Source: Cinnamomum chago (Eukaryota; Streptophyta; Magnoliopsida; Laurales; Lauraceae). Taken from it: a stretch of 64,000 nucleotides of DNA. The number at the start of each line of letters is the position of its first letter. The first letter of the stretch is position 1. The notes under the pieces were generated by a model that worked only from the letters and a program-made list of their open reading frames with translations, was not told the DNA's origin and did no database searches. The DNA lies in assembly GCA_038049695.1 (NCBI GenBank), contig CP142458.1, positions 40,207,501-40,271,500 of the forward strand, written 5' to 3'. Made by a program: the position numbers and the translations under genes. Positions 1 to 64,000 of the stretch are shown one piece after another.

Positions 1-765
1 AAGATAAAGAAACAAAGCATGATTTTAAAAGACATAGGATTAAGAAAGCACACCCATTAGAGGATCAAAGGTTGAATCAATGGAATGGCTTCATAATCCC
101 TTCAAAGATGCTCTAGAAAAGTTGTAAGTCCTTGGCCTCAAAAGTCCTTGAAAGTTCAGCAACTTTTTCCAAACAAAAAACCATTTTTTATAAAGAAAAA
201 GTTACCAACAGCTAGTGCCCGGTCGACCTGGTACAGGGCCGGGTTGACCAGGTACACACAACGGCTATAAAAATGCCCGTTGGTGGAGCTTATAGGTCAA
301 AATCCCTGTCGACCCGCAGTGTGCCCGGTCGACCGGCCACACAGGCAGGTCGACCTGAAGACTGCCCAGAATTTCTGAAATTTTAGAAACTTGCAACTTT
401 AGAGCGCATCTTTCCAGGGGACTTTGAGGCACATCAACCAAGCTTGAATCATGATTTAAAATATGATGATAAAGAGAATTTTAAGAGCATGAAACATTTA
501 AACCAAAGAAAGGATTTGAAAGATAAAGCATTTGGAAAGCTTGAATAGATTTGAGCTTAAGGTCTAACCATATGGAAAATTGAAAAACTGAACTCAAACC
601 TTCATGAACATAAGAGACAAACTGATTTGAAAACCATGCATACCATATGATAAAAACAAAGATTATGAAAGAGAAATATGCATGAAGATCCTAAGAATAA
701 GAACATGAAAGAATGAGAGGTCAAGCTATGAAAATGAATGCATCCTATCAAATTGCAACAAAACA
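1..765 (-). mobile_element. SIRE-like Copia LTR, end fragment cut by window edge
   Basis: Non-coding, AT-rich block with the layout of the better-preserved SIRE-type LTRs at 18315-20064 and 28114-29573. On the minus strand there is a TATA-like TTTATAAA (about 187-195) with GGTCGACC-type palindromes 30-170 bp upstream, and the block ends (plus sense) in caaattgcaacaaaaca, comparable to the caatctaattgcaaaccctaaca end of the SIRE LTR. Gypsy protease homology starts just to the right, so 765 is taken as the LTR border with the insertion in the Gypsy pol gene. The left end lies outside the window, so solo LTR and full element cannot be told apart. Confidence 0.5.
221..355. repeat. GGTCGACC palindrome array (SIRE-like LTR)
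   Basis: Five copies or one-base variants of GGTCGACC start at 221, 242, 307, 327 and 348. Spacings inside the two groups are 21, then 20 and 21 bp. The array is just upstream of the minus-strand TATA-like box. Confidence 0.8.
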
Positions 766-770
766 AAAAC

Positions 771-1519
771 TGTAAAAACTTCCAATCCATCCTTTCCACC
801 AAGTTCAAAGACTTCTTGTGCTAAAGAATCAATCACATCAATAGAATAAATAGGATTATCATCATCAGGATATTTCATGGCATCATAAATATTAAACTTA
901 ACAATTTCACCATTAACTTCCAGGGTAAGTGTGCCACTATGAACATCTATCTTAGTTTTGAATGTCTTTAAGAATGGTCTTCCTAACAAAATAAGAGCAG
1001 TTTGATCACCATTCTCCATATCAAGCACATAGAAATCAGCAAGCAAAACCAATTTATTAACTTGCACAAGAACATCCTCAACTACACCCTTAGGATAGGC
1101 ATTAGATCTATCAGCCAATTGGATCACAATACCAGTTTTATTCAAAGGTCCAAGTTTTAAAGAAGTATATATAGAATATGGCATAACATTGATGGAAGCT
1201 CCTAAATCTAGCATGGCGTTCTCAAATTTGGTGTTACCTATCGTACAAGGGATGGTAAACATACCTAGATCTTTGCACTTCGCAGGGAGTTTTCTTTGAA
1301 TAATTGCAGAAACATTCTCCCCTACTCTCACCTTCTCACATTCTTTAAGTTTCTGTTTCCTTTTAATTGTACACAGTTCTTTCAGAAATTTATTATAACG
1401 AGGTACTTGTTTAATAGTATCTAAAAGCGGAATATTTACCTCGCATCTACGAAAAGTTTCATATAAATCTTTAGTTTGCTCATATTTTCTAGATTCTGCT
1501 AAAGCTTGAGGAAATGGGG
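771..1519 (-). pseudogene. Gypsy retropepsin region (Athila/Tat-like), truncated
   Basis: Aspartic protease part of a Gypsy polyprotein. The translation shows FTIPCTIGNTKFENAMLDLG followed by ASINVMP. The DLGAS is the variant DxGAS active site of this clade, and it is followed by QLADRS, the GVVEDVLVQV strand and LLGRPFL, all in family order. The upstream PFPQALAESRK is the usual start of this domain, and its preceding residues lie beyond the TRIM. In an intact element reverse transcriptase follows; here homology stops near 771 at the SIRE-like LTR border. The open frame to 1538 includes TRIM bases, so the true element segment ends at 1519. Confidence 0.85.
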
Positions 1520-1665
1520 TGTTGAGGTCAACGTCCACCCTCGCTCCTGAGCGGTCATAATTGTGGTCGAGCCCTCGCCCTCACCATAAAACTATTGTTG
1601 TGCTGTTTCCTATCACCAATTGGTTTTGGGATAAGTGGTAGCTCAATAGGGTGTAAGATCCTACA
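1520..1665 (+). repeat. TRIM left LTR
   Basis: 146 bp, TG...CA bounded, 144 of 146 bases identical to the right copy by eye. Confidence 0.92.
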
Positions 1666-1667
1666 AG

Positions 1668-1680
1668 TGGTATCAGAGCC
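1668..1680 (+). promoter_or_regulatory. TRIM primer-binding site (initiator tRNA-Met type)
   Basis: TGGTATCAGAGCC two bases after the left LTR, the standard complement of the 3' end of plant initiator tRNA-Met. Confidence 0.93.
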
Positions 1681-1766
1681 TGGTAGGTCGGGTGTTCGAG
1701 TCACGGGACACGCGTTTTGCGAGTTCGCAGCAGGAGTCGCGGCGGGTGTGCCGTTGAGGGAGGGAT

Positions 1767-1912
1767 TGTTGAGGTCAACGTCCACCCTCGCTCCTGAGCG
1801 GTCATAATTGTGGTAGAGCCCTCGCCCTCACCATAAAACTATTGTTGTGTTGTTTCCTATCACCAATTGGTTTTGGGATAAGTGGTAGCTCAATAGGGTG
1901 TAAGATCCTACA
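1767..1912 (+). repeat. TRIM right LTR
   Basis: 146 bp copy of the left LTR, preceded by a purine-rich tract (1756-1765) that can serve as plus-strand primer. Followed by the TGGGG target duplication. Confidence 0.92.
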
Positions 1913-1917
1913 TGGGG

Positions 1918-2427
1918 GTACTGGCTTATATCAGAAAGATGTGGAAACTTACGATTAGGTACGTCATCGTCGTCGTGAACGTCCTTCTCCTTTGCTTGCT
2001 CCGACGATGTTGGAGCTGCCTTTACTCGATTCTCAACTTCTTTACCACTTCTCAACACGATTGCACTGGCCTGTTCTCTTGGATTTACCACCGTCTGAGA
2101 GGGTAATTTCCCCGAACTTTGCGCCTCAAGTCGACTAATTGCGGTTGCCTTCTGACTCATCTAATTGTCCAAATTTTGAATACTGGCCCTCGCCTCCTGT
2201 TGAAATTGCAAAGTGTTAGTGGCAAGAGATTTAACAATATCTTCTGGAGACATACCAGCATTAGAAGTTTGACCAAGTTGTTCTTTAGGAAAGTACGACT
2301 GCTTGTATTGCTGGAAACTTGGCTTGTTTTAAGTCACGGGCTGATTCACTTGTGGATTCCCATAGCTAAGATTAGGGTGATCCCTCCATCCCGGATTATA
2401 CGTGCTCGAATAGGGATCATACTTCCT
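1918..2427 (-). pseudogene. Gypsy gag-protease linker, broken
   Basis: Continues the minus-strand polyprotein between gag and protease. The readable part (about 2160-1918) contains GKLPSQTVVNPREQASAIVL followed by RSGKEVE, a hallmark stretch of Athila/Tat polyproteins before the protease. A stop (TAG, probably from CAG) precedes it near 2161. From about 2427 to 2161 the coding signal continues in shifted frames. An acidic run DDDD lies near 2020. Confidence 0.75.
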
Positions 2428-3468
2428 TTACAGTTGTCCAGGAAAACCACCTGCTGCATTCACTTGCTCAATGGGCTCCTTTTGAGGAGTTGGGCACATA
2501 GCGGTTAAATGCCCTGCTACTGAACAAATCCCACATGTCTTTGCCGTTTGTACATTACATACAACCATTTGACGAACAAGAGAAGTTAGACTCGCAATTT
2601 GTTGTTCAAGGGAATAAATATTTACCTCATTAACATGCTTAGATGGAAAATCAAGCCTAGTGCCAAATTGTTGAGAATTAGCCACCATATTTGCTATCAA
2701 ATTTCTCGCGGCATCGGGTGTCTTATCCACCAAAACTCCTCCACTAGTAGCATCAATCATGCTCCTGTCAGTGGGTAGAAGGCCCTCAAAGAAATACTGG
2801 ATATGTAGCTGCTCACTAATTTGATGATAGGGGTAGCTTGCACATAATTTCTTAAAATGCTCCCAGTATTCATGCAGGGACTCTCCGTTGTGCTGCCTTT
2901 CACCACAGATATCTTTTCGAATGTTGGCCGCCCTTGAAGTTGGGAAATATTTCTCCAAAAATATCATCTTCATCTTGTTCCATGTGGTAATACTCCCTGA
3001 GGGTAGATAATAGAGCCAATCCTTAGCCGAATCTTTCAAAGAAAACGGAAAGGCTCTTAATTTAATTTCCTCTTCAGTCACCGCCGTAGGTTTCATACTC
3101 GTGCATACCACATGAAACTCCTTTAGATGCTTGTGAGGATCTTCACCTACAAGGCCATCAAAAGTGGGCAAGAGATGTATTAGCCCAGATTTTAATTCAA
3201 AAGTAGTTGTAGCATCTAAAGTAGGGAACGTTATGCATAAGGGTTGCTGATTCAAATTAGGGGTGGCAAGCTCTTTCAAAGTACGATTTCCAGCCATGAC
3301 TTCCTCTTCGTCTAGATTAGAATCGCTAGCGAATAGGGAATCAAGAGCTAGATCGTTATCTTCAGAATTTCTCCGCGCTTCCCTCCTTAGTATGTGCAAA
3401 GTTCTTTCTATTTCTAGATCGCACTGCAAATCACCTTGATTAGAAGATCGAGTTACAGGCATAAGCAA
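2428..3468 (-). pseudogene. Gypsy gag polyprotein (Athila/Tat-like)
   Basis: A 346-codon open frame for the capsid-like protein that packages element RNA. Central part is a typical retrotransposon gag domain: FPFSLKDSAKDWLYYLPSGS, then TTWNKMKMIFLEKYFPTSR, and further on FFEGLLPTDRSMIDATSGG. Near the C-terminus a zinc knuckle CGICSVAGHLTAMCP (CX2CX4HX4C) is intact. The start ATG at 3468 gives the short MLMPVTRSSNQ leader that this clade uses. The frame ends soon after the zinc knuckle, where the linker is frameshifted, so the polyprotein is not functional although gag itself is open. Confidence 0.88.
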
Positions 3469-4050
3469 TCAAGGAAACATAAAAAAACAAATTAGGAAAA
3501 ATCTAGAGTAATAAAAAAATAACAAATAAATTAGAAAAAATCTATGCTAGAAAAAAAAATTTGCTAAAATAAATATTCTATGCATAAATATTAAACTAAT
3601 TTTTTTATTTTTATTTTTTTATAAAAGTGCAGAAAAAGAAGGAGATGACGCCAGCAGATGATGTCAGGGACAACACTGGCGGTGTGTAGATGAAGTGCTA
3701 ATGGAGAGATGGAGAGAGAATTTGGGATGGTATGAGATAAAGAGAGATGAGATGATGGAAGAGATGAGATGAAGAGATGAATAAAAGAAAGAAAAGACAG
3801 AAAGTTGCCGACTGAGTGGAGTTAAGAGAACAGTGAGTGATGAGGGACTGACGTGGGATTGAACAGATGGCTTAGGTGGTGAAGAGAGGAAGCAAAGTAA
3901 GAGAAAGAGTAGGCGAGACAGAGAGCAAACCCGGGGAAAGACCGAGAGCAGTGAGGAGCCAGAGACTATAGACTGAGGAAAAAAAAACCGATGGGAGAGA
4001 AAAATAAAACTTAGAAAATTACAAGAAGCACAAAAATCAACTAGAATCAC
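3469..4050 (-). other. Gypsy 5' leader
   Basis: AT-rich then purine-rich untranslated leader between primer site and gag start. Long frames crossing it are serine/leucine-rich products of CT-biased sequence with no protein homology seen. Confidence 0.6.
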
Positions 4051-4068
4051 TCCCCGGCAACGACGCCA
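4051..4068 (-). promoter_or_regulatory. Gypsy primer-binding site
   Basis: Minus strand TGGCGTCGTTGCCGGGGA, one base different from the TGGCGCCGTTGCCGGGGA primer site usual in Athila/Tat elements. Confidence 0.85.
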
Positions 4069-4078
4069 AAATTTGGCG

Positions 4079-5091
4079 TGCTGTCGCAGGCAACCAAAAA
4101 TATTAAAACCTTTACTTTCAAAAATATATGTAGTAGTGCGAGTAAGGATCGTTCCCACGGAGAGTGTCTAGCCAAGTTTATGCTATGTGATAACGGATTG
4201 GGTGGGGGGGGGGGGGGGGGGTTTATTGCAATACCAAGAAAAAAAAAAAGAGCAATTCAAATTAAGATAAAGGAATTAATCTAAAGAGCAAGCATTGGTC
4301 AAAATCAACTTCCACCATCGGAATTTTATAACTGATCAGATCATAGATGCAAATATATATATATATATATCAATTTATACTTTGAATATTCATCGTTGGA
4401 ATTAATTGCCTATCTCCTTATTCAGTTAATTAGAAAACACGCATTCCAATTAACCCTAATTACTAAACAACCCAAGACAAGCGCCAAAGATTTAATCTAG
4501 TAACAGCATTAAGACTTAAGAGAGATCGATGAAACTAAACAACACAAGCACAAGTGGTTGCATTTAATTTAGTGGAGTGTTCTTCCTAATATCTAATAAT
4601 TTCCAAAGTAGCAAATTATTAAATATTAGTTGCTTCACAAATTAGGGGGATCAAACAATTACGGATTTGATATCTAACTTAGCAATAAATTGCAACAAAT
4701 AATAAACTAGTAGGCCTCCTAGCAATTAAACAAGACAATCATGAAAATAAGAATAGAATAAATTGAATAATAAAAACTAAATTAGATCTCACAGTTTATT
4801 GATTCCGAGGATTCCGTCTTCTTCGACCAATTACAAAGCTTTAGCCACACAGGGCCATAAAAAAAACTTGTAAAGAAAAGTAGAGAAAAAAATGGAGAAG
4901 AGAGAAACGTGTGGTGGAGAAGGTAGTCCACGTTGGGTATGGAATGGCATATTTATAGTGGAGAGTTAGGTTAGGGAGAGGAGAGAATTTAGGTGGTGTG
5001 GATGTATGAGGGAGAATAAGGAAAGAAAGATGGTTGGTTGAGATAAGGAAAGATGGAAAGAAATAAATAAAGAATTAAGAGATAGGAAAGA
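4079..5091 (-). repeat. Gypsy 5' LTR (outer border uncertain)
   Basis: Lies directly upstream (minus sense) of the primer site. Contains a minus-strand TATA box CTATAAATA at 4950-4958. It also holds an 18-G tract (4204-4221) and an (AT)n microsatellite near 4353-4370. The inner end is placed at tgctgtcgcagg; the outer end is cut by or merges with the Copia LTR starting at 5092. Confidence 0.6.
4950..4958 (-). promoter_or_regulatory. TATA box of Gypsy LTR
   Basis: CTATAAATA on the minus strand in the expected orientation for transcription towards gag. Confidence 0.6.
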
Positions 5092-6109
5092 TGTTAGATT
5101 GTATGGTCTCAATCCATCAGTTGATGTAATAAATTGATTAATTTCTTTATTTATCAATATAATCATGCTTTCCTTTCATGAGATGAATGGTGATTTATTA
5201 CTTAATGCACATTACCAATACATATGACATAATGGTTCATGAGATGAACCGGGTCCCATTAGTATATTAGATGTGATATATGTATATAGATAAGATCCAC
5301 ATACGGGAGATATGTGTCACAAATCTTTTACTTAAAATATCTTCACAACCAGTGATGAGATTGGGCATCTCATCTGACAAGGTTGCAGCACTTTGATTAC
5401 TATGAGATAGTGTGATTTGTCCCGATCATCAGAATGTAAGATTTTGGATCATAGTACCGGTACATTGGATGCATTGAAGGACCATGAGAAGCACCTTATG
5501 AAATATTGTCTCGATTTAAGGATTGCTCTCATAATTCCCTAGAAATAGGCTCTCAATCCTGAGACATTGATGAACTCAAGTTTCTGTCTATTCATTTGCT
5601 TTGAGTCACCAATGAGTGAGGCCAACTGTAGGTCAACACCTCGGTGTCTTGGGTACGTGATAGCAGGACTGTGGGAACATGCAATGATCAAGATGGAATC
5701 TATCTTCATTATCCCCTTGCGCCAATTAATGGATTTATCATTGGTAAGTGTGCATCCATTCCAATTAAGAATTAATTGGAGCTGTACCAAATGATCACTA
5801 TAATTAATTGGGGCTCAAGGATAATAAGATGTGGATCTAAGATTGGATGGGATAGATTTATTCCAATTGATCCATGGATAATGATATAGGGGCCTACTTG
5901 TGGTAATTGAGAAGTTTATGGTCTTCATTGTATTATATTCCTAAGACTGGAGTGCAATTGCATTTATATAGTGGAGTTATTTGCAATTAACTGTGGGCCC
6001 GGATTGCACATGAGATGTGGGATTGCGTGTCCCAGTTGGAGCCAGCTTTCTAAGGAATCCCTAGTGGTCCCCATGCGAGCCCAAATTATTAGAAAGATAC
6101 TAATTCTAC

Positions 6110-6420
6110 TTGAACTCTAATAAGAAGGTTACTATTTCTATTTGAAGTAAGACTTCTAATAGTGGTAATAATAAGTTACTAATTATTAATGGAAGTGAGA
6201 CTTCTATTTTAATTAGTAAAAGAGGAAGTTACTAATCATATTTGAAGTAAGACTTCTAATTGTGATTTAGTAAGTTACTAATTATTAACGGAAGTAAGAC
6301 TTCTATTTTAATTAGAAAGGAGAAAGCTACTAATTGTTGTGGAAGTAAGACTTCTATGGCAACTAGCAAGGGAGAAGGTTATTATTTTGTAATGGGAGTT
6401 TATCTTCTATTTCAAATAGG
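6110..6420 (+). repeat. Tandem repeats upstream of the Copia LTR promoter
   Basis: Degenerate tandem units built from 'aagttactaattattaa', 'ggaagtaagacttctatttt' and 'aattagtaaaagagg', repeated about four to five times at roughly 55-65 bp. They end about 20 bp before the TATA box. Confidence 0.75.
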
Positions 6421-6440
6421 AAAAGAGGTGGAATGGAGGG

Positions 6441-6450
6441 CTATATATAG
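6441..6450 (+). promoter_or_regulatory. TATA box of Copia LTR
   Basis: CTATATATAG followed by a C-rich stretch; correct strand for element transcription. Confidence 0.65.
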
Positions 6451-6933
6451 GGGAATAAACCCCTCTTGGACGTCCAAAATAAAGGGAGGACAGCCAGCCC
6501 CTCTCTAAGTTCTCTTCTCTTCTTCCTCTAGTTCCTTGGAGTTACTAGTTAGGTTTTCTCTTGGAGATCCCGCCATCTTCTTAAGAAAAGAGAATCTAAT
6601 ACGGGTCATAGCATGGAAGATCAAAAGGTGTTGGAGATCTTAATTTGATTAGTGAAGGTGTTCATCATCAAAGAAAGAGATCAACTTCTCCATTAGAGCA
6701 CTACGAAGCTTCAAAGGTATAATCTACATCCTTGTATGTTGTGGATTTCGTGGTTGCATATTTAAGTGTTGTTTTCTATCTTCTAGATAGTATATATTGT
6801 TGTACATGATTTATGAGTTTGAGGGATTGCATCCTGAATTGGGTTTGTTGCTTTCTAGATAGATGGTCCCTGCATCAAGTGGGTCAAAAGTTTTTTGAAA
6901 CCTGCCTAGAAGGCCCACCTATTTTCCAACAAT

Positions 6934-6946
6934 TGGTATCAGAGCC
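6934..6946 (+). promoter_or_regulatory. Copia primer-binding site
   Basis: TGGTATCAGAGCC immediately after the LTR, complementary to initiator tRNA-Met. Confidence 0.93.
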
Positions 6947-8674
6947 ATACCTCATCTCTAACCATGTTAGATCAAGAAGCTTGCTCTAATCTTTGCATGA
7001 GATGCGAAGAAGATGAAGCAAGGGCTATGTAAGGATTAGTTTTGATGAATTTACTTGGTTTGATAGTAGATTCATGTTTGGATAGTTACAAAAGGGTTTA
7101 ATAATGATGGAAGGCTGATAGGAAGCCATTGGAACACTTTGGAAGTGATTTGGTGAAGAATGGACACGAAACAGAAAACCCAAGTTGCAGGTTTTCGTCA
7201 GGCCGGTCGACCTGGCCCCATGCTCGGTCGACCGGGTGACTTGCAAGTCGGTCGACCGAGAGCCTTCTGCACAGCATGTTGCAGGAACTATTTTTTCAGT
7301 TTCGGGTCTTCTCTTACATCCTATTTTTCCAACATTATTTGGCAGCCTATTTTGTGATTTGTATAGTTGTATGAGATACTAACTTACAGATGATCATGTC
7401 CTCTCCATGTGGCCCACAAGTCTTTAGCTTTCTATTTATGGTTATTGGTTTATTTAAGGCTAAATGTAAAGGGCATCATGGTTTCCTTGGTTTTCCGTGA
7501 AAGGGCAAGGCATGATGAATTTCCCTATAGCCCTTTTATTTCCATGTTTAGATTACCATGTAAGTCTCATAATCGAGGCATAGGAATTTATGTATTTTTC
7601 TAAATTTGTAAATTCTAGCGATGTCCGAGACGAAGAAGGAAAGAGACGTTGGACTCCTAATCAAAGAGTTTGAAGATTACCAAAAGTGTTTTGGAGTTGC
7701 CCAAAGAGTTTGAGGAATTCCAAAGTTTTGGAAAGTCTAGAGGTCCAAGAAGTCTATTCCGCTAGGGCCATGTGGAGGAGAGGACTAGTTTCTAATTTTA
7801 GCACTTTCTATTTATGGATGCATGCTTAATTTAGAATATTTCGAAATCTGATCCAAACATAGCAAGTTACTAAAATTGGTCAAATCAAATTAATTTTTGG
7901 AAAGAGTTCTAATTAGTGTTGATGACCCATGAGATGGACACATTGGTAACACTAATTTAGAAACCGGACTTTCCTTAAAATAACTTGACTTGGAACCAAT
8001 CTTTGATCATATCATGAGATGATTTGATGTTCAAATATATATATGTGGGCCCTAATACCTAAAAGAAAATCCTCAATTCTAAAATATTAAGTGGGAGTGG
8101 GGCATTTATATTTAGAAATCCCCATGGTTTTCCACCATAGGTTCATTGTAAGGAAAGTATTAGCCTTGTGCCATCTTGAGAATGGTTGTTCCCCACGGAG
8201 GGCTTTTACTTGTCTGGTTACTAGATATGGATCTCCTATGGATAGTGTTGGTGAGACGGGGCGAGGGCCCACTCCCCAAGGAGGAGTTGCTCGCAACGGT
8301 TGTCATGCAATGCTAGTTGGTGGGTCACACTTAACTAAAATAATGATGTAGTATCCCCAAGGATTTGCCTCATGTATTTTAGAAACCGAAGCAAATCAGG
8401 AGTCATTCGTTCTTTGGTATGAGATACCTAAATAATAATGAATGAAGGGGGTCATGGAAAGTTAGTCTTAATCTTAATTTTGACCAACTTTGATCCGCAC
8501 CAATCTTGGTGGCATTTGCACTCCCCAAGGAGGCATACCCCTGAGATTGGGATTCCGATGTATTCTGAATTTAGTGGTTATGAGGATTTCATATAAATTT
8601 GGTAGAATACTAAACCCTAATGTCATTTAAATTCATTAATTGAATGTATGGTTATGTGCTACAGTATTTCAAGC
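6947..8674 (+). other. Copia 5' leader (1.7 kb, non-coding)
   Basis: Long untranslated leader between primer site and the gag start. Short frames in it show no recognisable protein. It contains the palindrome array at 7205-7257. Confidence 0.65.
7205..7257. repeat. GGTCGACC palindrome array in Copia leader
   Basis: Three perfect GGTCGACC copies at 7205, 7226 and 7250 (21 and 24 bp apart). Confidence 0.85.
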
Positions 8675-9245
8675 ATGAATTCAAATACTTTCAATCCACT
8701 TGCGACCATCCTCAACCAGAATAAGTTGGTGGGATCCAATTATGTAGACTGGAAACGGAAAGTGGATATAGTCCTGACAGCTTCAGGATATAAATATGTC
8801 CTTACCAAACCCCCCCCCCCCCCTTGATGAGCCAGTGCCGGAAGTATCACAGGAAGAAAAGGAACTTTACACTAAGTGGGCCAAAGACGATGAGATGGCC
8901 AGATGTTATATACAGGCATCCATATCTAGTGTTTTGCAACACCAACATCAATCCTTTAAGACTGCATATGATATTATATCAAACTTAAAGGAGATGTTTG
9001 CGGAACAGGGCAGGCCTGCTAGACAGGCTGCTATGAGGGTGCTTATAAGCACCAAGATGGCTGAAGGCACACCAGTACAGGACCACATGTTGAAAATGAT
9101 GGACTCATTGAATGAGTTAGATGTATTGGGGGTTGCGATTGATGCAGAATCGCAGATTGACATAATCCTTGAGTCACTACCAGAGTCATTCAACAATTTC
9201 AAGGTTAATTACAATATGAATAAGATGAATCTGACTCTGGCCTAG
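8675..9245 (+). pseudogene. Copia gag with poly-C frameshift
   Basis: The natural start is the ATG at 8675 (MNSNTFNPLATILNQNKL). It opens a Copia gag N-terminus with the diagnostic NYVDWKRKVDIVLTA. A run of 14 C at 8810-8823 then throws the frame, and gag continues in another frame from about 8824: ELYTKWAKDDEMARCYIQAS, YDIISNLKEMFAEQGRPARQ, and VQDHMLKMMDSLNELDVLG. A stop TAG at 9243-9245, probably from GAG, ends the open frame, and the same frame continues into pol. Confidence 0.85.
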
Positions 9246-10346
9246 CTGTCTAGCCAGCTGGTGGTGACTGAAGGGATTATGAAGAAGAAGCCAACTGCTC
9301 TAGTGACAGAAAAGTCAGATGTCAAGTCCAAGCCGAAAGGCAAAGGGCGGAAAGGCAAAAAGAAATCAGTTCCGAAAGGTCCTAAGGTGGAGAATGCTCC
9401 TAATGGTGGCGTGGCCAAGGCTAAGGGTTCAGGGTCAAAAGGAAAATGTTTCCATTGTGGTAAGACAGGACATTGGAAAAGGAATTTTCCAGAATATCTG
9501 TCTAAGAAAAAGACCTCAGGTATGATTGAGTCACTTATTTCTGAAGTTAGTTTTGCAACTGGTACTTCAGAATCTTGGTGTATGGACTTCAAGGCAACTG
9601 ATCACATATGTAATTCGTTGCAGGGGTTCAGGGAAACCAGGAGGTTCAATGACGGAAAAATCATTGTCAACCTAGGATCTGATGCTAAGGTAGAGGTTGT
9701 TTCAGTGGGAGTTATTACTTTATGTTTTTCAAATAATAAGTTGGTTTTGTCAGATACGTTATATGTACCGTCTTTACGGCGGAATTTAATTTCAGTTTCT
9801 AGTTTGGTCAATAAAAGTTATTCCATTACTTTTGGTATTGAAGTTATCATAAAGAGGAATGGTACTTTTATATGTTCTGGCAAGGTAACCAATGGGCTTT
9901 ATTTGTTAACTCCTACAATGTATGAGATACATGATACTGAAATAATTAATAGACCATCATTAAAGAGGAAGTCACCTTCAGCTAATCCAACAAAACTTTG
10001 GCACTTGAGGCTAGGTCATATAAACTTAAACAGGATTGGCAGGCTAGTGAAAGATGGTATCTTGCCTTCATTGGTAGTAGAACCAATGCCTGTCTGTGAA
10101 TCCTGTCTGGAAGGCAAAATGACCAAAAGACCATTTTCATCTAAGGGCAAAAGGGCCAAAGATTTATTGGAATTAGTGCATACTGATGTGTGTGGACCCA
10201 TTAATGTCAGGGCAAGAAGAGAATATGAGTATTTCATCACTTTCACAGATGATTACTCAAGATATGGATACATATACCTTATGCACCGTAAGTTCGAGGC
10301 TTTTGAAAAGTTCAAAGTGTTTCGAACGGAAGCGAAAAGCAATTAG
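9246..10346 (+). pseudogene. Copia zinc knuckle, protease and integrase N-terminal half
   Basis: Lysine-rich end of gag, then a zinc knuckle CFHCGKTGHWKRNFP whose last cysteine is replaced by phenylalanine. Next is the protease, where the catalytic D-S-G-A is changed to MDFKATDHIC, so it should be inactive. The GAG-pre-integrase segment LWHLRLGHINLNRIGRLVKD and its CX2C (CESCLEGK) follow, then the integrase core with HTDVCGP and TFTDDYSRYGYIYLM. The frame ends at TAG 10344-10346, caused by a single-base shift near 10335-10340. The next segment resumes in a new frame. Confidence 0.88.
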
Positions 10347-11209
10347 GTAAGAGTATCAAGACTCTTCGATCAGATCGAGGAGGGGAATATCTCTCTGCTG
10401 ATTTTATGGGACACTTGTCCGAAAATGGGATTTTATCCCAGTTGTCTGCTCCTGGCATGCCTCAACAGAATGGAGTAGCGAAAAGAAGGAACCATACTCT
10501 TTTAGATATGATTAGGTCTATGTTGAGTTTCTCAGGATTACCTATATCCTTTTGGGGATATGCCTTGGATACTACAATGTACATACTAAACCTCGTACCA
10601 TCTAAGTCTGTACCTAAGACTCCCCGGGAGTTATGGTCTGGGCGAAAGCCTAGTCTGCAACATTTACACATTTGGGGTTGTCCAGCACACGTGCTAAAGG
10701 TAAAGACGGATAAGTTGGAAATGAAGTCGGAAGTATGCACGTTTGTAGGATATCCTACAGGAACTAAAGGTTGGTTATTCTATAATCCCAGAGAGCAGAA
10801 AGTGTTGATGAGCACCAATGTGGTTTTTCTAGAGGAAGATTATATGATGGACCAGAAATCTTTAGAAAATGTGATCTTGGAAGAAATTCAAGAGCAAACA
10901 ATTCCAAATCCAAGAATGACCGAACTTAAGGAAGGATCACCCATACCTAACCTAGTAATTACACCAGTGCCTTGTCACAGTGGGAGCATTGTCAGGACCT
11001 ATGATAGGTTCTCGTTCTTGGGAGAGTCTTACAAGGCAGTCCCGGAAGAACCGGAACAAGATCCCTGTAACTATGATGAAGCAATTAATGACATAGATTC
11101 GGGACGTTGGAAAGATGCTATGAAAGCTGAGATGGAGTCTATGTACTCCAATCAGGTCTGGACACTTGTGGACTTCCCTACTAATATTAATCTTATTGGG
11201 TGCAAGTAA
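10340..11209 (+). pseudogene. Copia integrase C-terminal half to RT start
   Basis: Picks up the integrase core with RSDRGGEY (second catalytic Asp) and [13 protein letters not shown], where the final catalytic Glu of the usual ERRN motif appears as Lys. Then come the conserved [27 protein letters not shown] and [20 protein letters not shown] segments and the linker to reverse transcriptase ([20 protein letters not shown]). It ends at TAA after LIGCK, where the family has Trp. The first 66 bases precede the first in-frame ATG and are included on homology. Confidence 0.85.
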
Positions 11210-11770
11210 GTCTACAAGAGAAAGAGAGGACCAGATGGAAGAGTTGAGACCTTTAAAGGTCAGGCTTGTTGCGAAAGGATATACCCAGAAAGAAGATATC
11301 GATTATGAGGAAACCTTCTCGCCGGTAGCCATGCTCAAATCCATCAGGATACTCTTATCCATTGTGGCTCATCTCGATTACGAGATTTGGCAAATGGATG
11401 TCAAGACGACGTTTATCAACGGCCATCTTGAGGAAGACATCTATATGGTGCAACCAGATGTTTTTGTAGCTACAAACCAAGAGCAAAGAGTTTGCAAGAT
11501 GCAGAAGTCTATTTATGGACTGAAGCAGGCATCCCGATCCTAGAACTTTCAATTTGACTAAGCAATCAAATCAGTTGATTTTTATCAAAATCCGGATGAG
11601 TCATGAGTGTATATGAAAAGTGAAGGAGGCAGGGTAATTTTTTTGATCGACGACACCCTTCTTCTAGAAAGTGATATAGGAATGTTGTCAACAGTAAAAG
11701 TTTAGTTGGCTAAGACTTTTGATATGAAGGACTTGGGAGAAGTCAGCTACATCCTATATTTTGCAGTGTG
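11210..11770 (+). pseudogene. Copia reverse transcriptase, truncated
   Basis: Starts with [11 protein letters not shown] one-base insertion near 11260 shifts the frame to [20 protein letters not shown], followed by [40 protein letters not shown] and [16 protein letters not shown] at 11541-11543 stands where Trp is expected. Residual homology continues through ILIDDT-like (DDTLLLESD) and MKDLGEVSYIL to about 11765, then ends abruptly. The YVDD box reads LIDD. Confidence 0.85.
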
Positions 11771-12480
11771 GAGAGCAAAAATCAGTGTGCATTTAGCTGC
11801 TCTTTTTTTTTTTTAAGAATTAGAAAGAGAATTTCATTAAGAACAAACAAACAGAAACAACAATCAACAAAGTTAGAAACATAGAATCCGCTCATTCAAT
11901 TCTTTCATAAAACACACTAACCTGACCTTGCACTAATTAACCTGACCTTGCAGGGATGGATAATGCTAAGATGACGATGGTGAAGGAAAATTTAAAAAAT
12001 AAATCAATCTAACAACATAACATAAACTATTCCTTTAGTCGACTGGAAGACATGATGGGTCAATTAGAAGACCTGAAGATCCAATGGGATAAAAAAATGG
12101 TCCTACAATTCTTTATAAACATGTCGAGTCCTGGTTCACAAGTTTTAATGAGCATATAAGTGCCATCGTTCTCAAAATTGAGTTTGAATTTCATGGAGTC
12201 AAGTCAACTTGTGTAAGTCGAGATAACAGAGGTTCAAGCCCCTGTAACTCCTCAATGTAAACATGAAGGAAAGGAGCCAAACAGAAAAGTTGTAATGAAA
12301 CTGCTGACATCAACAAACATGGCATTAACTGAAAAACAGGTAAAGATATGAGTCCGGATCCCCTATTTCAACGGATGACTGTTTCGCCCAATCCCATTGC
12401 ACCAGCTGGATAAAATGTAATCTCGGCAGTGTACCTTTTCTAGCTTCCTTGGAATGGGAAAAAAAGAAACAAAGAGGGTC
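11771..12480. other. Unassigned stretch with poly-T
   Basis: No coding region, LTR end or repeat recognised. A T-run (about 11801-11814) follows the broken Copia. On the minus strand, aatgaaattctctttctaattc followed by the A-run looks like a LINE or retrogene 3' tail, but no LINE protein is visible. Codon-like gag resemblance at 12040-12320 was too weak to call. Confidence 0.4.
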
Positions 12481-14201
12481 TTTTATACAAATATAAAAAA
12501 TTATTTCACAGCCTCTGCACCTCGCCGGCCACGAGTTCGTTAGTCACGCCGGTCAGGACCAGACCGACGGAGCTGCATCTGGAGAGGCTTCTAGAGTTGT
12601 AGATGCCACCAGAGCTGATCTTGATAGGCCAAAAAGATCGATTGGGCCACCAAATAAAACCATAAGTGAAAGTCGTAGATTCTACGAAAGGACAGATCTA
12701 AATGAGCTGGTTACTACAGACGCGATAAGGACTACGTCGGCTTGAATCATGCACTAGTTGTAGAGATTTGTGACTGTCTACGAGAGATCAGTCACATGTG
12801 ACTCACTCTTCAAGATCAAAGGCAATGATGGACACCCTGGATGTAGAAGATGATGACAGACAATTGTAGATCTAAAGGAAGAGGGTGATCTTGTGTTAGG
12901 GAATGATCTATTTAGAATGGTTTCAACTGATATCTTTCATGTCTATATATAGCCCTTTTGGCTAATGGGTGATAAGATCTCTATTCAAATTTGAAGGGAG
13001 AGATGATAAGGATAGTAAGTAGGATCAAACTCTCTCAATTTGAATTTGAATGGAGATATGATAAGGAAAGAGAGTTGGATAAAACTCAAACCATTCTTAT
13101 CCATATCACCATGAGATTCCTTATGAGGGGTGTCTCTTTATGAGTGGGGTCCACCCACATGTAAACACAAGTGGGCCCCATCACAAATGCCAACATCTCT
13201 CACTCACACCGAACAAGTTTCATCTCATTAAATCACTAATTTCCATCATCAAATTCCAAAAAGTAAAAATAGACCTGAAGAGTGAGACCTCCACGATGCC
13301 TATTCACGGAGAGATTGTAAACTAAGTCGCCATCTTACTAGAATAGACCCACTCACCGACACATCAATCTGCCCTAGACACTCGCATGGCCACACCGGAT
13401 TAGATATTGACTCATACCCTTGAGTCATCTTTAACCCATATACGTGCTTATTCAGCTTATCGAGTAAAAGAAAAAATCTATTTCTTTTTATAAAATAACA
13501 TATTTATACATATATAATTTTTTTTTAAATTGTTTGTCTTAAAATTTTCAAAATACTCGATATAGCCTGGGCTGATAAGCATCGTAAGCACGTATTAACT
13601 AGAGTGTGATGTCAAGGGGTTTTCCCATGGACTTACGAGGGTCAGAATCAACCAAGCAGCTTTCCTAGCACGACTACTCGTAGGCTCCTATGTCGTCGTG
13701 GCACAACCATAGCTAAAGTAGCATCACCAATCTTATCTTTCTATCGTAGAGGTTTGTATAAGGGCACAAGAGCCTCAAGAATTGGTTCACACAATAACCA
13801 ACTCCAAGCTCAAGAGTCACCTACGGGACTAACTCTCGCACAGCAAACAAGATTCTAGGGTATTATCTCGTTGCTCGTAGGTAGGTCCTTAAACACGCAT
13901 GTCTGTAGACATGCGTCATCGCAGTGTGAAAATGAATTAGCTCCACAACTGAGCTCGTGCTAACATTGCACTGATTCACTACTACGCAAGCAGATCGTCA
14001 CAAACACAACCACGCTTGGTTTTTAAAACATGATATCAAACTTATTAGGGTGTGAATTGCCCGACGACTAATGCTAATTCTCATTTAGTCTTGTGATCCA
14101 CATCACCCCCAATGCACCACAAGACTGAGTCGGCGTTCCAAACATTTGTACGCTCCAATAAGATTCATATTGGCTTAATCAGCATATCATACAAATGCAT
14201 G
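12480..14201 (-). repeat. Copia 3' LTR, left part (split by the Athila element)
   Basis: Together with 61147-61361 this forms the LTR of the minus-strand Copia whose pol lies at 61400-63195. The join is proven by the GCATG duplication (14197-14201 and 61142-61146) around the Athila element. A minus-strand TATA box CTATATATAG at 12943-12952 marks its promoter. The left end is not defined; 12480 is an estimate, allowing a few hundred bases for R-U5. Confidence 0.6.
12943..12952 (-). promoter_or_regulatory. TATA box of split Copia LTR
   Basis: Palindromic CTATATATAG; strand assigned from the LTR orientation (plus sense reads gtctatatatagccc). Confidence 0.5.
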
Positions 14202-15501
14202 TGATAAGCTTAAATTTATATATCCATTTCATGCCCTTATTACTCATATGTTTTCTTTTTAGGTCTTAATTTCAATAGATCATTTTCACTCTTATCTCTT
14301 TTATGATTTATTAGGTTTTGAATAAAACAAGAAGATTTAAGTGCAATTCACGAGTTCCGGAACATGGTTTAGTATTTCCGCAATAACTTGAGCTATAGAC
14401 CTCGGAATTAGGAGATTCTTAAAGCGTTCGACCCATTAGATTAGAAACCCAACTTAAAAGTCTTAGTCCAATTTGCAAATAAGAAGAAAGCTTGGAGTCA
14501 GGAAAAGAAAATGATCTCCCTTATATCAGCTGGCCGGATCTTTTTATGAAGAGGAGGCGATATTTCGTAAAGGAACCAGGGGGACTTGAGGAGAAAAAGA
14601 GGGGCGTTGGAGGGTTTTTAGGGATTGGAAGTAAAGGGGGGAGATAGAGACGATGCTGCAGGGTGATTTTGGAGTTAAAGCCTTCATTCCTTCATTGGAG
14701 TCTTGGTCTACCACTTTGTGAAGTCTTCTTATCCTCTTCTCTAGAATTCATGATGTTTAACTATCAATTGTTGTTTCTTTTCTTTTGAATATGAACTAAA
14801 TTTATTTATGAACTAAATTTATTTTATAGGGCTAAGATGTAGCCCAATTTATGATTATGTTTTGATCAAGGATTTATGTTAAACTTTGTTAAGCAACTCT
14901 TCTCTAAGTTTTTATTATTGTTCTTATTGCTTTCAATTCTTTTGGTACCGTAAGTTGATTGATTTGATGGGCTAGGTTGAGATCGAGAGATAAAATCTAG
15001 CTAGTCTAAATAATAATTCCCGTAGGTTAAATGAATAGTAGAGATACTAAACATGACATATGTGACTTTTAGAAATCCCAAAAGGCTTCGTATACTCTTA
15101 GGACCTAAATTAAATTTAGAGATATTTTGAATTGGTAATTGAGAGTTAATCCAATAATTGTTCGAGAGAAAATGTTGGAACATAAGGGAATGTGTTTTTT
15201 TAGTGAAGGCTTAGCAACAATAGCATAGTTTGTCAAAACATAGGAGTAAATTGGTGTGAAGTCTATGCCCTAGGTTTGGTCATATTGTTTTACAACACGT
15301 TTCTTTTTTGAATTGTGATTTGTTCTCTTTATTTCTCATTGTTATTTTTAGTTTTCTAATCCATTCAATTTTCATTTAATAAATAGTAATAGGAATAATT
15401 TATTTTGGTAATTGGTAATAAGTAATTCCCTAGGGTTCAATATCCGTATTTTCATACTATATTACTTGAACGATTTCGTACACTTGTGAAATTTCACATC
15501 A
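14202..15501 (+). repeat. Athila-like 5' LTR (internal deletion)
   Basis: Starts tgataagcttaaatttata, matching the 3' LTR start tgataggattaaatttata. Relative to the 3' LTR it lacks about 200 bp near 14432 (counterpart 59923-60125), and it has a small duplication of 'gaactaaatttattta' near 14805. Ends cacatca before the primer site. Confidence 0.93.
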
Positions 15502-15507
15502 AGTTTT

Positions 15508-15525
15508 TGGTGCCATTGCTGGGGA
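15508..15525 (+). promoter_or_regulatory. Athila-like primer-binding site
   Basis: TGGTGCCATTGCTGGGGA, a decayed form of the TGGCGCCGTTGCCGGGGA site. Confidence 0.85.
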
Positions 15526-15788
15526 ATTACTTTCTATTTTGCCAATATTAATAAGAGTTTTTTCATTGCTAATTTGATTCTTGTTTCTTGTTCTTGATTT
15601 TCTTTGTTTCTTTGTGTTAGTTTTAGCAAAACAATTAGATTAGATCTTTAACAGCAGTTTTTAGGGCTTTTTACAACATTTTCCTGTTTTACTATCTTTG
15701 TTGTTTTTGAGTCCTTTCTTGTTTTTCCTGTAATTTTTTTATCTGAACTTTTCTTATTTTATTTTGAGTTTTAGGACCTAGACAATAC
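15526..15788 (+). other. Athila-like 5' leader
   Basis: T-rich non-coding leader between primer site and gag ATG; nothing else seen. Confidence 0.6.
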
Positions 15789-16878
15789 ATGAGATGTACT
15801 AGAAGTTTAGGCCTTGTTGCGTTTGATCCCGAAATTGAGAGAACATTTAGAAGATTGAGCAAAGACAAGAAACAAGCTAGAACCAAGGAAATTGTTGTAA
15901 TGGCAAATCAAGAAAGAGAAGTTCAAAGGGAAATTCAGGATTATTCAAGTCCTACTATTGGAGGGTGTACTTCTAGTATTCGGAGGCCACCAATCCAAGC
16001 CAATAATTTTAGGATCAAGCCCGCCATCATTCAAATGATACAACAGTCAGTACAGTTTGGGGGTTTGCCGAGTGATGATCCTAATTTGCACATTTCAAAT
16101 TTTTTGGAGCTTTGTGACACCTTTAAGCACAATGGGGTGTCCGATGATGAATTTAGACTTAGGTTTTTCCCATTTTCTCTTCGGGATAAAGCTAAAGCTT
16201 GGCTAGTTTCACAACCACCTGGAGGAATCACCACTTGGGATGAGTTGGCTCAACTCTTTCTTGCTAAGTACTTTACACCTGCTAAATCCGCCAAGATGAG
16301 GAGTGATATAACAATTTCTTTTCCAACAAGATATGGAATCACTCTATGAAGCATGGGAGAGATATAAGGATCTTTTGCGGAAGTGTCCTCACCACAGATT
16401 GCCGGTTTGGATGCAAGTGCAAACCTTCTACAATGGTTTGCTTCCTAACACTCAAGCTATGGTTGATGCAGCAAGTGGGGGTGCTATAAATAACAAGACG
16501 CCGGAGGAAGCTTATGATTTGATCGAAGTGATGGCCAGCAACAACTACATGAAGCCTTCGGATAGGAGTTTTCCTAGGAAAGCCGTGGGAGTACATGAAT
16601 TGGATGGTTTCACAGCTTTGTCGGCTCAAGTAACTTCAATTCAAAAACAATTGGGTTCTCTAAATGTTAATGCTATCAACTCTCCTACTTTGATTTGTGA
16701 GTTTTGTGGAGAGAATCATTTGAGTAGAGAATGCCAAGTTGGAATTCCTTTTGCTCAACCCAAACAAGCTAATTATGTCAACAATTTTCAAAGAGGGCAA
16801 GCGAATCCATACTCAAACACCTATACTCCAGCATGGCGGAATCATCCCAATTTTTCTTGGAGTAACAACAATATTTAA
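15789..16878 (+). pseudogene. Athila-like gag with one frameshift
   Basis: Starts MRCTRSLGLVAFDPEIERTF. The gag domain follows with GGLPSDDPNLHISNFLELCD, FFPFSLRDKAKAWLVSQPPG and TTWDELAQLFLAKYFTPAKS. An extra T in the run near 16317-16322 shifts the frame. It resumes at MESLYEAWERYKDLLRKCPH, then VQTFYNGLLPNTQAMVDAAS and NNKTPEEAYDLIEVMASNNY. A zinc-knuckle-like CEFCGENHLSRECQ (CX2CX3HX4C) lies near the end. The zinc-knuckle spacing and surroundings match Athila gag. Ends at TAA 16876-16878. Confidence 0.9.
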
Positions 16879-18313
16879 AAGCCACCTCCCAAGTTTCAAG
16901 CTCAAGAAAAAAAAATCAAATTTAGAGTGCTTTCTAAGTTTATTGATGAGTCAAGCAAGAGATTTGACAAGAATGATACTCTACTCCAGAATCAAGCTGC
17001 AACTATTAGGAACCTTGAAGTACAATGGGACAAATTCATAACATACTAGCGGGACAAACTCAAGGTGCTTTGCCTAGTAATATTGAAAAAGATCCCAAGG
17101 AGCAAGTGTTGGTTATTAATTTAAGGAGTGGTAAGTAGCTGGAGTAGCCACATGTGGAGAAACAAGCCAAAAATAGTCAAAATAAAGAAAAAGAGGAAGC
17201 AGATCCGAGCCTAGGTGCCGTGGCACCAATTGATGCAAGCTACAACGCAACACTAGAGACAGGGGAGTCTCTTTCTTCTTTTCCTCTTGTTAACTCTAAA
17301 ATTGATTCTCCTCTTCCATTTCCTAATAGATTAAAGAAGCAAACACTTGATAAGCAATTTTCAAAATTTAATGACATGTTTAGAAGTTTACACATTAATC
17401 TTCCTTTTGTAGACATGTTGGAGCAAATGCCAAAGTAAGCTAAATTTTTAAAGGGGGTCCTCACTCACAAAAAGAGATTTGGAGAACATGAGACAGTAAT
17501 CCTTACCGAGGAATGTAGTGCTTTGCTTGAAAATAAATTACCACCCAAGTTAAGAGATCCAGGGAGTTTTACTATTCCTTGCACTATTTGTAGTTTTTAT
17601 TTTGACCAAGTTTTATGTGATCTAGGGGCAAGCATTTTTGGGGAGGTGAAGCCTACTATGATGTCTCTTCAATTAGCGGATAGGTCCATTAAGCATCCTA
17701 GGGGAGTTGTGGAGGATGTCCTAATAAAGGTAGACAAATTTATTTTTCCGGTGGATTTTATAGTTCTCGATATGGAAGAAGACCGGGAAATACTCTTAAT
17801 ATTAGGAAGACCTTTCCTTGCTACGAGTAGGACCTTAATAGATGTTCAACAAGGGAAATTGATTTTGAGAGTTCAAGAGGAACAAGTGGTGTTTAATGTG
17901 TTTGATGCTATGAAATACCCATCCAAAGTAGATTCTTGTTTTGAGAATAGCATTCTTGATGAGATAGTGGTTGAAACACTAGGAGAAAACTACCCTAGCT
18001 CGTCCCTTGAAAATTGTTTAGTCAACTCTAAGACTATGGAGGCTGAAATTGAGAGTGAGGATATAAGAGAGTGTTTAAGATATTTAGGTGCTCGCCAACC
18101 TTTGAATCTCCACATGATGAAAAGTTTAGAGAAATTGGAGCTTTGGAAGTCACTTCAAATCCACCTACCAAGGAACCTCCACCACTTGAGCTTAAGTCAT
18201 TGCCATCTCACTTGAGGTATGCATTCTTAGAAAGCTCTAGCTATTTTCCGGTTATTATTAATGCTTTCTTGAGTGATGTAGAAGAGGAAAAGCTACTTCG
18301 AGTTTTGAGAAAA
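16879..18313 (+). pseudogene. Athila-like linker, retropepsin and RT lead-in
   Basis: Linker 16879-17153 is frameshifted. From 17154 an acidic linker and INLPFVDMLEQMPK lead to a TAA at 17436-17438 where an aromatic residue is expected. The protease follows: LPPKLRDPGSFTIPCTICSF, then DLGASI, after which about ten residues are missing before GEVKPTMMSLQLADRS. GVVEDVLIKVDKFIFPVDFI and LLILGRPFLATSRTLIDVQQ are intact. Another frameshift near 18100 moves the RT lead-in (PPPLELKSLPSHLRYAFLES) to a new frame. The coding signal runs up to LRVLRK at 18313, where the solo LTR is inserted. Confidence 0.88.
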
Positions 18314-18834
18314 TTGTTAGGGATTTTGTAATTGCAATTTGATGGATGCATTTGCACTTTAGCATCATTTGATATTTCACACATGCATTGATTTAAAATA
18401 CCTTGAAATCTAGTTTTATACATGCATTGGTTTTTAGATTTGGAAAAGTTTTTGGTTTATGCATGTTTTGGTCATAAACTTGGATGCATTGGTTTTAGAA
18501 CCCAAAACTCTTTTGAAAACCTAATTCCTTGTGCATTATATTTGGAAAATCATCTTGTGAATTTAGGTTTGAGCTTTGCATACATTCATTACAAAAAGAA
18601 TCATTTTTGTATGCATTTTCATTTGAAAAGAGTTTTATCAAATCAAGCTAGCCTTTGGTTTTAAACTTTTGAATCTTTTTAGGCTTTGTGTTTTTCATGT
18701 TTTTAAACATCTTAGAATGTCTTAAAACATGTTATTTAAGCTTGATTTAGTGGCCCAAAGATCCCTCAAAGAAATACTTTGAAATGAGAAAAAGTTGGAT
18801 TTTTGGCCCTAGGGACTCGCCCGGCAGTGTCGCC

Positions 18835-18971
18835 GGTCGACCGAGACCCAGGTCTCGGTCGACCGAGACCACTGCAGGGCAAGTGGACAGTTTTTTGAAC
18901 TGAAGCCCCAACGGTCAGAAATCTGACCGTTGTGCCTTCTTGGTCGACCGAGACCTGTTTGCCGGTCGACC
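18835..18971. repeat. GGTCGACC palindrome pairs upstream of TATA
   Basis: Perfect GGTCGACC at 18835, 18857, 18942 and 18964: two pairs, each with 22-bp spacing, often extended to CTCGGTCGACCGAG. They end about 30 bp before the TATA box. Confidence 0.9.
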
Positions 18972-18999
18972 GAGGACTAGCCGTTGGCAACTTTTTGGC

Positions 19000-19006
19000 T
19001 ATAAAG
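19000..19006 (+). promoter_or_regulatory. TATA box of solo SIRE-type LTR
   Basis: TATAAAG in ttggctataaagtccattc, on the LTR's sense strand. Confidence 0.6.
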
Positions 19007-19637
19007 TCCATTCATTTCCAACCTTTTTCAAGGCTTGAACCATGAACCTTTGAGAGCATTTTGGAGCCAAAGAAAGGGGAAGAAGTTGGAAAGGCTAGGG
19101 GGCCATTTGGAAATCAAATACATGAGTTCTTAAAAAGGTACACTTTACTTGTATTTTGATTTTCATTAAAATGAAATCCATGCATGCTTAAATCTTTGTT
19201 TTTCACTTATGCATGATTTCAAGAGTTGTTTTGCAAACTCATTATCTTCATTGGTATATTAGAATGGTTTGCAATCACTCTCACCTAAATCACATGTGTT
19301 CTTAGACTTTTATTTTCATACAACATGTTTTAGATCATTTCTTCAAGTTGTGTGAATCTTTCATGTGATTAGTATTTTTCTCTTCAATCATCTTTTTATA
19401 AGCTTTGATTTTAAAATGCATCATGCATTCATTTAAGAGCTTCATTGTTAAAATAGATTGAAGTAGAGCATTCATACACTTGTGCACACACTTTAACTTA
19501 ATTGAGTGTATGTTTGTTATTTGTATTAAACTTTCATATTAGCCTAGTCAAGAGGCAATTTCATATGAGCTTAAATTGTAATCTCTTAGAGTGATCTTTT
19601 GTAAAGACACTTTCTTAGAGAAAGCTTTATTTGTAAA

Positions 19638-19805
19638 GGTTATTGCTTAGCCTAAGAAAAGCATTGTATAAGGTTATTGCTTAGCCTAAGAAAAGCATAT
19701 TGTAAGGTTATTGCTTAGCCTAAGAAAAGCATCTTGTAAGGTTGTTGTTTAGCCTTTGAAAAGCAACATTGTAGAGGTTATTGCTTAGCCTTTGAAAAAG
19801 CATAA
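19638..19805 (+). repeat. 34-38 bp tandem repeats in SIRE-type LTR
   Basis: Five units of 'ggttattgcttagcctaagaaaagca' plus a short variable tail. The last two units have 'cctttgaaaagca'. The SIRE LTR at 28450-28530 has a shorter reverse-complement version. Confidence 0.88.
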
Positions 19806-20065
19806 ATAGTGGAAATCCGGTGGGGTGATTGGATCACAAGCCGGTAGTGGATGTAGGCACGTTGGCCGAACCACTATAAATATTGTGTTGTGGTGATTGC
19901 TATGTGGTGATTGATTTTGTTTAGCTTCCGCATATTGATTGATCATTCATCACATGTGACTAGTTTAGTTTAAGAATTAAAATTGGTTTAAATTGGTCAC
20001 AATTGTAGCACACCCTATTCACCCCCCCCCCCCCCTCTAGGGTTAGGATCCTCGTGGACTTTCAA

Positions 20066-21137
20066 AAAATACAAGAGTGCTATTGGCTGGACCATTTCAG
20101 ATATCAATGGTATAAGTCCTTCAACTTGCATGCACAAGATTCTCATGGAGGATAGTTATAAGCCGACCGTTCAACCACATCAGAGATTGAATCCGTCTAT
20201 GCAAGAGGTGGTGAAGAAGGAGGTGTTGAAACTTTTAGATGCGGGAATTATCTATCCAATCTCGGATAGTGCATGGGTAAGTCCGGTCCAAGTGGTTCCT
20301 AAGAAAGGAGGAATGACCGTGGTCCAAAATGAGAAGAATGAGTTTATTCCGACAAGAACAGCCACAGGATGGCGATTGTGTATTGATTATAGGAAGCTTA
20401 ATGATGCAACTCGCAAGGATCATTTTCCATTGCCATTCATTGACCAAATGTTGGAGAGGTTAGTCTGTCATGCCTTCTACTGCTTCCTTGATGGGTATTC
20501 GGGTTACAGCCAAATTGCCATAGCACCGGAGGATCAAGCGAAGACCACCTTCACCTGTCCATATGGTACTTTTGCTTATCGGAGGATGCCTTTCGGATTG
20601 TGCAATGCCCCAACTACTTTCCAACATTGCATGATGTCTATCTTCTCAGACATGGTTGAAAATTTTATTGAAATATTTATGGATGATTTTTCTGTATTTG
20701 GTGACTCTTAGGATAATTGTTTGGCTAATTTGTCTTTGGTTTTACAGCGATGTGTAGACACTCACTTGGTTTGAATTGGGAAAAGTTCCATTTTATGGTG
20801 CAAGATGGTATTGTGTTAGGTCATCGCATATCCGCAAATGGGATAGAGGTCAATCGTGCAAAGATCGAAGTTATTAAGAAGTTGCCACCTCCTACTTCCG
20901 TGAAGGTCATTCAGAGTTTCCTTGGACATGCCAGCTTCTATAGGAGATTTATCAAGGACTTTTCTAAAATCTCTAAACCTCCTTTTGATTTGTTAGTTAA
21001 AGATGCTTCTTTTACTTTTTCTAGAGAATGTTTAGATGTTTTTGAAAATTTAAAGTCTAAATTAATTTCTGCTCCTATAATTGCTGCGCCCAATTGGAAA
21101 CTATTGTTTGAACTAACGTGTGATGCTAATGACTATG
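20066..21137 (+). pseudogene. Athila-like reverse transcriptase
   Basis: Continues the polyprotein after the solo LTR: SAIGWTISDINGISPSTCMH, then VLKLLDAGIIYPISDSAWVS, VVPKKGGMTV and GWRLCIDYRKLNDATRKDHF. FPLPFIDQMLERL, RRMPFGLCNAPTTFQHCMMS and the catalytic box FMDDFSVFG follow. A stop at 20709-20711 and a shift near 20750 interrupt it before LNWEKFHFMVQDGIVLGH and KVIQSFLGHASFYRRFIKDF. It breaks off at CDANDY, the first strand of RNase H, where the Tekay-type solo LTR is inserted (CTATG, 21133-21137). Confidence 0.92.
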
Positions 21138-22624
21138 TGTCGCGACCCCGGACCGGGTTATCGAGGTCCAAATTCGGGATCGGGACTAATTATGGTGTGT
21201 GAGTCACATTTATTTAATTTCCCACAGGTGTCTGTGGTGAGGATATCACAACAACATAGTACATTTTTATTAAGTGCGGAAGCGTGTAGCAAATCAAATT
21301 GATAATTTCAATTCTAGTCACAAGATAAAATCATATATATAAACCAAGTATCAGAATGAGCAATGATCATTAGTGCTTTCCCAAAAGAAAAGTTAAAATT
21401 TATACAAAAGATCATTTAGTTACATTCCCAAAAATAGAGGCCAACAAAGGCCAATGTTGACAAAATACCAATCCCCGAAGGAATGGTTAAACGTTCCCAA
21501 AATGTTACGTCTCTCAGAGCAATCAAATGTCTAAACGACATCATCAACATGCCACTCAACTAGGTATTGTAGTTCATTGACCGCGTCCTCAAGCTCCACC
21601 TTGGGGTAGACAATGTCCGGACCTGAGTACCAAAGAGTGGGTCAAACACGACGGTTTGGCGAATGGGTGAAGAGACATAACAATATAATAATAAATGAAT
21701 TTACCTTCAAAAGCATTTAAAACCTGTTTAAATAACAATTTCCATAAAAGAGATAAATCATTCATTCAAATACAAGTATGCATTGTAAAACACGTAAAGG
21801 TAACTAATGAAATGGGAAACGAGCAAGATGGCAACCACAAGAAGCTAAGTCCTCTATCACCAAAGTGACAGAGCAATATCAAGGCGTTGATCTCAATCAC
21901 ACGAGGTGAGGAGAAACAACGAAATATATACATATACATATAATATACGGGACATGACCACGGTAGCGAGCCGGGCATCGGGAACCACGGTAGCAATCCA
22001 GGGTATCGGGACAAGACCACGTTTTAACTGGGTAGCGGGATCCAAACTGCAGTTGGCGGGACAAGAGGGGGATCTTCAAGTCAATGGATCAGACTGACAA
22101 GGTTATCCAAGCTTAGTGGTGCCGACTCATAGGTCAAATAACATAAATCAAAACATGTGTAAAATACATCAAGTGCAAGTAAATAAACGGGGAGGACGGG
22201 GGTGCTCAAAGGCCCAACTGTCATTTCTTGTCTGGCAATGCACTTCAGGACTAACAATTATTACAAGTACAATTTCCAATGCTTTCGGGAATAACAAGTC
22301 ATGTAGTATAATTCTCTGGAATAGTAAAGTACAATAAACCATTGAAGTTTCGGGTTCAAGATTTGTTTGAAGTGAATAGGGATCCTGTATGTCTAAATCA
22401 GTAAGACTTGGTACTCTTTGAGTTTGGGGACATCCTGAGGTCCTTATACACTTTGAATTTTCAAAACTTCAAATGAAATCTTCGTGACGTGGTTTCTTTC
22501 TTAAATGGCCTCATACATTGCTTAGTAAATCTCCCTGACATAGAGGGTTTCTCAATGAATAGTCCCAAAATGTTTAAACAATTCATCATTATCCCAAACA
22601 TAGCCCTTGACCGACAGAGCACAT

Positions 22625-22906
22625 CGCTCGAGCGAACCGGAGAGTTCGCTCGAGCGAGGTGGTCTCTGGAATGGTCTTCTGGGAGGGTTCGCTTTAGCGA
22701 AATTGAGGTCGCTTGAGCGAACTCATCCAGCATCAAGTTGGCTCGAGCGAAAGTTCAGTTCACTTGAACTAACCACTCTTTGGAACGAGTTCTGTAAGGG
22801 TTCGCTCAAGCGACAAAGGGGTCCGCTCGAGCGAACTATCCATTGGAATGGCACGAACCCTTTTCTGGACACTTCGCTCGAGCGACCTATCAAGTTCGCT
22901 CGAGTG
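22625..22906. repeat. Five CGCTCGAGCG palindrome pairs
   Basis: Palindrome starts at 22625/22647, 22690/22710, 22740/22761, 22803/22824 and 22875/22897. Within-pair spacings are 22, 20, 21, 21 and 22 bp. Some copies are one- or two-base variants such as CGCTTTAGCG and CACTTGAACT. Confidence 0.9.
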
Positions 22907-23741
22907 AACTGTCAAGAAACTGATTCTGGGATAGTTCTTCTCCTCTCTTTCTTTTCCTTCTACAACCTCCTTTACACACCAAATGAGGAGTTCCAAAACT
23001 CCATCCAAATCAACATAAAATCTCCTACAACATCCATTTCTTCTTCCTCCAACAATATCACATCCACATACAAAGAAAAAAGGGAAGGAAACCACTACAC
23101 ACAAGAGCACATTTGAGATGAAACAAGAGAAAATTGAATGCCATGAACCAATACATTTCTATGACAATAAATGCACTATCAAGGTTCTTTATGAGCATTC
23201 ATTTCAAGTCAAAGCAATAAATAAGCATGTATGGGAAAACAATAAAATCAACCACATTTCTTATAAACCATTGAAAGCTCATAAAATCAAATCATCCACT
23301 TGCCTTGGGTCCAAGCTAATCAATAACAAGCTCTAACACTCCTCCAAGCCAAGAATCCAAGCTATGAACCAAAATCCCCAAAAACAAACCCTAAATGGGT
23401 CAAAACAAGAAATAGAAAGGGAAACCTTACAATAATGAAAATGGAACCTCTTCAAGGTCAAAGAAACACAAATCTAAGAGATGGGGAAGGTTGCTTACTT
23501 GTAGATTCTCTAAATGAACAAGGTGAGCTCAAAGAGAGTCTTGGAATGGGAGGTCTTCTCCAAAAATGGTATTAATGGAGAGCTATAGTGGTGAGAGAGA
23601 AGATGATGACAAGCATTCTTCCAATAGCAAAGGTTTGGTAGTGGATTTGGAGATGGAAGAACAAGGAGAAAAGAGAAAAGGGAAAACCCTAGTTGAAGAA
23701 TGGAGTTGAGCTAGAAAAGGAGAAAGGGAGAAGAGAGTTCC

Positions 23742-23751
23742 CTTTTTATAG
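23742..23751 (-). promoter_or_regulatory. TATA box of Tekay-type solo LTR
   Basis: CTATAAAAAG on the LTR's sense strand. The palindrome array is about 0.85-1.1 kb downstream of it. Confidence 0.6.
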
Positions 23752-24256
23752 AAGATGGAGTTGGGTCCCACCACTAGAATCCTTTGTGGGCTGAAATCAT
23801 GTTTATCTGGGCTTCAAACGAATTCGACGAAGAAGAGAAAAGTGATCGCTGAAATAACTAGTTTCCAAAAAGTATATGGTTCGCTGGTTTTAGGGATACC
23901 AAATTTTTTGGTACAGATTAAGTGTAAAAAGATTGTTTTGCCCTCAATGTTAGGAAAGTCGGGTTTCGGGATCTCGAACGGGCACGGGACCAACATAAAA
24001 GTTGCAAGGATTAACAAGATAAATAAAATGGGATTAAAATAATAAATACAAGAATCTCAGATAAATCTCCAAGTAATCGCAAAGTCATAAAAGGAACCCC
24101 CAAAAGGCCCCACTAGTCACAAAGGCACTTAAAACTCCCCAAAGCTATATCAAAAGCTATTCTAATCCCAACTTACCCAAAACACACTAAACACGCTTAG
24201 AACTAAAACACCACTTAATTAACACTAATCAATGTCACTCGGGACGGGGTCTTACA

Positions 24257-25717
24257 CTATGCAATAAGGGTTGTTTTAGGACAACGGAAAGGTAAAATAT
24301 CCCATGTCATCTATTATGCTAGTAGGACATTGACAGGTGCTCAAATAAATTATGCCACAACTAAAAAAGAGTTTTTAGCAGTTGTCTTTGCAATTGAGCA
24401 GTTTCGTTCTTATTTGCTAGGTACAAAGGTGATTGTTTATACTGATCATTCTGCTTTGAAGTACCTACTTGCAAAGAAGGACGCCAAGCCAAGGTTACTT
24501 CGTTGGGTACTACTTTTACAAGAATTTGACTTAGAGATCCGAGACAGGAAGGGAACAGAGAATTTAGTGGCGGATCATCTATCACTGCTTGAGTCCAACG
24601 AAGGAGTTCAAATGGAGCTTGTTCCAATCAATGAAAAGTTCCCAGATGAACAATTATATTCCATTCAAGAGGTCCTTGGTTCGCAGACATTGCCAACTAC
24701 TTAGCAAAGAGAGTTTTGCATCCCAGGATGTCATACCAAAAGCGAAAGAAGTTCTTCTCCGATTTGAAGCATTATTTTTGGGAGGATCCATTCTTGTACA
24801 AGCATTGTGCCAATCAAATAATAAGAAGATGTGTGCCGGAGAAAGAGATGGAAAGCATTCATCACCATCGTCACTCTCTAGAAGTGGGCGGCCATTTCAG
24901 TGCAACAAAAAGGGTCGCCAAAGTGTTACAATCAGGATTTTTCTGGCCCACTCTATTTAAAGATGCTTCTAATTTTGTTATTAGTTGTGATAAATGTCAA
25001 AGGGTTGGGAATATATCAAGGAGGAATGAAATGCTTTTACAAAATATTTAAAAAGTTGAATTATTTGATGTGTGGGGCATAGATTTTATGAGACCTTTTC
25101 TCTCTCTTTTTCAAATCATTTCATTTTGGTTGCTGTAGATTATGTTTCAAAATGGGTGGAAGCCACAGCCTTGCCTACCAATGATGCTCGAGTGGTGGTG
25201 AAGTTTGTTAAGAAGAATATATTTTCCAGATTTGGCACACCTAGAGCAATTATAAGTGATGGAGGCTCCCACTTTTGCTACCGTCAGTTTGAGACCTTGC
25301 TAAGAAAATATGGAGTTACACATCGTGTGGCCACACCATATCATCCACAAATGAGTGGTCAAGTGGTGGTTTCAATAAGAAGCGTATTTTTGAGAAAACG
25401 GTTAATGCTTCTCGGAAAGATTGGTCGACTAAGTTTGATGATGCATTGTGGGCTTACAGGACAGCATTCAAGACTCCTATTAGAATGTCACCTTATAGGT
25501 TGGTTTATGGGAAAGCGTGTCACCTTCCGGTTGAACTAGAACATCGATCCTATTGGGCAATGAAAATATTGAACTTCGATTTACAAGCTGCAAGAGCTAA
25601 AAGATTGTTGCAACTCAATGAGATGGATGAGTTTCGCAATAACGCTTATGAGAGTGCCCAGATTTATAAGGATAGAACCAAATAGTGGCAAGATAAGCAT
25701 ATCATGAGAAGAGAATT
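24257..25717 (+). pseudogene. Athila-like RNase H and integrase
   Basis: RNase [41 protein letters not shown] and [12 protein letters not shown] frameshift near 24670 leads to the integrase zinc-binding part, where the expected His-Cys start reads HHRHSLEVGGHF, followed by FWPTLFKDA and SCDKCQRVGNISRRNEM. The core shows WGIDFM (first Asp) and TPRAIISDGGSHF (second Asp). At the third catalytic position GQVVVS has Val where Glu is expected. More shifts near 25110 and 25380 precede [20 protein letters not shown] and [20 protein letters not shown]. The segment ends at the gag-only Copia. Confidence 0.92.
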
Positions 25718-25722
25718 TGAGG

Positions 25723-26089
25723 TGTTAGGATCGGAAACACACGCACGATCTATGAAACAATTAATCCACCAATCACACAATCAATCCACGAGACACGGAT
25801 TTACGTGGTTCGGCAAGATTGCCTATGTCCACAGAAGATTCAGCCCGTTCACTATTATTAGAGATTCCCACAAGAGTACAAGCACTCATTGTTTCTCTCG
25901 TTCTCTCTCAATATCACCCTTGTGTACAATGCTCTCACCACCCAATATAAACATATGAAACCCTAAACCTTTAGACACCAACAACCGTCGGATCTGTCCT
26001 TATAACAGATGGTCCATATTAAACCGACATATTACAGATAAGCCCTTGTAATTAAGTAAAGTCTAGATCAGGCTTCACTAACCCATCAA
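25723..26089 (-). repeat. Gag-only Copia 3' LTR
   Basis: Plus-sense TGTTAGGATCGG...CTAACCCATCA. Contains an 'ataaacatatgaaaccctaaacc' segment shared with the other copy. Confidence 0.9.
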
Positions 26090-26225
26090 TCTCCCACTTG
26101 AAGACTGAACATACTGAATGGCTTTGACAATAACAGAACACGGTTAAGAATCTCGATACCTCATCTTCATGCTTGAAGACTAATTGAAGAATTACTCAGT
26201 GATGTAACCATACCATTCTAGATGT

Positions 26226-26703
26226 CTGCTAAAGAAGATAAAACCAACAAAACCCAAAGTTTATCTTCGAATTATATGTTAACCGAGGATAACTGGCTCA
26301 TGACAATGCTAAACTCGTTCAAGTGTTCAGAAACAACCCCACCTTCAACCATCTTCATGTTAAACAACTTTCTCATCAAGAAAACTATATTTGAGATGGA
26401 AAGTTTTTCATACATTCAGGATAGGGCATCCATAACATCTTTAGTAGTTTTCTCCTTTGATATATTGAATGTAACAGACTTTGATAGAGAGAGACGAACC
26501 GTACCTAAGGCTTTCCTGTCGAGTACCTCCCATTCTGCATCTGACATTATTGCAAGTTTCTTAGCTTTTCCCCCAAGCGGCAAGTAGAAATTCTTCTGGT
26601 ATAGAAGATCTTCAATCTGCATCTTCCAGTATGCAAAGTTTGTACCATTGAACTTCTCAACTATGAGCTTTGTGTCGTTCGTCATTGCTCTCACTCGAAC
26701 CAA
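26226..26703 (-). pseudogene. Copia gag (only gene of the element)
   Basis: Starts MVRVRAMTNDTKLIVEKFNG, then NFAYWKMQIEDLLYQKNFYL, the Copia gag N-terminal signature, and SDAEWEVLDRKALGTVRLSL. The open part ends at a TGA near 26416 in MDALS-stop-MYEKLS, probably from a Trp/Arg codon change. Weak gag homology (LMRKLFNMKMVEGGVVSEHL) continues to about 26226. Such a protein could in principle have been packaging-competent before decay, but the element needs polymerase from elsewhere. Confidence 0.8.
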
Positions 26704-26759
26704 GCTTAATCTACTTGAAAATTTTCTCTTCCTGTCAAACTGTCAATCCGTTCCATCTG

Positions 26760-27614
26760 CCCTGTAGATCTCGTTGATACGAATCTAACAAAAAAAAATG
26801 GAGTGCAATTCTGAGCCTGATGGCTTCAGAAATCAAGAAATAATTACGACCATCTGATTAGTCAATCATGTTGTTAACTGTACTCTTAAGTCAGAGGACT
26901 GCTCCTGGGCTTCTGCGAAATGGATCGGCCTGGACTTGACCCCAGCTTGACCCGGCCTGGAAACTGACCCAACTGGGTCTCCTTCTTCCTCTTGATCCTC
27001 TGCTACAGAACAGAGAACGTAGCCCCCAGGTCTCTTCTGCGGTTGTCTTCCGCGGCAACGGTGGGACGGCGGTCTGATGGCGAGGCGACGTCGACGGCGA
27101 TGAGAAACCGGCAGGCTGACGACGATGGCGAACGTGCAACGATGGGACAGAGGCATGACGGTTGCAGCGGTTTCGGATCTGCTTTGCTACAAGGACTCAG
27201 CAAGCGGCGGGCCACGATGACTGCTACGACATCCTTCTTCTTCGGCAACGACTACGGCGGCGAAAAACAGAACCTTTTTCTCTGATGCGATGAATCCAGT
27301 CTTCTCTATCTTCTCGGATCGATTAGATCTGGCGCGGGGCCCACCTGATTGATCAGAACACCTCTGATTTGCGATCTTGGATTTACGACAGTGCGATTCC
27401 GACGATTAGAACCCTGCAATCTAGGTCCTCTACGAGTTCCAACCTAGAACCCTTCTGCAACGGTCCTCCATCTTTGATCTAATTCGATCCTTGCCTTGAT
27501 CAGAACTCTGATCTACTGTGTGGCTAAATCAAGAGATCCAGAAGATCTCTTCTCCGGGATTAAACCCAATCTCGATCGTGATCTCGCGCAACGCCAAGCC
27601 CTAGGAATATCCTT
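26760..27614 (-). other. Gag-only Copia leader, GC-rich part
   Basis: Non-coding leader between primer site and gag. 26990-27260 is markedly GC-rich, with CGGCGACG-like triplets. Overlapping frames of 80-97 codons there are low complexity and have no recognised domain. Confidence 0.5.
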
Positions 27615-27633
27615 GGCTCTAGCTCTGATACCA
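27615..27633 (-). promoter_or_regulatory. Gag-only Copia primer-binding site
   Basis: Minus strand TGGTATCAGAGCTAGAGCC adjacent to the right LTR. Confidence 0.9.
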
Positions 27634-27635
27634 GT

Positions 27636-27987
27636 TATTAGGACCGGAAACACACACCACGATCTACAAGACAATCAATCCACCAATTACATAATCAATC
27701 CACAACACACGAATTTACGTGGTTTGGCAAGATTGGCTACGTCAACGGGAGATTCACGCAGATTCCCACAAGAGTATAAGCACTCACTGTCTCTCTTGTT
27801 CTCTCTCTCATTATCACCTTTTTATACAATACTCTCACCACCCAGTATAAATATATGAAACCCTAAACCTCTAGACACCTCAACTGTCGGATCTGTCCTT
27901 AGAACAGATGGTCCAGATTAAATCGACATATTACAGATAAGCCCCTGTAATTAAGTAAAGTCTAGATCAGGCTTCACTAACCCATCA
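27636..27987 (-). repeat. Gag-only Copia 5' LTR
   Basis: Plus-sense TATTAGGACCGG...CTAACCCATCA, a decayed TGTTAGGATCGG start; about 15 bp shorter than the other LTR. Confidence 0.9.
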
Positions 27988-27992
27988 TGAGG

Positions 27993-28108
27993 TTGGCCAG
28001 AAAGTACTTTTGTTTAACTCTATATTTAAGACTTTTCCCCGAAAAGTTGGGTTCTAGGTGGTTCGGGCCGTTCATTGTTAATCAAGTTTTTCCTCATGGA
28101 GCAGTGGA
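27993..28108 (+). pseudogene. Athila-like integrase C-terminal piece
   Basis: Short stretch between two insertions, reading GQKVLLFNS and RWFGPFIVNQVFPHGAVEV in adjacent frames. This is the SH3-like C-terminal end of integrase. It stops at the AGTTC target site of the SIRE-type element and continues at 58221. Confidence 0.85.
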
Positions 28109-29061
28109 AGTTCTGAAAATCCATAATCGAACCCTAGAGGGGGAGGGTGAATAGGGTACACTCAATTCCAATGGCCAATTCTTCTAAAATCAATTATGTT
28201 TTGATAATTCATTAACTTGATTATTGATTAAAGGTCTAATACCAAGCAAAGAACTCATGAAAACAATCAAAGTTGGCATTGATAAGAAGAGAATAAATTT
28301 ATGCACATCATCCACACAATCACCAAAACAAGGAAATTTATAGTGGTTTGGCCAATCATGCCTACATCCACTCCCGGTATTCCTACCGGTGTTCCACTAT
28401 CAATATTAAGGTTTAGGCTCACCTCCAACCTTACAACCACAAATGTTTTTTCACTAAAGGCTAAGCATTAACCTATACAACCTCATATGCTTTTTAATAG
28501 GCTAAGCATAAACCTTTACAACAAGACTTTTAATCTCAAAAACTATGCCTAAACAAGCATACTATGAGATGCAAGGGAATACACATAAATGCCTCTTGAC
28601 ATAGGCTGATATGAAAATGATAATTTAACTAAGACATATGCATGATAAATGCAAAGATCAAGAAATGATACATTTGCCTTTAAATCTACTTTTATCTCTT
28701 TTGAAAATCAAGACTCATAAATGATATGAGATAGAGTGACTACACATGTTTTTGAAAGAAAACAATAAATGTCTAACATGTGAGTTTTCTTAATCAAATG
28801 ATGAAGTTAAAATGATAAACATATTTTAAAATGAAATCATGTTTCAACATTTGAACACTTTTAATCATGCCTTTTAAGAAATCAAAGATTTAAAGACAAG
28901 CATGAATAAAATAAGGATAAGATAAGCAAACCCAATGAAGAATCAAAGTCTCGTCATGATGATTTGCCCTCCTAGCTTCCCTCTAGCCTAGCATGGATGT
29001 CCCACCTTCCTTGGCCCTCAAAAGTCTCAAAAGTGTTGGCACAAATCCCAAGGAAGAATTC

Positions 29062-29070
29062 ATTTTATAG
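29062..29070 (-). promoter_or_regulatory. TATA box of SIRE-type LTR
   Basis: CTATAAAAT on the minus strand, in the same place relative to the palindrome array as in the solo LTR at 18315. Confidence 0.6.
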
Positions 29071-29099
29071 AGAAAACGAGCTCTAATGGAACTATTGTC

Positions 29100-29222
29100 G
29101 GTCGACCGATAAACAGGGTTTGGTCGACCGACCACCAATGGTCATATTACAACGGCTATATTTTAGAAAATTTTGGACTGTTGAAAAAGGTGTCGGTTCA
29201 CCGAACTGGAGTTCGGTCGACC
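29100..29222. repeat. GGTCGACC palindrome array (SIRE 3' LTR)
   Basis: GGTCGACC at 29100, 29122 and 29215 and variant GGTTCACC at 29195, giving spacings 22 and 20 bp. More degenerate GACCGAC copies run to about 29300. Confidence 0.85.
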
Positions 29223-29573
29223 GACAGCTGACCGACACTCGACCGACAACCTGATCGACGATCCCTGATGCACTGATTTTACATTTCGGAATAGGAGCCG
29301 ACAGCTGACCAACCATTCCTGAATTTTTAAAGACTTAAAAATGATTTCAAAAAGGAATATTTTGGTCTTGGGGGTAAGGCTAGACTAAGAGCTAACACGT
29401 TTGATAAAAATAGATTTTAAAGAGCAAATCAAAACATGTTTGAGCAAGAATTAACATAAGACCTTTTTGAAGCTAAGATTAAAAACATTTGATGCATGAA
29501 GATTCCAATAAAGAAGTATGAGATGTCAAGCTTATGAAAATGCATGTATCCAATCTAATTGCAAACCCTAACA

Positions 29574-29972
29574 ATCTCCCCCTTTGCAATTTGATGGCAA
29601 CTCTGAAGCTTGACTCTATCTTCTTCCTTCAAGAAACTTGGACATCCTCGTCTTGAAAAGCTTTGGATATTAGGGAGCATTTGGATTTTCTTTGTGGGAG
29701 CAATGAAGCAAACATCTATATCTTTGCTCCCCCTCAACTTGTGCCAAGAAGATTTCTCTCTCCTAGTTAGAAGATCATAGCACTTCTCCCCCTCAATCGA
29801 GGCCAGAGATTAGATGAATTTGCCAATTTGTCTATATCTCTCCCCCTTTGACATCTAATTGCAAAGAATTTAGCCTTGCTTTTAAACAAGAAGACAAACC
29901 TTGTTAGTAACACCTATTTATAATACGTGATAAAAGTGATAGGCAAGTACAGGTGTGATGAACTCCAAGGAA
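29574..29972 (-). other. SIRE-type 3' non-coding region with polypurine tracts
   Basis: Minus-strand GGGGGAGA-type tracts at about 29576-29584 (next to the LTR), 29728, 29786 and 29842, the multiple purine tracts usual between pol and the 3' LTR in this group. No envelope-like frame is present. Confidence 0.75.
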
Positions 29973-31508
29973 TTAATGATCAGGGCAAGGGCCAATGCCC
30001 AATTGATGTCTCAATTTGATAAAACGCTCATTTCCAAGAGGTTTTGTAAAGAAATCAGTCAATTGAGCATCAGTGGGGACAAAAAGTAATTCTATTGTGC
30101 CTTGATCAGTATGGTCACGCAGAAAATGATATCGAATGTCAATATGCTTGGTGCGAGAATGTTGCACAGGATTTTTGGAAATACTAATAGGACTAGAGTT
30201 ATCACACATGATAGACATACATTGTTGAGGAACATTATAATCTAAAAGAGTTTGTTTCATCCACAACAATTGAGCACAACAACTTCCTGCAACTATGTAT
30301 TCAGCTTCGGCTGTAGATAAGGAAACTGAATTCTGTTTTTTACTATGCCAAGCAACTAAACAGTTTCCTATAAAATAGCAGCAACCACTAGTGCTCTTTC
30401 TATCATCTATGGATCCTGCCCAATCAGCATCACTGTATCCAATCAATTATAATGTAGAATCACTAGGATACCAAATACCATAATTAGCAGTCCCATGAAT
30501 ATATTTGATGATAAGTTTGACAGCTTTAAGGTGAGATTCACGAGGATCAGATTGGTACCTAGCACATATCCCAACACTAAAAGAAATGTCTGGTCTGCTG
30601 GCAGTAAGATAAAGTAAGCTTCCTATCATGCTTCTGTAGAGTTTTTGGTCTACCTTTTTGCCTTGAGGGTCATTGGAAAGTTTAGATGTAGATCCCATGG
30701 GATTACAACTAGTCTTGGAGTTTCCTAATCCGAATCTCTTGAGAATTTCTAAGGCAAATTTGGACTTACTAAGGAAAATACCCTTTTCAGTCTAATTAAC
30801 TTGAAGTCCAAGGAAAAATTGCAGGGGACCGACCAAACTCATCTCAAATGTGGAACTCATTAATTATGAAAATCCTTGAGCAAGTTTATCTGAAGTAGAT
30901 CCAAAGACTATATCATCAACATAAATTTGAGCAACAAGAATGTCTTGACCAATCTTTTTAATAAAGAGAGTTTTGTCAACTTTTCCACAATTAAACTCAT
31001 TTTCAATCAAATGATTAGTAAGTTTTTCATACCATGCCCTTGGTGCTTGTTTTAAACCATAGAGAGCTTTCTTGAGTTTATACACATATTCAGGGTGATG
31101 AGGATCTTCAAAACCTTCTGGTTATGTTACATACACATCTTCCCCAATTTCACCATTTAGGAAAGCACTCTTAACATCCATTTAAAATAATTTGATTCCC
31201 ATACTACTAGCATATGCCAATAAAATACGTATGGATTCCAAGTGAGCGACAGGAGCAAAGGTTTCTTCAAAGTCAACTCCTTTTATTTGAGCATATCCTT
31301 TGGCAACTAATCTTGCCTTGTTCCTTATAACATTTCCAGATTCATCTGACTTGTTCTTAAAAATCCACTTAGTTCCTATCGGATTTTTTTCGTTAGGCAG
31401 AGGAACAAGATCCCAAACATTATTCTTCTTAAATTGACTTAGTTTCTCCTGCATTGCCTCCATCCATTCGAATTTAGATTCAACCTTAGAAAAAAATTTA
31501 GGCTCGAT
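29973..31508 (-). pseudogene. SIRE-type reverse transcriptase and RNase H
   Basis: Reads leftwards. RT begins WMEAMQEKLSQFKKNNVWDL, then GTKWIFKNKSDESG, VRNKARLVAKGYAQIKGVDF-type and APVAHLESIRILLAYASSMG. A stop follows at 31179-31181, then [17 protein letters not shown] and [11 protein letters not shown] with the YVDD box intact. After further stops comes YRSMIGSLLYLTASRPDISF and RNase H with YSDADWAGSIDDRKSTSGCC, LSTAEAEYIVAG and CDNSSPISISKNPVQHSRTK. The protein ends RHQLGIGPCPDH at 29973. At least five stops break the frame, so no enzyme can be made. Confidence 0.93.
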
Positions 31509-32951
31509 TTAAGACACAAAAGAATAATGAGCACATAAATTTTGAACTTGTCTCCGAGTCATAACCCCACTTTTGATATTTCCAATAACATTATCCAACG
31601 GATGATTCTTCATTAATCTAGTTGGTATAGTAGCTGTAGAGGGGAGGACATTTTCTGTTTCTTTGGGAATAGATGGTTCAATGGTATCTTCAGCTTCATC
31701 GTCGTCTAGTAAACTTTTTCCAATTTGATTTGATTCATCAATGACAACATGAGCTGATTCCATTATGGTCATGGTTCTATGATTGAATACTCTATACGCC
31801 TTACTTCTGTCAGAGTATCCTAGGAAAATTCCTTCATCGGACTTAGGCTCAAATTTTTCCAATTGCTCTCTATCTCTCAGGATGTAACACTTGCTACCAA
31901 ATACTTTCAAATACCCCAAATTAGGTTTTCTTCCAAAATAAAGTTCAGAGGGGGTTTTGTTGGTATTTTTTTGTTAGATAGACTCTGTTTATAAGATAAC
32001 AAGCAGTGTTAACAGCTTCAGCCCATAGATTGTGAGACAAATGCTTTTCATTGAGCACAGTCCTAACCATTTCTTGAATCACTCTATTTCTCCTTTCAGC
32101 CACTCCATTTTGTTAAGGTTTTTAGGAGCAGAGAATTGGTGATCAATGCCATGAGTATCACAAAATTTGGCAAATTTTTCATTTTCAAACTCACCTCCAT
32201 GATCACTTCTAATCTTACGAATCTTGCAATCTTTTTCAACTTGAATCTTGTTGCAAATTCTAATGATATTTTCTACGGCATCTGATTTAGCATGAAGAAA
32301 AGCAATCCATCCAAACCGAGAATAATCATCTACCATAACTAGAATAAATTTCTTTCCTCCAATACTCTGCACAGGTGCAGGCCCTATCAAGTCCATATGT
32401 ATTAATTCAAGAGGACGCGAGGAAGATATATCATTTAAACCTTTGAAGCTTTTCTTGATTTGTTTCCCTAGTTGACAAGCTTTACAGATATCAGATTTTT
32501 CATCACTCAACTTAGGGATTCCTCTCACAATTTCATTATTTGATAAGATCCTCATTTGCTTGAAGTTTATATGACCCAACCTTTGATGCCATAGGTAAAT
32601 TTCTTGATCTTTTGTTATCAAGCACCTAGACTCATTTTCATCACGTTCTTCTATGATATAGATGTTTCCTTTGGTTCTAGAGCCAGTAAGAATGATTTGA
32701 TTGGATTTTTCATCAACAACTTTGCAAGATCGACTATAAAAAATAACCTTGTTTCCTTTGTCACAAAGTTGACTTATACTAAGAAGATTATGCTTCAATC
32801 CTTCCACTAGAAAAACTTCATTTAAGTTTGGCATTTGATCTCCTTTAACACATCCTTTGCCAATGATTTGAGCTTTACTGTTATCTCCAAGTGATGCATT
32901 TCCTCCATCATAATCCACAATAGAGCTGAATCTAGATTGGTCTCCTATCAT
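31509..32951 (-). pseudogene. SIRE-type protease end and integrase
   Basis: The frame at 32951 opens just after the protease active site. The protease body continues through LKHNLLSISQLCDKGNKVIF. GAG-pre-integrase YLWHQRLGHINFKQMRILSN and CKACQLGKQIKKSF follow. Core integrase shows HMDLIGP, VDDYSRFGWIAFLHAKSDAV and RSDHGGEFENEKFAKFCDTH. Near 32100 a deletion/frameshift destroys the QQNGVVERKNR-type region with the catalytic Glu. Homology resumes at 31919 with LKVFGSKCYILRDREQLEKF and GIFLGYSDRSKAYRVFNHRT, ending MTRRQVQNLCAHYSFVS. Confidence 0.92.
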
Positions 32952-33584
32952 ATGTTTGGAACAACCACTATCTAAGAACTAGGTAGGGTTCTCCTTAGCT
33001 TTTAAGGCAGTTTGAGCAAAAAGACTTTTAAAAGTTCTATCTTTGATAATCCAACTAGTCAAAGGAGATTTAAGAGGAATGATCTTGGGAACAAACTTAA
33101 AAGGCACTCTAGTGGAATTTTCTAAGGACATTCTAATTTTGTATGGGCAATTAGGAACTAAATGCCCACTACGATTGCAAAAATGGCAAATCCATCTAGA
33201 GGTATAGTTTTTCTCATTCATAGATTTATGAAAGGTCCTAGTGAAACTTTGAAAGTCATTTTTGTTTTTGCTAGAGGAACCTTCAAAACCTAACCCATTC
33301 TTGTCTCCAAAAATTTTATGCATACCCAACATTTGGTAAAACTTGTCATTACCTAATGTGAATTTATCAACAACAAATTTTCCTTTAGTGAGCTTCATTT
33401 GAAGGGAGTTTGTTTCAAGTTGACTAGATTCAAGTTTGGATTGTAAATTACGAATTTCCTTTTGAGCATGAGCAAGATTCTCATTTAATGTAGTCATCTT
33501 TTGTTCTAAAGATCTTCTTTCGTCTTTCATAATAATCACAAACCTTTTGGTTTCTTCTTTCAAGATTTTGTTTTTCTTAATCAA
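32952..33584 (-). pseudogene. SIRE-type coiled-coil, second zinc knuckle and protease active site
   Basis: Heptad-like coiled coil (LEQKMTTLNENLAHAQKEIR, then NLQSKLESSQLETNSLQMKL), a zinc knuckle CHFCNRSGHLVPNCP (CX2CX4HX4C, intact), then the protease active site FLDSGCSKHM. The Trp just before FLDSGC is a TAG stop near 32979. The long coiled coil between gag and protease is a feature of SIRE elements. Confidence 0.9.
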
Positions 33585-34754
33585 GTTTTCCCAATTTTCA
33601 TATAGTTCATCATAGGCTTGTTGAATTTCATTAATCTCATCATTTAGTTGCTCTTTCCCTAATGTTTCATCTATTAGACTATTATGCTCTTTGTCTTCTT
33701 CAGTAGGTGTAAAGAGAAGCCAATTAGGGGAATTTTGAGATTCATTATGATCACTACCTTCATCTTCTTCATCCCAAGTTATGTTTAAGACTTTTTTACC
33801 TTTCCTATCTCCTTTTTCAGACTCTTTGGGGGTAGAGCAATTTTGAGCAATATCACCAAACCCCTTGCAATTGTAACATCGAACATCCTTCTTAAGGGAT
33901 CATTTGGAATTTCTTTGGAATCTAGGACTTTTAGATTCATCCGTATTTCTATTACTCTTGTTGTTTCTAAAGAATTTTTTAACAAACAAGGCATTGTCAT
34001 CATCACTCTCATCATCACTCTCATTTTCCTTTAATTGAGATGAAAAGGCTACTCCTTTCTTTTTGCTAGGAACTTCTAGATCTAGTTCATAGGTAAGAAG
34101 ATTTCCTCTTAGCTCTTCAAGTTTAATTTTGTCAACATTTTTGCTTTCCGCTATGGCTACAATCTTGGGTTTGAACCTTTTAGGAAGAGATCTTAAGATT
34201 TTTCTCACAGCCTTGGACTCATCCATTTTCTCTCCTAGACCTATGAGAGAGTTGACAATCTCCATGAATTTAGAATAGAATTCATCAAATGTTTCTTCCT
34301 CAAGCATCTTGATATCTTCAAATTTAGATGTCAACATTTGAATTTTAGCAATCTTGACTTGATCCGTTCCTTCATGAGTAGTCTCTAAGGTATCTCAAAC
34401 CTCCTTAGCAGTTTTGCAATTGACTACTCTATTAAACTCCTCTTAAGATAAGGCACAATACAAATAATTCTTTGCCTTAGCATTTAAATTAGCCCTATCA
34501 TTTTCTCCTTGAGTCCATTCTCTCTTAGGCTTTGGTTTAATGGAGATGACATATCCTTCCATATCTTGCTCAGTGATAGTAGGAGGATGATAGCCTCCTT
34601 CTATGATATTCCAAACATCTAAGTTTTGAGATTCTAAGAACACTTGCATTCTAATTTTCCAATAGCGATAATGTGTTCCATTAAACAATGGTGGTTTATT
34701 TGTAGCATTCCCTTCTCCCAAATGAGTTTGCATAATGGCAACTAATGAAAACAC
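33585..34754 (-). pseudogene. SIRE-type gag
   Basis: Starts at 34754 with MFSLVAIMQTHLGEGNATNK, then PPLFNGTHYRYWKIRMQVFL, the Copia gag opening. Stops at 34443-34445 and again near 34395, then continues MLEEETFDEFYSKFMEIVNS and VRKILRSLPKRFKPKIVAIA. A zinc knuckle near 33870 reads CYNCKGFGDIAQNC with Asp in place of the zinc-binding His. An acidic segment and a coiled-coil start follow towards 33585. Confidence 0.9.
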
Positions 34755-34799
34755 TCTAGGATTCTCTCAAGGTTAGTTAGACTTAGACAAGAGCACGTA

Positions 34800-34812
34800 G
34801 GCTCTGATACCA
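34800..34812 (-). promoter_or_regulatory. SIRE-type primer-binding site
   Basis: Minus TGGTATCAGAGCC, two bases from the right LTR. Confidence 0.93.
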
Positions 34813-34814
34813 AT

Positions 34815-35279
34815 TAAAAGTTCAGAATCGAACCCTAGAGGGGGGATGAATAGGGTACACTCAATTCCAATGGCCAATTCTTCTAAAATCAATTATGTTT
34901 TGATAGTTCACTAACTTTATTTTTGATTAAAGGTCTAATACCAAGCAAAGAACTCATGAAAACAATCAAAGTTGGCATTGATAAGAAGAGAATAAATTTA
35001 TGTACATCATCCACACAATCACCATAACAAGGAAATTTATAGTGGTTCAGCCAATCATGCCTACATCCATTTCCGGTATTCCTACCGGTGTTCCACTATC
35101 AATATTGAGGTTTAGGCTCACCTCCAACCTTACAACCACAAATTCTTTTTACTCAAGGCTAGGCATTAACATATACAACCTCATATGCTTTTTAATAGGC
35201 TAGAAGCATAAACCTTTACAACAAGACTTTTAATCTCAAAAACTATGTCTAAACAAGCATACTATGAGATGCAAGGGAA
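34815..35279 (-). repeat. SIRE-type 5' LTR, piece 1
   Basis: Matches 28114-28577. Its inner end reads TAAAAGTTCAG against TGAAAATCCAT in the other LTR. Broken at gcaagggaa by the CACTA element. Confidence 0.92.
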
Positions 35280-35299
35280 CGCCACACCATAATAATCAA

Positions 35300-35700
35300 T
35301 TAGTAACGGATCTACAGTCGTTACAAAAAATATTAGTAACGGTTATTTTACGTTGACACAATTGCGTCACAAATGAAAAGTAACGGAAGTTAGTAACACT
35401 TAATAACCGTTAGAAATATTACTAACGGTTATGAACTGTGACTGAAATTAATTTCAGCAACACATCTATAATCGTTACAATTTATTAGTAACGGTTATTA
35501 ATTTTGTTCATAGTTTGTTCTCAACGGATAAAACTGTTGGTAATTCTCACTTTCCGACGCATATATAACTATTTGGTCAACCTATTTGTAATGGTTGATA
35601 TCTGTTACGAAGTATTCTATTTGTAACGGTTGGAGTCCGTTACTAAGTATTATATTTGTAATGGTTTATATCCGTTACTAAGTATTTGTTGTTTTTAAAA
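35300..35700. repeat. CACTA subterminal repeats (left)
   Basis: Many direct and inverted copies of TAACGGTT and related CCGTTACTAAGTA, the usual transposase-binding type repeats next to CACTA ends. Weaker copies lie at 39840-39930. Confidence 0.85.
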
Positions 35701-35983
35701 AAAAAAACAATGGAATTTCCTGATCAATTTCTGACAGGCTACCTACAGTACTTCTGACTACATAGATACTAAATGCTATATTGCTAAATGACACTTGCTA
35801 TCAAAATTGAAAGAATCATGAAACCACATCCCCATGCGGGATCAACACGTGAAAATAAAAATATATATCAATGCTGAAAACTTATTGCAGTCTTAAAAGG
35901 CATATATCTCTAGAGATACAAAAGAATGGAGGATCAATTTCATAGAGCAGTAAAGCTAGAAAAATAGGGTAGCCCACTGACCG

Positions 35984-37158
35984 TCATTCCAATCTCTGAG
36001 CAGCCCCCAAAGGAACAGAATGGAGAATAATCCATTCTGCTAGATCATTCAAGACTAACTATGAGAGTTGGGGCATACCCAGGCACACCCATAAACAAGT
36101 AAAACAACAAAAATGAAAATTGCGGAGTTTACCAAGCCTTTCAAATTGAAACTTGTCTCCCAATACAGCATTGGCAAGAGTGGATATAGCAAAAGCTTCT
36201 AGTATGACCTCTTTGGAATGTGGATTCAAATCAGCAAGCCAATCATCAAGTTCAGCAGGATTCTGATGCAATTAGAAAGAAGTCATGAGCACAGCTGTGA
36301 CTTTGTCAAAAAAACTGCAAAGAAATGAGAGTAACACACCTCTGAAAGGAATAGTTTCTTTGTCTTTCCAAGTTTTCTTTGTTCTAAAGTTCTTGCTGGC
36401 CTTATTCTTATTTATACTCAGTACCTGATGTACATAACTGACCTGCTTTTATCAGACTCATTCGATTCAAATTGCTATGATAGAGAAAAATCACATATTG
36501 AACATATGAAACAGAAGCTAAACGTAACAAATCAAAAACAATTTCCTTACAAGGCTAGAAGAGTACATGGTTTTGGACTTTCTGCAATTGTTTTATGAAG
36601 AATCATTCACTTCTACTGATTGTAAAACATATATTCAGTTCTGACACATTATTTTTGCAAGTTATTTTATTTAAAAATAAGCATATATCTATTAATTTAA
36701 ATGGTGTGACAAATAAACAAATCATTTTTAGGATTGCTGAATAGGACACCTCATACTGATGTTAAAGACACGCATGGTTTGAAACATATGAAGACTTTCT
36801 AAATCTTCATTCTCTTCTGTGAGATCCATATGAGTAAATTAGAACTGATGCTTTTGGAGAAAGTAGTCTAGAGTCTAGACCAAATTTACAGTAACATCTC
36901 ATGCGTGTTAAACAGCATGGCACAAAAAAGAACAAGCAAAGTTGTCATATGATATGAGATAAAAGAAATGCACTACCTGCTCCATATGAAAGTGAAAACG
37001 AAAAACAACATTCTCAATGGAAAGTGAACTTACCAACAATTAGTTCACGACCAAAATTTGCACGTCGAACAGCCTCTTGTTCTTGTTGTTCATCAGTCAA
37101 AAAGTTGTCTGCTGTTTCATTGTTTTTCTGAACCTCCATCTCAGGTGGATCCAACTGA
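35984..37158 (-). pseudogene. Captured multi-exon gene fragment, unidentified
   Basis: Three exon-like segments on the minus strand. 37034-37158 encodes QLDPPEMEVQKNNETADNFL followed by TDEQQEQEAVRRANFGRELI, and ends at G|GTAAGT. 36133-36262 follows TTGCATCAG and encodes NPAELDDWLADLNPHSKEVI then LEAFAISTLANAVLGDKFQF, ending at G|GTAAAC. 35984-36054 follows TTAG and encodes LNDLAEWIILHSVPLGAAQR before a stop. The last two join in phase; the first does not join directly to the second, so another exon (perhaps near 36330-36440) or a loss lies between. I do not recognise the protein. Orientation and splice sites suggest a host gene 3' part taken up by the transposon. Confidence 0.5.
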
Positions 37159-38100
37159 CTGCTTCATGAATTTTGAGACTGAATTACAGATGAGGGTGGG
37201 TTCTGACGACTTGGATGTTTGGTTATGAAGATGCCATCTGGCCAAAGGATTTATCCAATTATGTATACAACAGATCAGAACATTCAACCATGCTGGAGAG
37301 AAAAGAAGGATTTATGGACAAATTCAATAAAAATTATGATGTAAGAAACCTACAAATACATCTTGCCAAATTAACTGATCCTACTACTTTCCGAAGACCA
37401 TCTTGCCAGTCAACTCTTGTCAGATATAGAAGGCCATGAAGAAATTATAAAATGGTGGGTAACTTATCCACCATTAAATATTTTATTTAACAAAATGTGA
37501 GAGAAAACAAAAAAAAATTGTGGCAGCACCATGCGTTTGCAATACTCCAGATTGATAGAATGTGTTTGCTAATTGTGAAATAGAGATAAAAGAAAAACAA
37601 GCCATTGCCATCAAGTTCTTACTACTGAACCCAAAATGGTTTCCTTAGATCCATGAACCCAGATTAAAAGAAAAGAAGAAACAAATGAAAATTAACGGGG
37701 GCTAGAAAGACCCAAATCCCTTTTTTTATTTTCTTGGATTTGTTGGTTTCAATTAGTGTAATAGGTGAATTCAGCAATACCCCCATATATTAAATTCAAT
37801 TCTCATGTGGGCATATTGTCAAACACCTTAGACAAATTGTAACAAGCGTTCGAAACTCTCTTTCACAGCTAATAGAACCGAAAAAAAAGAAGAAGTCTCA
37901 GGCCTATATTATGCAACATTATCTCAACTCTGTTCTTTGAAACCTCCATGTTAGCAAACTCACTTCAACACCCATATATACCCAACAGAATAATAGGTTA
38001 CAAAGCATAATATTTGAGATGAGCTAGTTACCATAAATGACACATTTTTAGAGAATGACATTTTTCCCTGTGTGCAGGGCTCTGGGGAGCTTCTGATGAC
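37159..38100. other. CACTA interior, nothing recognised
   Basis: AT-rich, intron- or intergenic-like. A 74-codon plus frame at 37215-37439 has no family I recognise and no supporting splice structure. Confidence 0.4.
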
Positions 38101-38159
38101 AAAAGCAGCAATATGATAAGGTAATATTCATCAAACAAAAGAATCGATCAATTAAAGAA

Positions 38160-38613
38160 GGTCAAGAATGCAGAAAGACTCCCACAGACAAGTTGGTTTG
38201 TGGTGGGCTTGACTTGGCTACCGACATTCAAATCCTCACAACCAAACCACATTACATGTTGCTGCTCCTCATCAATGAAAAAAGGCCAAAACCCACACGC
38301 CTTTCATATTCATGTATCCCAGCCTTTTTAGGCCCTGACAAGGTCAAGATTGTGACCATTCAAATCCATCTCCTCCTTACATTCAACTCCCCTTCTTATC
38401 CCCTCTTCTACTTCCTATGACTTTCCTTTCCTTTCCTCTTACTCTTCATATCCACACAAACACCTCTCCTCTTCTACTTATACTCTGTGTCTGTCTCTTT
38501 TCCCTACTCACTTACAGCTTAAGAAAAGAGGGACCTCTATAACTTCTATTTAGGTGAAACTTGGGTGGAAATATTTCTAGGCCTCTTAATTTGTGCTCTC
38601 TCTAATCATCAGA
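38160..38613 (+). promoter_or_regulatory. Promoter-like segment with three W-box cores
   Basis: TTGACC/TTGACT cores at 38160-38165 (minus), 38209-38214 (plus) and 38342-38347 (minus). A pyrimidine-rich 5'-UTR-like stretch (38400-38510) precedes the ATG at 38614. W-boxes are binding sites of WRKY factors and are common in WRKY gene promoters. Confidence 0.35.
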
Positions 38614-38763
38614 ATGGACTTGATTTGGGTTAGTGCCCCCATTTGCCTGGATCTCAACATGGATGTTCTCCCGGCTTCGAAAGATAGTGTTGAAGAGAGC
38701 TTACAAAGCAATTCAGTTGATATTGGAATGAAAATCTCTACAAAAGATGAGGTGGGTGGTTGA
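38614..38763 (+). pseudogene. Possible captured first exon of a WRKY-like gene
   Basis: A 49-codon frame MDLIWVSAPICLDLNMDVLP continuing ASKDSVEESLQSNSVDIGMK. The start resembles from memory the short N-terminus of group IIa WRKY proteins (SLDLN-type EAR-like motif soon after the Met). GAG|GTGGGT at 38751 could be the donor of its first intron. No WRKY domain is present, since only the start was captured or retained. The identification rests on a short motif and the W-box-rich upstream DNA; a chance match is quite possible. Confidence 0.3.
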
Positions 38764-38870
38764 TGATCTGCTTTTCTAGATAGAGTTTTCACTTTCCCTA
38801 CAATCAAACAACCCTAAATGCTTAACTCCTTCCAAAAAAAAACTCCAAATTCGTACAAATCCATCACATT

Positions 38871-39362
38871 TTATTCAACTTGTATTACCTCTGAATGTGA
38901 GTCCGGCTGCGAGAGAGGGGCGGAGAGGATGCGTTGGCGAGGGAGACCGTGAGCGTGAGAGAGAGATGCCAAGGGAGACGAGAGAGGCGCGAGGTGAGGG
39001 ATGTGCAGCTTTCTAAGAGGGTGGTGCTCTGCGCAGACAGACGGAGGGATCGAGAGAGATGGGGATCGTTGATTCTCTGCATTGCGTGGTGATGAAGAGG
39101 ATAGCGAGCGAGAGAGGCCGGGAAGGGTCAGAGAGATGAGGGATGGAGGCGAGATGGGAGCATGCTTGGGGCTGGACGAGACGGAGATGCAGAGGATGTG
39201 AGGACCGAGAGGGAGAGAGATGCAGAAGGGGTTTTGAGGAGAGAAAGGGCTTTTACAGAATAACAAATTGAGAAAAAATTCCAAAATAAAGGCGCCATTC
39301 CGAAATGTAGGCGCGAAGGGAATAGTGGAGTTGGCGGGGAGGAATTTGCAGCCGAAATATGT
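38871..39362. other. GC-rich GA-repeat region in CACTA
   Basis: Purine-biased on the plus strand (gagagag, gggatgg). The 137-codon minus frame is Ser/Pro/Leu-rich because of that bias and is not called a gene. Confidence 0.4.
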
Positions 39363-39658
39363 AATTCGTTGGCAAAGGATTATTAAAAGTTTTTTTTACG
39401 GCAACAACATTCGCTACAGCTATTTAACTTGATGCGCATTTGGCTAGGCGGCGAAACAAAACGTCGCAACAATGAAATGGCTTTTACGGCGAATTAAATC
39501 GCCGCAATAGTAATTAAAATCGCTGCAAAAATCTGGATGGTCACTTGTATCTTATAACTTTACAACGGTGTATATTTAGCCGCAAAAAAATTCCTTAAGC
39601 AGCGATTTCTTTTCCGGCGCTTATAAAATCGCCGAAAAAACCCTCTTTTCTTATAGTG
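39363..39658. mobile_element. Second CACTA-like terminus inside the CACTA element
   Basis: Ends ccctcttttcttatagtg, whose reverse complement CACTATAAGAAAAGAGGG is a classic plant CACTA end. It is preceded by many GCGATTT/TCGCCG subterminal repeats unlike the TAACGGTT repeats of the outer element. The partner end was not found. Confidence 0.6.
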
Positions 39659-39954
39659 TGTTTTGTCTTCTCTTTAGCGCGGGAACTAAAATCACTCCCG
39701 CCTCCTATTTTCATTTTTATTTTGTAATGTGATTTTTCCTCTTTTTATTATTTTGATACCATTGTAACACATTACTAATCGTCACACAAAATATCCAATA
39801 AATGTTACAAAATAATTCAAGTATTTGCAAAGATATTTACTAACGGTTATGAATATTGCTAACGGATAATAAATGTGACAAATTACCTAATGGAAATATT
39901 TACGTTACTAATAAGAAATCTCAAATGTTGCAAAATCACCCAAATGGTGTAGTG

Positions 39955-40874
39955 GAATATACATAAGTGCCTCTTGACATAGGCTGATATGAAAATGATA
40001 ATTTAACTAAGACATATGCATGATAAATGCAAAGATCAATAAATGATACATATGCCTTTAAATCTACTTCTATCTCTTTTGAAAATCAAGACTCATAAAT
40101 GATATGAGATAGAGTGACTACACATGTTTTTGAAAGAAAACAATAAATGTCTAACATGTGAGTTTTCTTAATCAAATGATGAAGTTAAAAATGATAAACA
40201 TATTTTAAAATGAAATCATGTTTCAACATTTGAACACTTTTAATCATGCCTTTTAAGAAATCAAAGATTTAAAGACAAGCATGAATAAAATAAGGATAAG
40301 AGAAGCAAACCCAATGAAGAATAAAAGTTTTGTCATGATGATTTGCCCTCCTAGCTTCCCTCTAGCCTAGCATGGTTGCCCACCTTCATTGGCCCTCAAA
40401 AGTCTCAAAAGTGTTGGCACAAATCCTAAGAAAGAATTCATTTTAAAGAGAAAATGAGCTCCAACGGAACTATTGTCGGTCGACCAACAAATAGGGTTCG
40501 GTCAACCGACCACCAACGGTCATATTACAACGGCTATATTTTTGAAAATTTCGGACCGTTGAAAAAGGTGTTGGTTCATCGAACTGGACTTCGGTCGACC
40601 GACACTCGACCGACAATCCCTGATGCACTGATTTTACATTCTGGAATAGGAGCCGACAGCTGACCGACTAGAGCTCGGCTGACCGACCATTCTTGAATTT
40701 TTAAAGACTTAAAAATGATTTCAAAAAGGAATATTTTGGTCTTGGGGATAAGGCTAGACTAAGAGCTAACATGTTTGATAAAAATAGATTTTAAAGAGCA
40801 AATCAAAACATGTTTGAGCAAGAATTAACATAAGACCTTTTTTATGCTAAGATTAAAAACATTTGATGCATGAA
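39955..40874 (-). repeat. SIRE-type 5' LTR, piece 2
   Basis: Continues the LTR match (28575 to about 29494) from the CACTA duplication to the Tekay insertion (ATGAA, 40870-40874). Includes the LTR's palindrome array. Confidence 0.93.
40478..40680. repeat. GGTCGACC palindrome array (SIRE 5' LTR)
   Basis: GGTCGACC/GGTCAACC at 40478 and 40500 (22 bp), GGTTCATC/GGTCGACC at 40573 and 40593 (20 bp), then degenerate copies. Here the first pair has mutated relative to the left LTR. Confidence 0.85.
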
Positions 40875-43800
40875 TGTCGCGACCCCGGATCGGGCCCCCA
40901 CGTGACTGATCCGGGGTCGGGACATTTAATGATTGATGATGATGTTACCACATCGGTTTAATGATTCCATACATTTATTTAATTTCCCACAGGTGTCCGC
41001 GGTGAGGATATCACAACCATAACTGAACATTTCTATTAAGTGCGGAAGCGTGTAGCAAATCAAATATAATTTACTTCTGACCACCAAATAGTCACATGTA
41101 TAATCAAGCATCAGAATGAGCAATGATCGTTAGCATGTTACCCAAAGTAAGTTAAAGTTTATACAAATATCACATAATTACATTTCCCAAAATTGAGGCC
41201 TACAAGGCCAATATAACCAAAATACCAATCCAAAGAATGGTTAAATAGTTTTTCAAAATATATAAGGTCTCTCATAGCAACCAAACGTCTACATGACGTC
41301 ATCAGCACGCCATTCAACTAACTGTTGCGGTTCTACGACCGCCTCCTCGTGCTCCTCCTCGGGATAACCAACAACGAGACCTGAGTACTAAAGAGTAGAT
41401 CAAACACGACGGTTTGGCAAATGGTAAAACACAATGACAATATGAAAATACATGAATTTACCTCCAAAAACATTTGAACCTGTTTAAAGGACAATTTCTC
41501 TAAACAAGATAAAACATTTATTCAAAATACGAGTATGCATCATAAAACATATAAAGGTAACCAAGGGAACGGGTAACAATCAAGATGGCAACCACACGAA
41601 GCTAAGTCCTCTATCACTAAAGTGATAGAGCAATAACTAGGCACTGATCTCAGTCACTCGAGGTGAGGAGAAACAGTGGATCTTATAAATACATATACAT
41701 ATACTATACATGACCACTGTAGCGAGGCGGGCATCGGGGATCACAGTAGCAATCTGCGGCATCGGGACAAGACCACGGTAATAACCGGGTAGCGGGATCC
41801 AAACTGCAGCTGGCGGGACAAGAGGGGGATCTCTAAGTCGGTGGATCAGACCAACGGGGTTATCCAAGCTTAGTGGTGCCGACTCATACGTCAAATACAA
41901 TCGAGACATATGCAATTAATCAAGTACAATAATACACGGGCAAGACGGGGGTGCTCAAGGGCACACTATCATTTCATGTGGTGCAATGCACTTCAAGACA
42001 AGTAGCTATATCAAGTGTAATTCAATGCTTTCGGGAAAACAAGGCACGTCGTATAAACCTCGGGATCGATAAAGTACAGTAAACAATTGACATTTCGGGT
42101 AAAATATATATTTGAAGTGAATAGGGACTCCATATGTCAGTCAACTAACAATCTAGTACTCTTTGAGTTTGGGGACATTCCGGACTCCTTAAACACTCCG
42201 AATTTTCAAAACCTCAAATGACATCTTCGTGATATGGTTTCTTTCACGAATGGCCTCATGCATTGCTCAGCAAATCTCCTTGACATAGAGGGGTTCCCAA
42301 AGAATAGTCCCAATACGTTGAAATAGTTAAACAGGGTCCCCAAACATAGCCTTGACCCACAAGGCTCATCGCTCGAGCGGACTGGAGGGTTCGCTCGAGC
42401 GAGTAGCTCTCTAGAATGGCTGTCTGGGTGGGTTCGCTCGAGCGAAGTTGAGGTCGCTCGAACGAAGTCATTGAGTCGGGCGAAGTTTTTAGTGCGTTCA
42501 AACGAACAACTCTCTGGAACAGGTTCTGGGATGTCCGCTCGAGCGACCAAGCTACTGGAATGCTCCGAACCCTTCTCTGGACAGGTCGCTCGAGCGAAGT
42601 GTCATGTTCGCTCGAGCGAACTGTCCAGAAACTAATTCCGGACCAGTTCAGCTCCTCTTTATCTCTTCCTTCTACAATCCCTTTTTAGCCACTTTTATAC
42701 ATCAGATGAGGAGTCTAAAACTACATTCAAATAACATCAAATCTTTCACCACATCCATCCCATTCTCCTCCATCCATATCACATTCAATACAAGGAAAGA
42801 AAGAAGGAAACTATTTCACGTAAGATATATATTTGAGACAAAACAAGAGGAATTAAATGCTATGAACCAACACATCTCTTGGACCATAAATGTACCATTA
42901 ATACTCTATCATGAGCATTCATTTCAAAACAAAGCAATAAATATGCATTAATGGAAAATATCCAACGTCAATGAAAGCTTAGGAAAAATCATTCATCCAC
43001 TTGCCTTGGTCTCTAGTAAGCAAATCAAGCTCTAACAAGTCCTTTAAATCAAATGTCCAAGCTACAAGGAAAATCCCAAAATAAAACCCTAAAGAGTCAA
43101 AACATAGAATAGGAAGAAAGAAGCTTCAATAACAAAGATGGAGATTCCCTTAAGCTAGGAGAACACAATTCTAGAAGAAGAGAAGGATTACTTACTTGTA
43201 TGGTCCTCTAATGGACAAGGTGAGCTCAAAGAAAGTCTTGTAATGGAGGGTTTTCTCTAGCAATGGTACCAATAGAGAGCTATGGTGATGAGGAAGAAGG
43301 TGATGATCTCATCCTCTCAATTTGTGCAAGGTTGGTGGTGAGTTTGGTGATGGAAAGCAAGAGCAAGAAGAAGGCAATGGAAAACCCTAAGTTTTCACTC
43401 TTGTGCTGGAAAAAGGAAATGGAAGGGAAAGGGTTTCCTTATAAACAAGTGGGGAGTGGGCTCCACTACTAACAATCTAATTGGGCTGAAAACATGGCTT
43501 TCGGGGCTTCTAATGAATTCGAAGAAGAAGAGAAAAGTGATCGTCGAAATATCTAGTTTCCAAAAAGTATATGTTTCGCGGGTTTCGGGAATATCAAGTT
43601 TTTGGTACAGATTTTTGTGCACAATGACTGTTTTGCCCTCAAGGCTATGAAATCGAGTTTCGAGATCTCGAACGGGGATGGGAACAACATAAAAGTTGTA
43701 GTGATTAACAATACCAATAAAACGAGATTAAAACAATGAATGCAAAATCTCCGATAAATCCTCAAGCGCATGCAAGGTCATAAAAAGGAACCCCCAAAGG

Positions 43801-43947
43801 GTCCCACTATCACAAAGCAATCAAAATTCCCCAAAACTATTTCAAAAGCTAATCCAAACCCAACTTAGCCAAAATCACTAATCAAGCTTAGAACTAACAC
43901 ATGACTTAATTTACACTAATCGAGTTCTCTCGGGTCAGGGTCTTACA
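40875..43947 (-). repeat. Tekay-type 3' LTR (left)
   Basis: Plus-sense TGTCGCGACC...GGTCTTACA. Closely similar to the right LTR, with scattered mainly C/T and G/A changes. Confidence 0.95.
42370..42618. repeat. CGCTCGAGCG palindrome array (Tekay 3' LTR)
   Basis: Same paired arrangement as at 22625-22906, with copies such as CGCTCGAACG and GCGTTCAAACG. Position in the LTR is the same. Confidence 0.88.
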
Positions 43948-43964
43948 TCCTCCACCCCTTAGGG
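43948..43964 (-). promoter_or_regulatory. Tekay polypurine tract
   Basis: Minus CCTAAGGGGTGGAGGA directly before the 3' LTR, the plus-strand primer site. Confidence 0.85.
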
Positions 43965-44759
43965 CATTTGGTCCTCCAAATGAAATATAAAACTCACCTC
44001 TGGTAGAAGATGTGGATACTTCTTCTGCACTTGGTCTCGTAATTCCCATGTGGCCTCTTCCGGTCCATGATTCTCCCATAGAACCTTTACCCACTGAATA
44101 GTCTGTGTCCTCAACTCTTGTTCCTTCGTATCAATAATTTGAACGGGCTTCTCAACATAGGTAGCATCTTCTCTGATCTCCAATGGCTCGTGCCAGAGTA
44201 CATGTGAAGGATCGGGAACATATTTCTTCAACATAGACACATGAAAGACGTTGTGTACGCCGGATAGCTCAGGTGGTAAGGCTAACCTATAAGCCACATC
44301 ACCAATCTTGCTCACAATGTCATATGGTCCAATGTATCTCCGTGATAACTTACCCTTCTGTCCAAATCTCAATGTTCCTCTCGTAGGTGACACTTTCAAG
44401 AAAACCTTATCTCCTTCTTTGAACTGTAAATCCCTCCTATGAGAATCTGCATAGCTTTTCTGTCTACTCCAGGCTACTTTCAGACGTTCTTGGATCAACT
44501 TCACTTTGTCACTGGTTTCACTTACTATCGTCGGTCCATGGAAACTGCGAATTCCAACTTCCTCCCAATAAACCGGTGTCCTACACCTTCTGCCATACAA
44601 AGCCTCAAAAGGAGTCATTCCAATGCTCGAGTGGTAGTTGTTATTGTAAGCAAACTCACTCAACGGTAGAGCCTCATCCCATTGAGTCTTGAAGTCTAAC
44701 ACACAAGCATGGAGCATATCCTCAAGAGTCTGAATCGTTCTCTCTGATTGACCATCTGT
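43959..44759 (-). pseudogene. Tekay integrase C-terminus and chromodomain
   Basis: After the TAG at 44760-44762 the frame reads TDGQSERTIQTLEDMLHACV (with the catalytic Glu), WDEALPLSEFAYNNNYHSSI, PFEALYGRRCRTPVYWEEVG and the GPF/Y-like RRYIGPYDIVSKIGDVAYRL. It then reads LSGVHNVFHVSMLKKYVPDP. The last 60 residues form a chromodomain-like fold region: YVEKPVQIIDTKEQELRTQT, VKVLWENHGPEEATWELRDQ, with the aromatic and acidic positions kept. Chromodomains direct integration to heterochromatin in chromoviruses. This segment is open from the stop to the polypurine tract. Confidence 0.93.
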
Positions 44760-45413
44760 CTACGGGTGATAGGCTGTGCTAAACTGTAGTTTCGTACCCA
44801 TAGACTCATGTAGCGTCTTCCAAAACCTCGAGACGAATCTTCTGTCTCTGTCAGATGTGATAGAAACTGGCTGCCCATGTCGACTGACGATCTCGCTGAC
44901 AAACAACTCTGCTAAAGGTAGCATGTGCATCTTCTTCCCTGTCTTCATAGCAATGAAATGCGCTGACTTGGTGAGTCGGTCCACAATGACCCATATCGCA
45001 TCGTTGCCTCTGCTAGTCCTTGGTAGTCCCGAAATAAAGTCCATAGTAATGTTCTCCCATTTCCATTCCGGGATCTCTAACGGCTGTAACAATCCTGGAG
45101 GCCTCTGATGTTCTGCCTTTATCAACTGACACGTCATACAACGGGAGACAAACGCTGCAATTTCTCTCTTCATGTTGTTCCACCAAAATCTGCCCTTTAA
45201 ATTCTGATACATCTTCGTGCTGCCTGGATGCATAGAGTACTTCGTACTGTGAGCTTCGGTCATGATATCATTCCTCAAATCTTCAATATTTGGCACGCAT
45301 AGACGGTCACGGTAGTACAAAACTCCATCAACAATACGGAAGTTAGGACGTTCTGCTATATGCTCTGAAATCTTGGCCAACTCTGGATCTTGCAACTGAC
45401 TGTCCTTGATCTT
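44760..45413 (-). pseudogene. Tekay integrase N-terminal and core
   Basis: Zinc-binding H-H-C-C part: EAHSTKYSMHPGSTKMYQNL, then FVSRCMTCQLIKAEHQRPPG. Core: ITMDFISGLPRTSRGNDAIW (first Asp) and VSRHGQPVSITSDRDRRFVS (second Asp). Ends at a TAG in AYHP-stop, where CAG is expected; the third catalytic residue lies just beyond. A TAG also lies at its start (45414-45416), from a GAG or similar codon. Confidence 0.93.
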
Positions 45414-46071
45414 CTAAATGAAAGAAGGTTCTGACACTGTCATGTTAGCTAACAAAACACCCTTCCTTAGTGGCTGTAGATCTAAACTCAACTCTTCAAA
45501 TTGCTCAAAGATACAAGTGCCACTTAGGTTTGCCAAGCCTACTGATTTTCTGCTCAAGGCATCAGCAACTACATTAGCTTTCCCCGGGTGGTACTTGATT
45601 GGAAAATCATAGTCCTTGATATATTCCATCAATCTTCCCTGCCTCATGTTCAATTCCTTCTGAGAAAACAAGTATTGTAAGCTGCGGTGATCGGAGTGAA
45701 CTTCGAACTTCTCTCCATAAAGGTAATGTCTCCACATTTTCAACGTGAAAACAACCGCTGCTAACTCAAGATCATGGGTGGCATAGTTCTTCTCGTGATC
45801 TTTCAACTGTCTGGATCCATATGCAATCACTTTTCCTTTTTGCATCAACACACAACCAAGTCCAACATTCGAAGCATCGGTAAAAATGGTAAAATTGTCG
45901 CTCCCGGATGGTAAAGTAAGGACTGGTGCTGTAGTCAATCTCTTCTTTAGCTCTTGGAAACTATCTTCACACTGATTTGTCCACACATATGGCACATTCT
46001 TCCTTGTCAACTTCGTCAAAGGTGACGCAACCGAAGAAAATCCCTACACTAACCTCCTGTAATAGCTTGCC
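45414..46071 (-). pseudogene. Tekay RNase H
   Basis: [20 protein letters not shown], then [20 protein letters not shown] (first catalytic Asp), [20 protein letters not shown] (catalytic Glu), [20 protein letters not shown] and [14 protein letters not shown], all key acidic residues visible. Upstream of 46019 a TAG in RRLV[13 protein letters not shown] interrupts the connection to RT, and the solo LTR at 46072 splits it further. Confidence 0.93.
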
Positions 46072-49000
46072 TGTAAGACCCCGACCCGAAAGAACCCGAT
46101 TAGTATTAATTAAGTTCATGTTAGTTCTAAGCTTGATTAGTGTTTTTGGCTAAGTTGAGTTTGGAATAGCTTTTGTACTAGTTTTGAGGAATTTTGATTG
46201 CTTTGTGTTAGTGGGGCCCTTTGGGGGTTCCTTTTCATGACATTGCATATGTTTGAGGATTTATCGGAGATTTTTGCATTCATTGTTTTAATCTCGTTTT
46301 ATTCGTATTGATAAGCTCTACAGCTTTCATGTTGATCCCGTCCCCGTTTGAGATCCCGAAACCCGATTTCATAGCCTTGAGGACAAAACAGTCATTGCAC
46401 ACAAAATCTGTACCCAAAACTTGATATTCCCGAAACCCGTGAAACATATACTTTTTGGAAACTAGATATTTCGGCGATCATTTCTTTCTTCTTCGTCGAA
46501 TTCATTAGAAGCCCCGAAAGACAAGATTTCAGCCCTTGAATGTCTTTAGTAGTGGGACCCATTCCCATTTGCCATATAAGGAGAACCCATCTTCCCATTC
46601 CCTTTTTCCAGCACAAAAAGAACCTAGGGTTTGCTTTTGGAAACTTTTCTTCTTCCTCTTGCTCTCTCCACCTTCAATCCACACCAAGCTTGCATCAATC
46701 AAGAAATGGAAGTTATCATTCTCCTCCCCACCTTGCAAGCTTCCTTTTTATACCATTTCTAGAAGAATCCACCAACTTTGAGATCTTCATTGAACTAAAT
46801 CTTGCCATTAGAGGACCTTACAAGTAAGTAATCCTTCCCTTCTTCTAGATTGGTATTATTCTAGCCTTAGAGAAACTTCATTTCCATTATTGTAAGGTTT
46901 CCCTTCCTATTTCTTGTTTTGACCCATTTTAGGGTTTGTTTTGGGGGATTTTTGTTATAGCTTTGATCTTTGGCTTGGAAGAGTATAGGAGTTTGATTTC
47001 TTGATTTGAAGACACAAGGCAAGTGGATGATTTGATTTTTATGAGCTTTCAATGGTTTCCATGAAGAATGTGGTTCACTTGTCATTTCACTCATATTTAT
47101 TGGCTTGCATTTATTTTTGAAATGAATACTTGAATGCATATTGGCTAAGTCATTTAATGTTTTGTAAACATGTTGGTTTAGCATTTATTGTCTTTTGGTT
47201 ATATTCTAAATGAATGTTTGTGAAATGGTTTCCTTCCTCCTTCCTTTGTATTGGACTTGATGTGGAAGAATGAGGTGATGAATGATCATATATTGGAGTT
47301 TTGGGAGAGGCATAGATAGGTGCATTGGAGGAGCTCCTAGCTCAGTTATATTGCAGGGACTAAGTGGAAGTGGGGAGAATGGTTTTGAGGAGGAGAAAGG
47401 GCTCAAATCTGAACACAGTGGGTGTTTCCCGCACCTAGCGGTCACCTGGCGGCTAGCCGTCTGGTGACTGGCGGCTAGCCGAAATGTCACGGTTGCTTTT
47501 CCAGAGAGCACACTTCTCCACCTGAAAACTCAGTCAGCTCCACGGTTAGCCAGCGGCTAACCGCCGAACCCATCGGCGGCTAACCGCCAGCTAACCACAC
47601 CTTGGCGGTTAGCTTTCCAGTAAGCTGCATTTTTGGCAGCCAAGCCGCGGCCAGCTGCGCGGTCAACCAGCGGCTAGCCGCCCATCCCAGCGGCGGCTAA
47701 CGGCCAGCTGACCGAAATTTCCCAGGTTTCGGAGAGCTCCTGCTGGAGCGAACTCTCCGGTTCGTTCGAGCGCTGAGCTTTGTCAATCGAAGGAGATTCA
47801 CTAGGCATTGCATGAGGCCATCCGAGAAAGAAACCATATCACAAGGATGTCATTTGAAGTTTTGAAAATTCAAAGTGTATAAGGAGCCCGGAATGTCCCC
47901 AAACTCAAGAGTACCAAATTATTATTAGATTGACATACGGGATCCCTATTCATTTCAAATAAATCTTGAACCGATGCTTTACCCGAAATTTCGATTGTTT
48001 ATGGTACTTTATCGATCCCGAGATTTATACTACATGCCTTGTTTTCCCGAAAGTATTGAATTACACTTGAAATAGTTACTTGTCTTGAAGTGCATTGCAC
48101 CACATGATATGACAGTGTGCCCATGAGCACCCCCGTCTTGCCCGTTTGTTTATGTATTTGTACTAGATTTACTTGCATATGTCTCGATTGTATTTGACCT
48201 ATGAGTCGGCACCACTAAGCTTGGATAACCATGTTGGTCTGATCCACCGACTTGGAGATCCCCCTCTTGTCTCGCCAGCTGCAGTTTGGATCCCGCTACC
48301 CGGTCATTACCGTGGTCTTGTCCCGATGCCGCAGATTGCTACTGTGGTCCCCGATGCTCGGCTCGCTACCGTGGTCATGTATAGTATATGTATATGTATA
48401 TGTATATGTAATTATATGAGATCCACTGTTTCTCCTCACCTCGAGTGACTGAGATCAGTGCCTAGTTATTGCTCTATCACCTTAGTGATAGAGGACTTAG
48501 CTTCGTGTGGTTGCCATCTTGATTGTTTCCCGTTTCCTTGGTCACCTTACATGTTTTACATTGCATACGTGTATTTGGAATATATGTTTTATCTTGTTTA
48601 GAGAAATTGTTATTTAAACAGGTTTACATATTTTGAAGGTAAATTCATTTATTTTCATATTGTTATTGTGTTTTCCTCCATTTGTCAAACCGTCGTGTTT
48701 GATCTACTCTTTGGTACTCAGGTCCCGTTGTCGGTTATCCCGAGGAGGAGCTCGAGGAGGCGGTCGTAGAACCGCAGCAGTTAGTTGAGTGGCGTGCTGA
48801 TGACGTCATGTAGATGTTCGGTTGCTATGAGAGACTTATCTTTTTGGGGAAATTGTCTAACCATTCTTTGGATTGGTATTTTGTTATATTGGCCTTGTGG
48901 GCCTCTATTTTTGGGAAATGTAATTAAATGATATTTGTATAAACTTTAACTTACTTTGGGTCAATATGCTATAGATCATTGCTCATTCTGATATAGTGTC

Positions 49001-49231
49001 TTTATACTTGTGATATTGTTTTATGATCAAGGATGGTTGACTATTTGATTTGCTACACGCTTCCGCACTTAAAAGAAATGTTCATTGATGGTTGTGATAT
49101 CCTCACCGCGGACACCTATAGGAAATTAAATAAACGTATGTTGTCATTTAAACAGATGTTGTGGTTATCTATTCACCATCATTTCAGATGTAATTGTCCC
49201 GATCCCGGATTCCCGGTCTGGGGTCGCGACA
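46072..49231 (+). mobile_element. Solo Tekay-type LTR, reverse orientation in Tekay element
   Basis: TGTAAGACCCC...GGGGTCGCGACA, 3160 bp, flanked by TTGCC (46067-46071) and CTGCC (49232-49236), one mismatch. Lies between RT and RNase H of the host element. TATA box at about 46569 (CCATATAAGG). It differs from the other family copies in carrying a GGCTAGCC-type array at 47451-47713. Confidence 0.92.
47451..47713. repeat. GGCTAGCC/GGCTAACC palindrome array with 11 and 22-23 bp phasing
   Basis: Cores at 47451, 47473, 47544, 47555, 47578, 47589, 47607, 47661, 47672, 47695 and 47706. Successive spacings within groups: 22; 11, 23, 11, 18; 11, 23, 11. A leftover CTGGAGCG/CGTTCGAGCG pair follows at about 47743-47774. 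Confidence 0.88.
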
Positions 49232-49682
49232 CTGCCAAACCCAGAAAACTTCTGATTTCTGTTGCATTCTTCGGTCTTTCCAAACTCATAACTGCTTCAA
49301 TCTTGGACGGATCCACTGACAATCCTTCTTTCGAGAAGATGTGCCCCAAAAATGCTACTTGCTCCAACCAAAATTCACACTTGTTGAGCTTCGCATACCA
49401 CTGATTCTCTCTCAAAAGTTGCAGTGCTATCCTCAAGTGCTCTTCATGCTCTTCTCTGGTCTTAAAGTATACCAAAATGTCATCCATGAACACTACAACG
49501 AACTTATCCAAATACTCTGCAAATATCTTGTTCATCAACGCCATGAACACTGCCGGCGCATTAGTCAACCCAAATGGCATCACTAGGAACTCATAGTGGT
49601 CATATCTTGTCCGGAAAACTGTTTTCAACACATCTGATTCTCTAACTCTCAACTGATGGTAACCGGATCTCAAATCGATCTT
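49232..49682 (-). pseudogene. Tekay reverse transcriptase, C-terminal half
   Basis: After a TAG at 49683-49685, reads [60 protein letters not shown] (catalytic MDD) and [20 protein letters not shown]. Breaks at [11 protein letters not shown], where the solo LTR is inserted. Confidence 0.93.
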
Positions 49683-50430
49683 CTAAAAGTATGATGCACC
49701 TTGTAACTGATCAAACAATTCATCTATTCTTGGTAATTGATACTTGTTCTTAATGGTCACTTGATTCAATCTTCTGTAATCTATACACATTCTCATCGAA
49801 CCATCCTTCTTCTTGACAAACAAAACTGGAGCTCCCCAAGGTGAAATACTCGGTCTCACAAAACCTTTATCTAACAAGTCTTGCAACTGAGTCTTCAACT
49901 CTCCCAACTCTGCTGGAGCCATTCTATATGGTGCAATAGATATCGGAGCGGTCCCTGGTAACAACTTAATAGTGAAATCAATCTCTCTGATGGGTGGTAA
50001 ACTTGGAATCTCCTCCGGAAAAACATCCGGGAATTCCCAAACAATTGGGATCTCCTCCACCCCTTGGGACCGTTTATCCTCCGTGATAAACGCCAAATAT
50101 GCTTCACAACCACTTTTTAAAAGTCTATCAGCCTTCAATGCTGAGACCAACCCTGCACGAGGACTCCTCCTCTCTCCCTGAAACAACACCCCTGCTGGTA
50201 TCTCATCTAACTTGAAAGTCAGGGTCTTATGGAAACAATCCATTGTGGCATGGTATCCTGCCAGCCAATCCATCCCTAGGATGACATCAAAATCGAACAT
50301 CTCTAACAGAATGAGATCTGCGGTTAAAACTACTTCTCCTATCTGGACTGTGCAACTAGGGTAATATGTACTACAAATAATTTGTTTGCCTACTGGGGTT
50401 GCCACAGTCAAAATAAACTCAAGTTCCCTA
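49683..50430 (-). pseudogene. Tekay protease body and RT N-terminal half
   Basis: Protease strands: [20 protein letters not shown], then [72 protein letters not shown]. Ends YF-stop (TAG). The upstream protease active site lies in another frame because of a one-base shift near 50430. Confidence 0.92.
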
Positions 50431-51062
50431 GCATATCAATCAACTTAGAAAATTCATGGGATAAGAATGAGTGTGTAGAGCCAGGGTCAAATAAAATCTT
50501 AGCTTTTATCCCACAAACAAGAAGTGTACCTTCCACTACATCTCCCGCTGCCTCTGCATCAGCTCTATTGACCCCGTAGATTTGCCCTCGATGTTAGGGC
50601 CTATTCTGTGCCTGCTGTGGTCTGCCATGTTGCGCATTCCTATGCTACTGCGGTGCATGCTGATTTGGGTTGTGTCCCTGCTAATGAGCCTGTTGTTGTT
50701 GTTGTTGTGGTCTATGTTGCTGTTATTGTGGTGCTTGTTGCTGTAGTGGCCTTGCCTGATTCTAGACAATGATTACATTCTGTGGTGCTGCTGGACGTTG
50801 TGCCCCTTGCTGCTGCTGCTGGTTCGCCTATTCTGCCTTGGACAGTCTCTCATCTGATGGGTCATGGAACCACATCTGAAACATGCTCCTGTCAGTGTAC
50901 GACACTATGCACTCTCATGGTTCTTCCCACAGTGGGTACAAACCAAGGGACCCTGAGCATTCTGTTCTGTCCTCTACCTCTTGTTCTGATGATTCCTTTG
51001 CTGGTAGTTCTGCTGCTGAGCTTGTCCCTTGCCTTGGACTCTAAGGATCTTGTTGTGAAAGT
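50431..51062 (-). pseudogene. Tekay gag C-terminus, zinc knuckles, protease active site
   Basis: Protease active site ILFDPGSTHSFLSHEFSKLI near 50430-50500. Upstream, Gln/Asn-rich sequence, and two zinc knuckles: CTHCGKNHESA-stop-C and CFRCGSMTHQMRDCP (intact). Paired knuckles before protease are usual in this lineage. The Gln-rich stretch holds several stops (TAG from CAG). Confidence 0.85.
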
Positions 51063-54054
51063 TGTAAGACCCCGACCCGAGTGAACCCGATTAGTGCTAA
51101 TTAAGTTGCGTGTTAGTGCTAAGCTTGATTAGTGTTTTTGGTTAAGTTGGGTTTGGAATAGCTTTTGATATAGTTTTGGAGATTTTGATTTGCTTTGTGT
51201 TAGTGGGGCCCTTTGGGGGTTCCTTTCATGACATTGCATATGTTTGAGGATTTATCGGAGGTTTTTACATTCATGATTTTAATCCTGTTTTACTCGTTTT
51301 GATGATCCCTACAACTTTCGTGTTGATCCCGTCCCCGTTTGAGATCCCGAAACCCGATTTCATAGCCTTGAGGGTAAAACAGTCATTTCACACCAAATCT
51401 GTACCCAAAACTTGATATTCCCGAAACCCGCGAAACATATACTTTTTGGAAACTAGATATTTCGACGAACATTTCTTCCTTCTTCGTCGAATTCATCCGA
51501 GGACCCGAGAGAGATGATTTCAGCCAAATTAGTTCCTTAAGTTGTGGGACCCAACCTCTCATTGTTAACAAAAGAGACATTTCCCCTTCTTTTTCCATTT
51601 TTATTTTCCAGCACAAGAGAGAGACCTAGGGTTTTTTTAGCAACTTTCCTTTCTTCTTCTTGCTTCTCCTTCTCCAATCCTCACCAATCTTGCACCAAAC
51701 TTGAAATGGAGATCACCAACCTCTTCCTCATCTAGCAAGCTTCACTTTGATACCTTTTGTAGAAGAATCCATCAACTTTGAGACTCCCTTTGAGATAGCT
51801 CTCTTCATTTGAAGGTCATCCAAGTAAGTGTTCTTCTTCATCTTCTAGATTTGTGTTCCTATAGCCTTAGAGAAGCTCCACCTTTATTATTGAAAGGTTT
51901 CCTTGTCATTTCATTGTTTGACCCATTTTAGGGTTTGTTTTGGGGGTTTTTTATTGTAGCTTGGAAGTGAGCTTAAGAAGTGAGTAGAGGCTTGATTTTG
52001 GCTAGCTTGGACTTGAGGCAAGTGAATGATGAAGTGTTTTTAAGTTTCAAATGGTTTGGTGAAGCATTTATGGATTTTCATGTTTTCATTGATTCCTTTT
52101 ATGGTTGAAATAAATGATCTTTATGCATCTTGATAGCCTCATTTAATGTCTTGGAAACATGTGTTTAAGTCATCTTGTTTATAGCTATATGTGGTTGTTG
52201 ATGTGTTGGAAGGAAAGGAAACAAAAAGGAAAAAGATCAAGTTCCCGGACCTACTACACGCCCAGGTCCGATCGATCGGACGTGTAGGCCGATCGATCGG
52301 ACTATCTTTAACTGTAAGGCTTTTTTAGCCGATCGATCGGACTGTAAGGCCGATCGATCGGACCTGTCCGTATCTGGGACAGAAATTCGGTTTGAGTCCA
52401 GTGGGTTTTGATATTATTTTTTTTTGTGGACCTTGGCTACCCTCCTTGGACTCACTTGACCATATGTGAGGGTGTCTTGAGCCGATGCTCTTCACGGTTG
52501 GTTCGGATGCATCGAAGTTCAATCTATTTCAATCTAGAACGGGATGGAACGACACGATATTTTATTCATATCTAAACGAAAGGTCTATTTCCTTGGGTAT
52601 CGCGAATTCTATTCCTTTCGGTGACTGAGTAGGTTGCTCGATGGTTCCGGGTTAACATCATACTTAGGATGGACCGTTTATAGTCTTGATCTTCTATGCT
52701 AATACCTAGTTCTAACCATAAGCTCATATTAAGTTTTTAAAATCGTAAAAGTGCATAAGGAGCCCGGAATGTCTTCAAACTCAAGGAGTACCAAATCATT
52801 TCAATAATCGACATACGGGACCCTTATTCACTTAAATAGATCTTGAAATCAATATTTTCCCGGAATTATAATAGTTCATTTTATTTCTTCATTTCCAAGA
52901 TTTACTTTACATGATCTGTTTTCCCGAAAGCTTGATGGTTACACTAGTAACATTGACCTGTCCCGAAGAGTATTGCCCGATATGAAATGAAAGTTATACA
53001 TTTGAATATTCTTGCCCGTTCATTGATTTACTTGTACTTGATTGACTTGCATATGTATCGATGTGTTATTTAACCTATGAGTCGGCATCACTAAGCTTGG
53101 ATACCTTGTCGGTTTGATCCACCGACTTGGAAATCCCTCTCCCGTCCCGCCAGCTGCAGTTTGGATCCCGATACCCAATCATTACCATGGTCCCGTCCTG
53201 ATGCCCGGTTCGCTACCGTGGTCCCGTCCTGTATATTTATATTGTTTATATGATTTACGTTGATTCTCCTCACCTTGTGTGACTGAGATCAACGCCCCGT
53301 GATACTGTTGTCACTCTAGTGACAGAGGACTTAGCTTTATGTGATTGCCATCTCGTGAGTTCCCGATCCCTTGGTTACCTCATATGTTTTATCTTGTTTA
53401 CATGTTTTCTAGCAAATGATTTATCTATTTTGTGAGAGTTCTTGCTTAAACAGATTTCCTTGCTTTTCGAGATATTTCATCTATTACGTGTTGTTGTATC
53501 TTTTCACTCTCTTACCAGACCGTCGTGTCTGACCCATTTACTTTGGTACTCAGGTCCCATTGCCGGTTTCCTTGAGGAGGAGCCAGAGGAGGCGGTAGGT
53601 GAGCCGCAACCTCTAGTTGAGTGGCGTGCTGACGATGTCATGTAGACATCGGGTTGCTACAAGAGGCGTAACATTTTGGGGAGAACTATTTAACCATTCT
53701 TTTGGGTTATTGTTTTGTTTATATTGGCCTTTGTTGGCCTCTAATTTTGGGGAATGTAACTAAATGATATTTTATCTAACTTTAACAACTTTTGGGAAAC
53801 ATGCTATAGATCATTGCTCATTCTGATACAGTTTTGATATTTGATGTTAATGCTTGCATGATTAGAGATAGTCTAACTACTTGATTTGCTACACGCTTCC
53901 GCACTAAAAAGAAATATTCATGCAAGGTTGTGATATCCTCACCGCGGACACATGTGGGAAATTAAATAAGTTGTATATTGTTGATGTAGATAATCATCAT
54001 TAATCATTGTTCACTAATGTCCCGATCCCGGATTTCCGGTCCGGGGTCGCGACA
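51063..54054 (+). mobile_element. Second solo Tekay-type LTR, reverse orientation
   Basis: TGTAAGACCCC...GGGGTCGCGACA, 2992 bp, perfect AAAGT duplication (51058-51062 and 54055-54059). Inserted in gag of the Tekay element. Carries a CCGATCGATCGG array in place of the CGCTCGAGCG array. Confidence 0.94.
52268..52361. repeat. CCGATCGATCGG palindrome pairs
   Basis: Four perfect 12-bp palindromes at 52268, 52289, 52329 and 52350: two pairs, each at 21 bp. Confidence 0.92.
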
Positions 54055-54840
54055 AAAGTTCTCAAACTTACAGGCCCTCTTGACAGCTTCATCGAAAGTT
54101 GCAGGTGGTACTACTCCGGTGGCATCTCTCTCAATAAAAGGGTTAAGTCCTTCAAAGAACTTGGCAATTTTCTTCTCCACCGTATCCACCAACTCCGGAG
54201 CATACCTGGACAATCTCTAGAACTTGGTGAGGAATTCGAGGACTGTCATACTTCCTTGTACAAGCTGCTGAAATTCTATGGCCTTTTGCTTCTTGATGTG
54301 AGCGGGCACGTACTTATCATGGAATTGTCTCTTGAAGTTTGCCCAAACCTCTGCATCAGCCATGGTCCTGTATTCCTCCCTCACCGTCTTCCACCATCTG
54401 TCTGCTGTACCGCTAAATAGAGATGATGCTAGCTTCACTCTTTCACCTCCGGTACAATGGAAAATCTCAAAGATGTTCTCCGTATGTTCCAACCAGTCAT
54501 CTGCAGCCAATGGATCTTCTATCCCCATAAACTCTTTCGGAGCTCTCTGCCGAAACCGCTCAAACAAAGCGTTCGGGTCATGTTGCCTTTGATTGATAAC
54601 AATTGCGGGCTGAGGTTGAACCGGCTCGGGTCTTCTTTGTATTACTTCTAATAACTGCCTCTGCATGTCTGCCAGCTCTCTAGCATGATCTTCCTCTCTT
54701 TTGAGCATTTGTTCTTGCAGCCTAGCCTGATTCTCATTAGCTTGACGTTGTTGGTCAAGCATTGCCTGCATCATCTGCTGAAATTAATTTGGTGGGTTGT
54801 TATCAACCCTATCCTCTTCAAGTGGAACTGTGTGATCACT
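54055..54840 (-). pseudogene. Tekay gag
   Basis: Gln-rich N-terminus MMQAMLDQQRQANENQARLQ with coiled-coil character, then the gag domain: ALFERFRQRAPKEFMGIEDP, LAADDWLEHTENIFEIFHCT, RVKLASSLFSGTADRWWKTV and FKRQFHDKYVPAHIKKQKAI. A stop near 54214 precedes LSRYAPELVDTV-like MSRYAPELVDTVEKKIAKFF and TFDEAVKRACKFENF at the solo LTR border. An upstream start near 54888 (MPHRKRPVN) followed by a TAA (54781-54787 region) suggests the original N-terminus was about 35 residues longer. Confidence 0.92.
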
Positions 54841-55032
54841 TTCGCTAGCAGAAGGGTTGCCATTTACTGGTCTCTTACGATGTGGCATGATGCTGCAAAA
54901 CAAATTGTCAGCACATAATAATCAAATAAAGGGTCACACATTGCTCACACGATACTAGCTAACGAAAGGTCTAACGGATCCTCGTCACGTCCTTAGGATT
55001 TCTAGTTTCTTTTAATTGCTTGAAACACGTCT
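54841..55032 (-). other. Tekay leader and gag N-terminal remnant
   Basis: Short region between primer site and readable gag. Confidence 0.6.
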
Positions 55033-55046
55033 CGCTCTGATACAAG
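55033..55046 (-). promoter_or_regulatory. Tekay primer-binding site, altered
   Basis: Minus TTGTATCAGAGCG, one base off the initiator tRNA-Met type TGGTATCAGAGC, next to the 5' LTR. Confidence 0.75.
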
Positions 55047-55048
55047 TC

Positions 55049-58000
55049 TGTCGCGACCCCGGACCGGGCCCCCACGTGACTGATCCGGGATCGGGACATT
55101 TAATAATTGATGATGATGTTACCACATCGATTTAATGATTCCATACATTTATTCAATTTCCCACAGGTGTCCGCGGTGAGGATATCACAACCATAAATGA
55201 ACATTTCTATAAAGTGTGGAAGCGTGTAGCAAATCAAATATAATTTACTTCTAACCACCAGAAAGTCACATGTATAATCAAGCATCAGAATGAGCAATGA
55301 TCGTTAGCATGTTACCCAAAGTAAGTTAAAGTTTATACAAATATCACATAATTACATTTCCCAAAATAGAGGCCTACAAGGCCAATATAACCAAAATACC
55401 AATCCAAAGAATGGTTAAATAGTTTTCCAAAATATATAAGGTCTCTCATAGCAACCAAACGTCTACATGACGTCAACAGCACGCCACTCAACTAACTGTT
55501 GCTGTTCTACGACCGCCTCCTCGTGCTCCTCCTCGGGATAACCAACAACGGGACCTGAGTACTAAAGAGTAGATCAAACACGACGGTTTGGTAAATGGTA
55601 AAACACAATGACAATATGAAAATACATGAATTTACCTCCAAAAACATTTGAACCTGTTTAAAAGACAATTTCTCTAAACAAGATAAAACATTTATTCAAA
55701 ATACGAGTATGCATCATAAAACATATAAAGGTAACCAAGGGAACGGGTAACAATCAAGATGGCAACCACACGAAGCTAAGTCCTCTATCACTAAAGTGAT
55801 AGAGCAATAACTAGGCACTGATCTCAGTCACTCGAGGTGAGGAGAAACAGTGGATCTCATAAATACATATACATATACTATACATGACCACTGTAGCGAG
55901 GCGGGCATCGAGGACCACAGTAGCAATCTGCGGCATCGGGACAAGACCACGGTAATAACCGGGTAGCGGGATCCAAACTACAGCTGGCAGGACAAGAGGG
56001 GGATCTCCAAGTCGGTGGATCAGACCAATGGGGTTATCCAAGCTTAGTGGTGCTGACTCATAAGTCAAATACAATCGAGACATATGCAATTAATCAAGTA
56101 CAATAATACACGGGCAAGACGGGGGTGCTCAAGGGCACACTATCATTTCATGTGGTGCAATGCACTTCAAGACAAGTAGCTATATCAAGTGTAATTCAAT
56201 GCTTTCGGGAAAACAAGGCACGTCGTATAAACCTCGGGATCGATAAAGTACAGTAAACAATTGACATTTCGGGTAAAATATCTATTTGAAGTGACTAGGG
56301 ACTCCGTATGTCAGTCAACTAACAATCTAGTACTCTTTGAGTTTGGGGACATTCCGGACTCCTTAAACACTCCGAATTTTTAAAACCTCAAATGACATCT
56401 TCGTGATATGGTTTCTTTCACGAATGGCCTCATGCATTGCTCAGCAAATCTCCTTGACATAGAGGGGTTCCCAAAGAATAGTCCCAATATGTTGAAATAG
56501 TTAAACAGGGTCCCCAAACATAGCCTTGACCCACAAGGCTCATCGCTCGAGCGGACTGGAGGGTTCGCTCGAGCGAGTAGCTCTCTTGAATGGCTGTCTG
56601 GGTGGGTTCGCTCGAGCGAAGTTGAGGTCGCTCGAACGAAGTCATTGAGTCGGGCGAAGTTTTTAGTGCGTTCGAACGAACAACTCTCTAGAACAGGTTC
56701 TGGGATGTCCGCTCGAGCGTACCCAAGCTACTGGAATGCTCCGAACCCTTCTCTGGACAGGTCGCTCGAGCGAAGTGTCATGTTCGCTCGAGCGAACTGT
56801 CCAGAAACTGATTCCGGATCAGTTCAGCTCCTCTCTATCTCTTCCTTCTACAATCCCTTTTTAGCCACTTTTATACATCAGATGAGGAGTCTAAAACTCC
56901 ATTCAAATAACATCAAATCTTTCACCACATCCATCCCATTCTCCTCCATCCATATCACATTCAATACAAGGAAAGAAAGAAGGAAACCATTTCACATAAG
57001 ATATATATTTGAGACAAAACAAGAGGAATTAAATGCTATGAACCAACACATCTCTTGGACCATAAATGTACCATTAATACTCTATCATGAGCATTCATTT
57101 CAAAACAAAGCAATAAATATGCATTAATGGAAAATATCCAAAGTCAATGAAAGCTTAGGAAAAAACATTCATCCACTTGCCTTGGTCTCTAGTAAGCAAA
57201 TCAAGCTCTAACAAGTCCTTTAAATCAAATGTCCAAGCTACAAGGAAAATCCCAAAATAAAACCCTAAAGAGTCAAAACATAGAATAGGAAGAAAGAAGC
57301 TTCAATAACAAAGATGGAGATTCCCTTAAGCTAGGAGAACACAATTCTAGAAGAAGAGAAGGATTACTTACTTGTATGGTCCTCTAATGGACAAGGTGAG
57401 CTCAAAGGAAGTCTTGTAATGGAGGGTTTTCTCTAGCAATGGTACCAATAGAGAGCTATGGTAATGAGGAAGAAGGTGATGATCTCCTCCTCTCAATTTG
57501 TGCAAGGTTGGTGGTGAGTTTGGTGATGGAAAGCAAGAGCAAGAAGAAGACAATGGAAAACCCTAAGTTTTCACTCTTGTGCTGGAAAAAGGAAATGGAA
57601 GGGAAAGGGTTTCCTTATAAACAAGTGGGGAGTGGGCTCCACTACTAACAATCTAATTGGGCTGAAAACATGGCTTTCGGGGCTTCTAATGAATTCGACG
57701 AAGAAGAGAAAAGTGATCGTCGAAGTATCTAGTTTTCAAAAAGTATATGTTTCGCGGGTTTCGGGAATATCAAGTTTTGGGTACAGATTTTTGTGCACAA
57801 TGACTGTTTTGCCCTCAAGGCTATGAAATCGAGTTTCGGGATCTCGAACGGGGACGGGAACAACATAAAAGTTGTAGGGATTAACAATACCAATAAAACA
57901 AGATTAAAACAATGAATGAAAAATCTCCGATAAATCCTCAAGCGCATGCAAGGTCATAAAAAGGAACCCCAAAAGGGTCCGTCCCACTATCATAAAGCAA

Positions 58001-58127
58001 TCAAAATTTCCCAAAACTATTTCAAAAGCTAATCCAAACTCAACTTAGCCAAAATCACTAATCAAGCTTAGAACTAACACACGACTTAATTTACACTAAT
58101 CGAGTTCTTTCGGGTCGGGGTCTTACA
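55049..58127 (-). repeat. Tekay-type 5' LTR (right)
   Basis: Partner of 40875-43947, with matching length and ends. The ATGAA duplication follows at 58128-58132. Confidence 0.95.
56544..56794. repeat. CGCTCGAGCG palindrome array (Tekay 5' LTR)
   Basis: Starts at 56544/56566 (22), 56609/56629 (20), about 56650/56669, 56710, and 56763/56785 (22). Confidence 0.88.
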
Positions 58128-58215
58128 ATGAAGATTCCAATAAAGAAGTATGAGATGTCAAGCTTATGAAAATACATGTTTCCAATCTAATTGCAAACTA
58201 ATGAAAACCCTAACA
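58128..58215 (-). repeat. SIRE-type 5' LTR, piece 3
   Basis: Matches 29490-29573 from gattccaataaagaagtatg to ccctaaca, with a short 'taatgaaaa' insertion. Followed by the AGTTC duplication. Confidence 0.93.
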
Positions 58216-58220
58216 AGTTC

Positions 58221-58330
58221 AACACCCCACAAAGGGTATTTTCAAGGTGAATGGTCAACGAATGAAGCCTTATATAGATGGTGGAATTGATGATGAGAGG
58301 ATTTTGATTCTCCTTGACAAACCGAAGTGA
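58221..58330 (+). pseudogene. Athila-like integrase C-terminal end
   Basis: Resumes the Athila polyprotein after the SIRE-type insertion with HPTKGIFKVNGQRMKPYI and runs to the TGA at 58328-58330. It joins in frame with 27993-28108 once the insert and one AGTTC copy are left out. Confidence 0.88.
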
Positions 58331-59696
58331 AGAAGTAGACAAGTCAAGCTTAATACTCTAACCAAGCGCTTCTTGGGAGGCAACCCAATCTCTTTACTTT
58401 GCTTTTGATTTTAATTTTAAATTTTTTTTCTTTTCATTTTATGTTTCTATTAATTTATTTTCCTTTTTTTTATTTTCAGGAGATATAATAAAAAAAAAGG
58501 TAGCTACAAACCCACGTGCAACACACCCCAGGCTTTCCATTGCATTTTCGCAGCATTTTCAGGGCCGTTTTCTACACTCTTTTCTTTCTCCATTTTAATT
58601 TTCTTTTCTCCACATTGGGGACAATGTTTAGTTTCAGTTTGGAGTTAGGAAGTTTAATTTTCGTAAAAAAAAAAAAAGATCAATAACAAACACGAAAGAA
58701 AAATATTTATTTACTTTGGTTGATTTTTTACAAGCCTATGATATAAATGGATTGCAATTGGACGTGATTTTTTGGAAAATGCTAAATCTTACCTTGTTTC
58801 ATGCAGGATTCTTGTGTTAGCCTTTGTTTGCTTGAAATTCCATGAACAATTATGCACATAACATGATCTACATGTTGTTGTTATTGCTTAGAGTAAATTT
58901 ATGTGAACTTGATAATTTATAAGGTCTCATCGAACTCTAGAACCCTTTTGATGACCTCTCGTGGCGAAATCCTAGGCAACACACTACTAGAGAAGTGATT
59001 TAGGCCATCTTTGGAACGTTTGGGCTTTTCTAGCCTGCCCTAGTTATCTATCTCTAGTCACCTCCTTGACCTTTAAACACATTGGCCATTTTTTTCTTTC
59101 TTTCTCCACATCTGCCTTACCCATTTAACCTTTAAACATTTACTGATCCTACTTTTTTGTTTTGAGTTAATTTACCATGTGCATAATTGTTAAGAAGAGA
59201 AGGAGAAAAATAGGAAGTCAAAAGAGCAAGTTGTGTTTTGTCTTCGTTTTCTAAGTTGTTAAGCCAGAGAGAGAGAGAGAGAGAGAGATAAAAAGGAAAG
59301 AAAAGAAAAAAGTTGTGATTTCATATTGGTTAGTTTCAACAAGTTTCTTTTTCATGAATAATTGCTCTAGAAAGTTTTGTTATTGCTCCTTTCTCTGATT
59401 TATGATTGTGTTTGATGGTGAATTATCTTAGTTTGTATTTCTTTTCCTTTCCTTTCATAGCCGTCACCCAGAGCCGAACATTACAAGCTAATATAAAGAC
59501 ATTCTGATCTTTAGTGGTGTAATTGTACTACATTAGTGGAGAGTTGGTTTGAACATTGGGCATATGAAGTTCGAGAATTCATGTCTCTTAGAGATCAAAC
59601 ACAGCTCATTAAAGTTTTCATAAATTGATCTGGATTTAATTTTTTTTTTTCTTTCTGTTGTTTGACGACAAACAAAGACTTAAGTTTGGGGGAATT
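58331..59696 (+). other. Athila-like 3' non-coding region
   Basis: Contains landmarks typical of Athila/Tat elements: gcgcttcttgggaggcaacc near 58365, cacattggggacaatgttt near 58612, a (GA)n microsatellite (about 59265-59289) and a polypurine tract aagtttgggggaattt at 59682-59696. No envelope-like frame; longest frames are short and AT-driven. Confidence 0.8.
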
Positions 59697-61141
59697 TGAT
59701 AGGATTAAATTTATATATCCATTTCATGCCCTTATTACACATATGTTTGCCTTTTAGGTCGTAATTTCAATAGATTATTCTCACTCTTATCTCTTTTATG
59801 ATTTTATTAGGTTTTGAATAAAACAAGAAGATTTAAGTGCAATTCACAAGTTCTTGAACATGCTTTAGTATTTCTGCAATAACTTGAGCTGTAGACCTCG
59901 GAATTGGGAGATTCTTGAAGCGTTGGAAATCTAACTCGAAGGGCCACAATTTTCATGTTCACGATTTTGCCAGATTCTGGAGATATCATGCTCGAAATCA
60001 GCCATCTTTGAAGACTACGAAAGCTGGGCAGATTTGGGCAAGAAGGAAGAATGGAGGGCAAAACTGAATTTTCACATGTGAACTGGACCTAATTGGATCT
60101 TAGCATAAAGCTTGGATCTGAAGCCCATTAGATTAGAAACCCAACTAAAAAGTCTTGGTCCAATTTGCAAATAAGAAGAAAGCTTGGAGTCAGGAAAAGA
60201 AAATGATCTCCCTTATATGAGCTGTCCGAATCTTTCTATGAAGAGGAGGGGATATTTCGTAAAGGAACCAGGGGGTCTTGAGGAGAAAAAGAGGGGCGTT
60301 GGAGGATCTTTAGGGATTGGAAGTAAAGGGTGGAGATAGAGACGATGGTGCAGGGGGATTTTGGAGTTGAAGCCTTCATTCTTTCATTGGAGTCTTGGTC
60401 TACCACTTTGTGAAGTCTTTCTTATCCTCTACTCTAGAATTCATGACGTTTAACTTTCAATTGTTGTTTCTTTTCTTTTGAATATGAACTAAATTTATTT
60501 TTTAGGGCTAAAATGTAGCCCAATTTATGATTATGTTTTGATCGATTTATGTTAAACTTTGTTAAGCAACTCCTCTAAGCTTTTATTAATGTTCTTATTG
60601 TTTTCAATTCTTTTGGTACTGAAAGTTGATTGATTTAATGGGGGTAGGTTGAGATCGAGAGATAAAATCTAGCTAGTCTAAATAATAATTACAATAGTAG
60701 AGATATTAAACATGACCTGTGTGACTTTTAGAAATTCCAAAAGGCTTAGTATACTCTTGGGATCTAAATTCAATTTAGAGATATTTTGAGTTAGTAATTG
60801 AGAGTTAATCAGATAATTGTTCGAGAGAAAATGTTGGAATATAAGGGAATGTGTTTTTTTAGTGAAGGCTTAGCAACAATAGGAGTAAATTGGTGTGAAG
60901 TCTATACCCTAGGTTTGGTCATATTGTTTTACAACTTGTTTCCTCTTTTAATTGTGATTTGTTCTTTTTATTTCTCATTGTTATTTTTAGTTTTCTAATC
61001 CATTCAATTTTCGTTTAATCAAATAGTAATAGGAATAATTTATTTTAGTAATTGGTAATAAGTAATTCTCTAGGGTTCGATATCCGCATTTTCATACTAT
61101 ATTACTTGAACGATTTCGTACACTTGCGAAATTTCACACCA
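59697..61141 (+). repeat. Athila-like 3' LTR
   Basis: 1445 bp, TGATAGG...CACACCA, followed by GCATG. Keeps the roughly 200-bp block that the 5' LTR has lost. Confidence 0.94.
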
Positions 61142-61146
61142 GCATG

Positions 61147-61361
61147 CACCTCATCCTATCAATCACTAAGACATCAAGGGTGGTCTTTATCCGTGAGAGT
61201 GGATGACCTTACCTGTTTGGTGCCACGTGTGCATCTAATACACATGCTTATTATGTATGTTGCCAATGTAAAGCATATGCACATGCATGAATGAAAGGCA
61301 TATAACACGCATATAACTACAAAGAATGAAAAAAAATATATATTAAAATGAGTCCAATACA
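61147..61361 (-). repeat. Copia 3' LTR, right part
   Basis: Element-sense start TGTATTGGACT next to the purine tract CAGTGGGAG (61362-61370). Continues at 14201 leftwards across the Athila element. Confidence 0.8.
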
Positions 61362-61370
61362 CTCCCACTG
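61362..61370 (-). promoter_or_regulatory. Polypurine tract of split Copia
   Basis: Minus CAGTGGGAG directly before the LTR start TGTATTGG. Confidence 0.75.
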
Positions 61371-61399
61371 AATAAAAGGATTACATCTATTGCATTCTC

Positions 61400-62838
61400 A
61401 TACGCCTTACATAAATAACAAATAGTTCTCATGCCAAGGGTTTGGTCATCGGGTCAGCAATCATTTCCAAAGATGGCACATGAGATATTGCTATCTCTTT
61501 TGCTTCTTCTTGTTCATGGATAAAATGTCACTTTCGTTTGATATGTTTTGCCCTCTGATGAAGCTGGGGGTCTTTTGCCAAGCATATAGCAGTTGTGCTA
61601 TCAGTTCTCAATGGAATGGGATCACAGGCAATGGATACTAGTTTCAAATCCAATAGAAAACGGTGAATCAATACTGCCTTCATGGCCGCCAGTGCGCAAG
61701 CAACATATTCGGCCTCTGTGGTCAACATGACCGTACACTTCTGCTTCTTACTAGACCATAAAATGGCTCCCCTGCCCAGTAAGAATACATATCCCGATGT
61801 GTATTTGACGTCTTCAGGATCATCCGAAAAGGATGAGTCACTGTATGCTAATAAACTCAAGCCACTACCGTGATAGCAAAGCATCATATCTTCTGTACCC
61901 TTGAAATATCAGAACATTCGTTTGACGGCATTCCAATGAACAATACTCGGGTTACTTTGAAATCGACTAACCAACCCAATCGCATAGCAAATATCGAGGC
62001 TTGTGCATAACATAGCATACATTAAACTTCCTACAGTGCTAGCATAGGGTATGGAAGCCATTCTTTTTGTTTCAGCATCAGTTTAAGGACACTGCATTCC
62101 ACTTAATTTGCAACCCTTATCAATCGGGGTCTCAACGGGACTAGCATTGACCATTCTAAATTTCTCTAAAATCTTCTCAATGTAAGTTGTTTGGGATAGA
62201 TAGGCCAATAATGTGTTTTGTATAATTCCATGTAATTTTAACCCCTAAAATGAACTCAGCCTCACCCAAATCTTTCATTTTAAAAACAGTTGACAACCAA
62301 ACTTTGATCTCAATTAAAAATCTAATATTATTGCAAGCCAAAAGAATATCATCAACATAAAGGGATAGCAACACAAATTTATGTTTTGATCGCTTAAATT
62401 AAACACAACGGTTTTCGTAACACATGGAGAAACCATTTGACATGATTGTATTATAAAGCTTTTTATACCATTGTCTCGATTATTGTTTAAGGCCATAGAC
62501 AGATTTATGGAGTTTACAAACTTTATCCTCATGGCATTTTTCCACATATCCTATCGGTTGTTTCGTATATATTTCCTCCTCAAGATCACCGTTTAAAAAG
62601 CGGTCTTAACATCCATCTGAAGTAATTCTAAATCTATGTGGGTCACAATAGATAAGATCATGCGAACAGAAGAAAATCTCACCACAGGGAAAAAAGTTTC
62701 TTCATAATCCACACCTTTTTTTGTAAACCCCTTAGTCACGAGCCTAACTTTAAATTTGTCAATAGAACCATTGACTTTTCGCTTAATTTTCAAAACCCAT
62801 TTATTTGTAATGGCTTTTCTATCCTTGAAAAGATCCAC
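61400..62838 (-). pseudogene. Copia reverse transcriptase and RNase H, decayed
   Basis: Reads leftwards: [60 protein letters not shown], then in shifted frames SIYGLKQ-stop-SRQWY, LSLYVDDILLACN (YVDD box kept) and FKMKDLGEAEFILGVKI. RNase H: LAYSDSSFSDDPEDVKYTSG, LWSSKKQKCTVMLTTEAEYV and LRTDSTTAICLAKDPQLHQR, with the DPMTKPLA end near 61440. At least five frame breaks. Lineage not assigned. Confidence 0.88.
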
Positions 62839-63195
62839 AAGATCTCATACATGGTTCTTACGCATAGAGCTGATCTCATCATTCATCGCAAGCATTCATT
62901 TCTTCAGTTTACCGATTTCATTGCTTCCTGATAAAAACGTGGTTCGTCATCATCAGTTGCAATATATGCATAAGAAGTTCCCTCAATTTCAAAATACTTC
63001 TTTGGAATTAAGCCACGAGAAGAACGACGAAATGCATCATAATCACTCCCACTTGCCTGTGACTCCATATGATCTCTCCCACTATAAGACCAACAAGTGG
63101 TGTTGGCTCCCCTTAGTAGGAGAAGTCATCCATTTCAAATAATTCAATAGACACCCTTGTCTTCTTCTTTTCAACATATTGAAACTCAAAGAAAT
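62839..63195 (-). pseudogene. Copia integrase-RT linker remnant
   Basis: Weak, stop-filled continuation upstream of RT (element sense). Homology fades near 63195; integrase, gag and the 5' LTR are missing, so the Copia is 5'-truncated here. Confidence 0.5.
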
Positions 63196-63756
63196 CTACG
63201 CCAAGAAATTCTTTATGTTGGAATTTGTGCCACCAAAAAGCTGTTTCATGTTGGAATTTGTGAAGTTGGTTTTATGTGAAGTGGTGAGGATGAATTGTGT
63301 TTGTTTGGCTGGAATCAGAGTACTACAGAGAGCCGGGTTGTCTAGTTGATATATGTTGCAGAGATGATGGATAAAAGAGATAAAAGAAGAAGAAGAAGAA
63401 GAAGAAGAAGAAAACACGATGGGGTCTGAAAGAGAAAGGAGGTGGGTTGTATCTGCCTGTTTCAATGAAACAGGGGATCCGGACTGGTGAAAGACATATA
63501 ACTCCTGGTCTGGGAAGCACATGGTGAGGTAGGAGGAATAGTCAACACAAGAATAAAGATGATCAGCAGGCATGTGGATAAGTCATGAATAAAGTATCAA
63601 AATTATTCAGATGGAATCTATTGGTTGTAAGCAGCTTCATCAAACCCATGTTACCATATCATGAAAGGACAAAAAAAGTGGAAAGAACTTACAATGAAAG
63701 CAATGAAAAAATTCATTACATTTCAATTTCAAAATGTTGCAAGAACCTGGTTTCTT
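63196..63756. other. Intergenic DNA with GAA microsatellite
   Basis: Between the Copia remnant and the gene on the right. Holds a GAA run at 63384-63412. Being directly 3' of the minus-strand gene it probably includes its 3' UTR. No coding signal of its own seen. Confidence 0.5.
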
Positions 63757-64000
63757 TCAAGGTTTACAGATCACCACAAAGCATGGAAGCAGAGCTCTGG
63801 GGTTGAGTAAATAAAGCTCCTCAATATTGGAATAGAGGCCCACTTTTCCAGCTAATGAGTCGAATCCAGATTGGCCTACCACTTCTTGAATGTTTTCCAA
63901 TGGCCTATGAACTCTCCCAGCAATCACTCTACAGACCAGTAAAGCCTCTCTCACCAAAGATTTTTCTTCACATAGTTCTATAGACTCAAAGGCTCTTCCA
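63757..64000 (-). CDS. C-terminal end of host gene, C2H2-like zinc-finger/PARP-like family (partial)
   Basis: Open frame from the window edge to TGA at 63757-63759, 80 residues: AFESIELCEEKSLVREALLV, CRVIAGRVHRPLENIQEVVG, GFDSLAGKVGLYSNIEELYL and NPRALLPCFVVICKP at the end. No stops, balanced composition and clearly unlike the retroelement code around it. From memory, the GxYSNxxELYxxNPRAxLPCFVV ending is the PARP-fold-like C-terminus of a plant protein group annotated as C2H2-like zinc finger proteins (At1g75710 type); the zinc finger itself would lie off the window. The frame is open upstream without a start, so the gene continues to the right. Confidence 0.6.
   Translation of the reverse strand, partial: GRAFESIELCEEKSLVREALLVCRVIAGRVHRPLENIQEVVGQSGFDSLAGKVGLYSNIEELYLLNPRALLPCFVVICKP

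Follow-up and report, generated by a model that had tools for sequence, protein, structure and literature searches.

The window analysed here, a stretch of 64 kb from Cinnamomum chago, contains clusters of short palindromes, most of them in the LTRs of retrotransposons. The label "Tekay" is that of the initial annotation. The features are as follows.

187..192, minus strand: TATAAA of S1, at offset 33 relative to the centre of the last palindrome
219..357, minus strand: S1 array, five GGTCGACC-type palindromes in a Sirevirus-like LTR, CAACGG...CCGTTG separating the pairs
7203..7259, plus strand: S2 array, three GGTCGACC palindromes in a Copia leader
18315..20060, plus strand: S3, Sirevirus-type LTR starting with TGTTAGGG, right boundary approximate, C-rich signal near 20024
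18833..18973, plus strand: S3 array, two CGGTCGACCG-type pairs, 22 bp within the pair, CAACGG/CCGTTG separating the pairs
19000..19005, plus strand: TATAAA of S3, at offset 33 relative to the centre of the last palindrome
21138..24256, minus strand: T1, single Tekay-type LTR, CATAG on either side (ends and flanks by eye)
22624..22907, minus strand: T1 array, nine TCGCTCGAGCGA-type sites
29064..29069, minus strand: TATAAA of the S4 3' LTR, at offset 35 relative to the centre of the last palindrome
29098..29224, minus strand: S4 array in the 3' LTR of a minus-strand Sirevirus, gaps 22, 73, 20
40476..40602, minus strand: S4 array in the 5' LTR, same element as 29098..29224, not independent
40875..43947, minus strand: LTR A, 3' LTR of a Tekay-like element (computed with 40877-43947)
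42369..42619, minus strand: A array, seven TCGCTCGAGCGA-type sites
46072..49231, plus strand: LTR B, a single LTR of Tekay type, nested within the Tekay-like element
47449..47704, plus strand: B array, GCGGCTAGCCGC/GCGGCTAACCGC type
47740..47773, plus strand: B relic adjoining the new array, a degenerate TCGCTCGAGCGA-type pair with 3 and 2 mismatches at a spacing of 22 bp
51063..54054, plus strand: LTR C, single Tekay-type LTR, ACTTT on either side (flanks by eye)
52268..52361, plus strand: C array, CCGATCGATCGG type, TAACTG separating the pairs
55049..58127, minus strand: LTR D, 5' counterpart of LTR A in one element, PBS at 55042 (computed with 55051-58127)
56543..56795, minus strand: D array, equal to the A array, not independent

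The initial annotation assigned these arrays to three unrelated families. We regroup them as the Sirevirus-type LTRs S1, S3 and S4, the S2 Copia, whose pol lies in a clade apart from that of S4 (100/100 support, 28 rows, lineages unlabelled), and the Tekay-like Ty3 LTRs. S4 has the multiple PPTs of Sireviruses (AGGGGGAG on the minus strand at 29583, 29734, 29793 and 29847), the last reading AGGGGGAG AT TGTTAGGG with the Sirevirus AT/TG, and C-rich signals at 34845 and 28143. It carries ATTGGTATCAGAGC preceded by TA, the Sirevirus junction being CA/ATTGG/TATCAGAGC. The start of the S1 LTR resembles that of S4 (by eye). The S2 Copia carries the complete 16-bp Sirevirus junction, and its array lies about 270 bp past the PBS at 6937. 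The element at 40875-58127 encodes, in this order, gag, protease, RT, RNase H and integrase, and has a chromodomain match (E 2.2e-4) whose 21.5 bits are under Pfam's 25.1.

Rescanning the window recovered palindromes and spacings at the positions noted earlier, with small differences only. The centre-to-centre gaps are 21, 65, 20 and 21 bp in S1 (224-351), 21 and 24 in S2 (7208-7253), 22, 85 and 22 in S3 (18838-18967), 22, 43, 20, 30, 63, 21, 51 and 22 in T1 (22629-22901), 22, 73 and 20 in the S4 3' LTR (29103-29218), 22, 82, 23, 71, 23 and 23 in B (47454-47698), and 21, 40 and 21 in C (52273-52355); in the S4 5' LTR a gap of 22 bp (40481-40503) is followed by a site at 40596. The unit is mostly the pair, with longer gaps between pairs, and not an even array. 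At 22625-22897 the pairs are present and the earlier list had one 21 too many; at 40478-40593 the 22-bp pair stands, but the 20-bp partner fails the scan at two mismatches. The 11-bp half-steps at 47451-47706 are visible by eye, but the 10-12 bp class is not enriched in the window (1 case among perfect palindromes vs 0.4 expected). The arrays at 29100-29215 and 40478-40593 both exist but represent one event, because they are the two LTRs of a single element; those at 42374-42613 and 56548-56789, absent from the earlier list, are also the two LTRs of one element.

In a scan of the window without preset motifs, all 19 pairs of similar near-palindromes in the 12-39 bp range were 20-24 bp apart, and none were at 12-19 or 25-39 bp. 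GC-rich palindrome pairs 19-24 bp apart numbered 14, vs 0.64 ± 0.77 (maximum 3) in 100 dinucleotide shuffles of the window. The shuffles, the motif-free scan and the pairs sampled in the genome rule out a chance origin. Dyad symmetry fades past ±6 bp: in 43 sites picked by motif match, self-symmetry drops from 0.81-0.98 over offsets 1-6 to 0.37 at offset 7. Direct identity between partners is just 0.30-0.45 at offsets 7-11, so the phasing does not result from recent copying of a 22-bp unit. Even tandem repeats are ruled out as well, the unit being mostly a pair and the spacers unlike. The longer gaps fall near multiples of about 10.4 bp (P = 0.002, 11 unique gaps of the window), a result that weakens to 194/3000 when T1 is left out and has little strength on out-of-sample gaps (n = 9, P = 0.04-0.11), of which at least the 85 in the array L012 is also present in the related S3.

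Counts in the window's own genome (1.06 Gb) confirm that palindrome pairing with near-two-turn spacing is real and genome-wide. Controls were reversed-pattern palindromes of equal base composition, which gave 0-52 pairs. There are 36,642 GGTCGACC pairs (control, 52), 94% of them spaced 16-24 bp, and 4,606 TCGCTCGAGCGA pairs at spacings of 12-42 bp (control, 0), only 32 of which lie at 23-31 bp, 18 of these at exactly 30 bp. The first 50 TCGCTCGAGCGA pairs listed, all from contig C1, include 42 at 20-22, 6 at 32-33 and 2 at 42 bp, i.e., two, three and four helical turns, and in some of the strings listed, spacers for 22 and for 33 bp, one turn apart, resemble each other (by eye). CCGATCGATCGG (7,942 pairs; control, 0) and CGGTTAACCG (1,108; control, 0) behave similarly: 49 of the first 50 CCGATCGATCGG pairs listed are at 20-22 or 40-42 bp, i.e., two or four turns, and one at 37 bp. 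The exception is a 14-bp class with a nearly identical spacer, not a whole number of turns, in 8 of the first 50 CGGTTAACCG pairs listed. Other words in the sample gave two pairs at 12 bp and one at 18 bp. The claim of paired sites two turns apart is therefore well supported, and the counts and the sample contradict a confinement of the arrays to these few copies, which had been set beforehand as a refutation.

All these counts come from multicopy LTR families, within which copies are not independent, and the pairs might descend from an ancestral pair copied within LTRs and spread along with them, its spacing functionless and its symmetry upheld by template switching or quasi-palindrome correction. 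The gaps of 43 and 51 common to T1 and A by homology fit such descent, and so do the 22 departures from consensus: 18 are one-sided, 3 two-sided and unpaired, and only one is a paired double change, so compensation is unsupported. Yet the same 20-22 bp separate unlike palindromes of Copia and Ty3 LTRs, the spacers are diverse (44 of 50 listed strings are distinct), and further spacing classes occur at +1 and +2 turns. We regard descent with mutation bias as improbable.

Among related Tekay-type LTRs the letters of the palindrome are replaced. In LTR B one palindrome has taken the slot of another and left the relic of the old pair. This replacement within the same slot of Tekay-type LTRs is all that was found of the repeat type supposed to move between elements, and no source of the new array turned up.

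The statement that no shared system of this kind had been described fails for the Copia part. Sirevirus LTRs hold palindromic repeated motifs, the RM boxes (Bousios et al. 2010, PMC2829016), which nearly all have a CGG-CCG core, are CpG-rich, cluster in the LTR upstream of the TATA, number at least 8 copies per element and, within the Copia data set of that study, are Sirevirus-specific among the elements compared. In the Vitis element of that study the motif includes CGGTCGACCG, which is also the word found in S1-S4. In S1, S3 and S4 this palindrome has the CGG-CCG core, and the arrays of S1, S3 and the S4 3' LTR lie upstream of TATAAA, as do RM boxes. Unlike the latter, with their at least 8 copies per element, S1, S3 and S4 have only 4-5 per LTR. 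S1 and S3 lack an internal region in the window; a whole-window scan at two mismatches revealed no copies within the internal region of S4. The T1, A and C arrays, with CGCTCGAGCG and CCGATCGATCGG in a Ty3-type element and its relatives, fall outside the RM-box definition; the B word CGGCTAGCCG does carry the CGG-CCG core. The helical spacing is absent from the RM-box account as known here (PMC2829016), which also mentions Tnt1-type motifs, comparable as repeated or symmetric regulatory boxes in the variable part of the LTR. We found no description of palindrome pairs in Ty3 LTRs in the literature searched, which was mostly open-access. As far as this search reaches, the recurrence of this layout in Ty3-type LTRs, the palindrome swap at a single LTR slot that still shows a remnant of the former pair, the helical quantisation of spacing, and the MYB-like site between pairs of some families are new.

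A palindrome pair is also an inverted repeat, so a transcribed LTR would fold into stems, which might serve the element's RNA or be sources of small RNAs for host silencing. All ten array stretches folded (86-150 nt) were more stable than their shuffle mean (z from -2.3 to -11.6), with 0 of 200 shuffles as stable in nine of them and 2 of 200 in S2, and the outer flanks of Tekay pairs are complementary (5.23/10 vs 3.05 expected). The palindromes of maize Sireviruses are reported to be hotspots of small RNAs (Bousios et al. 2016, Genome Res, via PMC5311732 and PMC10760457); as these sources describe them, they resemble the present arrays as sequence-variable LTR regulatory clusters with strong predicted secondary structure, but belong to Copia elements. 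Against hairpins, Sirevirus-type and S2 arrays lack flank complementarity (2.67 vs 3.14), a loop has no reason to shun 23-29 bp, where just 13 of the 4,606 TCGCTCGAGCGA pairs are found, and a hairpin does not need sites that are individually palindromic. Inner-spacer complementarity at offsets 7-10 of listed GGTCGACC pairs does not exceed chance (P = 0.14). Hairpins are an unlikely explanation.

Six of eight distinct GGTCGACC arrays (S1, S3, the S4 3' LTR, L012, L020 and L031; the exceptions are L010 and S2) have a TATAAA whose start is at offset 32-35 relative to the end palindrome. Exact TATAAA is missing at the corresponding place of the S4 5' LTR, and T1, A, B, C, S2 and the S4 5' LTR have none in the first 90 bp downstream of their end palindrome; a TATA box by the Tekay arrays was rejected on this ground. 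Hexamers that we take to be MYB-like, following MSA/MYB3R and MYB-core consensus forms, lie between the pairs in all seven two-group GGTCGACC arrays, in C and L022, and in 14 of 16 C-type spacer strings scored; T1, A, B, L026 and L027 have none between pairs.

The arrays are CpG-rich (O/E 0.75-1.75 vs 0.52 in the remaining window), their outer centres are 45-272 bp apart, and five of six words seen fit CG-N6-CG by eye, the exception being TATCGGCCGATA. Phased CpG-rich dyads could fix nucleosome rotation or symmetric CG methylation, and be read by chromatin factors instead of sequence-specific activators. This is very unlikely: the reversed-pattern controls have the same composition and yield only 0-52 pairs, so the letters matter, and in some families the MYB-like site and the near-fixed TATA distance indicate transcription.

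Since spacing holds while the letters of the sites vary between elements, the arrays look like docking sites for paired host proteins, and dimeric host proteins could plausibly bind them. Probably, they are enhancer modules of retrotransposon promoters, on which dimeric host factors would occupy one DNA face. Each unit consists of a pair of 12-bp dyads separated by about two turns of the helix, which would let two protein dimers share that face and touch each other. Some families have two such units on either side of a MYB-like site; in Sirevirus-type LTRs, about 33 bp separate the last dyad from the TATAAA that follows. The letters of the dyads may turn over after a change of partner factor or an escape from silencing.

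More tentatively, Copia and Ty3 LTRs of plants may share a grammar based on spacing, with helix-quantised dimer-pair enhancers whose 12-bp word is swapped whole between relatives. Pairing, register and slot would be kept because elements track diversified dimeric host factors or evade sequence-specific silencing. A feature of Sireviruses would then be a candidate for a rule that holds generally in the promoters of Copia and Ty3 retrotransposons. The rule makes a cheap and sharp prediction, activity at spacings of 21 and 31 bp and none at 26 bp, and word replacement at a fixed LTR slot could offer a route to the host factors that drive very many elements. In viral contigs, TCGCTCGAGCGA pairs had 0 matches and CGGTCGACCG pairs were present in nine contigs.

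Our analysis shows that paired palindrome arrays are real, occur throughout the genome and are partly known already. The excess of pairs in the window goes beyond chance: 14 GC-rich palindrome pairs are spaced by 19-24 bp, against 0.64 +- 0.77 in 100 shuffles, which bears out the initial annotation in its claim of a non-random spacing of about 20-23 bp. Its companion spacing fared worse, since pairs at 10-12 bp are not enriched in the window (1 against 0.4 expected). Scanned with no motif chosen in advance, the window yielded 19 pairs spaced by 20-24 bp and had the ranges 12-19 and 25-39 bp empty, and all 22 gaps of at most 25 bp within the eight arrays measure 20-24 bp.

The window (C8:40207501-40271500) is made of nested LTR retrotransposons, which points to a plant genome, and holds eight array sites plus two second-LTR copies. 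The LTRs T1 and A are homologous, and fully independent arrays are therefore fewer than eight. The Copia arrays and associated sites are:

S1, S3 and S4: arrays of the palindromic word GGTCGACC in Sirevirus-type LTRs
S2: array in the leader of another Copia, distinct from the S4 element
18895-18990, 252-290, 29140-29185 and 40505-40540: CAACGG...CCGTTG sites in Sirevirus-type LTRs

The pol fragment of the S2 Copia falls in a clade apart from S4 (support 100/100; tree of 26 matches and two window rows). Among the best 120 matches each, the nearest relatives of the Copia pol at 32082-32978 and 9246-10343 reach up to 87% and 89% identity, respectively, and named plants about 50-55%. S4 contains repeated polypurine tracts, AGGGGGAG, and a C-rich signal; its 5' LTR is split by an insert of about 4.7 kb (35280-39953) with a 35-bp tandem repeat near 35582. 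The remaining arrays lie in homologous LTRs of about 3 kb each (T1, A/D, B and C), for which "Tekay" is the provisional label of the initial annotation. Between A and D, the LTRs of one Ty3 element, we found gag, protease, RT, RNase H and integrase, with a sub-threshold chromodomain match; B and C lie nested within this element as single LTRs. Direct repeats at 14199-15501 and 59694-61141 (89-92% identity) enclose a Ty3 gag directly after the first copy and, on the same strand, pieces of RT, RNase H and integrase. They are probably the LTR pair of one old element, with much of the intervening DNA being nested insertions.

The arrays are not confined to a few copies. In the genome (1.06 Gb; 14 contigs, 12 large), GGTCGACC forms at least 36,642 pairs at spacings of 8-38, and the reversed motif, likewise a palindrome and of identical base composition, forms 52; 34,575 of the GGTCGACC pairs (94%) are spaced by 16-24. 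These and the following counts are lower bounds, and copies within one LTR family are not independent. Controls gave 0 pairs for each of the other words, with at least 4,606 for TCGCTCGAGCGA and 7,942 for CCGATCGATCGG (both 12-42), and 1,108 for CGGTTAACCG (10-40). Among the first 50 places listed per word, all on contig C1, spacings were 19-25 in 46 for GGTCGACC; 20-22 in 42, 32-33 in 6 and 42 in 2 for TCGCTCGAGCGA; 20-22 in 30, 40-42 in 19 and 37 in 1 for CCGATCGATCGG; and 20-22 in 30, 31-32 in 10, 14 in 8, and 18 and 25 in one each for CGGTTAACCG. Eighteen 10-kb stretches taken at fixed positions, 172.5 kb in all once N is excluded, were also scanned without chosen motifs: 14 pairs were spaced by 19-24 bp, two by 12 bp and one by 18 bp, and five Markov-chain copies of the sample had 0 at 19-24 bp. 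One of the 14, L027 (AGGAATTCCG), is probably due to chance; additional words in the sample include CCGGTTAACCGG, TCGGTTAACCGA and TATCGGCCGATA.

The strongest single result is the near-empty range of 23-29 bp among TCGCTCGAGCGA pairs: genome-wide, only 32 fall at 23-31, with 18 at 30, one at 31 and 13 at 23-29. Dyad symmetry drops past offset 6 (0.81 at 6, 0.37 at 7; 43 sites picked by motif match). Gaps between pairs also prefer whole helical turns (P = 0.002 for the 13 window gaps when compared with uniform gaps, and P = 0.002-0.007 for the 11 unique ones). A further nine gaps from outside the window, which omit the A-homologous array of locus L031 and include the 85 that L012 has in common with its relative S3, gave P = 0.04-0.11, and the 20 pooled gaps P = 0.001-0.002; without T1, 194 of 3000 random sets were equally good. 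We consider it somewhat probable that these are enhancer arrays, with dimeric host factors as candidate ligands.

The words themselves change within a fixed LTR slot. In both the left and the right part of the LTR, A is more similar to B (0.905 and 0.895) than to T1 (0.841 and 0.812), with bootstrap intervals excluding zero, and the two are equally near A in the divergent middle part (0.684 each; columns 440-1200). T1 and A are alike across the array region (0.784) and A and B are not (0.589): B has the word GCGGCTAGCCGC and retains a decayed TCGCTCGAGCGA-type pair at 47745/47767, spaced by 22 bp. Over the right part, the flanks of L031 are most similar to those of C (84.9%); with A, identity over the whole LTR is 77.8%. 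Despite these C-like flanks it has the word of A and most of A's gaps, which points the same way, to word replacement within the slot. L026, an LTR of this type but less closely related (57-63% identity), has an additional word at about the usual distance from the LTR start. From these comparisons, letters thus turn over, and pair, spacing and slot stay. Variability extends beyond the array, because the middle LTR part varies too (0.62-0.69).

The initial annotation knew of no described shared system of this kind. This does not hold for Sireviruses, since Bousios et al. 2010 (PMC2829016) describe CpG-rich palindromic repeated motifs upstream of TATA in their LTRs, CGGTCGACCG among them, and later work links such motifs to maize small RNAs (as described in PMC5311732 and PMC10760457). 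It stands for Ty3 arrays within the literature searched, which covered few subscription papers and gave no description of Ty3 arrays, word replacement or helical quantisation. What is new, within that literature, is that the arrangement also occurs in Ty3 LTRs, with words replaced and spacing set by helical turns. Separately, nine viral contigs have CGGTCGACCG pairs at 19-22 bp (18-24 allowed in the search), possibly by chance or as repressor operators.

The arrays are CpG-rich. TATAAA starts 32-35 from the end palindrome in six of eight distinct GGTCGACC arrays; none was found at this offset in L010 (not assigned to a known LTR), S2 or the S4 5' LTR. Hexamers of CAACGG/CCGTTG or TAACTG type, which we take to be MYB-like, occur once per 703 bp in the window. 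They lie between palindrome groups in all seven GGTCGACC arrays tested (S1, S3, S4, L010, L012, L020 and L031), and also in C, L022 and 14 of 16 C-type spacer strings, two strings being reverse complements; one listed string beyond the 16 holds TAACTG by eye. In T1, A, B, L026 and L027 the space between pairs is free of such hexamers. The CAACGG...CCGTTG sites are similar to MSA, a mitosis-specific element of MYB3R factors. Of the window's 17 one-mismatch matches to MSA, seven, including two in the second LTR of S4, fall between Sirevirus-type LTR palindromes or between palindromes and TATA.

All ten folded array pieces were more stable as RNA than the mean of their own shuffles, which is inevitable for paired palindromes. 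Outer flanks are complementary in Tekay arrays (5.23 of 10 against 3.05; with only A, B and C counted, 4.78 against 2.83, P = 0.004) and show no complementarity in S1-S4 (2.67 against 3.14). DNA register and RNA hairpins may both matter in Tekay arrays. Elsewhere in the window, at 1520-1917, a 151-bp stretch occurs twice at a distance of 247 bp, with 97% identity.
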